Assembly: GCA_030562195.1 (NCBI GenBank)
Contig: CM060200.1
Location: 14,012,001-14,076,000, forward strand
Source of the DNA: Nipponacmea schrenckii
Taxonomy: Eukaryota; Mollusca; Gastropoda; Lottiidae
DNA: 64,000 bases
Direction of reading: 5' to 3'
A program made the translations under genes and the position numbers. Positions within the stretch are counted from its first letter, which is position 1; each line of letters begins with the position of its first letter. The notes under the pieces were generated by a model that was not told the DNA's origin, searched no databases, and saw only the letters and a program-made list of their open reading frames with translations. Positions 1 through 64,000 of this stretch are shown here, piece by piece.

Positions 1-2570
1 CGTCTGTCGTACAATGAGGGTTCGTAAGCCTCGACGTACAGACTTTCAACTGGAGTTGTGCGAAAAGCTCCTAGACTGATTCTAAGTCCTTGGTGGTGTA
101 TGGTATCAAGCTCTTTGAGATACGATGGACGAGCTGAACCATACACCTGGCACCCATAATCGAGCTTAGATCGAACCAAAGCTCGATACAATCGGAGGAG
201 GACATTACGGTCAGCTCCCCAGTCAGTATTGGATAAGACTCTCAGTATGTTGAGGGCTTTCAGACATTTGTTCTTGAGGATTTTAATATGTGGACGAAAA
301 GAAAGCTTGCTGTCAAAAGTCAGACCAAGGAATTTAAATTCCTGTACAACAGGAACGACAGCATTGTCCAAACGTAGCACTGGGTCAAGGTGCAAACCTC
401 TTCGTTTACAGAAATGCATGCAGACGGTCTTGGATTTCGAAAATCGAAATCCATTGTCAGTTGCCCATTGCTGTAGATTGTTTAAGCAAAGCTGCAACTG
501 ACGCTCGATCGTCTGCATGTTAATAGAACTGTAACACATCTGAAAGTCATCAACATACAGAGAGCCATCAACCCCCCGTCTAAGGCACGACGTGATGGAA
601 TTTATTTTGATGGAAAAAAGGGTAACGGATAATATGCTACCCTGTGGAACTCCATTATCCTGAGGAAAATGATCTGAAAAAATGGAGCCGAGTCGTACCT
701 TAAACGTCCTATCATGTAGGAAATTGGAGATAAATAATGGCAATCTTCCTCGAAGACCGAAGTCAAAGAGATCACGAAGAATGCCATATCTCCAAGTAGT
801 GTCATATGCCTTCTCCAAATCAAAAAATATGGCTACTAAATGGTGACTTTGAATGAAGGCGTCCCTGACGAACGATTCAAATCTAACGAGATGATCAAGA
901 GTGCTCCTTTGGGACCGAAATCCACATTGGAGGTAAGTAAGAAGATTGTTTGACTCAAGGTGCCAAACGAGCCTTCTATTGATCATCCGTTCCATGGTTT
1001 TACAAATGCAGCTGGTCAATGCAATAGGGCGATAATTAGTAGGATTCGTAGGATCCTTACCAGATTTAGGGATGGGAATAATTGTAGCAATCCTCCACGA
1101 AGGAGGAAAGACACCGTCATCCCAAATCTGGTTAAATATAAATAAAAGTTTTTTAAAATTTGGGTAAGGAAGATGTTTAAGGATCTGATAATGAATATCG
1201 TCAGGCCCAGTAGCTGTATCATGGGCCTGTTTTAAAGAATACTTCAATTCAGATATAGTACATGTTTCATTGTGATATTCCTCATTTTAAGATGTAAAAT
1301 TTAATCTTTTCCTCTCTTCCCGGAGACGGACTCTCTGGAAAGCATCAGAGGAAAAGTTTGAGGATGAATTAAAGGAAAAATTACTTCCCAAAGAATTAGC
1401 AATATCTGGAAGTGTGGTGAGTGTTGAGTCATCTACTTCTAGATGGTTCACAGATATTGTATCTGCTTTACCCTTGATCCTACGAATCCTATCCCAGACT
1501 GATTTGGAAGACGTACGACTGTTGATCCTTGAAACATACTCCTGCCATGACGACCTCTTTGCCTGACGGATAGTCCGTCTGGCCTTGGCCCGTGCTATGC
1601 CAAAAGAGGCCATGTTCTCATCGGAAGGGGCACGTTCAAGCAGTCGTAAAGCACGATTACGTTCTTTCAGTGCTTTCTTACAGTCTTCATTAAACCATGG
1701 TTTATTGAATCGTTTTGGAGTTGCCGAGGTTTTGCGAATCGCCTGACCCGATACATCTTGTAAGATGGTGGTAAATAGTTCCATCGGGTCTTCTGCTACA
1801 TCTAGATCATCTTGAGGAAAAGAAGATATGCAAAGCGCCTCAAAGAGGGGCCAATTAGCTTTAGAGAGTTTCCATCTTTGTGGCCTGTCTACTGGTGAAG
1901 GACCATTATTCCGTAGAATTACAGGATAATGATCACTGTGGCAGAGATCGTCGTGGACACTCCAAGAGAAATCTTGGAACAAAGATGGTGAGCTAATTGT
2001 CAGATCTAGATGAGAAAACGTTTTTGTTCTGGAGCAGAAATATGTAGGCGATTCGTCATTAAAGATACACAGATCGTTGTCATACATGAAGTCAGCTATT
2101 AATTTTCCTCTGCTATTATCATCAGGACTACCCCAAAAAGTGTGGTGACCATTGAAATCTCCTAACAAAATGAATGGAGAAGGAAGCTGGGCAACAAAGT
2201 CATCCAATTCTCTAAGGTTTAAAGTTGAATTTGGTGGTAAATAAATTGAGCAGATAGTAATTGTCAAGTGGAGTGTTACTCGCACGGCAATTACCTGCAG
2301 AGGAGAATTGAGTGTGATTTCGGACTGGGCAATGTTTCTATTGACAATAATAGAAACACCACCCGAGGTCTTTTCATCACTAGTGCCATAAAGGTGGTAA
2401 GAAACAAAATGTTTGATTGGCACTAAATGTAAATCCGTTGGCTTGAGGAATGTCTCTTGGAAACAAATAGCCAACGGATTATATTGCTGAATTAATAGCT
2501 GAACTTCATTAAGATTATGACGAAGACCTCGGCAATTCCATTGAATGATATTATTTTTAATATCACCCAT
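1..2570 (-). pseudogene. LINE ORF2 (endonuclease-reverse transcriptase), one nonsense codon, runs off left edge
   Basis: ORF2 of a non-LTR retrotransposon, read right to left. It starts at ATG 2570. The apurinic-type endonuclease comes first, with an IIQWNCRGLRHN start, QETFL, GDFNGHH and the SDHYP catalytic block. The reverse transcriptase follows, with a YVDD active site near 545-560, and the frame is open to position 1. The only break I see is a TAA at 1287-1289, in the endonuclease-RT linker. The second copy at 3.2-6.9 kb has AAA (Lys) there, so one A-to-T change inactivated an otherwise open frame. ORF2 starts 5 nt after the ORF1 stop, which fits reinitiation. The endonuclease type, and the RNase H visible in the sister copy, place it in the I superfamily (Nimb-like); that assignment is from memory of the families. 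Confidence 0.9.
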
Positions 2571-2575
2571 TATTG

Positions 2576-3175
2576 TCAGGGTGGTCTAACGGGACTTTGA
2601 GGTTTGCGTTTAGTGGGGTTGAGCTCTATCGCATTGTCCTCAATAGTCTCAGTTTCCATTTCTATAATGGCAGTTTGTACTAGATTCTTCCCTCCCTTTC
2701 TGGAAGAACCTGGTTTCCTAACGGAAGTTGTTAGGCTGGGAGTCGTATTTTTATTATTATTTTTTTGATGAAGCTTTGATTCTCTTCCTGTGCCTTTTGT
2801 AAGAACTTCCTTATCCTTAGGCTTTACATCTTTGCTGGTAGAGGCAGCAACTGGCATCTCAGTTTGAGTAGCCAAAGAAGTACTAGAAAGAGAAGTCAAA
2901 GATGGCTTAACAACTTTTTGACTATTTAGTTCAAGTCTGTCGATCCAGGTAACATCTGTTTGACATTCAACTGAACGTAATTTAACAGACATGGTAACAG
3001 CAGCAGCAGCATAAGTTTTATTGGACGGGGTTGAATCTTTAACAACCTTTTTCGCCTCTAAGTAAGATACCTTACGCTCTGTTTTAATCTTTTGTATATT
3101 TTTCTCGAGCTGCCATTTAGGGCAGTCCCAAAAGTATGCTACGTGACTCCCAGCACAATTAATGCAGCAAGGAGT
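2576..3175 (-). pseudogene. LINE ORF1 (gag-like, zinc knuckle), 5'-truncated
   Basis: This is the C-terminal part of the retrotransposon ORF1. The sequence CCINCAGSHVAYFWDCPKW is a CCHC-like knuckle, followed by a basic Lys-rich stretch (EKNIQKIKTERKVSYLEAKKVV) typical of I/Nimb nucleic-acid-binding ORF1 proteins. The rest is Ser/Thr/Lys-rich and ends in RPP and TGA at 2576. The open frame formally continues to 3298, but beyond ~3175 it is only the antisense of the head-to-head sister LINE, so the real 5' part is missing. ORF2 follows after 5 nt. Confidence 0.8.
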
Positions 3176-3185
3176 GTCGGGGGGT
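3165..3185. other. Junction of two LINE copies in head-to-head inversion
   Basis: Left of this point the DNA reads as minus-strand ORF1. Right of it, it reads as plus-strand endonuclease starting in the middle of the domain. Both sides are 5'-truncated, so the two truncation points abut. Confidence 0.75.
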
Positions 3186-6100
3186 GTTTCTATTATTGTC
3201 AATAGAAGCATTGCCCAGTCCGAAATCACACTTAATTCTCCTCTGCAGGTAATTGCCGTGCGAGTAACACTCCACGTGCCTATTACACTCTGCTCCATCT
3301 ATTTGCCACCTAACTCAACTTTAAACCCCAGAGATTTGGATGACGTTGTTACCCAGCTTCCTTCTCCTTGCATGTTGCTTGGAGATTTCAATGGTCATCA
3401 TTCTTTCTGGGGTAGTCCAGCTGATAATAGCAGAGGAAAATTAATAGCTGACTTCATTTATGACAACGATCTTTGTATCTTTAATGACGAATCGCCTACG
3501 TATTTCTGCTCAAGAACAAAAACCTTTTCTCATCTAGATCTGACAATTAGCTCACCATCTTTGTTCCAAGATTTTTCTTGGAGTGTCCATGACGATCTCT
3601 GCCACAGTGATCATTATCCTGTAATTCTACGGAATAATGGTCCTTCACCAATAGACAGGCCACAAAGATGGAAACTCTCTAAAGCTAATTGGCCCCTCTT
3701 TGAGGCGCTTTGCATTTCTTCTTTTCCTCAGGATGATCTAGATGAAGCAGAAGACCCGATGGATTTATTTACCACCATCTTACAAGATGTATCGGGTCAG
3801 GCGATTCGTAAAACCTCGGCAACTCCAAAACGATTCAATAAACCATGGTTTAATGAAGACTGTAAGACAGCACTGAAAGAACGTAATCGTGTTTTACGAT
3901 TGCTTGAACGTGCTCCTTCCGATAACAACATGGCCTCTTTTCGCATTGCACGGGCCAAGGCCAGGCGGACTATCCGCAAGGCAAAGAGGTCGTCATGGCA
4001 GGAGTATGTTTCTAGGATCAACAGTCGTACGTCTTCCAAATCAGTCTGGGATAGGATTCGTAGGATCAAGGGTAAAGCGGATACAATATCTGTGAACCAT
4101 CTAGATATTGCTAATTCATTAGGAAGTAATTTTTCTTTCAATTCATCCTCAAACTTTTCCTCTAATGCTTTCCAGAACAGTCCGTCTCCGGGAAGAGAGG
4201 AAAAGGTTAAATTTTACATCTAAAAATGAGGAATATTATAACGAAAAATTTACTATATCTGAACTGAAGTATTCTTTAAAACAGGCCCATGATACAGCTA
4301 CTGGGCCTGACGATGTTCATTATCAGATCCTCAAACATCTTCCTTACCCTACATTAAAAAAACTTTTACTTATATTTAACCAGATTTGGGATGACGGTGT
4401 CTTTCCTCCTTCGTGGAGGATTGCTACTATTATTCCCATACCTAAACCTGGTAAGGATCCTACGAATCCTACTAATTATCGCCCTATTGCATTGACCAGC
4501 TGCAATATGTAAAACCATAGGAACGGATGATCAATAGAAGGCTCGTTTGGCACCTCGAGTCCAACAATCTACTTGCTTACCTCCAATGTGGATTTCGGTC
4601 CCAAAGGAGCACTCTTGATCACCTCGTTAGATTTGAATCTTTCTGTCAGGGACGCCTTCATCCAAAATCACCATTTAGTAGCCATATTTTTTGATTGGAG
4701 AAGGCATATGACACTACTTGGAGATATGGCATTCTTCGCGATCTCTTTGACTTCGGTCTTCGAGGAAGATTGCCATTATTTATCTCCAATTTCCTACATG
4801 ATAGGACGTTTAAGGTACGACTTGGCTCCATTTTCTCAGATCCTTTTCCTCAGGATAATGGAGTTCCTCAGGGTAGCATATTATCCGTTACCCTTTTTTC
4901 CATTAAGATAAATTCCATCACATCGTGCCTTAGACGGGGGGTTGATGGCTCTCTGTATGTTGATGACTTTCAGATGTGTTACAGTTCTACTAACATGCAG
5001 ACGATCGAGCGTCAGTTGCAGCTTTGCTTAAACAATCTACAGCAATGGGCGACTGACAATGGATTTCGATTTTCGAAATCCAAGACCGTCTGCATGCATT
5101 TCTGTAAAAGAAGAGGTTTGCACCTTGACCCAGTGCTACGTTTGGACAATGCTGTCGTTCCTGTAGTACAGGAATTCAAATTTCTTGGTCTTACATTTGA
5201 CAGCAAGCTTTCTTTCCGTCCACACATTAAAATCCTCAAGAAAAAATGTCTGAAAGCTCTCAACATACTGAGAGTCTTATCAAACACTGACTGGGGAGCT
5301 GACCGTAAGGTCCTCCTCCGATTATATCGAGCTTTGGTCCGATCCAAGCTCGATTATGGGTGCCAGGTGTATGGTTCAGCTCGTCCATCCTATCTCAAAG
5401 AGCTTGATACCATACACAACCAAGGACTTAGAATCAGTTTAGGCGCTTTTCGCACAACTCCAGTTGAAAGTCTGTACGTCGAGGCTAACGAACCCTCATT
5501 GTACGACAGACGTGATAGACTTTCACTACAGTATGCTATTAAAATAGCATCTTTGCCATACCATCCGGCTTCACCGCCCCGTATTTAGTCCTTATTTTGA
5601 ACATTTGTACGAGGCAAAGCCTCGTGCAATTTCTTCTTTTGGAGTCCGCATTCAACCACTTTTGTCAGCGGCTGGTATCAGCCACGACAGTATTGCGGAC
5701 TTCATAACTGACCACAATTCCACCTTGGTCAATTGCTCCATTTCAGATAGACTTTAGTCTATCAAGCAATAAGAAGTCACAGACAAGCTCGATCGTCTTC
5801 AAGTCGAAATTTCTTGAATTAAGGGCTAAATATGGGGATTATGCTCCATTCTATACAGATGGGTCCAAGGATGGTGATAAGGTGGCAGCTGCAACAGTGA
5901 CACCATCCGAAGTCCTGTCTGTATCTCTTCCACCAGCAGCCTCTATTTTTACTGCAGAACTCGTTGCCATTTTACAGGCACTCGAGTTCTTTCTCAGTCC
6001 TCATTATCCTTAAAAAAATGTATTATCTATTCTGATTCTCTGTCCGCATTACAAGCTATTCATAACCATCCTGCTTGTGCACCCAATAATCGGAGATATT

Positions 6101-6875
6101 TACAAGCTCTCTGGACCAAAAAGGGACATTGTCCTTTGTTGGCTTCCCAGTCACATGGACATACGGGAAATGACAAGGCAGATGCGGCGGCTAAGGCTGC
6201 TTTGTCACTGCCTGTCTCCCCCTTGTCCTTGCCTTACACCGACTTAAGTCGGTGATAAGGACTTTTATTTTGCAACGATGGCAGCAAAAAATGGGATGCT
6301 GCAGATACAAACAAACTTCATGCCATCAAGCCTCTTTTGGGGGATTGGCCATCCTCCTATTGTGCCAACAGGAGAAATGAAGTTGTTTTGTGTCGCTCTC
6401 GTCTTGGACATACTCACCTTACCAACTGTTACCTGCTCAAGCGAGAGCCTCAACCAGTCTGGTGAGCATTGCCAGGTCGCCTGACAGTGAAACACATTCT
6501 GACTTGAGTGCACGCATCTCAAACCTATAAGATCTCAGCACTACCGTGCTAGATCCTTGTTCCATCTGTTTGCACAACCTTCTCTTATGAGAAGGATGTC
6601 GCGTTTTTTAAAACAGACCTAATCTGTATTATAAATTTTAAAATATTTGTGTTATAGTTTTGTTTTTGCTATTTTGTTTTAGCCCATATTGGGTTACAGC
6701 CATTCTGTGATATAGTTTTTAGCATTGTTTTGTTGCCCTTTTTGGGGTTTTGTGATAATTTTTATTTTTAATGTATTGATTTTCTAGTTTTAATTTTTGT
6801 TTTTATTTTAAATCGTATTCAAGTGCTATATAGCCCGTTTTGGTGCTGATGCACTTTAATACATTTCATTTCATT
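3177..6875 (+). mobile_element. I/Nimb-like LINE, 5'-truncated degenerate copy with RNase H
   Basis: This is the second copy of the same LINE, reading rightward from inside the endonuclease. Visible blocks in order: endonuclease GDFNGHH and SDHYP (3.4-3.6 kb), RT with YVDD near 4,955, then an RNase H domain (FYTDGSKDG near 5,855, TAELVAILQAL near 5,950, a YSDS block near 6,030 and GHTGNDKADAAAKAAL near 6,165). Frameshifts or stops occur near 4,175, 4,505, 4,640, 5,585, 5,757 and 6,010, so it is dead. The 3' end is an AT-rich tail closing in CATTTCATTTCATTTCC near 6,855-6,875. It differs from the left copy at several percent of sites, so it is a separate insertion. Confidence 0.88.
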
Positions 6876-7080
6876 TCCGCGTTTTACCGACGAGTTCAGT
6901 AAAAGTAGCTACGCCCCTGATTATTAAAGACAAACATAGCTCATTGCAGCAAAATAGCACAGCGAAAAAAACTTCAGATCAATCTATTTATCACGTCTTT
7001 GTAATATTGATACCATCAAGTAGTCAAGTGTAGTGCTCAACCTCAAGTGAAGAGCTAGACAAATTCATTTATAAAATCGA
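6876..7080. other. Contig-end sequence without recognised feature
   Basis: About 200 bp after the LINE tail, ending at a scaffold gap. I see no open frame or repeat boundary in it. Confidence 0.5.
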
Positions 7081-7580
7081 NNNNNNNNNNNNNNNNNNNN
7101 NNNNNNNNNNNNNNNNNNNNNNNNNNNNNNNNNNNNNNNNNNNNNNNNNNNNNNNNNNNNNNNNNNNNNNNNNNNNNNNNNNNNNNNNNNNNNNNNNNNN
7201 NNNNNNNNNNNNNNNNNNNNNNNNNNNNNNNNNNNNNNNNNNNNNNNNNNNNNNNNNNNNNNNNNNNNNNNNNNNNNNNNNNNNNNNNNNNNNNNNNNNN
7301 NNNNNNNNNNNNNNNNNNNNNNNNNNNNNNNNNNNNNNNNNNNNNNNNNNNNNNNNNNNNNNNNNNNNNNNNNNNNNNNNNNNNNNNNNNNNNNNNNNNN
7401 NNNNNNNNNNNNNNNNNNNNNNNNNNNNNNNNNNNNNNNNNNNNNNNNNNNNNNNNNNNNNNNNNNNNNNNNNNNNNNNNNNNNNNNNNNNNNNNNNNNN
7501 NNNNNNNNNNNNNNNNNNNNNNNNNNNNNNNNNNNNNNNNNNNNNNNNNNNNNNNNNNNNNNNNNNNNNNNNNNNNNNNN
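7081..7580. other. Assembly gap, exactly 500 N
   Basis: A run of exactly 500 N is the usual placeholder for a scaffold join of unknown size. The LINE side and the SMC2 side are not shown to be adjacent. Confidence 0.95.
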
Positions 7581-8168
7581 GAAAAGTGAAAACTGTTTTA
7601 TAAATAACTTGTCATTAGTAATCGATTTGACCTAAATAATCAGGTCAAGCTGCCATATCGGCGGCCATTTTGAATTTTCGTTACAATTCTTAAAACCGAA
7701 ATTCAGAAACTATTGATAGACTGATTTCGATGAAATTTAGCACATAGATACATTGGATCATTATCTACCTTTTCTAGGAGGCCGATTTTTAAATTTCGTA
7801 TGATTCAAATTTCGATTTTTTCCAAATTAGGTCACTTTAACGGTTACGGAAGGTGTGACCCACTTAATCTATGACCTTGAAAATTAAGTCAAATAATATT
7901 CAATATATTGTCTACGAGTAGGCATTTTTTAATTTGGCTTACTTAAAAAATTCATAGAGATAAGTGTACTTAAATACAGCAAAAATTGATAATTTGTATA
8001 TTTTCGCCATCATTAACCGTTACGGAACGTGTGACCTAATTATTTTATGAGTATGAAAACTAGGTCAAATGATATCCAATATATTGTCTAGATGTAGGTC
8101 ATTGCAAATTTAGCCTACATAATATTTTAAGGCTCTCGAAATACGTTCATAATTGCAAGCAATTCTAG
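7581..8168 (-). mobile_element. Helitron-like family A element, CTAG end, cut by the contig edge
   Basis: This matches the family A consensus (copies at 18,464 and 24,164) in the opposite orientation. It ends on the plus strand in GCAATTCTAG at 8,168, followed by T. The other end is lost in the gap. It sits in the SMC2 intron 3' of the exon at 8187-8387, and the contig 3 version of this intron lacks it. Confidence 0.75.
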
Positions 8169-8186
8169 TTCTATTTATAACCTTAC

Positions 8187-11100
8187 CTGTTCTTCAGCTT
8201 TACCCAACATATTCATAGCTCTCATATTAACATTCTTGGATAATTTCTCTTTAGTAGAACTTAAATTACTAATTCTTCTTTCAGCTTCTTTTGGATCATG
8301 TACATTAAAATCGTAACTTGTATTTGGTTGACCAAAATATTTCTTTTCTTCAGCAATCCAATCATATTCTTGTAGCATACTTTCAACCTATATAAATTAA
8401 TTTGCACACATCCATTATAATATTTGTAATTCTAAATTCCTGGGGTGGATTTGACATATGAATATATATTAATAGTATTCAGAAGAACTAAAAATTTATG
8501 ATGATTGCATTGTTCAAAATAAGGCCCTCATCAAATATTTATTTTAAGCTAACATCCCATTTCTATATATATCATTTCCATATATCATGTCTCAAAAAAT
8601 GACAATTCTATTCCGGACACATAATTTGAAATAATTTAGCTCAGCTGAAAATTTGAGACTAAGTTATGATTGACTAAATAAATTATGAACCAGTCCCTCT
8701 AAGAAAGTGATAAAGAGTAAAATTTGCTAAAGAAAGAAGTATACATTGAAATGTTAATTTTAGTAATGAAATGACACAGTTTAAATTACAGTAGTTATCA
8801 ATAAATATCATCTTGAAGACCAGTAATGATATTAAATTTGAACAAAATAGATAAATCTTTGTATGAAGAAGGACATTATTTTTTTCTTCTAGATTGAAGC
8901 TTTTATCTAATATCAGTCAAATACATAAACATTTCCAATAACTGAGAGATCTATTATAGTCACAGCTGTGCCCTCCTAAACTGCATCCCTTACAGAGAGA
9001 ATCTAGGATACCTGATTGCTGTTGTCTCCCTTGGGTTCACTTTACTACATGATTTAATAGTGTGAATGTGGGATAGAATGTTCACCACACAGCATTCCTT
9101 TAGATGATTCACAAGTTAGGCCATACTAACTATATAGTCTGTTTTTGTTTTTTTCAAATATTGGGACAAGAGGGCAAATTAATTATTTATAACCACTATT
9201 CTAAAATTTTCCACTGGGGAAAATCGCAGCGAGCAAAGACCCATAAATTTAATGAACATCACCATTTGGAGGCAACAATCAGATATATTTTGGGTTGAAT
9301 ATTGAATGGTAAAAAGAAGTACTAGGACATTTTTTCTTTTCAAATACTAGTAGTATTAAGCATTCTTAAAGACTGTCTTGTTTGTGTCCAATGTATGTAG
9401 AAATGGAAAAATTATCAAGACGGTCTAATTAAAATAAAGACCTAATTTCGTTCGTACTGTATTTTATTAGTTTCATTTCGAATGTTTTTATTAGCTATTG
9501 GCTTTGTAAGTAAACACTACAGTTAGGTCTAACACTGCCCTTCAATACGAACTGTTTGAATGACCTTTGACTTAATTCTTTCACACACATATTTTCTTGT
9601 CCTATTTGTGGCTACAACAAAGAATTAGGGCGGTTCATGACTTTTTTTTTTCTCGAACGCTAGACCAGACAATGCCCATCCAAAATGTTGATAAATAGTT
9701 TTGGAGCATGTGATAGTTCAACGGAGCGTACTGGGCCTGTAAAACAGAATATTTATTTTGTATGGCCTTGATAATGTTTATTTGAACATGTCATTTATGA
9801 ACTGAACTCACCAATTTAACTGCATCTCTAGTATCTTTCTGATGTTTACTGATTTTATGTTCAAGATCTTGTATTTCTAACTCAGCTGTTTTCAGTTCTT
9901 TTTGCTTATTGCGTTGTTCTCCAACCTTTTGAGTTATTTCTTTATTTCTAGATTTTAACAATTCTTTCTGTTTATTGACATCATCTTGAGCCAGAGTCAC
10001 TGCCAACTAGAAATATACAAATTTGTAATGGTCAGAAACATACAAAACTTTCTTTTATTATGTACCTGCAGTTAAAGAGATTACAAGTCAATGTGTGAGT
10101 CAGTGATAAATTTTTGTTTTGAAGACACAGGTAGCAATAATTTGCACCATTCCAATTTTCTGATTTCTGCAATTCAACTAAAACCATGTGTTTGATGATG
10201 TCACTTACGAAAATGCTGTCAATGTCCCTGATACTCATTTATTCAAAATTATTCAAACCTCATAAAAATCTTAAGAAAATAATTACATGTATCTACTGAT
10301 ACAGCTCAATCCTGTGACATAAAATCACATTTATGGACATAATTGATATGGAAAGCGTTTTTATTTGTATGTTGTTTCTTAATTCAAGAAATAATGATGC
10401 AACCATTGCACATCATTTTTTCTTGTTGGTATATGATAGTGTGTCTGGTCAAGTTTTTCTGTAACCATAGAAACAATAGAAACCAGTAACCATAGAAACA
10501 ACTGTGCAAATAAAAGCTTTTGGTTTTCTGGATACATGAAAAGAACATCTTTGAAATCTACGACTGATCAAAAAGGTCAATATGAAATATATACACACTT
10601 TTTGTTCATCGCAGCCCTCCAATAGGTCTTCTATTTCTTTCTTCAAAGCTTCAATAGATTCTTCTGTAGCTTTTAACTGGTTCTCATTATTAGTTATTTC
10701 TTTCTTTAATTCTTCAGCTTCTAATTTGACACCATCAATATCCTATATATTAAATACATAAATGTTTAGTTTAGATGTTTTACAACATAAGAGATAGACA
10801 CAGGGATTTTATACCTTTATATTTCATTTTCAGATCACTATTTACAAGTGCAAATTTACTTTTTTTGTGTATAAATAATAGTTATTTACATAATAGGATT
10901 AGGGAACAGAATATTTAAACTGACTTTACCAGCAAACAGTGCTATAAAAATATATCGTGATTGAATCACATGATTGGCAATACCCAGCAAATATAACTTT
11001 TTTCTGGCTACCTGAGGTATTGGGTAATATTCTAGTTCCTCAGTCCACTAAAGTCATAAAAATAGGAAACAAACATTGGCAGAAACAAATCACATTTAAT

Positions 11101-14100
11101 GTTTCTTAAGAAACATAATTAAAACACGATTTTAAGAATTGATCAATTATTATAGTTTGGATGCAGGTAAATATAAGTCAACACACTCAACAAACAAAAA
11201 TGAACATAATTACTCTGACAGAAACATATACTGTAAGGCTACAAATTATTGCGAGATAGAAATTAATGCGTTAAATGCGACCTATTCGCTATTAATTTGT
11301 ATCCGCATTTTTAAATACATATTCCCAAGTGAAGTTTATGGAGTTTAAATATGGCTGACATTAGTGAACATCGATATGAAAAAATTTAAATTGAGACTGT
11401 ATATATGGGATTAAGTAATTAGGTAATTATCTCTAAATTTGAACTGATTAGTAATCAATGGCGTTAAAAAAACAAGAGATTTTCACACTTGACTATTTAA
11501 AGATAAAATCTTGATCATTGTTCATGTCTTCATTCATTTAGCACTTTAGAATTTGGATATTAAAAAATGCGACACCTATCGCGGATCGCATTAATTTGTA
11601 CTCGCATTTTAGTCTCTATACCCCATGTCGCATTAATTTGTTGACACATTAATTTCTAGCCTTACAGTATTGGTAGTCATAATGGTATGCATTTAACTTA
11701 AATCAAATCAATTACAAATACTACTGAGAATAGTGGATTGCCTTTGGGTTGATGAAAATGATCAATAGTAAAAATAATCTTACAGAATGAAAAGTAGGTT
11801 ATATTCCCAAGAATTTTCTGGGAGGGAAGAGTGTCTATTTCAAATGTATAATCAATCAACATATCTGGGTCTATAACAAAATATATTCTGTAAGTTATAC
11901 TAACCCTTTTCCAGTGCTGCCATCAATTCATGAAATACTTTTGAATGCCCAACCTATCATTAATTGAATATTATAGTATTGTTTTTACCTGAAGTTTATC
12001 TTTTAACTTTTTACCATAATCCTCCATTTTCTTTTTAGCTTTACTTAATTTATCTTCTGCTTCCTTTAATTCATTTTCACGCACAGCTTTAGCATTTTGT
12101 AACTTATTCTTTAATTCCTTCACTTTCTGTGTTGCTTTCTTCTTCTTTTCTTCCGATTCAGTCAGGATATTCTTCTGTTCCACTGAAAACAATGCATTAA
12201 TCTTAAGTCTTAGGGCCAGTTAATATAGAACAGCCCAACCATGTACAGCAAGCTGGTGATTACACAAACACTCACACAAAGTTTTCATTAAATCCATCTA
12301 GAATTGTGCCTTCTGGTATGTTTACGAGCAATTGTTGACCGGTGGACCAATATGGGTAATGCCAATATACACTCCACATTTCATATGGGCTTATAATATT
12401 TACCCTTTATTCACATTAAAAGGAAGGCATACTGTAATGAATAATGTTATTCATATTCATATTCTACAAAGCGTTTTTATTCACTTTCTATACAAACGCT
12501 TGTAGTCCTCAATAACCAGCCACCAATGTTTGAACAACCAGAATAACATGATCACATGACAATTCCAAGATATAAGATACATGCACCTCAAAAATGTTAA
12601 AAAAAAAAATAAAAGATAGCTTGCCAGGCAAGGTAACATACGCCCACTGGCAGCATTGAATTTGAAAAATAAATAGAGCAATGACTCAAAAACATTCACT
12701 AAATGGATATTGAAGTCAAGGGCAAAAACTCAAAAACACCAAGTTTCATCAAAATCCATTGAAAATTGTAGCTTCTATTGGACCCACAATAAAATTTTGA
12801 CACAATCTTACTAAGTCAAGGCCAATAACTAAAAAACTGTTCATCGCAAAAACTTCAAATTCGAACTTGACCGCCCTCTTATCAATTCCAATGCTCATAC
12901 CAAGTTTCATTAAAATCCATAGATAATTGTAGCTTCTATAGTGTCTACAGAAAATGAATTTTTACGCAATTTTACTTAGTCAAGGGCAATTACTCATAAA
13001 CTATTCATCAAAAAATCGTCAAATTTGAATTTCTGATAAGTTTCATTAAGATCGGATAAAAACTGTAGCCTGTATTGTGGATACAACCCAAATTTGACGC
13101 GTTTTTGCTAAGTCAAGGGCAATAACTCAAAAACCGTTCATGCGAAAATTTCCATTTTCGAACTTGACCGAGATATCATCAATATATACATGTATACCAA
13201 GTTTCATTAAGATCGGATAAAAACTGTAGCCTCTATCGTGGATACAACCCTAATTTGATGCGTTTTTACTAAGTCAAGGCAATAACTCAAAATCCTTTCA
13301 TGCAATGATTTCCATTTTTGACCTTGACCGAGATATTATCAATATATACATGTATACCAAGTTTCATTAAGATCAGATAAAAACTGTAGCCTCTATTGTG
13401 GATACAACCCAAATTTGACACGTTTTTACTAAGTCAAGTGCAATAACTCAAAAAACGTGCATGCAATAATTTCCATTTTCGAACTTGACCGAGATATCAT
13501 CAATATATACATGTATACCAAGTTTCATTAAGATCGGATAAAAACTGTAGCCTCTAATGTGGATACAACCCAAATTTGACGCGTTTTTACTAAGTCAAGG
13601 GCAAAACTCAAAATCCGTTCATTCGATAATTTCAATTTTCGAACTTGACCAAGATATCATCAATATATTCATGTATACCAAGTTTCATTAAGATCGATAA
13701 AAACTGTAGCCTGTATTGTGGATAAAACCCCAAATTTGACGCGTTTTTACTAAGTCAAGGGCAATAACTCAAAAACCATTCATGCGAAAAATTTCCTTTT
13801 TCGAAATTGACCGAGATATCATCAATATATACATGTATACCAAGTTTCATTAAGATCGGATAAAAACTGTAGCCTCTATTGTGGATACAACCCAAATTTG
13901 ACGCGTTTTTACTAAGTCAAGTGCAATAACTCAAAAACCGTTCATGCGATAATTTCCATTTTCGAACTTGACCGAGATATCATCAATATATACATGTATA
14001 CCAAGTTTCTTTAAAGATCGGATAAAAACTGTAGCCTCTATCGTGGATACAACAAATGTGGACGGACGGACGAACAGGGGCGACGGCAATATACGTCCAC

Positions 14101-17100
14101 TTTTCCATGTGAGCGTATAAAAAAAATAAATAATAATAATTCATAAAAAACACACTTTTTTTAGTCTTTAAATCCCCAGGTAGTCCCTTAAATTAAAAAA
14201 AATATATACCTATAGATTCTTTTATACTATTGACAACTTGTAGTTGCTTATGATGTGTATTTTGTTCTAACTTTATACTAACTAAATCAGCTTCTTGTTT
14301 CTTTAGATCATATTCTCTCTTGAACTGAACATACCTTAAATAACAGATAAATAATTGTACAAGAGTTTCAGGCACCTGAAGAGAAATAACAGCGTACTGT
14401 GATGAAATTTATACAACTTTGGCTGCACATATTTTACTCCTTTTTTATATCTTATTTTCGAGAGACTAGTAGCCTTGAGTTATATATCCCCTGATCAATG
14501 TGACTACTTTTTCCATGAAAGTTTCTTTGACTTGCATCACTGATCAGAAAACCAGGAGCCTGTTTCACAAAAACTTAACTTAGTGTTCCAATGGTCAGAT
14601 TGGTCAATCACTAAATATGAGTTTTTATTAACCAATCAGGTTACTGTATTTCTTAAAATCTTGATTGTATCTTAGTTAAAACTTTGTGAAACACGCCCCA
14701 GGATGAACAAACTAAAGATATTATATTATCTGAACCTATGCCAGGATAAAGTGAGTGCACCCATGAGCAGCTGCAGTTGTAAAGTACAGTATCTAGAGGT
14801 ATTGTCAATAATTATTTCAAACAATCATACTGTACAATTATAGAACTTGGCCAAAATAAATTTTTTTTTTATCAGTGAATTTAACTTAAACTATTTGAAC
14901 AGATCCCTTATAAAACTAATAATACATTAAACTAAGTAATAATACATTAAACTAAGTAATAATACATTAAACTAAGTAATAATACATTAAACTAAGTAAT
15001 AATACATTAAACTAAGTAATAATACATTAAACAAGGTCATATTGAAAAACACCTAGAAGCATTTCTAAATAATTGCTTAGTTTAACAGATTTATCAACTT
15101 CTTTCAAGGTAAATCAAGATTCTATTCTTTAGTCATGACACCTTGTAAATTGAACTGAAGAATGTATACGGTGCTCTTATTGACCAAGTTTTAGAATATA
15201 AATTTTATGTCCACTGTTTCCATCTTTCTGACCAATGAGTGAAGCATCCAAAGGTACCATACCCCTCCACTAATTTCAAGATTGAAAACATGTCAGATTG
15301 TATGTGAGTAGTTCGAAAAATAGATCACTAACTATACTGAAAGGTTGTAGATTAAGATCAATGCAATGCATAATTATTTAAAATTTTAGGGCATTAACAA
15401 GACCTTATAAAGTCATACCTTTCACTATTTTTTCTAAGATTAGTCAATTCACTATCAATGTTCTTTACTTCATTTTCTTTTTCCTTTAATAAATCTTCTA
15501 TTTTCTTTTATTTCTTGTAGTTTTTGTAAAATACCAGAATTTTGTTTGCGAGCACCTATGAATAAAACAGATAAGTTTAAAGTACACAGTGAAACTTCTC
15601 CAGACTGGCAGGCTGTCGGGTCAGACCCGTGATAAATGCCGGTTTAGCCGTAGCAGTAGTATACATAAAAGCGTAATTAATTGGATTAGTGATTAATCAG
15701 CATGTGTCGCATTCATTCTTCATGCCGTCTGATGCTGGGTTGTGGTTTAGGGGGTGTCGGTTTACCATTTGTGACTTTTCAAATATGCTGGTTTAGAGAA
15801 AAAGCCGGTTTATAGAGGTTGCGCTTTGGAGGGGTTTCATTGTAGTTACAAATAACATATGTAACAGTCTAATTAAAATATAGACCTAACATTAACCCTG
15901 GTTACATGAGATATTGGAAAAACGGGCCAAAACATTTACATATGCAGTCTAATTAAAATAAAGACCTAACTTTCGGTCGTATTTTATTAGCTTCATTTCA
16001 AATTTTTTTTTATAAGCTATAAGCTTTGTACAAAACCACTACAGTTAGGTCTAACACTGCCCTTCAATAGGGGACTGTTTGAACAACCTTTGACCTAACT
16101 CAGTCAGTTAGTTAATGATCTCTGTTTTAACCGATCCACTTAAATTGAACACTTACTGAACAGCCAATGAAAAACACTGTTGCAAAGGCCATTCCACATA
16201 TCAAACACACATTTCTTTTAGTATAAATCTTCTTCAGTGTCTATATTGCATCCATAATAAAGAAATAATGTATCAGCAGTTGACGAAACAGCCATTTTGT
16301 TCTACTTTCTATTTGAAAAAACTGTAGTGTTTACTTACAAAGCCAATAGCTTATAAAAACATTCAAAATGAAAATAAAATACAAACGAAAGTTAGGTCTA
16401 TATTTTTTTGAGAATGCATATGTAAATTTTTTGGCCCGTTTACCAATATCTCATGTAACCAGGGTTAATGTTGAAAACAAGATTTATGACAAATCTTTGA
16501 ATTCTTCTGGGGGTTTTCAAAAATAAAAAATTTAACAACCCACAAATTAGCCCAAAATTTTGCGGCAAAAAAAATATAGCTAGACATGCATGATAATAAA
16601 CATCTAGAGGCAACTAAAACGCCATCGGTACAATGGGCCTACTAGCTCAGACACCAAATTTCCAAGTATGCAACACCAGAACTGTTCTCACTAAAATTGT
16701 ATTTGAGAACAAACTACTCAAAAGAATATCAATAGCATCTGATCTCTTGATGTAACCAAAGCCAAGATTAGTTAAAATTTGAGAAATTATTGTTTGAAAA
16801 TGGCCTATCAAATATTCTGTATTTGATGTTATGAATATTGTTCAAAACAGTGATTATAATACAATGCTGTCTGTGATGACTTCCAACAGAAATAGGTTAT
16901 TCAAAACGATGATGAATGACCTTAAAATTTAAATAAATAAAAAGATAAATTACCATGGTCAAGACTTTGAATATTTAAATTTTAGGATAAGATTTATCCT
17001 TGATTAATCATACACAATTTCACCTTTTTTTTTCAAATATGCCATTTATCATGTCTTGGAGAGCTTTTACAGCCAGGAATTTTGACAGTTTTAAAGAAAG

Positions 17101-20100
17101 GGCATTAACTCATTTCTTTAGTTTTTAAAAAACTGATGACATCAAAATTCCCATCTGCAAGGATCGCAATCAGGGATTCTGTGGGATTTATTTTTCCCCA
17201 GCCGGTCATTTTTTTAACGATTTTTTTGTTGTTGAAGACAAGCTGGCCTATGCACACTAGTATTCAACTTGTATCCAACTGTACCGTTATACCATCCTTC
17301 AATGCCATGAACATGTGGTAATAATCATCATAATTCATAATTTGATCATTTTGCTATTTCTTCAGTACCATATGATCTCACATCGACAATTTTCAAGTCT
17401 GGTTAGTACAAATAAAATGAATGTTTACATAAAAACTAACCTCCTGTTAAAGTACCAGCTGGATCAAATGAATCACCATCAAATGTGACAGTCTTCTTTA
17501 ATACTCCATCATTATATGTGACTTTCTTAGCTGTATCCATATCAGGACAAATGAAACAACTACCAAAAACATACTGCATAGCTGTTTGTAAATCTTTGTC
17601 ATATCCAACTAAGCTTAATGCTGTACTCACATTTTCTTTACCGACCTTTTAATATAGATTTCATATAAATAAAATAAATCATAAGAATATCATCAATGAA
17701 AAATTCATTCAAAATAGATCTACATGTATATAAATAAATATAAAAAATCAAAATCCTAATTCATACTAATAGTCATATAATTAAGTTTCAAATTGAAATG
17801 TGGCAGGAGATGACCGAACAAGGATTTTTTAGTTAAGTTCAAATGGCCAACTAAAATGATTTTCAAATGTATTATACATTTTGATATGTCCATTAAATGT
17901 TCCTTATAAATATATCTTTAGTTTGAAAAAGCTAGATTTCAGTTTTCCAATTTAACACTTTTCAAACAATACTTAGCAAATTTTGAGTTTTCTGATTAAA
18001 CTTAGCAAATTATCATTTTTCTGATTAAACTTACATTTTCATTTTTCTGATTAAACTTAGCAAATTTTGAGTTTTCTGATTAAACTTAGCAAATTATCAT
18101 TTTTCTGATTAAACTTAGCAAATTTTCAGTTTTCTGATTATAACTTTAATTTTCCTGATTAAACTTAGCAAATTTTCAGCTTTCTTTACAATTTGAGGAT
18201 CAATTGATCTAGATGAAATCTTGTTTATAGGTATAAATGTGTAACGTTTCTTTAATTCTCCTTTCTGTAGTAATTTCTTTGCAGTGACCTCAGTATCAAC
18301 TACAACATTATACAGCTGAAACAATCAGTAAATAACTACATTATATACTTGAATATACCCAATCAACTATAGGGTAATAAATTAACAGCTGAAACACAAT
18401 AAATACTAAATGAACTAGTAAATTAACAGCCGAAACACAATAAACACTCAATAAACTAATAAACTAGAATTGCTTACAATTATGAACGTATTTCGAGAGC
18501 CTTAAAATATTTTGTAGGCTAAATTTGCAATGACCTACTTCTAGACAATATATTGAATATCATTTTACCTAGTTTTCAAAGTCATAAAATAATTAGGTCA
18601 CACCTTCCGTAACGGTTAATGATGGCGAAAATATGAAAATTATCAATTTTTGCTGTATTTAAGTACACTTATCTCTATGAATTTTTTAAGTAAGCCAAAT
18701 TAAAAAATATCTACTCGTAGACAATATATTGAATATTATTTGACCTAATTTTCAAGGTCATAAATTAAGTGGGTCACACCTTCCGTACCCATTAAAGTGA
18801 CCTAATTTTGAAAAAATCGAAATTTAAATAATTCGAAAGAAAATACGAAATTTGAAAATCGGTCTCCAAGAAAAGGTAGATAATGATCCATTGTATCTAT
18901 GTGCTAAATTTCATCAAAATCGGTCTATCAGTAGTGTCTGAATTTCGGATTTAAGAATTGTAACGAAAATTCAAAATGGCGGCCGATATGGCAGCTTGAC
19001 CTAATTATTTAGGTCAAATCAATTACTATTGACAAGTTATTTATAAAACAGTTTTCACTTTTCACCTAGCAGTTATAGACCGGAAGTTACGTAATTACGT
19101 CATTTGAGGCTAAACCGGAAGTGGAATTTTTTTTTCACATTTTTTTCAAAAATTTATAAACATATCGCCTATCAACTGGTAAAGTTTCAAAATTTTACCA
19201 TTTATATTAAAGGAGTAATCACGGTCTGAAATTTTTGCTGATGACCCTTGAATATTGAATTGCAAATCGTGGGTAAAATATTCAACCTAATTGCATAAAA
19301 CCTATAATTGTTAGTTGACAAATACATTGAAGTTTTCAAATCTGAAAATCCGGTCAAAATCGAACTGAAAATAAACTTGCTAAAGCAAAAAAACCTGAAC
19401 TTCCGGTTCTCACTTCCTGTCAGAGATAGAACTTCCGGTTTTGTTTTATTTGATAATTGAAATCATTCTAAGATCAACTGTAGATTTAGAATTTCTGCAC
19501 CTTTTACCAGTTTGTCTGCAAACTCATCCAAGAATTACAAAAAAAAAAAAATAAAATAATCCGAACGATTACAATACGTTTTCGCCAAAGTCGAAATACG
19601 TAATTAACAGCTGAAACACAATAAATACTCAATGAACTAATAAATTAACAACTGAAACACAATAAATACTCAATCAACTAGTAAATTAACAGCTGAAACA
19701 CAATAAACACTCAATAAACTAATAAATTAACAGCTGAAACACAATAAATACTCAATAAACTAATAAATTAACAGCTGAAACACAATAAACACTCAATAAA
19801 CTAATAAATTAACAGCTGAAACACAATAAACACTCAATAAACTAATAAATTAACAGCTGAAACACAATAAACACTCAATAAACTAATAAATTAACAGCTG
19901 AAACACAATAAATACTCAATGAACTAATAAATTAACAGCTGAAACACAATAAATACTTAATCAACTAGTAAATTTATAGCTTAAACATAGAAAATACTCT
20001 GTAAACTAGTACTAAATACTAATTATTAGTAAACGGTAAACAGTCAGTCTAGAACTAGTGCCACATTATACATACATGTACATGTAGTAAACAGACAATT

Positions 20101-22158
20101 ACTAGATAGGAGTAGACAGTGTTTGTCAACTAATATATTATACAACTGAATCAGATTGGAAAATAAATCTACCTTTCCACCAGCAGCTACTTCTAATGAT
20201 GTTGCTGTTCTTTCATTCTTGACTTGAATCAATTTACAAACTAAACCTTTAACTTTACTTCTATCAAAATTACTTTCAGGATTGCTGTATTCAAAGTTTA
20301 AATGTGGAAATCTAAAATAAAAAGGAATTTTATTAATTTGTTAAAAAATCATCCTATAGGCCAATGTAATCTTGTAATCTTGATTACATTATGAGTACAG
20401 ATGGTCTTGTATGTTTGCAAAAACCATTGTTTCGTGTTTCACAAAAAGCATTTTTAGATGAGTGAATTCTGAACAATTGTTTTGAGAATAGGTTTGCTTT
20501 GACTACTCTGTGCGTGTAACTTCCCATTTCTTTCCACTTATTTTTCTCACCCTACAATGATTGTCAAACTCGTTTGTTAGATAATCATTGAAAAATTTGT
20601 TGTCATAAACAGATGCTTCTACGGGGGCTGGCCTTGGCCACCAATTTCATTTCTTTTTTATATAGTGGTAAATAGACATATAAAAACAAATCTGTATTGT
20701 ATAGTAGAATATATTACCTAGATTGTAACATATGTAATTTTCCATTCAAACCCTCAACTTCCTTCATTAAATTTCTTCTTTCTGTTGCTAAATTTTCTTC
20801 TTGACCTTCTTCATATCCAGTTTTCTTAATCTCATTCTGTTAAAAAATACAGACAACAATTCAAGATAATATTTCAGTCATTTCTATTGCTTTGCCTCAA
20901 TTTCAGTCATTTCTACTGATTTACCTTTAATTTAGTCATTTCTACTGATTTACCTCTAATTTAGTCATTTCTAAAGCATTAACTCTAATAGAGTCATCTC
21001 TACTGATTTTCCTCTAAATAAGCCATTTTACTGATTTACCTCTAATTTAGACATTTCTGATTTTACTCTGATTCAGTCATTTCTTTGGATATACCTCTAA
21101 CATAATAATTACTACTATGTTACCTCTAATATAGTCATTTGTATTGATTTACCTCTAATTTAGTCATTTCTTTTGATTTACCTCTAAGTTAGTAATTTCT
21201 ACTGATTTACCTCTAATTTAGTTAAGTAATTTCTACTGATTTACCTCTAATTTAGTTTAGTAATTTCTACTGATTTACCTCTAATTTAGTTTAGTAATTT
21301 CTACTGATTTACCTCTAATTTAATTATTACTACCAATTTAGTAATTTCTACTGATTTACCTTTAATTTAGATTAGTAATTTCTACTGATTTACCTCTAAT
21401 TTAATTATTACTACTGATTTAGTCATTTCTACTAATTCATCTCTAATTTATTTCATTTCTACTGATTACCTCTAACATAGTAATTTCTACAGATAAATAT
21501 AAAAATTACTGATTTACCTCTAATTTAGTCATATGTTGTTTGATGTTTTCTAACAATGCCTGGTCTTTTTTATAATCATCTTTACCATGTTTTATACCGC
21601 TTTCTTGTTGTGTTAATTCTTTCTCAAAATGTTTCAATCTAAAAAAAATAATAATACAAATAATAGTGTTAAATGCAGGCAACTTCAACATCTTAGTTTT
21701 CAGCAATAATAAAATAATTGATTTTAGTTAATATTAAATGTAGTTAGTTAAAAAATAGGATAATACTTGATCAATAAAATGTAAATAGTAGTCACATAAT
21801 TAATGATTAGTGTTAGTTTGGCTACATGCTTTGAGCTTTAACCACAATCAAAGGAAAACAATGGTCAACTTTTCAAATGGGTTAAACAAGTGTCTAAAAT
21901 CATCACAACATTAGATATATTCCTGAGTTATTTTGGTTTGGTAGCTAAGGGCCTAAGTTCTAAATTTAATGTAATGAGTTCTGTATATGAACTTTTAAGT
22001 TCTGTCCCAATGTTATCAATAACTGTTTATAGCCCTGTAGCCAGATTTGTTATACATGAAATCTATCTATTTTACCATCTTAAAGAAGAATATGATGACT
22101 TACTTATTTTGAGCAGACAATATATCAGTATTAGCAGTACTTATCTCGTCTTCAGCAG
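8187..22158 (-). CDS. SMC2: SMC2, condensin core ATPase subunit: 12 internal exons (contig 2 version)
   Basis: SMC2 pairs with SMC4 in condensin, a nuclear ATP-driven motor that compacts mitotic chromosomes. Exons in transcription order: 22158-22104, 21638-21518, 20836-20718, 20311-20173, 18315-18169, 17645-17441, 15555-15419, 14334-14210, 12182-11989, 10742-10599, 10006-9812, 8387-8187. Phases join cleanly except at two places noted separately. They encode about 594 residues: coiled coil (AAEDEIS.., LKHFEKELT..), the hinge ([13 protein letters not shown] through [31 protein letters not shown] and [10 protein letters not shown]), then a Lys/Glu-rich return coil ending in [20 protein letters not shown]. 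This follows vertebrate SMC2 block by block. The N-terminal ~400 residues with the Walker A head are not found, and the C-terminal head lies only in the contig 3 version. A frameshift (15419-15555) and an altered donor (18169) make this version suspect. Confidence 0.93.
9418..9600. mobile_element. Partial foldback element (one arm)
   Basis: One arm of the same family as 57,100-57,518: GGTCTAATTAAAATAAAGAC through TAGGTCTAACACTGCCCTTC to CTTTGACTTAA. The second arm is absent in this SMC2 version. Confidence 0.65.
12615..14121 (+). mobile_element. Hairpin-ended element with ~161-bp internal tandem repeats
   Basis: It starts GATAGCTTGCCAGGCAAGG (palindrome CTTGCC-A-GGCAAG) and ends GACGGACGGACG..., CCACTTTTCCATGTGAGCG, TATAAA. 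The interior is about seven units of ~161 bp containing CCAAGTTTCATTAAGATCGG and GTCAAGGGCAATAACTCAAA; successive GTTTCATTAA positions are near 13200, 13361, 13522, 13682, 13843 and 14005. No coding capacity. It is in the SMC2 intron between exons 12182-11989 and 14334-14210. Confidence 0.8.
14920..15035. repeat. 20-bp tandem repeat, about 6 units
   Basis: A perfect 20-bp period of AATACATTAAACTAAGTAAT, in an SMC2 intron away from any exon. The matching place in the contig 3 version (near 62,090-62,110) has about one degenerate unit. Confidence 0.9.
15419..15555 (-). pseudogene. SMC2: SMC2 coiled-coil exon with a one-base frameshift
   Basis: The exon begins in frame ([16 protein letters not shown], right after the hinge GG) and ends in frame ([19 protein letters not shown]). 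The two halves are out of register: at 137 nt it is one base too long (or two short) for its 2-to-2 phases, and the first frame hits TGA. The slip lies in the A-rich stretch around 15,508-15,522. It could be a homopolymer consensus error, a null allele or a dying duplicate. Confidence 0.8.
15888..16472. mobile_element. Foldback MITE, 585 bp, long inverted repeats
   Basis: The ends are AACATTAACCCTGGTTACAT and its complement ATGTAACCAGGGTTAATGTT. The inverted match continues inward through GAGATATTGG, GGGCC and TTACATATGC, then through the CTAATTAAAATA...GACCTAAC block shared with the elements at 9.42 and 57.1 kb. No coding capacity, and no clear target duplication. Confidence 0.75.
17441..17645 (-). 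CDS. SMC2: SMC2 hinge exon
   Basis: A 205-nt exon encoding [20 protein letters not shown], continuing through [20 protein letters not shown] to [10 protein letters not shown], the C-terminal half of the SMC hinge. The GTL(T/S)GG motif is the conserved hinge glycine patch used for SMC2-SMC4 dimerisation. Acceptor TTAAAAG, donor GTTAGT. Confidence 0.92.
17960..18185 (-). repeat. Minisatellite made of SMC2 5' splice-site units (~28-29 bp)
   Basis: About eight units reading, on the coding strand, GAAAATTTGCTAAGTTTAAT followed by CAGAAAA and a variable triplet. The first nine bases are the last three codons (E-N-L) of the exon ending at 18169, and the rest is the start of its intron. One unit near 18,030 instead has a canonical GTAAGT. 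Confidence 0.85.
18169..18315 (-). CDS. SMC2: SMC2 hinge exon with altered 5' splice site
   Basis: A 49-codon exon from a GTTTCAG acceptor, [20 protein letters not shown] to VKKAENL. By homology the next exon starts VGKENV, so the exon must end at TTG (18169-18171). The following bases are CTAAGT, not GTAAGT, so the donor G is changed in this sequence. Minisatellites built from this junction flank the exon on both sides. Confidence 0.85.
18316..18463 (-). repeat. Minisatellite made of SMC2 3' splice-site units (41 bp), right part
   Basis: Two or three units of a ~41-bp repeat whose coding-strand reading contains TTTATTGTGTTTCAG then CTGTTAAT. This matches the acceptor of the exon starting at 18315 (GATTGTTTCAG then CTGTATAAT). 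The array is interrupted by a Helitron-like insertion at 18,464 and resumes at 19,604. Confidence 0.8.
18464..19603 (-). mobile_element. Helitron-like family A element with readable empty site
   Basis: A 1,140-bp non-coding element that starts on the plus strand with CTAGAATTGCTTACAATTAT (hairpin ATTG-CTTA-CAAT). It ends, after an A-tract, in an imperfect hairpin around TACGTTTTCG...CGAAATACGTAA. It sits inside the 41-bp minisatellite, so the uninterrupted unit (CTAATAAA then TTAACAGC) gives the empty site. The insertion is between A and T with no target duplication, the rule for Helitrons, whose 3' end on the minus strand would be CTAG before T. The 5' end is TTACG, not TC. No Rep-helicase is encoded, so it is non-autonomous. 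Confidence 0.75.
19604..19990 (-). repeat. 41-bp minisatellite of SMC2 3' splice-site units, left part
   Basis: About nine units of AACAGCTGAAACACAATAAA + CACTCAATAAACTAATAAATT on the plus strand, decaying near 19,990. On the coding strand each unit ends in TGTTTCAG followed by CTGTT, a copy of the acceptor of the exon at 18315 about 1.3 kb away. Confidence 0.88.
20860..21517 (-). repeat. ~29-bp minisatellite of SMC2 5' splice-site units (~22 copies)
   Basis: On the coding strand the unit reads ATGACTAAATTAGAG then GTAAATCAGTAGAA. The adjacent exon (21638-21518) ends ATGACTAAATTAGAG and its intron begins GTAAATCAGTA, so every unit is a copy of five codons (M-T-K-L-E) plus a working-looking donor. 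The array fills nearly the whole intron down to the next acceptor at 20,837. Confidence 0.92.
22104..22158 (-). CDS. SMC2: SMC2 exon, most upstream one visible
   Basis: A 55-nt exon (2 + 17 codons + 2) between a TTTTCAG acceptor and a GTAAGT donor. It encodes [17 protein letters not shown] and joins in frame to the next exon (AA|A, then LKHFEKELT). Coiled-coil composition. The contig ends ~500 bp further upstream, so earlier exons are missing. Confidence 0.8.
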
Positions 22159-22675
22159 CTGAAAATAACGAAACAATATCTAACAAACATGTCTATTTCA
22201 GAATATGATAAAATAATTTAATTCTTTTTGGCATTCATTACCAAAATTATGTCTTAATTAGTGTCGCAGCCAAAAAACACTATACCTTAAGAAAGTATTA
22301 AAAATAATAAGGTATTATTAGGTTTATATTGAGACATTATTTATATTGAAACGTTTCAGACATTCTATCGCAGCTTCAAACACCAAACAGAAGTAAATAG
22401 CTCCCACAATGGAGTATAACTTTAAATGATAAGTATGCGTATCTTTGCCAAAATTTAATTATCAACAGAGATCAAAACTTTAATTTACATTTTGAAAATA
22501 TCGGACATGAAAGCTATCTGTGTGTGAAAGTCTGATGACCTTGAATAAGTCATCTTCACTCACAATTCCAGTCTACCCAGCTGTAAATGGGCACGGATAA
22601 TCCAGGAAAGATCTATGCAAAGAGGATTGGCCAAGGACCAGCTGGTAGAAAGGATCCCTGTCACAACAGACTTGT

Positions 22676-23175
22676 NNNNNNNNNNNNNNNNNNNNNNNNN
22701 NNNNNNNNNNNNNNNNNNNNNNNNNNNNNNNNNNNNNNNNNNNNNNNNNNNNNNNNNNNNNNNNNNNNNNNNNNNNNNNNNNNNNNNNNNNNNNNNNNNN
22801 NNNNNNNNNNNNNNNNNNNNNNNNNNNNNNNNNNNNNNNNNNNNNNNNNNNNNNNNNNNNNNNNNNNNNNNNNNNNNNNNNNNNNNNNNNNNNNNNNNNN
22901 NNNNNNNNNNNNNNNNNNNNNNNNNNNNNNNNNNNNNNNNNNNNNNNNNNNNNNNNNNNNNNNNNNNNNNNNNNNNNNNNNNNNNNNNNNNNNNNNNNNN
23001 NNNNNNNNNNNNNNNNNNNNNNNNNNNNNNNNNNNNNNNNNNNNNNNNNNNNNNNNNNNNNNNNNNNNNNNNNNNNNNNNNNNNNNNNNNNNNNNNNNNN
23101 NNNNNNNNNNNNNNNNNNNNNNNNNNNNNNNNNNNNNNNNNNNNNNNNNNNNNNNNNNNNNNNNNNNNNNNNNNN
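22676..23175. other. Assembly gap, exactly 500 N
   Basis: Second scaffold-join placeholder. Nothing links the sequence on its two sides; SMC2 does not continue across it. Confidence 0.95.
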
Positions 23176-24163
23176 TCTTCCCTTTATATTTACACGATTT
23201 GAAAATCGCTTGATGGATGGCTCAAGCGTTTTATGATTAACTACTTTATTTTGGGGATTTATCGGATTTTAGAGGGATTTTGATGTATAGGTAAATCCAC
23301 TGGTGGATATATACTGTTATTGTCCAAATTTGAGTGGACTTGAAATTTTATGTTCGTTCAAACGCCTATTATCCCTTTAAGAACAAGGGCAGCAACTTAT
23401 AGGTGGAATAAAGATTTTCAAATATTTAGAGTATGACAAATAATTTATCCTGTTGAGAATTTGATAATCATTTTTAAATTTAACCATAAAGATACAAGCA
23501 TTATATTTCGACTTTTATTTCTTTGTACTTTTTCCTTTAAGAATATCTCTGTAATACACATATTTACCACTGTCAAATGAATATAATTGAAATGAAAATG
23601 GTTTTTTGGATCTTTCAGAGTTTTCTGCACCTCATGTGCTTATGAAGACAAGCAGTGTGCAATGAGAGAAATTTTTGCCATGACAGCAGCATTAGTCTAC
23701 TCTTTTGGGAAACCACATGTAGGCCTACAGCCTATAGCACACAGGGCCTTGTTTATTGTCCAATCTGAAGTATAAAGTTAACTGATATATGTGCAATCGA
23801 TAATGCTATATATTGTTTTGTGTGCTAAATCAAAACTTTTTATGCATTATTCAGGAATAAAGATTTTAATCAATAGTCATTATAAAGTGGATTATTTAGG
23901 TTTGTATATATTGTAAGCTTACATTACATGGATTATAAGAATTTTGTAAGCTAATATACAATAATGGTTATATCATTTATATCATGTATATCATTAAAAC
24001 TTTAAGATATATATAACTTATAGTGTATCAAAGGGGTATTCCCCCATTCTATAATGCCGGGTAAACCACACTACCCATACCCCCTTTCGAAACCTTATCC
24101 ATATAAACACTACATTGCTCAATGCAATCATCCAACACCTAAATAAACGTTATCAATTCTCTA
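23176..24163. other. AT-rich region without gene; contains an old SINE fragment
   Basis: There is no supported coding frame. The stretch 23,628-23,770 is a diverged reverse copy of the SINE at 40,433 (see that entry). The rest looks unique. Confidence 0.5.
23628..23770 (-). mobile_element. Diverged SINE fragment
   Basis: Its reverse complement aligns with the body of the intact SINE, including GACAATAAA..GGCC, TGTGCTA.AGGCTGT, GAGTAG.CTAATGC and CATTGCACACTGC. No tRNA head or tail is visible. Confidence 0.7.
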
Positions 24164-27100
24164 CTAGAATTGCTTACAATTATGAACGTATTTCGAGAGC
24201 CTTAAAATATTATGTAGGCTAAATTTGCAATTACCTACATCTAGACAATATATTGAATATCATTTGACCTAGTTTTCAAAGTCATAAAATAATTAGGTCA
24301 CACCTTCCGTAACGGTTAATGATGGCGAAAATATGAAAATTATCAATTTTTGCTGTATTTAAGTACACTTATCTCTATGAATTTTTTAAGTAAGCCAAAT
24401 TAAAAAATATCTACTCGTAGACAATATATTGAATATTATTTGACCTAATTTTCAAGGTCATAGATTAAGTGGGTCACACCTTCCGTAGCCGTTAAAGTGA
24501 CCTAATTTTGAAAAAATCGAAATTTAAATAATTCGAAAGAAAATACGAAATTTGAAAATCGGTCTCCAAGAAAAGGTAGATAATGATCCATTGTATCTAT
24601 GTGCTAAATTTCATCAAAATCGGTCTATCAGTAGTGTCTGAATTTCGGATTTAAGAATTGTAACAAAAATTCAAAATGGCAGCCGATATGGCAGCTTGAC
24701 CTAATTATTTAGGTCAAATCAATTACTATTGACAAGTTATTTATAAAACAGTTTTCACTTTTCACCTAGCATTTATAGACCGGGAAATTACGTAATTACG
24801 TCATTTGAGGCTAAACCGGAAGTGGAATTTTTTTTTTCACATTTTTTCAAAAATTATAAACATACCGCCTATCAACTGGTAAAGTTTCAAAATTTTACCA
24901 TTTATATTAAAGGAGAAATCACGGTCTGAAATTTTTGCCGATGACCCTTGAATATTGAATTGCAAATCGTGGGTAAAATATTTAACCTAATTGCATAAAA
25001 CCTATAATTGTTAGTTGACAAATACATTGAAGTTTTCAAATCTGAAAATCCGGTCAAAATCGAACTGAAAATAAACTTGCTTAAGCAAAAAAACCTATAC
25101 TTCCGGTTCTCACTTCCTGTCAGAGATAGAACTTCCGGTTTTGTTTTATTTGATAATAGAAATCATTCTAAGATCAACTGTAGATTTAGAATTTCTGCAC
25201 CTTTTACCAGTTTGTCTGCAAACTCATCCAAGAATTACAAAAAAAAAAAAAAAACTAGAATTGCTTACAATTATGAACGTATTTCGAGAGCCTTAAAATA
25301 TTATGTAGGCTAAATTTGCAATTACCTACATCTAGACAATATATTGAATATCATTTGACCTAGTTTTCAAAGTCATAAAATAATTAGGTCACACCTTCCG
25401 TAACGGTTAATGATGGCGAAAATATGAAAATTATCAATTTTTGCTGTCTTTAAGTACACTTAACTCTATGAATTTTTTAAGTAAGCCAAATTAAAAAATA
25501 TCTACTTGTAGACAATATATTGAATATTATTTGACCTAATTTTCAAGGTCATAGATTAAGTGGGTCACACCTTCCGTACCCGTTAAAGTGACCTAATTTT
25601 GAAAAAATCGAAATTTAAATAATTCGAAAGAAAATACGAAATTCGAAAATCGGTCTCCAAGAAAAGGTAGATAATGATCCATTGTATCTATGTGCTAAAT
25701 TTCATCAAAATCGGTCTATCAGTAGTGTCTGAATTTCGGATTTAAGAATTGTAACGAAAATTCAAAATGGCGGCCGATATGGCAGCTTGACCTAATTATT
25801 TAGGTCAAATCAATTACTATTGACAAGTTATTTATAAAACAGTTTTCACTTTTCACCTAGCAGTTATAGACCGGAAGTTACGTAATTACGTCATTTGAGG
25901 CTAAAACCCGGGAAATGGAATTTTTATTTTCACATTTTTTCAAAAATTATAAACATATCGCCTATCAACTGGTAAAGTTTCAAAATTTTTCCATTTATAT
26001 TAAAGGAGAAATCACGGTCTGAAATTTTTGCCGATGACCCTTGAATATTGAATTGCAAATCGTGGGTAAAATATTTAGCCTAATTGCATAAAACCTATAA
26101 TTGTTAGTTGACAAATACATTGAAGTTTTCAAATCTGAAAATCCGGTCAAAATCGAACTGAAAATAAACTTGCTAAAGCAAAAAAACCTGAACTTCCGGT
26201 TCTCACTTCCTGTCAGAGATAGAACTTCCGGTTTTGTTTTATTTGATAATAGAAATCATTCTAAGATCAACTGTAGATTTAGAATTTCTGCACCTTTTAC
26301 CAGTTTGTCTGCAAACTCATCCAAGAATTACAAAAAAAAAAAAAAAAAAAAAAAAATAGAATTGCTTACAATTATGAACGTATTTCGAGAGCCTTAAAAT
26401 ATTATATAGGCTAAAGTTGCAATTACCTACATCTAGACAATATATTGAATATCATTTGACCTAGTTTTCAAAGTCATAAAATAATTAGGTCACACCTTCC
26501 GTAACGGTTAATGATGGCGAAAATATGAAAATTATCAATTTTTGCTGTATTTAAGTACACTTATCTCTATGAATTTTTTAAGTAAGCCAAATTAAAAAAT
26601 ATCTACTCGTAGACAATATATTGAATATTATTTGACCTAATTTTCAAGGTCATAGATTAAGTGGGTCACACCTTCCGTACCCGTTAAAGTGACCTAATTT
26701 TGAAAAAATCGAAATTTAAATAATTCGAAAGAAAATACGAAATTTGAAAATCGGTCTCCAAGAAAAGGTAGATAATGTTCCATTGTATCTATGTGCTAAA
26801 TTTCATCAAAATCGGTCTATCAGTAGTGTCTGAATTTCGGATTTAAGAATTGTAACGAAAATTCAAAATGGCGGCCGATATGGCAGCTTGACCTAATTAT
26901 TTAGGTCAAATCAATTACTATTGACAAGTTATTTATAAAACAGTTTTCACTTTTCACCTAGCAGTTATAGACCGGAAGTTACGTAATTACGTCATTTGAG
27001 GCTAAACCGGAAGTGGAATTTTTTTTTCACATTTTTTCAAAAATTATAAACATATCGCCTATCAACTGGTAAAGTTTCAAAATTTTACCATTTATATTAA

Positions 27101-27555
27101 AGGAGAAATCACGGTCTGAAATTTTTGCCGATGACCCTTGAATATTGAATTGCAAATCGTGGGTAAAATATTTAACCTAATTGCATAAAACCTATAATTG
27201 TTAGTTGACAAATACATTGAAGTTTTCAAATCTGAAAATCCGGTCAAAATCGAACTGAAAATAAACTTGCTAAAGCAAAAAAACCTGAACTTCCGGTTCT
27301 CACTTCCTGTCAGAGATAGAACTTCCGGTTTTGTTTTATTTGATAATAGAAATCATTCTAAGATCAACTGTAGATTTAGAATTTCTGCACCTTTTATCAG
27401 TTTGTCTGCAAACTCATCCAAGAATTACAAAAAAAAAAAAAAAAAAAAAAATAAAATAATCCGAACGATTACAATACGTTTTCGACAAAGTCGAAATACG
27501 TAATAAAATAATCCGAACGATTACAATACGTTTTCGCCAAAGTCGAAATACGTAA
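24164..27555 (-). mobile_element. Head-to-tail array of three Helitron-like family A elements
   Basis: Three copies of ~1.1 kb start at 24,164, 25,255 and 26,357 (the last has ATAG in place of CTAG). The first two end in the internal A-tract and pass directly into the next copy. Only the third continues into the terminal hairpin block, which is itself present twice (27,452-27,555). The copies are nearly identical. Each contains the same small frame ([20 protein letters not shown]) in non-coding sequence. A head-to-tail arrangement with one shared terminus fits rolling-circle concatemers or later unequal exchange. Confidence 0.75.
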
Positions 27556-27558
27556 AAA

Positions 27559-29018
27559 CTAGAACTGTGAACAGCTCCGAGCGTGGCAACTGTGCGTTAT
27601 CCCATGGATTTCGAACATTTTGAAACTTCTAACCTGCTAGCTTTCAATTCCGGTACTTTTCAGCCTACAATTGTAAGCGTAAACTTTCCGCTATATAGGC
27701 AATTTTTTCTACTATAAGTTTCTACTATCAGTTCCTTATTAGATTTTTGTACATGTCTAAGATTTCGGTAGGATATTTACATAAATTCCAAACTAAAATT
27801 TAAGTAGGTAGTAAGATGTCAATTTGTCATGAAATTTAAACTCTCTATATTCAAATTTAAACATTATTTTGTAACTTTGGTTGTAATTAACATAGAGAGA
27901 AAATTCAAGCTATGTGATAATTTGCTAATTCACAGCTTTATAAAGAGATATTTTTTGAATTTGTATGCAAAAATTTTACAAAAAAATAAATAAATTTTAT
28001 TAGCAATTGGAATTTTTTTCTTCTCGAGGGATGCAAATTATTTTGTATAGCTAATGTACTGTTTTTGCTTACATTCTTGAATTACACGGGATGTAGGGTC
28101 GCCTGAAATGAGATAAAAAAAAAAGGAAGTCCCCACGCCCAAACCGGAAGTGATCAAAAAATTTTGATGATATATTTTTAATTGTGTTGCGTATCTATCT
28201 ATATCCTGTAAATTTCAGATCGATCCGAACATTAGAGCCCGAAAGTGTAACATAACCTTCCAAAATTGCAAAATAGTCAGATTTCGGTGGGCTATAAAAC
28301 CGGAAGTTAATATTTGTCATGCAATATCAGCACATCTATAGACAGCTGAGGTCAATGACATTCTACATCTCAAATGTCAAGGTCATTTAAGGTCAAGGTC
28401 ACGAGATATAGAGTTTTAAATTTTCGAAAAATTCGAACGGGCATAAAAAAAATTCAAATTCGAAAATCAAAATTCTGTTCCCAACATTTTTTAGACAAAG
28501 TATCAAGGTTTCGATAAACACCAAAATCATAAAAATCGGTTTATAATTGGCGGACTTATTAAATTTTTAAGAAAATGTGCAACTTTTGAAAACTGCGCAT
28601 GTGCAACATTCAATTTAATTTTCATCTCAGGGGATTAATATCATTTAGTATAGCTAAAATATACTGATTTTGTTTAGAATCTTGAATTACATCGGAAGCA
28701 GGGTCGCCCGACATGAGACGAAAAAACCGGAAGTCCCCACGCTCAAACCGGAAGTGATCAAAAAATTTTGATGATGTAGTTTTAATTGCGCTGTCTATCT
28801 ATCTATATCCTGTAAATTTCAGACCGATGCGACTATTAGGACCCGAGCTAGCTTGAAATCTTATTTGCATATTATGCAATTAGCCACTTTCGGTTTAGCG
28901 AAAATTTCATGTTAGATATTCATTTTTGATTCCAGCCCATATAAAAACCATTGGTGAAAACAGAAATAGTCTATCTTTTTCCGATTGGGCTAGCGAGCTT
29001 CCCAAAAAAAAAAAAAAA
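27559..29018 (-). mobile_element. Helitron-like family B element, copy 1
   Basis: It starts A|CTAGAACTGTGAACAGCTC on the plus strand (hairpin CTGT-GA-ACAG), has the same A|CTAG boundary as family A, and runs to an A-tract near 29,005. The body has several ACCGGAAGT motifs and no coding frame. The next copy begins directly after the A-tract. Confidence 0.65.
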
Positions 29019-30552
29019 CTAGAACTGTGAACAGCTCCGAGCGTGGCAACTATGCGTTATCCCATGGATTTCGAACATTTTGAAACTTCTAACCTGCTAG
29101 CTTTCAATTCCGGTACTTTTCAGCCTACAATTGTAAGCGTAAACTTTCCGCTATATAGGCAATTTTTTCTACTATAAGTTTCTACTATCAGTCCCTTATT
29201 AGATTTTTGTACATGTCTAAGATTTCGGTAGGATATTTACATAAATTGCAAACCAAAATTTAAGTAGGTAGTAAGATGACAATTTGTCATGAAATTTAAA
29301 CTCTCTATATTCAAATTTAAACATTATTTTGTAATTTTGGTTGTAATTAACATAGAGAGAAAATTCAAACTATGTGATAATTTGCTAATTCCCAGCTTTA
29401 TAAAGAGATATTTTTTGAATTTGTATGCAAAAATTTTACAAAAAATAAATAAATTTTATTAGGGTTAGCAGATTATATCATTAGATTAGTTTACTCTTTG
29501 GCCACCTGTGTGCGTTGAACCGTGACTAATGTGGTCAATAGTTCATCTGTGTTTTATAATACTTCTATGTCTGCTATTTCACATGACTGTATTTGACATT
29601 TTTTTTATAAAATCATTTCTATTTAAGATACGAACAATATTCGAACTGATCAATGACAAGCGAATCTACTTCTTTAACTTGATGTATGTTTTGAATTTGA
29701 ATGGAAATATTTTGCCAAAAAAAAAAAAAAAAAATTCGGGTGTAAGAAATTACATAATCAGATTAATTTGTTTCCCAGCTCAGTGATTTGACAAGTAGGT
29801 GTGAAAATTTAAACCACCAGTTTTATTGACATGTTATATAACAGGCTTTAACACCCTGACTGATCAATTTGAAACAGATTTTATGAAATAAAAAACCCAA
29901 AATTGGTATTTATTTTGTTAATTTATCTAAAATTAATGCTTGAATTTTCATGGTAAAACGACCATGTCGCATATCATTTAAGATAAGGGAGCAAGGTTTT
30001 GATAGATACCAAAATCATACAAATCAGATAATAAATGACGGACTAATTAAATTTTAAAGAAAATTTGCCATTCTCGGAAAAATGGCGCATGCGCAACTAG
30101 CAATTAGAATGTTTTTCTTCTCGAGGGATGCAAATTATTTTGTATAGCTAATATATACTATTTTTGCTTACATTCTTGAATTACACGGGATGTAGGGTGG
30201 CCTGAAATGAGATAAAAAACCGGAGGTCCCCACGCCCAAACCGGAAGTGATCAAAAAATTTTGATGATATATTTTTAATTGTGTTGCGTATCTATCTATA
30301 TCCTGTAAATTTCAGATCGATCCGAACATTAGAGCCCGTAAGTGTAACATAACCGTCCAAAATTGCAAAATAGTCAGATTTCGGTGGGCTATAAAACCGG
30401 AAGTTAATATTTGTCATGCAATATCAGCACATCTATAGACAGCTGAGGTCAAGGACATTCTACATCTCAAATGTCAAGGTCATTGAAGGTCAAGGTCACG
30501 AGATATAGAGTTTTAAATTTTCGAAAAATTCGAACGGGCATAAAAAAAATTC

Positions 30553-30597
<45 letters not shown>

Positions 30598-30706
30598 GAA
30601 CGAAAACAAAGCGTGACAAATTTTATTTGCCACGCAAAAAAAAAAAAAAAAATAATAATCCGAACGAAAACAAAGCGTGACAAATTTTATTTGCCACGCA
30701 ATAAAA
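29019..30706 (-). mobile_element. Helitron-like family B element, copy 2, interrupted
   Basis: It matches copy 1 from CTAGAACTGTGAACAGC to about 29,464 (TTTTATTAG) and again from about 30,097 (CAATTAGAATG), so ~630 bp is inserted. After the A-tract come two copies of a terminal block, AATCCGAACGAAAACAAAGC then GTGACAAATTTTATTTGCCA CGC, a hairpin with arms GCGTGACAAAT / ATTTGCCACGC. It has the same organisation as the family A end, with a different sequence. Confidence 0.65.
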
Positions 30707-30970
30707 CTAGAACCGTTAGACGGTACCAAGGCAGTGCGCGTCCCTTCTATTGCATGGGTGAAACGTTGCATTTATAATATCCAATTCCATAATAATAACT
30801 AGACCTGTTTGTAACAATTGTGCAGCTTCCGAGATATTTAGAATTTGTAATATCTCCTGGCTGTCATTTAAAATAGAACGTAACCACGCCTACTCAGTAT
30901 AATGACTTGTTTTGATTGGTTGCGATACTTAAACTGGAAATGTCAAAATTTGTCTTGACCAAACGATAAG
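30707..30970 (-). mobile_element. Two truncated Helitron-like ends (families D and E)
   Basis: CTAGAACCGTTAGACGGTAC starts at 30,707 (hairpin CCGT-TAG-ACGG) and CTAGACCTGTTTGTAACAAT at 30,799. Both are preceded by A like the other families. Only short stretches of each remain before the DNA transposon. Confidence 0.5.
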
Positions 30971-30975
30971 AAATT
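30970..30975. repeat. Target-site duplication GAAATT, left
   Basis: Matches 37,406-37,411 exactly. Confidence 0.85.
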
Positions 30976-31102
30976 TACGGTGGCTGATTTAGGACACACA
31001 CGCAATTTTTTTTTAAGTCAGAATTCTGAGATAATATGTCGATCGCCCGAGATAATTAAGTCCGGATCCTGAGATAAATCTCGATCGACTGACTATGTCG
31101 GG
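30976..31102 (+). repeat. Left terminal inverted repeat, 127 bp
   Basis: Identical to the complement of 37,279-37,405. It contains GTC..(C)CTGAGATAA motifs spaced about 21-22 bp, which continue inside the element to ~31,190. It probably also holds the transposase promoter, since the ATG is 111 bp further in. Confidence 0.92.
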
Positions 31103-31213
31103 AACCTGAAATAAATTTAAACGCCTAATGTTGTCGGACGCCCGAGATAATTAAGTCGGGCGCCTGAGATATTAATGTCCAACACCTGTTTTTGTCTGAG
31201 TTAAATATCGAAC

Positions 31214-34200
31214 ATGGACGAAATAGTACGCTTATGTTTTGGACTTGGCTTTACACAAAGGGAAATGCTGCATGTAATACGAGAAAGTACTGGAATTATT
31301 TTATCTGACAGGCAACTAAGACGAGTTTTACGTCAAAACTACCTGTATCGTTCTAAGCACCAATCCGATATAGTTGATGTTGCGCAATTTATTAACGAAA
31401 ACATCAATGGCTCTGGATGTAATTTGGGATATCGATTGATGCATTTTAAATGTAAGCTTGCTGGTTATGTGATTAGCAGGAATAACGTCCGACTTATTCA
31501 AGGCATATTAGATCATGAAGGTGTGGAAAGACGCAGAAGAAGGCGGCTTGTACGTAGAAGGTATTTCTCTAGAGGACCTAATCACGTGTGGCATTTTGAT
31601 TCGTATGACAAGTTAACTCCATATGGTATTCCAATAAATGGCTGCATTGATGGATTTTCGAGATCGATTATCTGGTTAGAAGCTAATCATACTGCAAGTG
31701 ATCCTAAAGTAGTTGGGGGTTATTTTGTCCAATCTATTGAAAAGCATGGTGGCATTCCTATGTATATGAGAGCAGATAAAGGTACAGAAAATACAGTCGT
31801 TTGCGATATTTTTACAGTTGCACAGGAATTAATAACAGGCAGCAGAGACGAAGCTTCAAAAAGGTTCATTTATGGTAAATCCACAGGGAACCAGCGCATA
31901 GAAAGATGGTGGAGTTTCCTAAGAAGAAGCCACATGGACTTCTGGATACAGTTTTTTCACAATATAAAAGAAGATGGGAATTTCAGCGGAAGTAAAATTG
32001 ACAAGGACCTTATACGTTTTGTGTTTTTAGATATGATTCAGGTCAGTTTATAAGGCAGTAGATTTACAGGGATGACTAAACCTCAAAATCCCATCTGGTC
32101 CCGTTCTGTAGGTCCGTCGGTCTGTCCACAATTAGCTTGTTAACACTCTACATGGTGGAGTTCTTGTCGGATTTTAGCGAAACTTGGTATATTTTTTATT
32201 ACCACCGAAAGACGAACCCTATCGATATTGGTGCGATTCCGAAAATACATTCATGGAATTATGAATCTCTTAGACTTTGAATTGTTAAATTTTCAGCTTG
32301 TTAACACTGTCAAGGGTGGAGTTCTTAAAATATTTTAACGAAACTTGGGACACTTGTTTATCACAACCTGAAGAAGAACCCAATTGTTTTTGGTCCGATT
32401 CCGAAAACAATTCCTGGAGTTCTTGACGAATTTTAACAAAACTTTGTATATTTGTTCATCACCACCCACGGAAGAATCCTTTTGATTTCGGTCCGATTCC
32501 GAAAAATAATTCTTGGAAGTTTCGAGTTTGATTTCAAAACGCGTTAAATTTTCAACTCTCACATTAAACCTTATTATTCACAGCCTTCTGTGAAACAAAG
32601 CTAATTGTGGGCATATGTTACCTTGCCTAGCAAGCTATCTTTAATTTTCATACAGTTTTATTGATGGACTTCAAACATTAATTTATTAGTGACAGGGTCA
32701 TTCCAAGATTTGACACATGACCGATTTAGATTTTGATGAAACTCAAAACTATATTATATTTATAGGAAGAAATGTTAAATAATATTTGTTATATTTTTAG
32801 TTGTTTTTTTAATATTTACTTTTAAAAATTGAAGGGTCAACGAGGACAAATCCGAGAAATACTGAACCACCATGTTTGACTGTAAATATTGTGAAAACAG
32901 AATTAGATAAAAGTCTGAATTTTCAGGAATAAAGTGAATCCTATCAAATCCATTTATTGATGTTTTTATTGTGATATTTAAATGTTCTAAATATTTTCCT
33001 AAATTCAGATTTTTTATCTTATTAAGTTTTAAAAATATCTGATATCAAGCATGGTGTAACATCATATTTCAGACTTCTATTTGACCCTTCCATTTTTAAA
33101 AGTCTATATTTTATAAAATACGAAATTATACCAATTATTTTCTACACACCTTCCTCAGATACTCTAAATATAATATAGCTTAATGTCAAAATTAAAAATT
33201 TTAACAACATGTGGAATTCGTTATAGGCATTCCAGAACATTTTTCAAAATTTCTGCACATTAAACCGTGGGTTGTCTAATGCCCTTTTATTCCTTTTAAT
33301 TTATGACGTCTATTGTAAGTTTTACTCATAAAAATGCATAAAATTTACCATCGATGTCATAAATAAACATACATGTACTTACAGGACAAAACAGACCATA
33401 TGGCTTAGCCTACAGACGTTTTAAAAGTGTTCTGGAATGCTTGAAACGAGCTCTGTATAATGTGTAAAATTTTGATTTTTGCCTTTAAACTCCATTTAAG
33501 TTTCAGCATAATTTGAATATGTCAAGTGCCAGTTGTTAAAATATTTGATTTTCGTTGGAATGACCCGACAGTCTTCTGTGTAACAAAAATAAATGTGGAC
33601 GTATGTTCCCTTGCAAAGCAAGGCACCTTCTGTTTTGTGGCTGATCGCAACATATTAATACAAAATATTTTTCACGAACATGGCAAATTAATTCTTTAAT
33701 TGCAAAGTACATGTAGCCCCAGTTTACGGTACTCATTTCTAGCTGGAAGATGACTGTTTCCATGTATGAAGGCAGCCTTTCAAAGAAAAAAACGGTTACT
33801 CGTTTGACGCAAAATTGAAAGCTTTTTTACAATTTCAACGGTGACAACTTAAAATCATCCTTTTAAAATAAAAAAACAGCTCATTTATTAAGTTTCTTTT
33901 TAAATTTTTGCAGGAAGAATTAGATGACATTGTGTTAATCTGGAATCTTCATCGTATAAGGAGTAATAGATACTATCACCATGCTGTTGGAAAACCATCT
34001 TTAATGTATTCCTCTCCTGAAATCGCAGATGTTCATGATCACATTCAACCGTTATCAGAAGTATTCATGAGGTCATTCCGAGAAGAATGTATTTTCAAAA
34101 CACGAGAAACATATTGTGATGAAAATATATCTGAATTTTGTAACCAAACCATGAACAGGCATCGATTGGAGAAGGCTACGGATCCGGATTCAGGATTAAA

Positions 34201-34243
34201 CATGTACATGTTTCTTCGACAAGAAATAAATCAAATCTTGTAA
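31214..34243 (+). CDS. DDE integrase-type transposase of the IS3EU-like element (2 exons)
   Basis: It cuts and joins the transposon ends. Exon 1 is 31,214-32,041 (276 codons) and exon 2 is 33,914-34,243 (109 residues plus TAA). The intron runs from CAG|GTCAGT to TTTTTGCAG|GAA, phase 0, giving 385 residues. Residues 13-45 (FTQREM...SDRQLRRVLR) look like a helix-turn-helix. An Arg cluster (106-116) precedes the catalytic core: D129 in WHFDSYDKL, D188 in MRADKGTEN, E230 in STGNQRIERWWS. Spacing is D-58-D-41-E, close to the rve/IS3 fold. All three acidic residues are present and the frame is intact, so activity is plausible. No RT, gag or LTR is nearby, so this is not a retroelement integrase. 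Start chosen as the first ATG after the inverted repeat. Confidence 0.88.
32085..32640 (-). mobile_element. Hairpin-ended repeat element inside the transposase intron
   Basis: It has GTCCGTCGGTCTGTCC at one end and GGCATATGTTACCTTGCCTA with GCAAGCTATC at the other. This is the reverse orientation of the element class seen at 12.6, 46.8 and 53.8 kb, with diverged internal repeats around TTCTTG..GATTTTAACGAAACTTGG. Confidence 0.6.
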
Positions 34244-35054
34244 TTTGTATTATTTGTAGATTTCTGCATCAGCGACTCTCGACATCTTAAAGGGCCTTCG
34301 GAGTGACGGAATCTGATCGGCCACTTTCACAGAAGCACTGAAAGGCATTAGTATTTATTTTTTTGTGACACACACACACGGCACCATCGCCAGTCCAATT
34401 CGCTACCGATAGAGTTTTTTTTTCAAAGCCTTTAAAGGGAATGTGAAGCCAAAAATCAAAATGCAACACCGTCTCTGCTATTCCAGATAAAGCTAATGCG
34501 GATGAGCCATATCTCGCAAAAGGGGCCTTTGTTCAATCAAACTCATTTGGCGGGTCCAGGGGAAAACAAGAGTTGGGTTCTGCACATTTGGATTCGTAAG
34601 AGGCTTAAACTATAATTTTAAAGAGATTTTTCCCGTATAACAGTATCCTTTAGACATTATAGACAGATCCGTTAAAGGGGAAGCCTCGACTTATAACATC
34701 TTTCGTCAGTCAGGGCAATGTTTCCTCCCCGGAACATTTTTCAGATTGAAAATCGGACTATTTGCTTGCTTGATATGCGACGTTCAACGTTAGAAATTAT
34801 GACAAATCAACGTTATCAATGGTTATGTCACTTCCACAGTATATTCAAAAGCGCGTAGAAGGCGAGCAAATAGATCGATTTTGAATCGAAAAACTTTTCT
34901 GAACAGAAAATTGCTCTCATTAAACTGACAAAAGATGCTGATAGACAAGGCTTTCCCTTTTTCTGTACTTTCATTTAAATTCAAATGTTTGTCACTTCCG
35001 GCAAAACTTTGATAAGCACACGATCGTCGAAGGATGAATCTAAGCTTTCTTGAG

Positions 35055-35385
35055 TTTACGCGGGTGAGTGTAATCCGCACCGACTGTCGACTCCTTGTGG
35101 AGCTTGTCAAATGCAACTAAATTTTGAAATTTGTTGTCTATGTTTCCTTCTTTTTCTTTAAGAATTATCAGGAGAAATTTCATGAAACTAACATGAACGG
35201 TGGTATTTTATTTTTGTAATTAAATTTAGTTTCGTTGTTTTTGATTTATATTTCTGTTTCTGATTGTTAACTTATGCCTTCTAAATGAGAAAATGTGTTT
35301 GCATAGATTTTAATGTCTCTTTCGACAGCTGAGTGAGTCGACAGCTGAGTGGGAAGGTCGGTGGATTACACTCACCGAAATAACG
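35055..35385. repeat. Inverted repeat pair inside the transposon
   Basis: GGTGAGTGTAATCC with CACCGAC and TGTCGACTC near 35,063-35,094 is complementary, with small gaps, to GAGTCGACAGC..GGTCGGTGGATTACACTCACC near 35,335-35,380. It could be a small nested MITE or a regulatory stem. Confidence 0.5.
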
Positions 35386-35827
35386 ACTAGTATTTGAGAA
35401 AATTCCTTTAACTTTAGCTAAAATCATTCATTGAATACATGTATATCCAAAATATATAGAACAAGATTACAAAAACAATCAAACTGAGTTAAAAAAAAAC
35501 TAATAAATAATAATGATTTTAGACAAATCGAACAAACAAACAAAATCTGTTTACCGAACCTGACGGCATATCACATTAGAACTGTAACCTACAGAAATAA
35601 GGCTAAGACGCCTGAAAGCCTATTTAATAAACTGACAGCTTAAACATACCAAATATCAACATGCATAAACAAACAAAGACTAAAAAACAGCGAAAACTAT
35701 CAGAGATTAGGATAGGCAAAAGAATGCCCATTTCTTTAAATCTGAAAAAAATGTAGCCTGACAAAGAATGAATGGTATCAGACATCTAAGGGTAGACGGG
35801 GAAAGCATGTTGGCACAAAAGTATGAT

Positions 35828-37200
35828 TTACATGAAATCAAATTCTAGGTCCATTTCGTCGTCTAACACAATCACTTGGTCTGCTTCTATTGCAGGTTTA
35901 AATGAAACTTCACCATCATTGTAAACGGGTCTAAATGGGAAATCAACCAAAGGGTCTACCGAATCATTTGAAGAGTCGTCTTGTTTTACTTGTTTAATTT
36001 TTGTGAAAGCTTCTTTTTCACTTTGTTTTCTCTTTCTGGGAGTTTCTCTTTTTAGTTTAGTTTTCAAATAAAACCTTAAGGTTCTGCAGCCGCTTTCTTG
36101 ATAGAAATCCCCTACGGAGTAATCATCCATGATCTCCTGCAACTGGAAATCGCACAGTCCAGTATCCATTCGTTCTAAAGATCCCTTTGAAGATTTGCCT
36201 CCAGGGAAAAATTTTTGATAGCATTTCTGTAAAATGTCCGGTTTTTTTCCAGACTTGTCTATGGTTATGTTTCTAGTACCGCCACCAGTTTTGGTTCTGA
36301 CTTGTTTATAAGATTCAGTGACCTAATCGAAGTGCATCCACCCAATTTCGATGACTCTTGTTGCTTTGGTGGAATTGGTGGGCAAAATTGATTTGGATTT
36401 ACTACTAGGATTGTGATCAGATTCTTCTGGTGTTGGCTTATTTGCAAATTTTTCCCTTAAGCGTTCAATCAGACTAGGTTTTCTCTGACTTGCTGTGGGG
36501 CTTTGTTGATGAAGAGTGGGTAATGTAGGATGCTCCTTGTTTAACTTATGAAAATTAATGGCAGAAATTCTGTCCCCTCTTCGTGGAAGATAGGTAGAAA
36601 GTTCATCGTCTTGCATGTAGTGAACATTTGCCTCGTCAATCTGCAAAAGAATGAATGAAAAAAATGAAAAGAAATTGTTTGATTAGATAAATGCTACAGA
36701 ACAACATGTATTTCCGCTTACGGTTTAGTACAGCGGTTATGACTAACCATCAAATTCCGAATAAAGACTGAGTTGGCCAATTGGCGGTTGGTTCGCTTTG
36801 CCTTCTGATCTTTCCTGAACAATATCAATTTGAGGTACGGTTACAATCTCACTTTACAGAGTTATCTTCCCTTGTACCATAGTCCAGAATAATCTCTGAC
36901 CACGGCTCGTCGAACTGGGGGGATAACTCTGTGTTGGAGATTGGTACGGTAACTACAAACGTCTCAATTTCTCATTAATGGCAGTGGGCAAATTGAACCA
37001 ACCACATAAGATCTTCAGGACCTCGTTTTCATGGTTCAACGTAGCCGGGCGATTATTTAGGACCTATTTAACTCTGTAGCGCTAACATCAGACTCATAAT
37101 CCTTAAATCATTAAAAACTCACTCCGTCATCTTGAAGTCTTTTTATTTGGTCTTCTGTAACATTTCTGTTTTCTTTCAGGAATTTATAAAATGCCGCCAT
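35828..37200 (-). pseudogene. Accessory gene of the IS3EU-like element, one in-frame TAG
   Basis: Function unknown. Exon 1 is 37,200-37,123 (MAAFYKFLKENRNVTEDQIK.., 26 codons, donor GTGAGT). Exon 2 is 36,640-35,828 after a TTTTGCAG acceptor, joined in phase 0. The frame stays the same through to TGA at 35,828 except for one TAG at 36,323-36,325, about 296 codons in all. Recognisable blocks: DELSTYLPRRGDRISAINF (a small helical domain with the 'GDR' turn), a Lys/Ser linker, IEIGWMHF and YKQVRTKTGGGTR around the stop, then an acidic tail. I associate the GGGTR block with uncharacterised multi-copy animal proteins; that is recollection. The stop makes this copy broken unless read through. Its ATG lies 79 bp inside the right inverted repeat. 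Confidence 0.72.
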
Positions 37201-37278
37201 CTTCTTGGCCTTTCATCGGCCATGTGCGCAAAAAGGCTGATTATTTATCTCAGACTCCCGACTTAATTATCTCAGGAG

Positions 37279-37405
37279 CCCGACATAGTCAGTCGATCGA
37301 GATTTATCTCAGGATCCGGACTTAATTATCTCGGGCGATCGACATATTATCTCAGAATTCTGACTTAAAAAAAAATTGCGTGTGTGTCCTAAATCAGCCA
37401 CCGTA
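37279..37405 (-). repeat. Right terminal inverted repeat, 127 bp
   Basis: Exact complement of the left repeat. The CCTGAGATAATTAAGTCGGG-type motifs continue inward to ~37,235. Confidence 0.92.
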
Positions 37406-37411
37406 GAAATT
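37406..37411. repeat. Target-site duplication GAAATT, right
   Basis: Matches 30,970-30,975 exactly. Confidence 0.85.
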
Positions 37412-37917
37412 AACACAATTTGACTTTTTGCCCTGTTACATTATCTTCTTAACTCTTCTTGTAACATTTATATATGTTTAATTAGTGTGTAAAACAAATC
37501 GTCGAAAAAACAAATTGTGGTCTAAGGGACATAACACCTTATTTGAGATTACAAATTGATCTCGGATTAAATTAACTTTCCAGATCGTTGATACTTTTAA
37601 TTTGTTTATTTATTTATTTATCAATCTTAATTTAGGTGTAGTAGGAACATTAGATCCTGCAATTTGTGGCAAGTTGCCATGGTATAACATAGAGCCATCA
37701 AATTAACAGCGCGGCTTTACATCTTTAAGAGAGTATTTTATAGAGTTGCCCCTTATACCACTAGTCCTCTCAACTGTACATTATTTTTGCTTGAGAGAAT
37801 ATCATTTAAAATTCTAAAGGTTGTCATTTCCTTCCAAATATTCCATATCATACATCGCCCACAACGAGAAATGAACAATTATTCCTTTTATTAAAGATAT
37901 ATAATATCTTTGAATCA
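37412..37917. other. AT-rich spacer without recognised gene
   Basis: About 500 bp between the transposon and the next Helitron-like copy. I see no coding frame or repeat boundary. Confidence 0.4.
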
Positions 37918-38596
37918 TTACGTATTTCGACTTTGGCGAAAACGTATTGTAATCGTTCGGATTATTACGTATTTCGACTTTGGCGAAAACGTATTGTAAT
38001 CGTTCGGATTATTTTATTTTATTTTTTTTTTTTTTGTAATTCTTGGATGAGTTTGCAGACAAACTGGTAAAAGGTGCAGAAATTCTAAATCTACAGTTGA
38101 TTTTAGAATGATTTCTATTATCAAATAAAACAAAACCGGAAGTTCTATCTCTGACAGGAAGTGAGAACCGGAAGTTGAGTTTTTTTTGCTTTAGCAAGTT
38201 TATTTTTGGTTCGATTTTGACCGGATTTTCAGATTTGAAAACTTCAATGTATTTGTCAACTAACAATTATAGGTTTTATGCAATTAGGTTAAATATTTTA
38301 CCCACGATTTGCAATTCAATATTCAAGGGTCATCGGCAAAAATTTCAGACCGTGATTTCTCCTTTAATATAAATGGTAAAATTTTGAAACTTTACCAGTT
38401 GATAGGCGATATGATTATAATTTTTGAAAAAATGTGAAAAAAAAAATTCTACTTCCGGTTTAGCCTCAAATGACGTAATTACGTAACTTCGTACAAATGA
38501 TATTCAATATATTGTCTAGATGTAGGTAATTGCAAATTTAGCCTACATAATATTTTAAGGCTCTCGAAATACGTTCATAATTGTAAGCAATTCTAG
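37918..38596 (+). mobile_element. Helitron-like family A element, internally deleted
   Basis: Forward orientation: TTACGTATTTCGACTTTGGC hairpin block twice, T-tract, body, then a jump near 38,493 from the ACGTAATTACGTAACTTCG region to the distal part, ending GCAATTCTAG. The flanks are ATCA on the left and TTATTG on the right, again an A|T insertion without duplication. Confidence 0.75.
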
Positions 38597-40420
38597 TTAT
38601 TGAATTTGTTAATAAAACCATCCTTGTCCCATATCATTAGAAAATCAAGCTGTGTTTATTAGAAAGTGAAGCATAACCTATGGGCTATGAAGCCAAAGTT
38701 CATATTTGTCATCGAATATCAGCATATCTATGACAGCTGAGATCAAGGACATCCTCCACTGGAAATTTCAATGCCATTAACGGCCAAGGTCGTAAGAGTT
38801 TTTAATTTTTCAAAATATTAAAATTGTATCAAAAATTTTTCTAAAGTCGAAAATAAAAATTCTGTTAATAAATATCATCAGCAAAACAGTAGCTCACTTT
38901 CATTACCTTCCTTTTCACTACTGGAGAAGATAAAAAAAAAGACATTTTATGTCATATTCTATGTTTGGAAGCCACGTCACTATTTGCATAAATAAACATG
39001 CAACACATTTGTCAAGTGTTTTTCATTAATCTCTTAGTTTTATGAAGTTCACAGATGACGTATATGTGTTATAGTATCACTTGAAGATATTTGTTGATTG
39101 TGTATATCACCACAAATGTAAAATCAACTCTTAAAAGAAGGCTTGATCACAAATGATGTCCTCAAAAGGATGCTCACTTTCAAAATTTGAAACAGCTGTG
39201 AGAATAACAACTTTGATCTGAACTTTATAGCTATAACAATGGGTGTCTTGTCGTAGTTGGTTAATAAAAATACTTAAATCTAAAAAGTCCCAGAATCAGT
39301 CACTTCAGAAGTGTAATTTCAAAAGTACCTGTATCCATTTCTTCATAAATATCATCCTAATCCAATATAACTGCAAAAAAAAAAAAATTGAAATTTCTTC
39401 AACACGCCCAAAATTCAGCTCAGTTAAGATTGTGAAATCAATAAATAGTGAGATGAGCTTCAGCCTATGTTTTGTCAATATGTTGTGTTGGATTGCAGGT
39501 TTCGCTATGCTTGTTATTGCTTGGTTTACCTATAAAATTGACAGTCCATAAAAAATAAGTCTGAGCATGGGGTGAGACAATCACACCACATAAAAATTGA
39601 AAAATATCAATAGCTCAATTGCTTGAATAGGTCAACGATTCCCTTTAGCATTGTATGAATAACTTTTCCAGAAATTTAAAGGTAATTCTACATTAACTTA
39701 CTTGAATCAATCACATCAAACTATATTTTTGTACATCTTCATTAATTGTGTTATCTGTTTCAATTAATATTTCAGCATTCTTATCTAAAATGAAAAATAA
39801 TAACTCAATATTTTGGTCAATCCTGTTATAATGCTTTTATTTATATCTTTCTTAATCTTTCTTGTTAGTATTTGAATGTAGCTTCTAGGCTATTTGACCT
39901 TATATCCATATTACCATATCATAAGATTCGTAACTAATATCAAAATAATAGAATTTACCTTTCTGATTATCTGTCTCAGTTACCAAATCTTCCTGACTAA
40001 AAAAAATCTATCAATTTCGTTAGTAACACCAAAGGTGTTCCAAGAAGATTCATCTGAGGTTTTGATGCCCAAAATTAAGCTTCTGTGGTATGGTTGCATT
40101 GTCCTCAATCTGTATGGAAAGGTAAATAGTGAGTTCAACAATACAATTTATACCAAAATAACATTAAATATATATTTCTATAAATGTTTATTTTAAAGTT
40201 TTTTTTTTCAAAATATCACTAGACTCATCCTTTTATTATTGACAGACTAATACCTAAAAGTTACCTTATCAATTGAAATGATATTGGTAGTTGGAGCAAT
40301 CTTTTTATAGTTGATTTTCCACCTGGCTCCTTAAAACTAACTCCATGTGGCAGTCCTATCACAGACACACCAATACGATTATTGGTTACAGCCTTATGAG
40401 GCACTTGACCATTAAGTCCG
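38597..40420. other. Non-coding AT-rich DNA, no gene recognised
   Basis: The open frames here are short and have no recognisable domain or splice partners. The stretch 38,620-38,830 has weak similarity to Helitron-like family B bodies (ATATCAGCA..TATGACAGCTGAGATCAAGG). Confidence 0.45.
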
Positions 40421-40432
40421 GTGGAATTCACT
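40421..40432. repeat. SINE target-site duplication, left
   Basis: GTGGAATTCACT, repeated exactly at 40,765-40,776. Confidence 0.9.
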
Positions 40433-40764
40433 GGGAGCCGCAGTGGCTCAGTGGGTTCAAAAGGTCGAGATGAACTTTCGGATTTTACAGCCCGGTTTCC
40501 CCTTGTCAGTGATGCAGGTCGGAGGGACTGACATGGAAAAAGCGTCTAGTCGTTCGGATGGGACAATAAACTGAGGCCCCGTGTGCTACAGGCTGTGCAC
40601 GTAAAAGATCCCTCGACAGTTGGAAATCGCAAAAAGAGTAGGCTAATGCCGCTGTCCTGGCAAAATGTCCCTCATTGCACACTGCATGGCGTTGCCCGTC
40701 TTCATTAGCCCATAAGGTGCAGAAGAGTAGGACGTAAAATTCCATTCTTTTCATTTCATTTCCT
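40433..40764 (+). mobile_element. Intact tRNA-derived SINE, 332 bp
   Basis: The head is GGGAGCCGCAGTGGCTCAGT, with a tRNA-like A box TGGCTCAGTGG. A ~200-bp body follows, and the tail is TTTTCATTTCATTTCC. A 12-bp target duplication GTGGAATTCACT flanks it (40,421-40,432 and 40,765-40,776). The tail matches the 3' end of the LINE at 6,855-6,875 (CATTTCATTTCATTTCC), which suggests that LINE's enzyme mobilised it. Diverged reverse copies lie at 23,628-23,770 and 52,499-52,690. Confidence 0.85.
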
Positions 40765-40776
40765 GTGGAATTCACT
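40765..40776. repeat. SINE target-site duplication, right
   Basis: GTGGAATTCACT, the copy of 40,421-40,432. Confidence 0.9.
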
Positions 40777-41105
40777 AAAAATACAAAGATTTGAAATTTT
40801 GATCATCAAAAAGTTCCAACTTACTAAGATTGATTTACAGGTTAACTAAAGACTGGCACATAAGACATCCAATGAGAGTTAATGTGCAAAGACTACAAGT
40901 CAAAGTCGAAATTTTTAAGGGTTGAAGTTTTTCAAAACAAGGCCCCCGATCCCCTTCAAAATAGTTCAAGATATCTACAACTTGCCTATCAAATTTCTAA
41001 CAATTTCATAACGTCGATAGACGAACATGAGGGGTGGATTGAAAACGATAGGGAAATCTTGAACATATCTATACATGTTGAGTATTGTCGAGTATTGTTG
41101 AGGAA

Positions 41106-43171
41106 TGGAAAATGCCGGAATTTCCAAAAAGAAGAGGAAAATAGAGAGTGAAAAAAGGTGTTTTCAAGAACGATGGACTCAGGAATATTTTTTCATCGAA
41201 GGGCCGGATAAGCTTTCACAGCGAATCGCGAAACGATTGAAACCGTATTCAGATGGTGAATTTATAAAGGAGTGTTTACTGGATGTTGCAGAAGAAATAT
41301 GCCCAAAGATTGTGGTGGACATCGAGAAGATGAGTCTGTTGCAATGGACGGTTGTGCGGCGTATCGACGATCTCGCTCAGGACGTTTGTATAACTCTGAA
41401 AGACAAAATACAAAAATTTCACCAGTTGGAGCTTCGCAACCGATGAGAGTACTGATCGAAAGGATACGGCACAGTTGGCAATAGTCTTGAGAGGTGTCGA
41501 CGAGCATCTAAATGTGACAGAGGAGCTCTTATCTTTACAATCTATGGAATACACCACCACTGGACTTGATATCATTGCTGAAGTAGTAAAGGCGGCCGAA
41601 AAGTTCAATCTCGATTGGTCTACTTTGTGTGGAGTAGCCACAGATGGTGTACGAACTGTGTCAGGCTTAGGGGTTGGACTTATTGGTAGACTGAAAGCTA
41701 TGTTACGCGAATGATGACATCGTGGTATTCCACTATGTGATTCACCAGGAGAATCTTTGTGGTAAAAGTATAAAATTTAGGCATGTCGTGGGACCAGTAA
41801 CGCAAGCCATCAACTTCATTCGTGCACGAGGGTTAAAGCACAGACAGTTCCAAAAGTTTCTTGAAGATTTGAATTCGAATCATCAGGATCCGGTATGCTA
41901 CTATGAAGTGCGATGGCTGAGTCGAGGAAAAATGTTGAAAAGGTTATTTGAAGATGTCAGGGTATTCTTGGAAAGGGAGGAACACCGAATGCCGGAGTTA
42001 AAGGGGCACAGTCTTGATTTGTTTCGGACAATCATCCGACAGCCTCAAACACATGAAATCTTTTGTTTAGCTAATCAGAAATAGTCTACAGAGCTTACCT
42101 TTGAAATTTGAACCTTCAAATCCATATGTATCCATAATTATCCGTGTTTGAAAATCATAATGTCTTAAGATATTATGAACGTCCCCCCATATTGGAAAAT
42201 CAAAGAGTTATAAATAGACTACTGCGCAGGCCGACATTGATAAAACAAAAAGAAAGTACATGTAATAACAATTGAAGATTTTGTCAACAGGACACACAAT
42301 TTTCAGACTGACTGAAGACCAGCCGCGTACAGCACGGAAAAAAATAAAAAGTGAAATTTTTGAGGTATATTTCAAGGTATTTTGCGATTTTCTTAGAGCT
42401 TGAGTATTTCTGAGGACTGTTTAAATGTAACAAAGGCCCAAAACGACCCCTAAAAATCAAGATTGTGCCCCTTTAAGTGACGATGAATGGATATGCGACT
42501 TGCCTTTCTCGTGGATATCACAACTCATCTGAACGATCTCAACACCAAATTGCAGAAGAAAGGACAATATGTACACGAGTTGTATGCACACGTGAAAGCT
42601 TTTCAGAACAAATTGAGACTGTGGATTACTCAGATTCGCGGTGGAAATCTCACTCATTTCGAAACTCCCAATTCTTCAGGTATGATTCCAGACAAATTGG
42701 ATTTCTTTTGTGAGCAGTTACAAAGTTTGTCTGATGACTTTCACGCTCGATTTCAGGACTTCAAATCACATTAGAAATATTTCGCGATATTTGTAACGCC
42801 ATTCCACGCTGACGTTGACAGTGCGCCACCAAATATACAAATGGAGCTCATAGAACTTCAGGAAAGAGTGGATCTAAAAGCTAAGTTCAATGATGAGACA
42901 GATATTGGACTTTTTTTATCATGAAAATCTTTACGGTTTGCCCAATCTCAAGAGATTTGTTGCGTCAAAAATGGCATTATTCGGCTCAACATATCTGTGC
43001 GAACAATTTTTCGGCAAAATGGGATACATGAAGAGTCCTCATCGAACCTCATTGACAGACGAGTATTTGGAAAATGGACTGAGAGTAGCTGGTTCATCCA
43101 TTCATGGGAAGGGTTATTCAAAATATCCAATTGCAAACCTCTCATTGTATAATTGCGATATGAAACAGTGA
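41106..43171 (+). pseudogene. hAT transposase pseudogene (GTF2IRD2/Charlie8-like)
   Basis: Blocks in order match the GTF2IRD2-like group of hAT transposases: KKRKIESEKRCFQERWTQEYFF (the N-terminus; the BED zinc finger that should follow is deleted), FIKECLLDVAEEICP, TVVRRIDDLAQD, ATDESTDRKDTAQLA with the first catalytic Asp, WSTLCGVATDGVRTVSG, HYVIHQENLCGK, VRWLSRGKMLKRLFE, WICDLAFLVDITTHLNDLN, and the C-terminal dimerisation block FVASKMALFGSTYLCEQFFG. Frameshifts lie near 41,425 and 41,712 and further breaks near 42,775 and 42,918. A 471-bp MITE is inserted at 41,998. The VATDGVRTVSG block has Arg-Thr where the family has Ala-Pro. Clearly dead. Confidence 0.87.
42002..42472. mobile_element. 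TTAA-flanked MITE, 471 bp
   Basis: It begins AGGGGCACAGTCTTGATTT and ends AAATCAAGATTGTGCCCCT, flanked by TTAA on both sides (41,998-42,001 and 42,473-42,476). A TTAA target and AGGGG ends suggest Kolobok or piggyBac mobilisation. It splits the hAT pseudogene; removing it with one TTAA restores the hAT frame across the site. Confidence 0.85.
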
Positions 43172-43647
43172 TATTTCGTTGATTTTAAATTATTATGTCT
43201 GTTATTATTTGCAATACACATTGAAATACGTGATTGAATGAATCACTTGTTTCTCATTGTTAATTCCATGATTCATTAATGGTTGGTTACGTGGCTTACT
43301 CGCATCCCAAATGTGGCCCACCCTTGCGGAAAGGTTGCACAGGCCTGCTTTCAGGTGTTCAAATGCTGATGAATTTTTCTCATGTGAGATTCTACTAGGA
43401 TCGACAGTAATGCCGAACAAGCCATCCGTCGTTTCCTGGCCGCCATAACACGAGAGATAAGGCATAAAAAATGGGTTGGGAAAAAGGAACCATTTTAAAA
43501 ATGGTGGCAATGTTTCCCGCCAAGATCGCTAAAACAATAAAACGACTGTATGAAATGGGTATTTTTATTTTCTTGCCGAAGCCGCGCTAAAGTCGTGCTA
43601 TTTGAATTAAGTTCGACACGACTGGGGCGCGACGTTTAAATTAGGCC
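43172..43647. other. Spacer, no gene recognised
   Basis: Between the hAT pseudogene and the orphan receptor exon. The open frames are short and without recognisable motifs. Confidence 0.4.
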
Positions 43648-43909
43648 TAATATAGGTGTGGTAGAGCTAATGTTGGTAGATACAATCCTAATATTGATGG
43701 TGGTAGAAACAATCCTAATATAGATGTTGGTAGAAACAATCCTAATATAGATGATGGTAGATCTAATGTTGATAGAAACAATTCTAATATAGATGGTGGT
43801 AGAGCTAATGTTGGTAGAAACAATTCTAATATAGGTGGTGGTAGAGCTAATGTTGGTAGAAACAATCCTAATGCAGATGATGGTAGACCATGTGCTAATC
43901 TTAAATGAA
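43648..43909 (+). pseudogene. Orphan last exon of an Ig-receptor paralogue (repeat tail)
   Basis: It reads as NPNIDGGR-type 14-residue repeats (NPNIDVGRN, NSNIDGGRANVGRN and similar) ending in DDGRPCANLK and TGA. This is the same as the end of the receptor tail at 49,164-49,717 (DDGRPYANLK), with the terminal Tyr codon TAT changed to TGT. No Ig, membrane or signal exons are seen upstream. It is probably a relic of a tandem receptor duplication. Confidence 0.75.
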
Positions 43910-44956
43910 TCAACAAAGTTAACAAATGCCAGGTTTTCCAAATTGATGTTTGTTGAAATGCTAATAAAGAAAATACAATACATTGCCATTATAACGCTCT
44001 ATTATCTTTACTACTAAACATCGTGTACATCAGCAATTGTAAAGTGGGGCGCGGTAGAATGTTGAAAAGAAAATTATCCCACAGATCATTGGAAATGAAA
44101 CTGGACATCACAGAGTAAAATAATAAAAAAATTGTAAGATATAGTATTGTCTGACTAAATAAACAAGAAAAGAACTTTTCAAATTCAACATCCCAGAAAT
44201 ATTAAAAAGGAGAAAAAATATTTAAAATTTTTTGAATCCCTTCCCCGTTACTCTTTATGTGTTGGGGAAAGACTCTTTCGAAAAATAAAGATAGACCTGT
44301 AAACAGCACCGAGCTAAAATTTTTGATCCAAATCAGCATATTTGTAAATAGCATAGGTCAAGGTTATTATACACAGAAAATTTCAATGCCATTAAAGGTC
44401 AAGATCACGAGATAGAGAATTTTGAATTTTAGAGGAAATCTTTGTTCACATTTTTTTGGAAAAGAAATATCAATTTTTAAATTTTCCGAATGCATCAAAT
44501 ACATCTTATTACAATTAAAATATTAAAGAAAATTTGAAACAAGAACTAAGCGTTACATATCGATCTGATAATTAGCAACATTGCTGTAAATTTAAAAAAT
44601 ATTTTTCCCAAAAGGTTTGATATCAAAATATTTTATCTAAAACATTCCAAAACCTTTTATTTATCAATTTCATAAAATTAATCTTAAAATCTTATTACAA
44701 AAAAATAAATCAATAAATCAAGGAAATTCGAAATGATGGATTATATTATTTTAGTCAGAGTGCTATGGGTGATTGACTTGTTTCAATACCAGTGGTTTTT
44801 CATTCACTTTACAACTGCATGATTCATATTAGACAAGTCGTTTCCTCAATAGAAAATTGGTTTTTCTTTTTTTATAAATCACGACCCATATAGAAATAAG
44901 GAAGTATTACAGATTTTTTTTACCTTATGTTAAATATTTGAAAATTTTAAAACAAC
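43910..44956. other. Upstream region of the Ig receptor
   Basis: AT-rich with no gene. The stretch 44,296-44,420 resembles a Helitron-like family B fragment (AGACCTGTAAACAGCACCGAGC). I cannot point to a convincing promoter element. Confidence 0.4.
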
Positions 44957-47900
44957 ATGGCGAATTGTGTATTACTATTAGGAATATTAACCCAAGCTAT
45001 ATTAGGTACAGTTTAAATATCTTCATTCTTTTGTCGTAAATTATGATTTATTCTCCTGTGTCAACTATCTATTGTTTGGTGGACCCTTTCTATTCTATGC
45101 CAAGTTATTATAAATACTGAGCCTTATGAACTAGTTGATGGGGAATCTGGTAGTATTACCAGTTTTTATAACAATGTAATTTACAGCAACTGTATAATAT
45201 CTCTATTCTAGGTCAAGTTATTATAAATACTGAACCTAATAAACTGGTTGATGGGGAATCTGGTAATATTACCTGTTCATATACCAAAGCTTATTTAATA
45301 TCTATAAATCGTATATCTGGTAATATAGTTAACTGTCCTGTTTCTAAACAAACGTACGCCTGTAGTGTTAGTCAACCTGGACCTAAAAACAACTATACTG
45401 ACTATAGAAAGTTCTATACATTTTCTAAAACAGGTACTAGTGTAACTATACATATTGAAACAGTATCTAAACAAAGAGATGATGGTTACTGGGGATGTAA
45501 AAAGACATTTATTCTATCTTCACTTAAAGTCAATATAACTATTGATGTAAAAGGTAATTATTATGTTTATCATCAACTTCATCATCTTACTTATATATAC
45601 TCCACATTGAAAATATAAAATTATTAATATTATGTATTGATGTTAATCGAACATATATGACGAACAGTTGAAAAATATAGGATATATTTACTCTACTTCT
45701 TTTACTTTTTGATACTAAACTAAATACAGCTCATGGTAAATATGTTTCTTAACATTTCTATTTTATATCGTCTATAGATGAATCTATTTTATTCCAGTAC
45801 CTGTTAAAGGTGTAGAAATAGAAAATAAAAACAGTCTACAACTATTAAATGGATTGTCTACCACAATGAAATGTAGAGTCACCAATAATCCTGATCCAGT
45901 AATAAATTATAGGTGGTTTATAGTAGAAACAAACCAAACATTATCAACAACATCACCTTTCCAGTTGATACCAAATAAAAATCAAAATGGTCTTAATCTA
46001 TCATGTTCAGCAAACAATGGATATGGTAGGAGTAAATCTGATACTGTTATTCTTGATGTTAAGTGTAAGTAGATTAAACTTAGAAACTATTTCATATTTC
46101 TGTTGTTAGATAAACCAAGTATATTTGAGATTTCTATTATAGATAAACCAAGTATATATATATTATTTCTGTTATAGATAAACCAAGTATATTATGTTAT
46201 ATTTCTGTTGTTAGATAAACAAGTATATATATATTATTTTTCTGTTGTTAGAATATTTTAGATTTCTGTTATAGATAAATATCTTTTGTTAGACAAACCA
46301 AGTATATTTTACATTTCTCTTGTGAGTTAAACCATGTATAAGTTGTATTACTGTTGTGAGATAAACCAAGTATATTTTGATATAAATTTTCTCGTAGATA
46401 AACCAAGTATATTTAATATTACTGTTGTGAGATAAACCAAGAATATTTTGATATATTTGTCTCGTAGATAAACCAAGTATATATTTAATATTTCTGTTAT
46501 AGATAAACCAAGTATATTATGTTATATTTCTGTTGTTAGATAAACAAGTATATTATTTTTCTTTTGTTAGAAAAACCAAGTATATTTTATATTTCTGTTA
46601 TAGATAAACCAAGTTTATGTTAAATTTCTATTGTAAGACAAACAAAGTATATTCAATATTTCTATTGTGAGATAAACCAAGTATATTTGGATATATTTGT
46701 CTCATAGATAAACCAAGTATATTTTGTATTTCTGTTGTTAGATAAACCAAGTTTATTTTTATAAGCCCAAATGAATATGTGGACGTATATTGTCGCCCCC
46801 CCTGTCCGTTGGTTCGTCGGCCAACATTTATTGTGGGTACAATAGAAGCTATAATTTTCAATAGATTAGATGAAACTTTGTGTGAGCATTGGAGTTGAAT
46901 ATACGGCAGAAAAGTTTGAATTTTTTTTTAAATGAACAGCTTTTGAGTTATTCTCCTTTTACTTCGTAAGACCATGTCAAAATTCTATTGTGGTTGCAAT
47001 AAAAAGATACAATTTTTAATAGATTTTGATGAAACTTTGTATGAGTATTGGCACTGTATTTGTTGTGGGTGCTATAGAAGCTACAATTTTCAATGGATTT
47101 AAATGGAACTTGGTGTGAGCATTGGACTTGATAAGAGTTTGAATTCGACAAATTTTCGGTTTTCGAGTTTTTGCTCTTGAATTAGTAAAACCAGGTCAAA
47201 ATTTTATTACGGGTGTAATAAAAGATACAGTTTTCAATGGAATTGACAAGACAGCGGTCGTCAAGTTCAAATTTGACGACCTAGATGAAGGGTTTGTTGT
47301 ATTTATACATTCTATGAATCAAAGGAAAAATTATTTAACAATGCTTATGTAGGGGCGTATGTTACCTCGCCTGGCAAGCTATCTTATATTTCTGTTGTGA
47401 GATAAACCAAGTATATTTCATATCTGGTTTTTTAAAAAAAAAATAAACCAAGTATATTTTATATTTCTGTTGTCAGATAAACCAAGTATTTATTTATTTT
47501 TTTTTTTTTTGGTTGTCAGATAAACCAAGTGTAAAGATAGAACCCGAAGTGTCTGGAAACTACAGACTAATAGAAGGTCATACAGTAGAATTAAAATGTG
47601 TTATAACTGATGCGAATCCTCGCGATGCTGGTAGTTTGATGTATACATGGTATAAAGATACAACTACACCTACAGGGCATTTTAGTTCCACAGTTCGAAT
47701 ATCACAGAAAGGAATATATAGATGTTCTGTTTCTAATGGAATTGGTACGGGGATATCAGATTATATTACTATAGATGTTTTATTTCCACCACGAGTCAAC
47801 GTAACACCACAATATAGTATTATAGAATTTAATACTCTCACTATACCCTGTATAGCTACATCTAACCCTGTACCTAATAATTATACTTGGTCTGGACCTA

Positions 47901-49717
47901 ATAACTTAATACAATTTCAACAGAATTTAACTATATCTCGTATCAATAGAGATCAAACAGGACAATATACATGTACAGTAAGTAATATCATGGTACCAAC
48001 TATTGGTGGACAACAAACTAGTACAGTTACTGATGATACATACGTTACAGTTTTGTGTGAGTGTTAATATTATCTTCTTTCGAATTTAATCATTCGTTTC
48101 TTTACATTATATGGGAATTCTGGGAAAAGAATAATAAATAATGGTCGAGTTTCTTATTGTATATTAGTAATAATGGTGAAAATATTTCAGATATGATTTC
48201 TCATGTAGAATCTTCAAAACTATCTTCGAGACAAAATGTCCCATTCAAAAAGGGTGCTGTTGCAGTGTTTTCATAATTCATTGTTTTGTATTTTAGATAG
48301 TAATCTTGAATGCAAAAAGACATCAGGGTGCAATAAGATAATGGATAGTGGGGAGAACAGTGATTTAAACAGTGGTTTTGGTGCTGGTGTTGGAACAGGT
48401 GTAGGGATATCTGTAGCTATAGTAGTGATGGTTATTGCAGCAATATGTATTTATAGATATTTGTCAGGTCTGGGATTAATATCATTACATGTTTTTAATA
48501 ATATTATTTGTTAAGGCAACCCCAAATGCAACATGGAAGTAAAATTAAACAGCTTACACCTAATGTTTTTACTCAGATATTTCTGGAAATGGAAACAAAC
48601 ATTTATAATCTGTTGTTTATTTTCAGGTAAACAGAAGAAAGGTGAAAAAATGTAAGTTTTTTAATTTTAAAATAAAACGTGTTCTTCATAAAGTGAGTTT
48701 CCATGATTAATTTCATCATAAGTTCTAACAGTTCTCAAACGTTTTGTTTATGTTTAGTGACAGCACCGAAAATTCTGTTCACTGTATATTTTGTACCAAA
48801 CTACATGTAATTTAGATTGATATTATTTTATAGATATGATGGGTTTAATACCACAGCAAGATCAGGTAAATACAAATATAGCTTTTATAAACATGGGTTA
48901 GTCTTAAACAAGAAGCTCTCTAATGGACACAACGTTCTCTATCAGTCAAATTCTAGACTTCGCACAGTTCTGATAAAGTTGAACTTAATTTAAAATTAAT
49001 TAACATAAATGCCTTTAAGTTGTTCGTCAGTGTTTTAGAAACTCGAATGTTGAAACAATCGCAAACTGTATATAACCAAATTTTTAAAATTGATTGAATT
49101 TATTGACTTTTATTTATTATTCGACTTCAATTTACAGAAATGAAATTTGTTTTTATTGTTTAGATGACGCACAAACATATCAAGAATTAGATACAATGCA
49201 CAATACAGCTCGAATACAGTCTGACGATGGAGCTTATGTTAATAGAAACGATCTTAATATAGATGGTGGTAGAACTAATGTTGGTCGAAAAAATCCTAAT
49301 ATAGATGGTGGTAGAGCTAATGTTAATAGAAAGAATCCGAATGTAGATGGTGGCAGAGCTAATGTTGGTAGAAAGAACCCTAATATAGATGGTGGTAGAA
49401 AGAATCCTAATATAGATCGTGTTAGAGATAATGTTAATAAAAAGAATCCTAATATAGATGGTGGTAGAGCTAATGTTGGTAGAAGGAATCCTAATATAGA
49501 TGGTGGTAAAGCTAATATAGGTAGAAAGAATCCTAATATAGGTGGTGGTAGAGGTAATGTTGTTTCAAAGAATCCTAATATAGATGGTGGTCCTACTATA
49601 GATGGTGGTAGAGCTAATGTTGGTAGAAAGAATCCTAATATAAATGATGGTAGAACTAATGTTGGTAGAAACAGACTTAATATAGATGATGGTAGACCAT
49701 ATGCTAATCTTAAGTAA
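44957..49717 (+). CDS. Ig-superfamily transmembrane receptor, 8 exons, 658 residues
   Basis: Exons 44957-45005, 45212-45553, 45798-46064, 47520-48056, 48297-48467, 48627-48651, 48834-48865 and 49164-49717 total 1,977 nt, in frame throughout; most junctions are phase 1, as is usual for Ig exons. Order: signal peptide (MANCVLLLGILTQAILG), Ig1 (NITCSY to DDGYWGCKK), Ig2 (TMKCRVTNNPDP to LNLSCSANNGYG), Ig3 and Ig4 in one exon (VELKCVITDANP to GIYRCSVSNG; LTIPCIATSNP to QTGQYTCTVSN), a short stalk with two Cys, and a Gly-rich membrane helix at about 429-451. A basic KQKKGEK stop-transfer and a 200-residue cytoplasmic tail follow. The tail has TYQEL, AYVNR and terminal PYANLK around ~11 repeats of NPNIDGGRANVGRK. 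The YxxL and YxN motifs suggest SH2-dependent signalling. The ligand is unknown; adhesion or immune recognition are both possible. AATAAA lies at ~49,838. Confidence 0.88.
45088..45170 (+). pseudogene. Partial duplicate of Ig exon 2 with dead acceptor
   Basis: TCTATTCTATGCCAAGTTAT and the following ~65 bp repeat the start of exon 2 at 45,203-45,290 (TCTATTCTAG then GTCAAGTTAT). The acceptor AG is AT here, and the copy diverges after GGTAGTATTACC, so it is not spliced. Confidence 0.8.
46090..46759 (+). repeat. ~34-bp minisatellite of Ig exon-4 3' splice-site units, left part
   Basis: About 18 units of TTTCTGTTGTTAG then ATAAACCAAGTATATTT. The real acceptor of exon 4 is GGTTGTCAG then ATAAACCAAGTGTAAAG (47,520), so each unit carries a polypyrimidine tract, an AG and the first exon codons (K-P-S). 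It continues at 47,386 after an inserted element. Confidence 0.9.
46760..47385 (-). mobile_element. Hairpin-ended repeat element in Ig intron 3
   Basis: It begins ATAAGCCCAAATGAATATGT..TGTCGCCCCCCCTGTCCG and ends GGGGCGTATGTTACCTCGCC then TGGCAAGCTATCTT. This is the complement of the element at 12,615, with fewer internal repeats. It splits the minisatellite. Confidence 0.75.
47386..47519 (+). repeat. Ig exon-4 3' splice-site minisatellite, right part, up to the true acceptor
   Basis: Three further units of TTTCTGTTGT(G/C)AGATAAACC + AAGTAT, then a T-tract and the true GGTTGTCAG acceptor at 47,519. Confidence 0.88.
49200..49714 (+). repeat. 42-bp coding minisatellite in the receptor tail
   Basis: Repeats of AATCCTAATATAGATGGTGG + TAGAGCTAATGTTGGTAGAAAG encode 14-residue units rich in Asn, Gly and Arg. 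All repeats keep frame, including the shortened ones. The antisense strand is also open (Leu/Pro-rich) purely because of the repeat. Confidence 0.88.
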
Positions 49718-50643
49718 TTCCCTATGGGCTGAATGTTAAGGGGATCATAGGCGCGGGGGCAGGTGGGGGGGGGGGGCTTTTGAGCTGGTAATACAATCAA
49801 AGAATATAAGTTTGTCTATCACGATCAAACTGTTTGAATAAATAATAATTGTTGTCTTAATTCTTTTGAGTTATCTCACGTAATTCGATTAATTTTGAAA
49901 TAAAGGTATGTGAATGATAAAAGTTTTGACTTTGAAATAGTTTCTAACCCATGTAAAATAAAGATTTTTTTTTATCATTATTATGATTATTATGCCGCTA
50001 TCTTGTTATTTTATTTGCGCAAATACGTTGGTGTACAAGCAGAAATCATAAAAGAAAAAATAATATTATATAATAATATTAAAAAATATGTAGTACGATC
50101 CCCACATTTTCAGTCAAGTAGTTGAGTGTCTATCATGTGATGACCATCTAATATTCATTTCCCACATTTCTTGTTGAATGGCAGAGAGTCATTGCTTCAG
50201 AGGTGAACCTCAAACATCATGTCAGGATAACAATGAGCAATGTTCTCTCCCCATTTCATTGATAGACCATTCTGATTAAATACTTTAACAACTTAACATC
50301 GTGGTGAAATCGAACATGGCAAATACATCCTTTGGATCAGGGTTCAAGTGAACATTTAAAGGATTCCGCATATTGAAGATTCATATTAGCTTCTGAATGT
50401 CCATAACAGAAAGAGAGGCAAAGTTTGTCTGGCTGTTTTTCTTCTCACAAGATATATCCGCGCGCCACTAGTTGAAAAGGGATGGTTTAAAGAGTTTTCT
50501 CAAACATGAGAATGTGCATAAGAGACTTTGGCATATAAAAAAATAATCCATACATGCTTATATTAAAGTTTATTCTACTGATTACAGAATGTCTAAGCAC
50601 TATACTCATATATACATGGTACCGGTACAAATTTTTTTTTTAT
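49718..50643. other. Convergent intergenic region between Ig receptor and SMC2
   Basis: It holds the receptor's AATAAA (~49,838) and, at 50,101-50,275, a ~175-bp dispersed repeat also found at 55,385-55,570 (ATGTGATGACCATCTAATAT, AATGAGCAATGTTCTCTCCC). No coding sequence is recognised. Confidence 0.6.
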
Positions 50644-50820
50644 TTAGGCAAGTTCTTTTCTTTGTTTCTGTTTTTCTTTTTGTTTATTAGCTGTAATAGC
50701 AGCAGGTTTAGATGTTTGTTGAATATGACGAGTAACTGTAGATACACCATCAATAAATTTAGTTTTAAATAAAATATTGGCGTTTGTAAACATACCATCT
50801 TTCAATGATACTACAATAAA
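50644..50820 (-). CDS. SMC2: SMC2 terminal exon
   Basis: 59 codons including TAA, from a TATTTCAG acceptor: [20 protein letters not shown] to the basic C-terminus. The IVVSLK stretch is the switch/H-loop strand of SMC heads. Confidence 0.93.
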
Positions 50821-53800
50821 CTGAAATAGAAAATGTACACATAATTATACACCCGCAAATTTATTTTGTCCGTTGTGATATTTATTTTGTGGAACAGTTT
50901 CATTATGAAGACGATCCCTATCGGTTTTCATGATTCAATGATTTTTCCGAATTAAGCGTTTTCTTTTTCGTTCGATTTTGTAAGTTATTGTCAATATGAT
51001 CCCTATTGATTTTTGTTATAATCTGATAAGTTATCAGCGAAATATTGATTCTTTTGATTTTTTATTTTGTCTGCTTAAAATTCTCTATAGAATAGATATA
51101 AACCAAACATGAATAGACAGCAAACAATGATTTGCACTTGCACGATCAAAGCTGTTGGTGGGCGTATAACACCTTGCTTCGCAAAGCTATCTTAGACCAT
51201 TTTCACCGAAATGTTCACCATTTGTCAAACATAAACTTTTGCACAATGTGCAAGCCACTTATACAATCCATAAATGAGCGGTATTCAAACCAGGAGCAAA
51301 CATTGCATTGTGTCATTTCGCAAATAATACTTAAATTAATGCAAAAATCGTGTATATGTCAGAGCATCTAATTAGTGTATGATTACAATGTCGTTTTCTT
51401 TTCTTTGGTCTCTACTGTTGCGGACTGTTAATTTTCATTTCAACTTAACACTGCCATTCTACAGAATCCATGTCTAAAAATCTATTATGGTTTGTGGAAT
51501 AGCGAAACCCAGTTTAGAATGGTTTGTGGAACAGCGAAACCCAGTTTAGAAATGAAATGAATCGAGTTTTGTGTACAGCGACATCTCTTCCTATATTATG
51601 ATGAATTAAGTGACTGCCGATATTCTCTTATAAAAGAGATTCTGATTGCCAGACAAGTGATTGGCAGCTTATAACACTAGCAGTACGCAACGGTAGTAAA
51701 AAAATTGTTAGATTAGAAGGGAGAATAAAATATAATAATAATGATACTAAATTGTAATTTAAATTAGTAAATTTACTCTATTTTGGAGTAATAGTATTGA
51801 AAATGGGTTTTGAAAGTTTCTAAAATTGAACTTTTCAGATTAGCTTGACTTATTTATAAATAATTAAACCTTCTAATTTTGAAACAATTGCTAGACAAGT
51901 CTCATTCAATATTGTAAGAAAATGGGAAAAAAAAGATATTACAAAAAATACATTTTGTTAAAAAAAATTACATATCATTAAGACATGAAATCATTTGTGG
52001 ATTGCTTGAACCATTCATGAAAATAACATAAAATATAAATCAATATTTACCTGGGAATGTTGGAAATGACTTTTAATCATTTGACCAATATTTTGAGTAT
52101 GAGATAAATCTAAGGCAGCGTCAACCTCATCTAAGATATATATTGGTGCTGGTTTAAATAGTAGCAATGATAAAATAAGAGATAGAGCCACCAATGATCT
52201 GAAAACATATTTAGATATATCATTTATACTATGTCAAGATCACACAAGGACTTGTTAAGTCCAAAAACCAAATTATTTAGCTTGTATATCAAATTCTAAC
52301 TCAGTATATTGTACTTTGAGTCACTGTGCATCTCCATTCTGACCACATTCTTGGATCAATTACATTCTGCTAAATATATGGACATTATGTTGTATGCATC
52401 CTTCGCTTGCCCAGTCAAAGAACATATTAGATGCATTGAGATTTAAACAAATTCAAAGTTTCTAGTGGGTTTAATATACTTGATGAACTGAAATTAAGTT
52501 TTACATCCTACTCTACTACACCTTATGGACTAATGAAGACGGGCAACGCCATGTAGTGTTTTATGAGGGAAATTTTGTCAGGAAAGCAGTCTAAGCTTAC
52601 AGTTTTTGCGTTTTTTTCACTGTCAAGTGCTCTAGCACACATCCAAACGACTAGATGCTTTATCCAGCAGAAAGTACAAGGCCAAATTACACAGAAAACC
52701 AGTTTTAACACGTTAAATACCTCTGACCACCACTAAGTTCACTGAGTGATTCTTTCCAAACATCAGCAAAGGCTACTTTTACTTCTAAACCATCAAGAAC
52801 AGTTTTACCATCTGGTGGTGATAGCTTAGCTTGAGTACCAGGTAGTAGTGATGAGAAAATAGAGTTGAAATCCTGTAATATATATTAAATAAAAATTTCA
52901 ACACCACATTATTTTACTTTCAGTCTTTGGCGTGAGGTAAATGTGACATCTTGGATCAATGGGTCTTCTGATCCTTGTGAAATAATTTTCTACAATTTTA
53001 TGTATAAATGATAACATTATATTTATTTCAAAAAAAGTTTTTGGTTTCTTTTTTATAATGTAGCATTTGGAAATCCATTGCAGTTAATGAATTATAAAGG
53101 CAAGAATACAGTCCTTAGCTGAAGAGCATACAGGAGAGAATTCTGACACAGATTATGCATCTAATGTTATGTACCAATGATATACAATGTTATTAGCATC
53201 TTGAATAAATATTCTGGAGCTTTTTTCACCTTCTTCACAAACGCTTGTAGTCCTTAACAACCAGCCACTAATGTTTGGACAACCACAATAACATGATGAC
53301 AATATTAACATAGTTTCAGTAAATCATGGCTAACAATCATACTATGTTTAATAGGGCAGTTTACAATATACTTAACAGTGGTCCAGTACATATTTGATCG
53401 GTAATCTTACCTTATTGACCTGTGACCAAGCCTTTTTCAAAGCTTCATTCTTTTTCTCATCTAATTCAATGATAACTGATGCTATTTTAGCTTTATCATT
53501 CAAAACTATTTGTCTCTTCTTTATTAAATCACTATACTACAATAAACATGTTATAATTAAGTTATCAAGAGATATAACTGATGATCTGAAATCCAAGTCA
53601 ATAGGAAGATGTTAATGAATAAAACATTGTAGCCAACATTGAATGCTCAGATTGATATGGTTAAAGTTTGAGAATTTTGTTTTTGAGATAATAATATAGC
53701 ATCATCTAACTTGCAAACAAGATGAATGAAATAAGCAGTTATCAAAGAAAAAAAAATAGTGATGGCCATCGAAATAGGCTCACATTTATATTAAATGGCA

Positions 53801-56800
53801 GCCAATTTGTTCATTCTTGCCAGGCAAGGTAACATACGCCCACTGGCAGCATTGAATTTGAAAAATAAATAGAGCAATAACTCAAAAAACATTCACTGAA
53901 TTAATATTGAAGTTAAGGGCAAAAACTCAAAAACTGTTAATGGAAAATTGTCAAATTAGAACTTGACCACCATCTTATCTATTTCAATACTCATACCAAG
54001 TTTCATCAAATCTATTAAAAAATTGTAGCTTATTTTGCACCCACAAATATTTTTGACTCAATTGTACAAAGTCAAGGGCAATAACCCAAAAACCATTTGT
54101 TAAAAAAAGTCAGAAATTCAAACTTGACTAATGTCTTATCAATTCTGACGCTTACACCAAGTTCCATCAAAATCCTTTGAAATTTAAAGCTTCTTATTGC
54201 AACCACAATAGAATTTTGACGCAATTTTACTAAGTCAAGGGCAATAACTTAAAACAATTTATTGAAAAACTGTCAAATTCATACTTGACTGAAGCCTAAT
54301 CAATTCCAATGCTCACACCAAGTTTCATCAACATCCTCTGAAAATCGGAGGATTTATTGCATCAAAACTCAAATTTTGACAAGATTTTTCTAAATCAAGG
54401 GCAATAACTAAAAAACTGTTCATGCGATAATTTCCATTTTCGAACTTGACCGAGATATCATCAATATATACATGTATACCCAGTTTCATTAAGATCGGAT
54501 AAAAACTGTAGCTTCTATTGTGGATACAACCCGAATTTGACGCCTTTTTTACTAGGTCAAGGTCAATAACTCATAAACCGTTCATGCGATAATTTCCATT
54601 TTGGAACTTGACCGAGATATTCTTAATATATACATGTATACCAAGTTTCATTAATATCGGATAAAAACTGTAGCCTCTTTGTGGATACAACCCAAATTTG
54701 ACACGATTTTACTGAGTCAAGGGCAATAACTCAAAAACCGCTCATGCGATTATTTCTATTTTCGAACTTGACCGAGATATCATCAATATATATATGTATA
54801 CCAAGCTTCATTAAGACCAGATAAAAACTGTAGCTTCTATTGTGGATACAACCGAAATTTGACACGTTTTTACTAAGTCAAGGGCAATAACTCAAAAACC
54901 GCTCATGCGATTATTTCTATTTTCGAACTTGACAGAGATATCATCAATATATACATGTATACCAAATTTCATTAAGATCGGATAAAAACTGTAGCTTCTA
55001 TTGTGGATACAACCCGAATTTGACGCGTTTTTACTAAGTCAAGGGCAATAACTCAAAAACCACTCATGCGATTATTTCTATTTTCGAACTTGACCGAGAT
55101 ATCATCAATATATACATGTATACCAAGTTTCATTAAGATTGGATAAAAACTGTAGCCTCTATTGTGGATACAACCCAAATTTGATGCGTTTTTACTAAGT
55201 CAAGGGCAATAACTCAAAAGCCGTTCATGTGATAATTTCCATTTTCAAACTTGACCGAGATATCATCAACATATACATGTATACCAAGTTTCATTAATAT
55301 TGCGTTCACAAGCAATTGTGGACGGACGGACAGGGGTGACGACAATATACGACCACATTATAATGTGGGCGTATAAAAATATATAGTACGATCCCCAACT
55401 TTTCAGTTAAGTAGGCGAGTGTCTATCATGTGATGACCATCTAATATTCATTAGCCACATTTCTGGTGGGTAAGGCAGAGAGTCATTGCTTCATAGGTGA
55501 ACCTCAAACATCATGTCGCGATAACAATGAGCAATGTTCTCTCCCCATTTCATTGATAGACCATTCCGATAAATTACTATATCATCTATATATACATGTA
55601 TACCAAGTTTCATTAAGATCGGATAAAAACTGTAGCCTCTATCGTGGATACAACAAATGTGGACGGACCGACGGACGGACAGGGGCGACGGCAATATACG
55701 TCCACATTTCCATGTGGGCGTATAAAAAACAATAACATTTGAATTTAAGTATTTGAGTACAATAATCCAATATTTCATTTAAATATTTCTTAAAAAGTAT
55801 TAAAGCAAATTACTTCAATTAACTTATTCTATTAATAATCTTACCTGTTCTTCAGCTTTACCCAACATATTCATAGCTCTCATATTAACATTCTTGGATA
55901 ATTTCTCTTTAGTAGCACTTAAATTACTAATTCTTCTTTCAGCTTCTTTTGGATCATGTACATTAAAATCATAACTTGTATTGGGTTGACCAAAATATTT
56001 CTTTTCTTCAGCAATCCAATCATATTCTTGTAGCATACTTTCAACCTATATAAATTAATTTTCACATTATAATATTTGTAATTCTTAATTCCTGGGGTGG
56101 ATTTGACATATGAATATATAAATAGTATTCAGAAGAACTAAAAAATTATGATGATTGCATTGTTCAAAATAAGGCCCCCATCAAATATTTATTTTAAACT
56201 GACTTCCTATTTCTATATATATCATTTCCATATATCATGTCTCAAAAAATGACAATTCTATTCCGGACACATAATTTGAAATAAATTTAGCTCAGCTGAA
56301 AATTTGAGACTAAGTTATGATTGACTAAATAAATTATGAACCTGTCCCTCTAAGAAAGTGATAAAGAGTAAAATTTGCTGAAGAAAGAAGTATACATTGA
56401 AATGTTAATTTTAGTAATGAAATGACACAGTTTAAATTACAGTAGTTATCAATAAATATCATCTTGAAGACCAGTAATGATATTAAATTTGAACAAAATA
56501 GATAAATCTTTGTATGAAGAAGGACATTATTTTTTTCTTCTAGATTGAAGCTTTTATCTAATATCAATCAAATACATAAACATTTCCAATAACTGAGAGA
56601 TCTATTATAGTCACAGCTGTTGAAAAAAAGGGTGGTTAATTGTGCCCTCCTAATCTGCATCCCTTACAAAGAGAATCTAGGGTACCTGATTGCTGTTGTC
56701 TCCCTTGGGTTCACTTTACTTCATGATTGAATAGTGTGAATGTGGGACAGAATATTCACACCTGATTCCACACAGCATTCCTTTAGATTCACAAGTTAGG

Positions 56801-59800
56801 CCATACTAACTATATTGTCTGTTTTGTTTTTTTTCAAATATTGGGACAAGAGGGCAAATTTATTATTTATAACCACTATTCTAAAATTTTCCACTAAGGA
56901 AATTCGCAGCGAGCAAAGACCCATAAATTCATTGAACATCACCATTTGGAGGCAACAATCAGATATATTTTGGGTTGATAATTGAATGGTAAAAAGAAGT
57001 ACTAGGACATTTTTACTTTCAAATACTAGTAGTAGTAAGCATTCTTATAAACTGTCTTTCTTGTATTCAATGTATTTAGAAATGGAAAAATTATCAAGAC
57101 AGTCTAATTAAAATATAGACCTAACTTTCATTCATTCAAATGTTTTTATTAGCTATTGGCTTTGTACGTAAACACTACTGTTAGGTCTAACACTGCCCTT
57201 CAATACGAACTGTTTGAACGACCTTTGACCTAACTCAGATTTAATCAATCACGTGGCTTCCTTTCCCTGAGACAGGAAAAGGTGATGCGAACAATTGGTG
57301 CATTCTGAGACGTATAAGACTAGCTTATCAAGTCCGCTCAAATAGAGGTCATTAGGTTAAAACTGAGTTAGGTCAAAGGTCGTTCAAACAGTTTGTATTG
57401 AAGGGCAGTAATAGACCTAACTGTAGTGATTATGTACAAAGCCAATAGCTAATAAAAACATTCAAAACGAAACTAATAAAATACGACCGAAAGTTAGGTC
57501 TATATTTTAATTAGACTGTTATGAATTAATGGGTTATATCCGAACAAAATTGCGAATAATTTGCTTAATATTCCAATATTTTATTTTCCAATATTGAAGT
57601 GTGTCAGAATCAATCGCAATATATAGATATAAGAAAAGCTCTTTATTGGTGATACTTCAGTTTAAGAGTTATCAAACCTTGAAAAATATGTTCTCAGCCA
57701 CTTCCTGTTTTACGTTAAAAAAAGTCAAAGGAGATAATTTTAGTAAAATATTTCCTATTTTACACATTATTTTTCAGGTACAAGCGCACATTATTTATTA
57801 TCTCATCCAAAATGTTGATAAATAATTTTGGAGCACGTGATAATTCAACGGAGCGTACTGGGCCTGTAAAACAGACTATTTATTTTGTATGGCCTTGATA
57901 ATGTTTATTTGTACATGTCATTTATGAACTGAACTCACCAATTTAACTGCATCTCTAGTATCTTTCTGATGTTTACTGATTTTATGTTCAAGATCTTGTA
58001 TTTCTAACTCAGCTGTTTTCAGTTCTTTCTGCTTATTGCGTTGTTCTCCAACCTTTTGAGTTATTTCTTTATTTCTAGATTTTAACAATTCTTTCTGTTT
58101 ATTGACATCATCTTGAGCCTGAGTCACTGCCAACTAGAAATATACAAATTTGTAATGGTCAGAAACATACAAAACTTTCTATTATTATGTACCTGCAGTT
58201 AAAGAGATTACAAATCGGTGTTGATAAATTTTTGTTTTGAAGACACAGGTAGCAATAATTTGCACCATTCCAATTTTCTGATCTCTGCAATTCAACTAAA
58301 ATCATGTGTTTGATGATGTCGCTTACGAAATATGCTTGTATCACAAAAGAGCAAAAATTGAGTGTTCCTGAAACTCATTTATTCAAAATTATTCAAGCCT
58401 TGTAAAAATCTCCTGAATATTATCTACTGATACAGCTCAATCCTGTGGCAAAATATCACATTTATTGACATGATTGATATGGAAAAAGTTTTTATTTGTA
58501 TGTTTCTTAATTCAAGCAATTATGATGCCACCATTGCAAATGATTTTTACTTGTTGGTATAATGATAGTGTGTCTGGCTAAGTTTTTCTGTAATGCCAGT
58601 AACCATAGAAACAACTGTGCAAATAAAAGCTTTTGGTCTTCTGGATACAGGTAAAGAACATCTCTAAATTCTACGACTGAACAAAAAGGTCAATATGAAT
58701 ATATACACACTTTTTGTTCATCGCAGCCCTCCAATAGGTCTTCTATTTCTTTCTTCAAAGCTTCAATAGATTCTTCTGTTGCTTTTAACTGGTTCTCATT
58801 ATTAGTTATTTCTTTCTTTAATTCTTCAGCTTCTAATTTGACACCATCAATATCCTATATATTAAAAACATAAATGTTTAGTTTAGATGTTTTACCACAT
58901 AAGAGACAGACACAGGAATTTTATCCCTTTATATTTCATTTTCAGATCACTATTTACAAGTGCAAATTTACTTTTTTTGTGTATAAATAATAGTTATTTA
59001 CATAATAGGATTAGGGAACAGTACCATCTCCTATTGGTAATATTTTAACTGACTTTACCAGCAAACAGTGCTATCACAATATATCGTGATTGTATCACAT
59101 GATTGGCAATACCCAGCAAATATAACTTTTTCCTGGCTACCTGAGGTATTGGGTAATATTCTAGTTCCTCAGTCAACTAAAGTCATAAAAATAGGAAACA
59201 ATAGGCAAGGAAACAAACATTGGCAGAAACAAATCACATTTAATGTTTCTTAAGAAACATATTTAAAACATGATTTTAAGAATTGATCAATTATTATAGT
59301 TTGGATGCAGGTAAATATAAGTCAACACACTCAACAAACAAAAATGAACATAATTACTCTGACAGAAACATATACTGTAAGGCTACAAATTATTGTGAGA
59401 TAGAAATTAATGCGTTAAATGCGACCTATTTGCTATCGCATTAATTTGTATCCGCATTTTTAAATACATATTCCCAAGTGAAGTTTATGGAGTTTAAATA
59501 TGGCGAACATTAGTGAACATCGATATGAAAAAATTTAAATTGAGACTGTATATATGGGATTAAGTAATTAGGTAATTATCTCTAAATTTGAACTGATTAG
59601 TAATCAATGGCGTTAAAAAAACAAGAGATTTTCACACTTGACTATTTAAAGATAAAATCTTGATCATTGTTCATGTCTTCATTCATTTAGCACTTTAGAA
59701 TTTTGATGATATTAAAAAATGCGACACCTATAGCGGAACGCATTAATTTGTACTCGCATTTTAGTCTCTATACCCCATGTCGCATTAATTTGTTGACACA

Positions 59801-61654
59801 TTAATTTCTAGCCTTACAGTATTGGTAGTCATAATGGTATGCATTTAACTTAAATCAAATCAATTACAAATACTACTGAGAATAGTGGATTGCCTTTGGG
59901 TTGATGAAAATGATCAATAGTAAAAATAATCTTACAGAATGAAAAGTAGGTTATATTCCCAAGAGGGAGGGAAGAGTGTCTATTTCAAATGTATAATCAA
60001 TCAACATATCTGGGTCTATAACAAAATATATTCTGTAAGTTATACTAACCCTTTTCCAGTGCTGTCATCAATTCATGAAATACTTTTGAATGCCCAACCT
60101 ATCATTAATTGAATATTATAGTATTGTTTTTACCTGAAGTTTATCTTTTAACTTTTTACCATAATCCTCCATTTTCTTTTTAGCTTTACTTAATTTATCT
60201 TCTGCTTCCTTTAATTCATTTTCACGCACAGCTTTAGCATTTTGTAACTTATTCTTTAATTCCTTCACTTTCTGTGTTGCTTTCTTCTTCTTTTCTTCAG
60301 ATTCAGTCAGGATATTCTTCTGTTCCACTGAAAACAATGCATTAATCTTAAGTCTTAGGGCCAGTTAATATAGAACAGCCCAACCATGTACAGCAAGCTG
60401 GTGATTACACAAACACTCACACAAAGTTTTCATTAAATCCATCTAGAATTGTGCCTTCTGGTATGTTTACGAGCAATTGTTGACCGGTGGACCAATATGG
60501 GTGATGCCAATATACACTGCACATTTCATATGGGCTTTACCCTTTATTCTCATTGAAAAGAAGGCATACTGTAATGAATAATGTTATTCATATTTTGAAT
60601 ACATATTCTACAAACTGTTTTTATTCACTTTCTATACAAACGCTTGTAGTCCTCAATAACCAGCCACTAATGTTTGGACAACCCCAGAATAACATGATCA
60701 CATGACAATTCCACGATATAAAATACCTCAAAAATGTAAAAAAAAACAAAAATAATACATAAAACAACAAACTTTTTTTAGTCTTTAAATCCCCAGGTAG
60801 TCCCTTAAATTAACAAGTGGTTGCCTAGCAAGATACGCCCACTTTACAATATATTTTCTGTTTTAACACAGGCAAAAACTCCAACATTATTTAGGTCTAA
60901 TCCAAGTTCTCGTCAATATAAATGTTCACACCAAATTTCATTAAAATCAGATGAAAACTGTATTGTCTATCGCAATCACAAGCTGCGTTTTGACTAAGTC
61001 AAGTGCAATAACTCAAAAACAGTATATCGAAATGTCAATTTCGATCTTGACCAAGATGACATCATCTTCAATGATCATACCAAATTTCATTCCAATCAGA
61101 TGAAAACTCTTGTCTCTATCGTGTTCACAAGTCTATTTCGACGCAATTTGACTTAGTCAAGGCCAATAACTCAAAAAACATTCACCCAAAAATCGTCACG
61201 ATCAAACTTGTCCAAGATTTCATAAATATAAATGATAACACCAAATTTCATTCAAATCAAATGGAAATTGTTATCTCTATCGTGTTCACAAGCCAATTTT
61301 GTGGCGTTTTGGCAAAGTCAAGTGCAATAACTCAAAAACCGTTCATCGAAAAATCACCAATTACGAACTTGTCCGAGATCTCATCAATATAAATGATCAC
61401 AGCAAGTTTCATTCAAATCCGACAAAAACTGTAGCCTCTATTGCGTTCACAAGCAATTGTGGACAGACGGACCGACGGATGACAATATACGACCACATTA
61501 TAATGTGGGCGTATAAAAATGAAATATACCTATAGATTCTTTTATACTATTGACAGCTTGCAGTTGTTTATGATGTGTATTTTGTTCTAACTTTATACTA
61601 ACTAAATCAGCTTCTTGTTTCTTTAGATCATATTCTCTCTTGAACTGAACATAC
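50644..61654 (-). CDS. SMC2: SMC2, condensin core ATPase subunit: 9 C-terminal exons (contig 3 version)
   Basis: Exons in transcription order: 61654-61530, 60327-60134, 58854-58711, 58133-57939, 56045-55845, 53536-53411, 52872-52721, 52198-52051, 50820-50644. All junctions are GT-AG with matching phases and no stop until TAA at 50,644. The first five are the same exons as 14334-8187 and nearly identical in protein. The last four exist only here and supply the C-terminal head: [38 protein letters not shown], the ABC signature [13 protein letters not shown], the Walker B/D-loop [20 protein letters not shown], and [18 protein letters not shown] (H-loop region). The protein ends in a Lys/Gln-rich tail, [19 protein letters not shown] overlaps the stop region. 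5' exons are missing at the right; this version joins naturally to the contig 2 exons from 15,555 upward. Confidence 0.95.
52051..52198 (-). CDS. SMC2: SMC2 Walker B exon
   Basis: Encodes [20 protein letters not shown] then [10 protein letters not shown]. The D-E pair is the Walker B ATPase centre, and [10 protein letters not shown] is the D-loop. Confidence 0.95.
52499..52690 (-). mobile_element. Diverged SINE copy in SMC2 intron
   Basis: Reverse copy of the SINE at 40,433. CTACACCTTATGGACTAATG, AAGACGGGCAACGCCATG and ACGACTAGATGCTTT match its complement. Confidence 0.8.
52721..52872 (-). CDS. SMC2: SMC2 signature-motif exon
   Basis: Encodes [20 protein letters not shown] through [12 protein letters not shown], the ABC signature that binds the partner head's ATP. 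It splits the Arg codon (AG|A) with the next exon. Confidence 0.94.
53816..55379 (+). mobile_element. Hairpin-ended element with ~160-bp internal tandem repeats
   Basis: It starts CTTGCCAGGCAAGGTAACAT and ends GACGGACGGACAGGGGTGAC...CCACATTATAATGTGGGCG, TATAAAA. The terminal palindromes are CTTGCC/GGCAAG and CCACATTATAATGTGG. About nine internal units hold TTTCATTAAGATCGGATAAA and AGTCAAGGGCAATAACTC. It lies in the SMC2 intron between exons 53536 and 55845. Confidence 0.8.
55385..55570. repeat. Dispersed ~180-bp repeat, second copy
   Basis: Shared with 50,101-50,275 (ATGTGATGACCATCTAATAT through CCATTTCATTGATAGACCAT). Confidence 0.8.
55575..55727 (+). mobile_element. Partial hairpin-ended element
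   Basis: The last repeat unit and terminal hairpin only: TTTCATTAAGATCGGATAAA, GACCGACGGACGGACAGGGG, CCACATTTCCATGTGGGCG, TATAAAA. Confidence 0.75.
57100..57518. mobile_element. Foldback element with ~140-bp inverted repeats
   Basis: CAGTCTAATTAAAATATAGA at the left returns as TCTATATTTTAATTAGACTG at the right. The arms share TAGGTCTAACACTGCCCTTC / GAAGGGCAGTAATAGACCTA and CTTTGACCTAACTCAG. The central ~120 bp is non-coding. The contig 2 SMC2 version has only one arm (9,418-9,600). Confidence 0.8.
60497..60741 (+). repeat. ~245-bp direct repeat, copy 1
   Basis: Identical by eye to 62,453-62,697. Begins TATGGGTGATGCCAATATAC and ends ACCTCAAAAATGTAAAAAAA. Confidence 0.85.
60820..61518 (+). 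mobile_element. Hairpin-ended repeat element, diverged subfamily
   Basis: It starts GTTGCCTAGCAAGATACGCC and ends CCACATTATAATGTGGGCG, TATAAAA, with internal GTCAAGTGCAATAACTCAAA units. It is in the same SMC2 intron as the element at 12,615 of the other version, but about 60 bp further along in the shared intron sequence. Confidence 0.75.
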
Positions 61655-62452
61655 CTTAAATAACAGATAAATAATTGTACAAGAGTTTCAGGCACTTGAA
61701 GAGAAATAACAGCATAATGTGATGAAATTTCTACAACTATGGCTGCACATATTTTACCACTATTTTATATTTTATTTTCGAGAGATTAGTAGCCTTGAGT
61801 TATATCTCTGATCAACGTGACACTTTTTCCATGACAGTTTCTTCAGGAAACCAGGATGAACAAACTAAAGATATTATCTCAACTGATGCCAGGATAAAGT
61901 GAGTGCACCAATGAGCGGCTGTAGTTGTAAAGCAGAGTATCTAGAGGTATTGTCAATAATTATTTCAAACAATCATACTGTACAAGGATAGAACTCAATG
62001 GTAAACTTGACCAAAATGAATCTTTATTCATCAGTAGACTTAACTAAAACTATTTCACAGAATCCCTCTTAAATCAAGTATATCCATAAAACTAATAATA
62101 AATTAAACTGAAACACACCTAGAAGCATTGCTTAGATTAACAGATATGTAAACTTCTTTCAAGGTATATCAAGATTCTATTCTTTAGTCATGACACCTTG
62201 TAAATTGAACTGAAGAATGTATACGGTGCTCTTACTGACCAAGTTTTAGAATATAAATTTTATGTCCACTGTTCCCATCTTTCTGACCAGTGAGTGAAGC
62301 ATCCAAAGGTACCATACCTCTCCACTAATTTCAAGATTGAAAACATGTCAGATTGTATGTGAGTAGTTAGATAAATAGATCACTAACTATACTGAAAGGT
62401 TGTAGATTAAGATCAATGCAATGCATAATTATTTAAAATTTTAGGACATTTA

Positions 62453-62697
62453 TGGGTGATGCCAATATACACTGCACATTTCATATGGGCTTTACCCTTT
62501 ATTCTCATTGAAAAGAAGGCATACTGTAATGAATAATGTTATTCATATTTTGAATACATATTCTACAAACTGTTTTTATTCACTTTCTATACAAACGCTT
62601 GTAGTCCTCAATAACCAGCCACTAATGTTTGGACAACCCCAGAATAACATGATCACATGACAATTCCACGATATAAAATACCTCAAAAATGTAAAAA
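62453..62697 (+). repeat. ~245-bp direct repeat, copy 2
   Basis: Second identical copy of 60,497-60,741. It replaces the sequence expected from the contig 2 version, whose colinearity ends at ~62,452. Confidence 0.85.
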
Positions 62698-62707
62698 AAA
62701 AAAAAAA

Positions 62708-64000
62708 CTAGATCCCCAGGCTTCACGAGGTTCTGACGCAGTGCGTAGCAGTTTTGTTATACGCTTTTAAAACTACCCCACAAAGTATCTATAGAACACT
62801 AACGTTATTTTACAGAGTATAAGTCGTTTTATTTCAAAGCATAATTGGTTCGCTGAAACTCGTGTCGTGTAGATCGCCCAAACGCATAATTCAACAAACA
62901 GTTTTTAACAATGAAATTCGCAATTATCAAATGGTGATAAAACGGAAAGTATACATCGTACATCAAAATATAATATATCAATGGATAGATCTTTTCGAGA
63001 GCTATCACATTTGTGCTGCTTACAAGGTCACCAAATTTCAAGGTTACAATATACGACCATTCGAAGTTTTTATATATTACTATCAGGTAAATATCAAAAT
63101 CAAAATCAAAATTCAAAAATCGGTTTCCAAATATGATTCAGAAATCGATACTACATTCTATAGACATCAAAATTACGCGAATCGTAGTATCTCCAGAGGC
63201 CCCATTTCGATTTAAAGAAAATTACGCACAGTTAGTAGAGAAGAAATACAAAATTCTCAAATACTAAAAAGCGCATTTTTGATGGAAATATGTGGTTTTA
63301 TATATCATTACAAAGAGCAGATAAACTGTAATAAGATTCTATATGAATTTTTGTTATTTATAAATTAGTTCACGTGACAGAGCTCTTTAAAAATAAAAAT
63401 CACAAATTTCAATCGGTTATAAAACCGGAAGTAGACATCGGACAACACATATAAATATATCATTGAATAGATATCATCAAGGGCAATAACTCATGTTCAG
63501 GTCACAAGGTCACCAAAGGCAAAGGTCACGAAATACGGGCCTTTGAAATTTTGGTCATTACCAAAAAAATTAAAATGGAAATAAAAGAACATCAAAATCA
63601 AAATTAAAAAATCGGCTCCCAAATAAAGTTGCGCAATCGACTCTAGTCATTAGATATGAAAAAATAATGAAAATCGCTTTATCACCTGAGGCCCCATTTT
63701 TAATTTTACAAAAGTTTAACATTTCAATATGGCGGCTTATCGTTTGCTTCCGGTCTGGATTTTTTCATCTTCGTTTTTTTGTATGACTATTTGTAGCATG
63801 TTGCAAAACGAATTTTTGAAATATCTTAAGAATTCCGGAAGTTAGGTTTTTAAAATTTACAAGAGAATAACGTCAAAACCGGAAGTGATGTCGAAAATTT
63901 GAAAAATTATTTAAGATCGCATTAACAATGTTTATCTACCTGTAAGTTTTCAGGTAGATGAGAATAAAACTGTAGAAGTTGAAAAAAAAGCAAAAATAAA
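62708..64000 (-). mobile_element. Helitron-like family C element, runs off right edge
   Basis: It starts A|CTAGATCCCCAGGCTTCACG after an A-tract, the same boundary as families A, B, D and E. The body has ACCGGAAGT motifs and phrases shared in style with family B (GGTCACAAGGTCACC). There is no coding frame, and the far end is not in the window. Confidence 0.5.

What the first reader, a model, noticed from the sequence alone, without database searches (positions are those of the whole stretch)
17960..47519. Intronic minisatellites built from splice junctions, in two unrelated genes
Four separate arrays each repeat the exon/intron boundary beside them: two 5' splice sites and one 3' site in SMC2 (minus strand) and one 3' site in the Ig receptor (plus strand). 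The units hold exonic codons plus the intron start, or the tract-AG plus the first exon codons. Arrays away from exons (the 20-bp repeat at 14.9 kb) do not do this. A common process may seed tandem duplication at splice junctions in this genome, lengthening introns with decoy splice sites. I know of no named class for it.
Basis: partly seen in the sequence, partly recalled or inferred. Interest (0 to 1): 0.85.

Follow-up and report, generated by a model that had tools for sequence, protein, structure and literature searches.

The report
Splice-junction minisatellites (mirages) in a limpet
In a limpet genome, short stretches that straddle the border between coding and non-coding gene parts have been copied repeatedly into the neighbouring introns; this kind of repeat was already described in amphioxus as a mirage, and here it appears in a mollusc at five gene borders.

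Summary
All four arrays exist, and each repeats the exon/intron junction beside it: 5' sites of SMC2 exons E2 and E5, the 3' site of E5, and a 3' site of an Ig receptor. The window is inferred to come from a limpet close to Lottia gigantea (SMC2 95% identical). Three L. gigantea Ig gene models hold the same exon-2 start 4, 5 and 9 times, so this is not one assembly's artefact. 'No named class' is wrong: these are 'mirages', known from amphioxus. Junction targeting is suggestive, not shown: random placement over all introns gives P of about 6e-5, conditioning on the introns involved gives 0.009, and junctions lie in duplications less often (5 of 38) than intron interiors do (22%). Best reading: independent mirage minisatellites, the exon-side copy functional, inner copies decoys. 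Caveats: no RNA data; this SMC2 copy is one of two, has a frameshift, and its E5 donor reads CT.

The parts
21518..21638 (-). SMC2 copy 1, exon E2; its last 15 nt (ATGACTAAATTAGAG) are the exonic part of the array unit
   Evidence: L. gigantea SMC2 P0021 aligns through it
20871..21541 (-). Array A3, about 29-34 bp unit, 23 units recognised including the exon-side copy; 5' junction of E2
   Evidence: junction score 52
18169..18315 (-). SMC2 copy 1, exon E5 (147 nt), with a junction array on each side
17959..18190 (-). Array A1, about 29 bp unit, 7 units recognised including the exon-side copy; 5' junction of E5; junction position reads CT in 6 of 7
   Evidence: junction score 64
18372..18466 (-). 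Array A2, exon-side part (41 bp unit); 3' junction of E5 (TGTTTCAG|CTGT)
   Evidence: junction score 36, the weakest of the five
19592..20008 (-). Array A2, distal part, beyond a transposon insertion of about 1.1 kb
18464..19601 (.). Transposon inserted into array A2; boundaries by reading; similar sequence from 24160 on
   Evidence: reading; internal repeat 18529-18795
47520..48056 (+). Ig receptor exon X4; its first 11 nt are repeated in the units
46094..46757 (+). Array A4, about 34 bp unit (TTTCTGTTGTTAG|ATAAACCAAGTATATT); 3' junction of X4
   Evidence: AG kept in 22 of 22 units that reach the site
47385..47533 (+). Array A4, exon-side part, running into X4
   Evidence: junction score 42
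45089..45174 (+). Upstream copy of a two-copy duplication (113 bp apart) of the X2 3' junction; its AG reads AT
   Evidence: 86 nt, 87% identical to 45202-45287; junction score 50
45212..45553 (+). Ig receptor exon X2; its start occurs 4, 5 and 9 times in three L. gigantea gene models
14917..15032 (.). 20-bp array, the one non-transposon intronic array that touches no junction; about one unit remains in SMC2 copy 2

Best explanation
These are mirage minisatellites. Short segments (29-113 bp) that straddle an exon-intron border were duplicated in tandem by ordinary slippage or unequal exchange, independently at five borders, and four of them grew and turned over inside the intron. The copy touching the exon keeps the coding and splicing role; inner copies are intronic decoys that drift. 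Shown: junction-spanning units, unrelated unit sequences in different arrays, different copy numbers at the X2 border in related genes, and premature stops if the tested inner sites were used by simple exon extension. Inferred: slippage or unequal exchange as the mutation, and that splicing normally ignores inner copies. No special targeting of junctions is required, though it is not excluded.
For: Five of 45 distinct junctions stand clear of the rest. Units contain real exon codons, and the SMC2 exon side is conserved in L. gigantea, so the exon is the source of the unit. Unit sequences and lengths differ between arrays. Three L. gigantea Ig models hold 4, 5 and 9 copies of the X2 start, and P0004 and P0002 align with the window through the upstream copy into the intronic stretch behind it. 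The 20-bp array of SMC2 copy 1 is about one unit in copy 2, so arrays here come or go quickly. All 44 inner sites that my patterns picked out (20 in A4, 14 in A3, 10 in A2; A1 not tested) give a stop if the exon is extended to them. Amphioxus mirages have the same anatomy at 5' and 3' borders.
Against: No RNA evidence. The A1 donor is CT in the exon-side copy, so 'the exon-side copy keeps function' is not shown there. AG is kept in 22 of 22 A4 units, though many other unit positions are equally conserved. Five of six non-coding duplications at junctions is more than random placement predicts.
Confidence: 0.78

Rival explanations
1. A junction-targeted mutational process (for example breaks or template switching tied to co-transcriptional splicing) seeds tandem duplications at exon-intron borders in limpet genes.
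For: 5 of 6 non-transposon, non-coding tandem duplications in the two genes span a junction; random placement over all introns gives P = 5.8e-5, or 4e-6 with introns at full present length; further repeats in L. gigantea Ig models.
Against: Conditional on the introns involved P is 0.0086, and 0.04 for at least 3 of 4 without X2 and A2; no positional excess (5 of 38 junctions against 560 of 2,500 interior positions); the window was picked after the fact; two genes only.
Confidence: 0.18
2. Introns gained by tandem duplication (Rogers model): the arrays made the introns.
For: Junction repeats are the starting material of that model, and the amphioxus globin paper proposes it (passages).
Against: One end of intron E2/E3 (3') and of intron X3/X4 (5') lies outside the array, and those two junctions score at background (23 and 22). 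The receptor introns after X1, X2, X3 and X4 are all phase 1 (exon lengths), the usual state of old introns beside Ig domains (recalled).
Confidence: 0.04
3. Assembly artefact: the repeats are false.
For: The window has two 500-N gaps, a one-base frameshift in SMC2 E7 and a second SMC2 copy that may be an uncollapsed haplotype.
Against: Units differ from one another; two arrays are interrupted by transposons; the X2 repeat recurs in L. gigantea gene models. Exact copy numbers remain uncertain.
Confidence: 0.05
4. The match between array and junction is chance plus splice-site consensus.
For: A2 matches only about 28 nt of its junction, with gaps, and one of 2,280 shuffles reached its score.
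Against: The other four exceed every shuffle and include at least 11 exonic bases that are not splice consensus.
Confidence: 0.03

Closest known systems
Mirage minisatellites of amphioxus (Adh3, globins BflGb6 and BflGb9, troponin C; PGBD5 compared with them)
   Different: Here in a mollusc, in SMC2 and an Ig receptor; splicing and length variation were examined in amphioxus and not here
Variable internal tandem repeats at exon-intron boundaries of human segmentally duplicated genes
   Same: Minisatellite units of about 30 bp at exon-intron boundaries (passages of PMC2812944)
   Different: There repeats at boundaries can create new introns and often have transcripts that keep the repeat in the exon; here they lie in introns beside existing exons
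Rogers tandem-duplication model of intron gain (as cited in PMC3087553)
   Same: Tandem duplication of a segment holding splice signals
   Different: Here an existing intron is lengthened; one intron end lies outside the array

Membership tests
Mirage minisatellites | Tandem repeat units span an exon-intron boundary | tested here: met
   5 of 45 distinct junctions
Mirage minisatellites | Both 5' and 3' boundaries can be affected | tested here: met
   5' at E2 and E5; 3' at E5, X2 and X4
Mirage minisatellites | Many but not all units keep AG or GT | tested here: met
   A2 12 of 13, A3 15 of 20, A4 22 of 22, A1 0 of 7 (units with letters at the site, exon-side copies included)
Mirage minisatellites | Copy number is unstable | tested here: inconclusive
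   X2 start: 2 copies in the window, 4, 5 and 9 in L. gigantea gene models; orthology not settled, no individuals compared
Mirage minisatellites | Regular splicing is not disturbed | not testable with these tools
   No RNA data; 44 of 44 inner sites tested would give a stop if the exon were simply extended
Rogers-type intron gain | Both splice sites of the intron derive from the duplicated unit | tested here: not met
   3' end of intron E2/E3 and 5' end of intron X3/X4 lie outside the arrays and score at background; not examined for the other introns

The most novel reading that the evidence does not exclude
Limpets of the Lottia lineage have a mutational process that preferentially duplicates exon-intron borders throughout the genome, so that mirages are a major source of intron growth and of new exon-like units of 51 nt, as the tandem exon-2 starts in L. 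gigantea Ig gene models suggest.
Probability: 0.15. Interest if true: 0.75.

Novelty: new member of a known kind. Interest (0 to 1): 0.45.

Why it matters
In what I could read, mirages are reported from amphioxus. Several in two adjacent mollusc genes, with related repeats in L. gigantea gene models, suggest that the phenomenon is broader. They are natural experiments on how the spliceosome picks one of up to about 20 near-identical sites, and a visible route by which introns grow and new exons could arise.

Tried and rejected
Considered and rejected: splice-consensus coincidence (shuffles); intron gain (one intron end outside the array in two introns); decoys as in-frame exon ends (44 of 44 tested give stops). 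A GC-AG reading of the E5 donor (TTT|GCTAAG) puts the next exon out of frame (reading sequence), so the donor stays unexplained. The one inner A1 unit with GTAAGT (about 18034) lies behind an in-frame stop (reading).

Paper searches: searches returned nothing; one search returned one paper, not opened; one search returned nine, of which I saw passages of four (PMC6905558, PMC2812944, PMC3087553, PMC3902484) and only titles and abstract starts of five. No other molluscan case was seen, but the library is open-licence PubMed Central only. Of the listing on intron gain I opened only PMC3087553. The founding amphioxus Adh paper is not held and is known to me from another paper's passages and reference list. 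The abalone TSSK1-like paper reports a 27-bp intron minisatellite; the passages seen do not place it at a border. The C. elegans minisatellite paper concerns splicing motifs, not border repeats (passages).

Full report
What the window is. The minus-strand gene at 8.2-22.2 kb is SMC2: a 279-aa piece of its translation matches a solved SMC2 chain (E = 9e-85), and the product is 95% identical to Lottia gigantea SMC2, against 59% for the next hit, Haliotis asinina. The plus-strand gene at 44,957-49,718 is a receptor with Ig domains (Pfam Ig_2, Ig_3) whose four best hits are L. gigantea proteins. I infer a limpet close to L. gigantea; the species was not identified. Exon models were built by hand from sequence and reading frames: 12 SMC2 exons (E1-E12) and 8 receptor exons (X1-X8), 18 complete introns, 38 junctions. 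The receptor frame is clean; SMC2 has a one-base frameshift in E7.

Checking the observation. Tandem Repeats Finder reports all four arrays, except the exon-side part of A4, which searches show. To avoid picking only striking cases I scored every junction: the 40 bases centred on it against 2.5 kb on each side. Five of 38 score 64, 52, 50, 42 and 36; the other 33 score 25 or less. Seventeen junctions of a second SMC2 copy, 7 of them new, score 26 or less, so 5 of 45 distinct junctions. Of 2,280 shuffled junction 40-mers one reached 36, none more. Four of the five are far beyond chance; the E5 3' array is the weakest.

Anatomy. Exon E5 has an array on each side. A1 (5' side, about 29 bp) repeats the last bases of E5 and the intron start. 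A2 (3' side, 41 bp) repeats the tract-AG and a few exon bases and is split by a transposon of about 1.1 kb. A3 (5' side of E2; 23 recognisable units) carries the last 15 exonic bases and the intron start and makes up about 95% of its intron. A4 (3' side of X4; 23 recognisable units of about 34 bp) holds tract-AG and 11 exonic bases, is split by another transposon, and makes up about 57% of its intron. Counting units with letters at the site, exon-side copies included, the splice dinucleotide is kept in 12 of 13 (A2), 15 of 20 (A3; three more do not reach it) and 22 of 22 (A4; one more does not). In A1 the position reads CT in 6 of 7 units, the exon-side copy included; the seventh is shifted and has GTAAGT. 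L. gigantea SMC2 shows the E5/E6 junction at exactly that place, so the lost donor is a real puzzle or a sequence error. All 44 inner sites that my patterns picked out (20 in A4, 14 in A3, 10 in A2; A1 not tested) lead to a stop if the exon is extended to them. Most intron sequence would do the same, so this shows only that inner use would be harmful.

Cross-species evidence. P0004 (70%, E = 4e-18) and P0002 (74%, E = 1e-11) align with the window through the upstream copy and into the intronic stretch behind it. Model P0143 has an 18-residue unit three times just before SPRLDTRE. A stretch of P0001 before KPSVKIEPE resembles translated A4 units at the same border, with weak E-values of 0.06 to 0.7. 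These are gene predictions, not proof that the copies are spliced into mRNA, and orthology is not settled; they do show the same border repeated elsewhere with other copy numbers.

Is there junction targeting? A scan of 8,100-22,600 and 44,900-49,800 (lags 12-600, at least 25 of 30 matches) gives 7 non-transposon tandem duplications: 5 at junctions, 1 intron-internal (14908-15041) and 1 coding (49234-49708), besides 4 clusters that I assign to transposons by reading. Placing units of the observed lengths at random over all introns, transposons removed and arrays collapsed, at least 5 of 6 non-coding ones at junctions has P = 5.8e-5 (4e-6 with introns at full present length). Without the two-copy X2 case, at least 4 of 5 has P = 1.6e-4; without X2 and A2, at least 3 of 4 has P = 0.0012. 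Conditional on the introns in which they lie, these become 0.0086, 0.0086 and 0.04, because introns E2/E3 and X3/X4 would have been only about 62 and 39 bases long before the arrays grew. By position there is no excess: 560 of 2,500 sampled non-transposon interior positions (22%) against 5 of 38 junctions (1,075 masked transposon positions, 419 above threshold, left out). The window was chosen because it looked striking, so I treat targeting as suggestive only.

Second SMC2 copy. Residues 711-1197 are encoded again at 50,647-61,656, same strand. Exons E8-E12 are 97.6 to 99.5% identical, with 7 synonymous and 3 amino-acid-changing codon differences in 286 codons and no stops. The two longest collinear blocks, exons included, are 91.8 and 92.8% identical; shorter ones are 80 to 93%. 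Copy 1 shows only residues 404-997 in this window, which has a gap of 500 N just upstream of it and ends before its 3' part could appear. The copies may be a recent duplication or uncollapsed haplotypes. The 20-bp array of copy 1 is about one unit in copy 2. The three SMC2 junction arrays cannot be compared because that part of copy 2 lies beyond the window.

What is known. [quoted passage not shown] it says they do not seem to disturb splicing, vary in length, and may explain intron gain (abstract and passages of PMC3087553). The PGBD5 paper adds troponin C and compares its own repeats with them (passage of PMC3902484). Human segmentally duplicated genes have comparable repeats at exon-intron boundaries (passages of PMC2812944). 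The finding is thus a new member of a known kind, in a phylum for which my searches showed no report.

Noticed in passing
50647-61656 (-): A second SMC2 copy (residues 711-1197), exons E8-E12 97.6-99.5% identical to copy 1: recent duplication or uncollapsed haplotype
   Followed up: partly
18167-18168 (-): SMC2 E5 donor reads TTTG|CTAAGT instead of GT, and the same CT stands in 6 of 7 array units; homogenisation may have spread a donor-killing change, or it is a sequence error
   Followed up: partly
15419-15555 (-): One-base frameshift in an A-rich stretch of SMC2 E7 relative to L. gigantea SMC2
   Followed up: partly
49234-49708 (+) and 43651-43905 (+): Coding minisatellite of about 42 bp in the last exon of the Ig receptor, and a separate copy of such a repeat with a similar C-terminal end, probably the remnant of a receptor paralogue
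   Followed up: no
about 31000-37400: Likely DNA transposon: integrase core domain (Pfam PF24764) at 31205-32053, and 22-bp repeats at 31133-31175 and 37241-37284 that look alike in opposite orientation by eye
   Followed up: no
1287-5588: Two LINE-like elements in opposite orientation (endonuclease domain tested in one)
   Followed up: no
12708-14059, 53910-55297, 61070-61458: 161-bp-period repeats inside a dispersed element, in introns of both SMC2 copies
   Followed up: no
L. gigantea gene model P0141: A stretch like the receptor's last exon start (DDTQTYQELDT...) appears twice in tandem in the protein model
   Followed up: no
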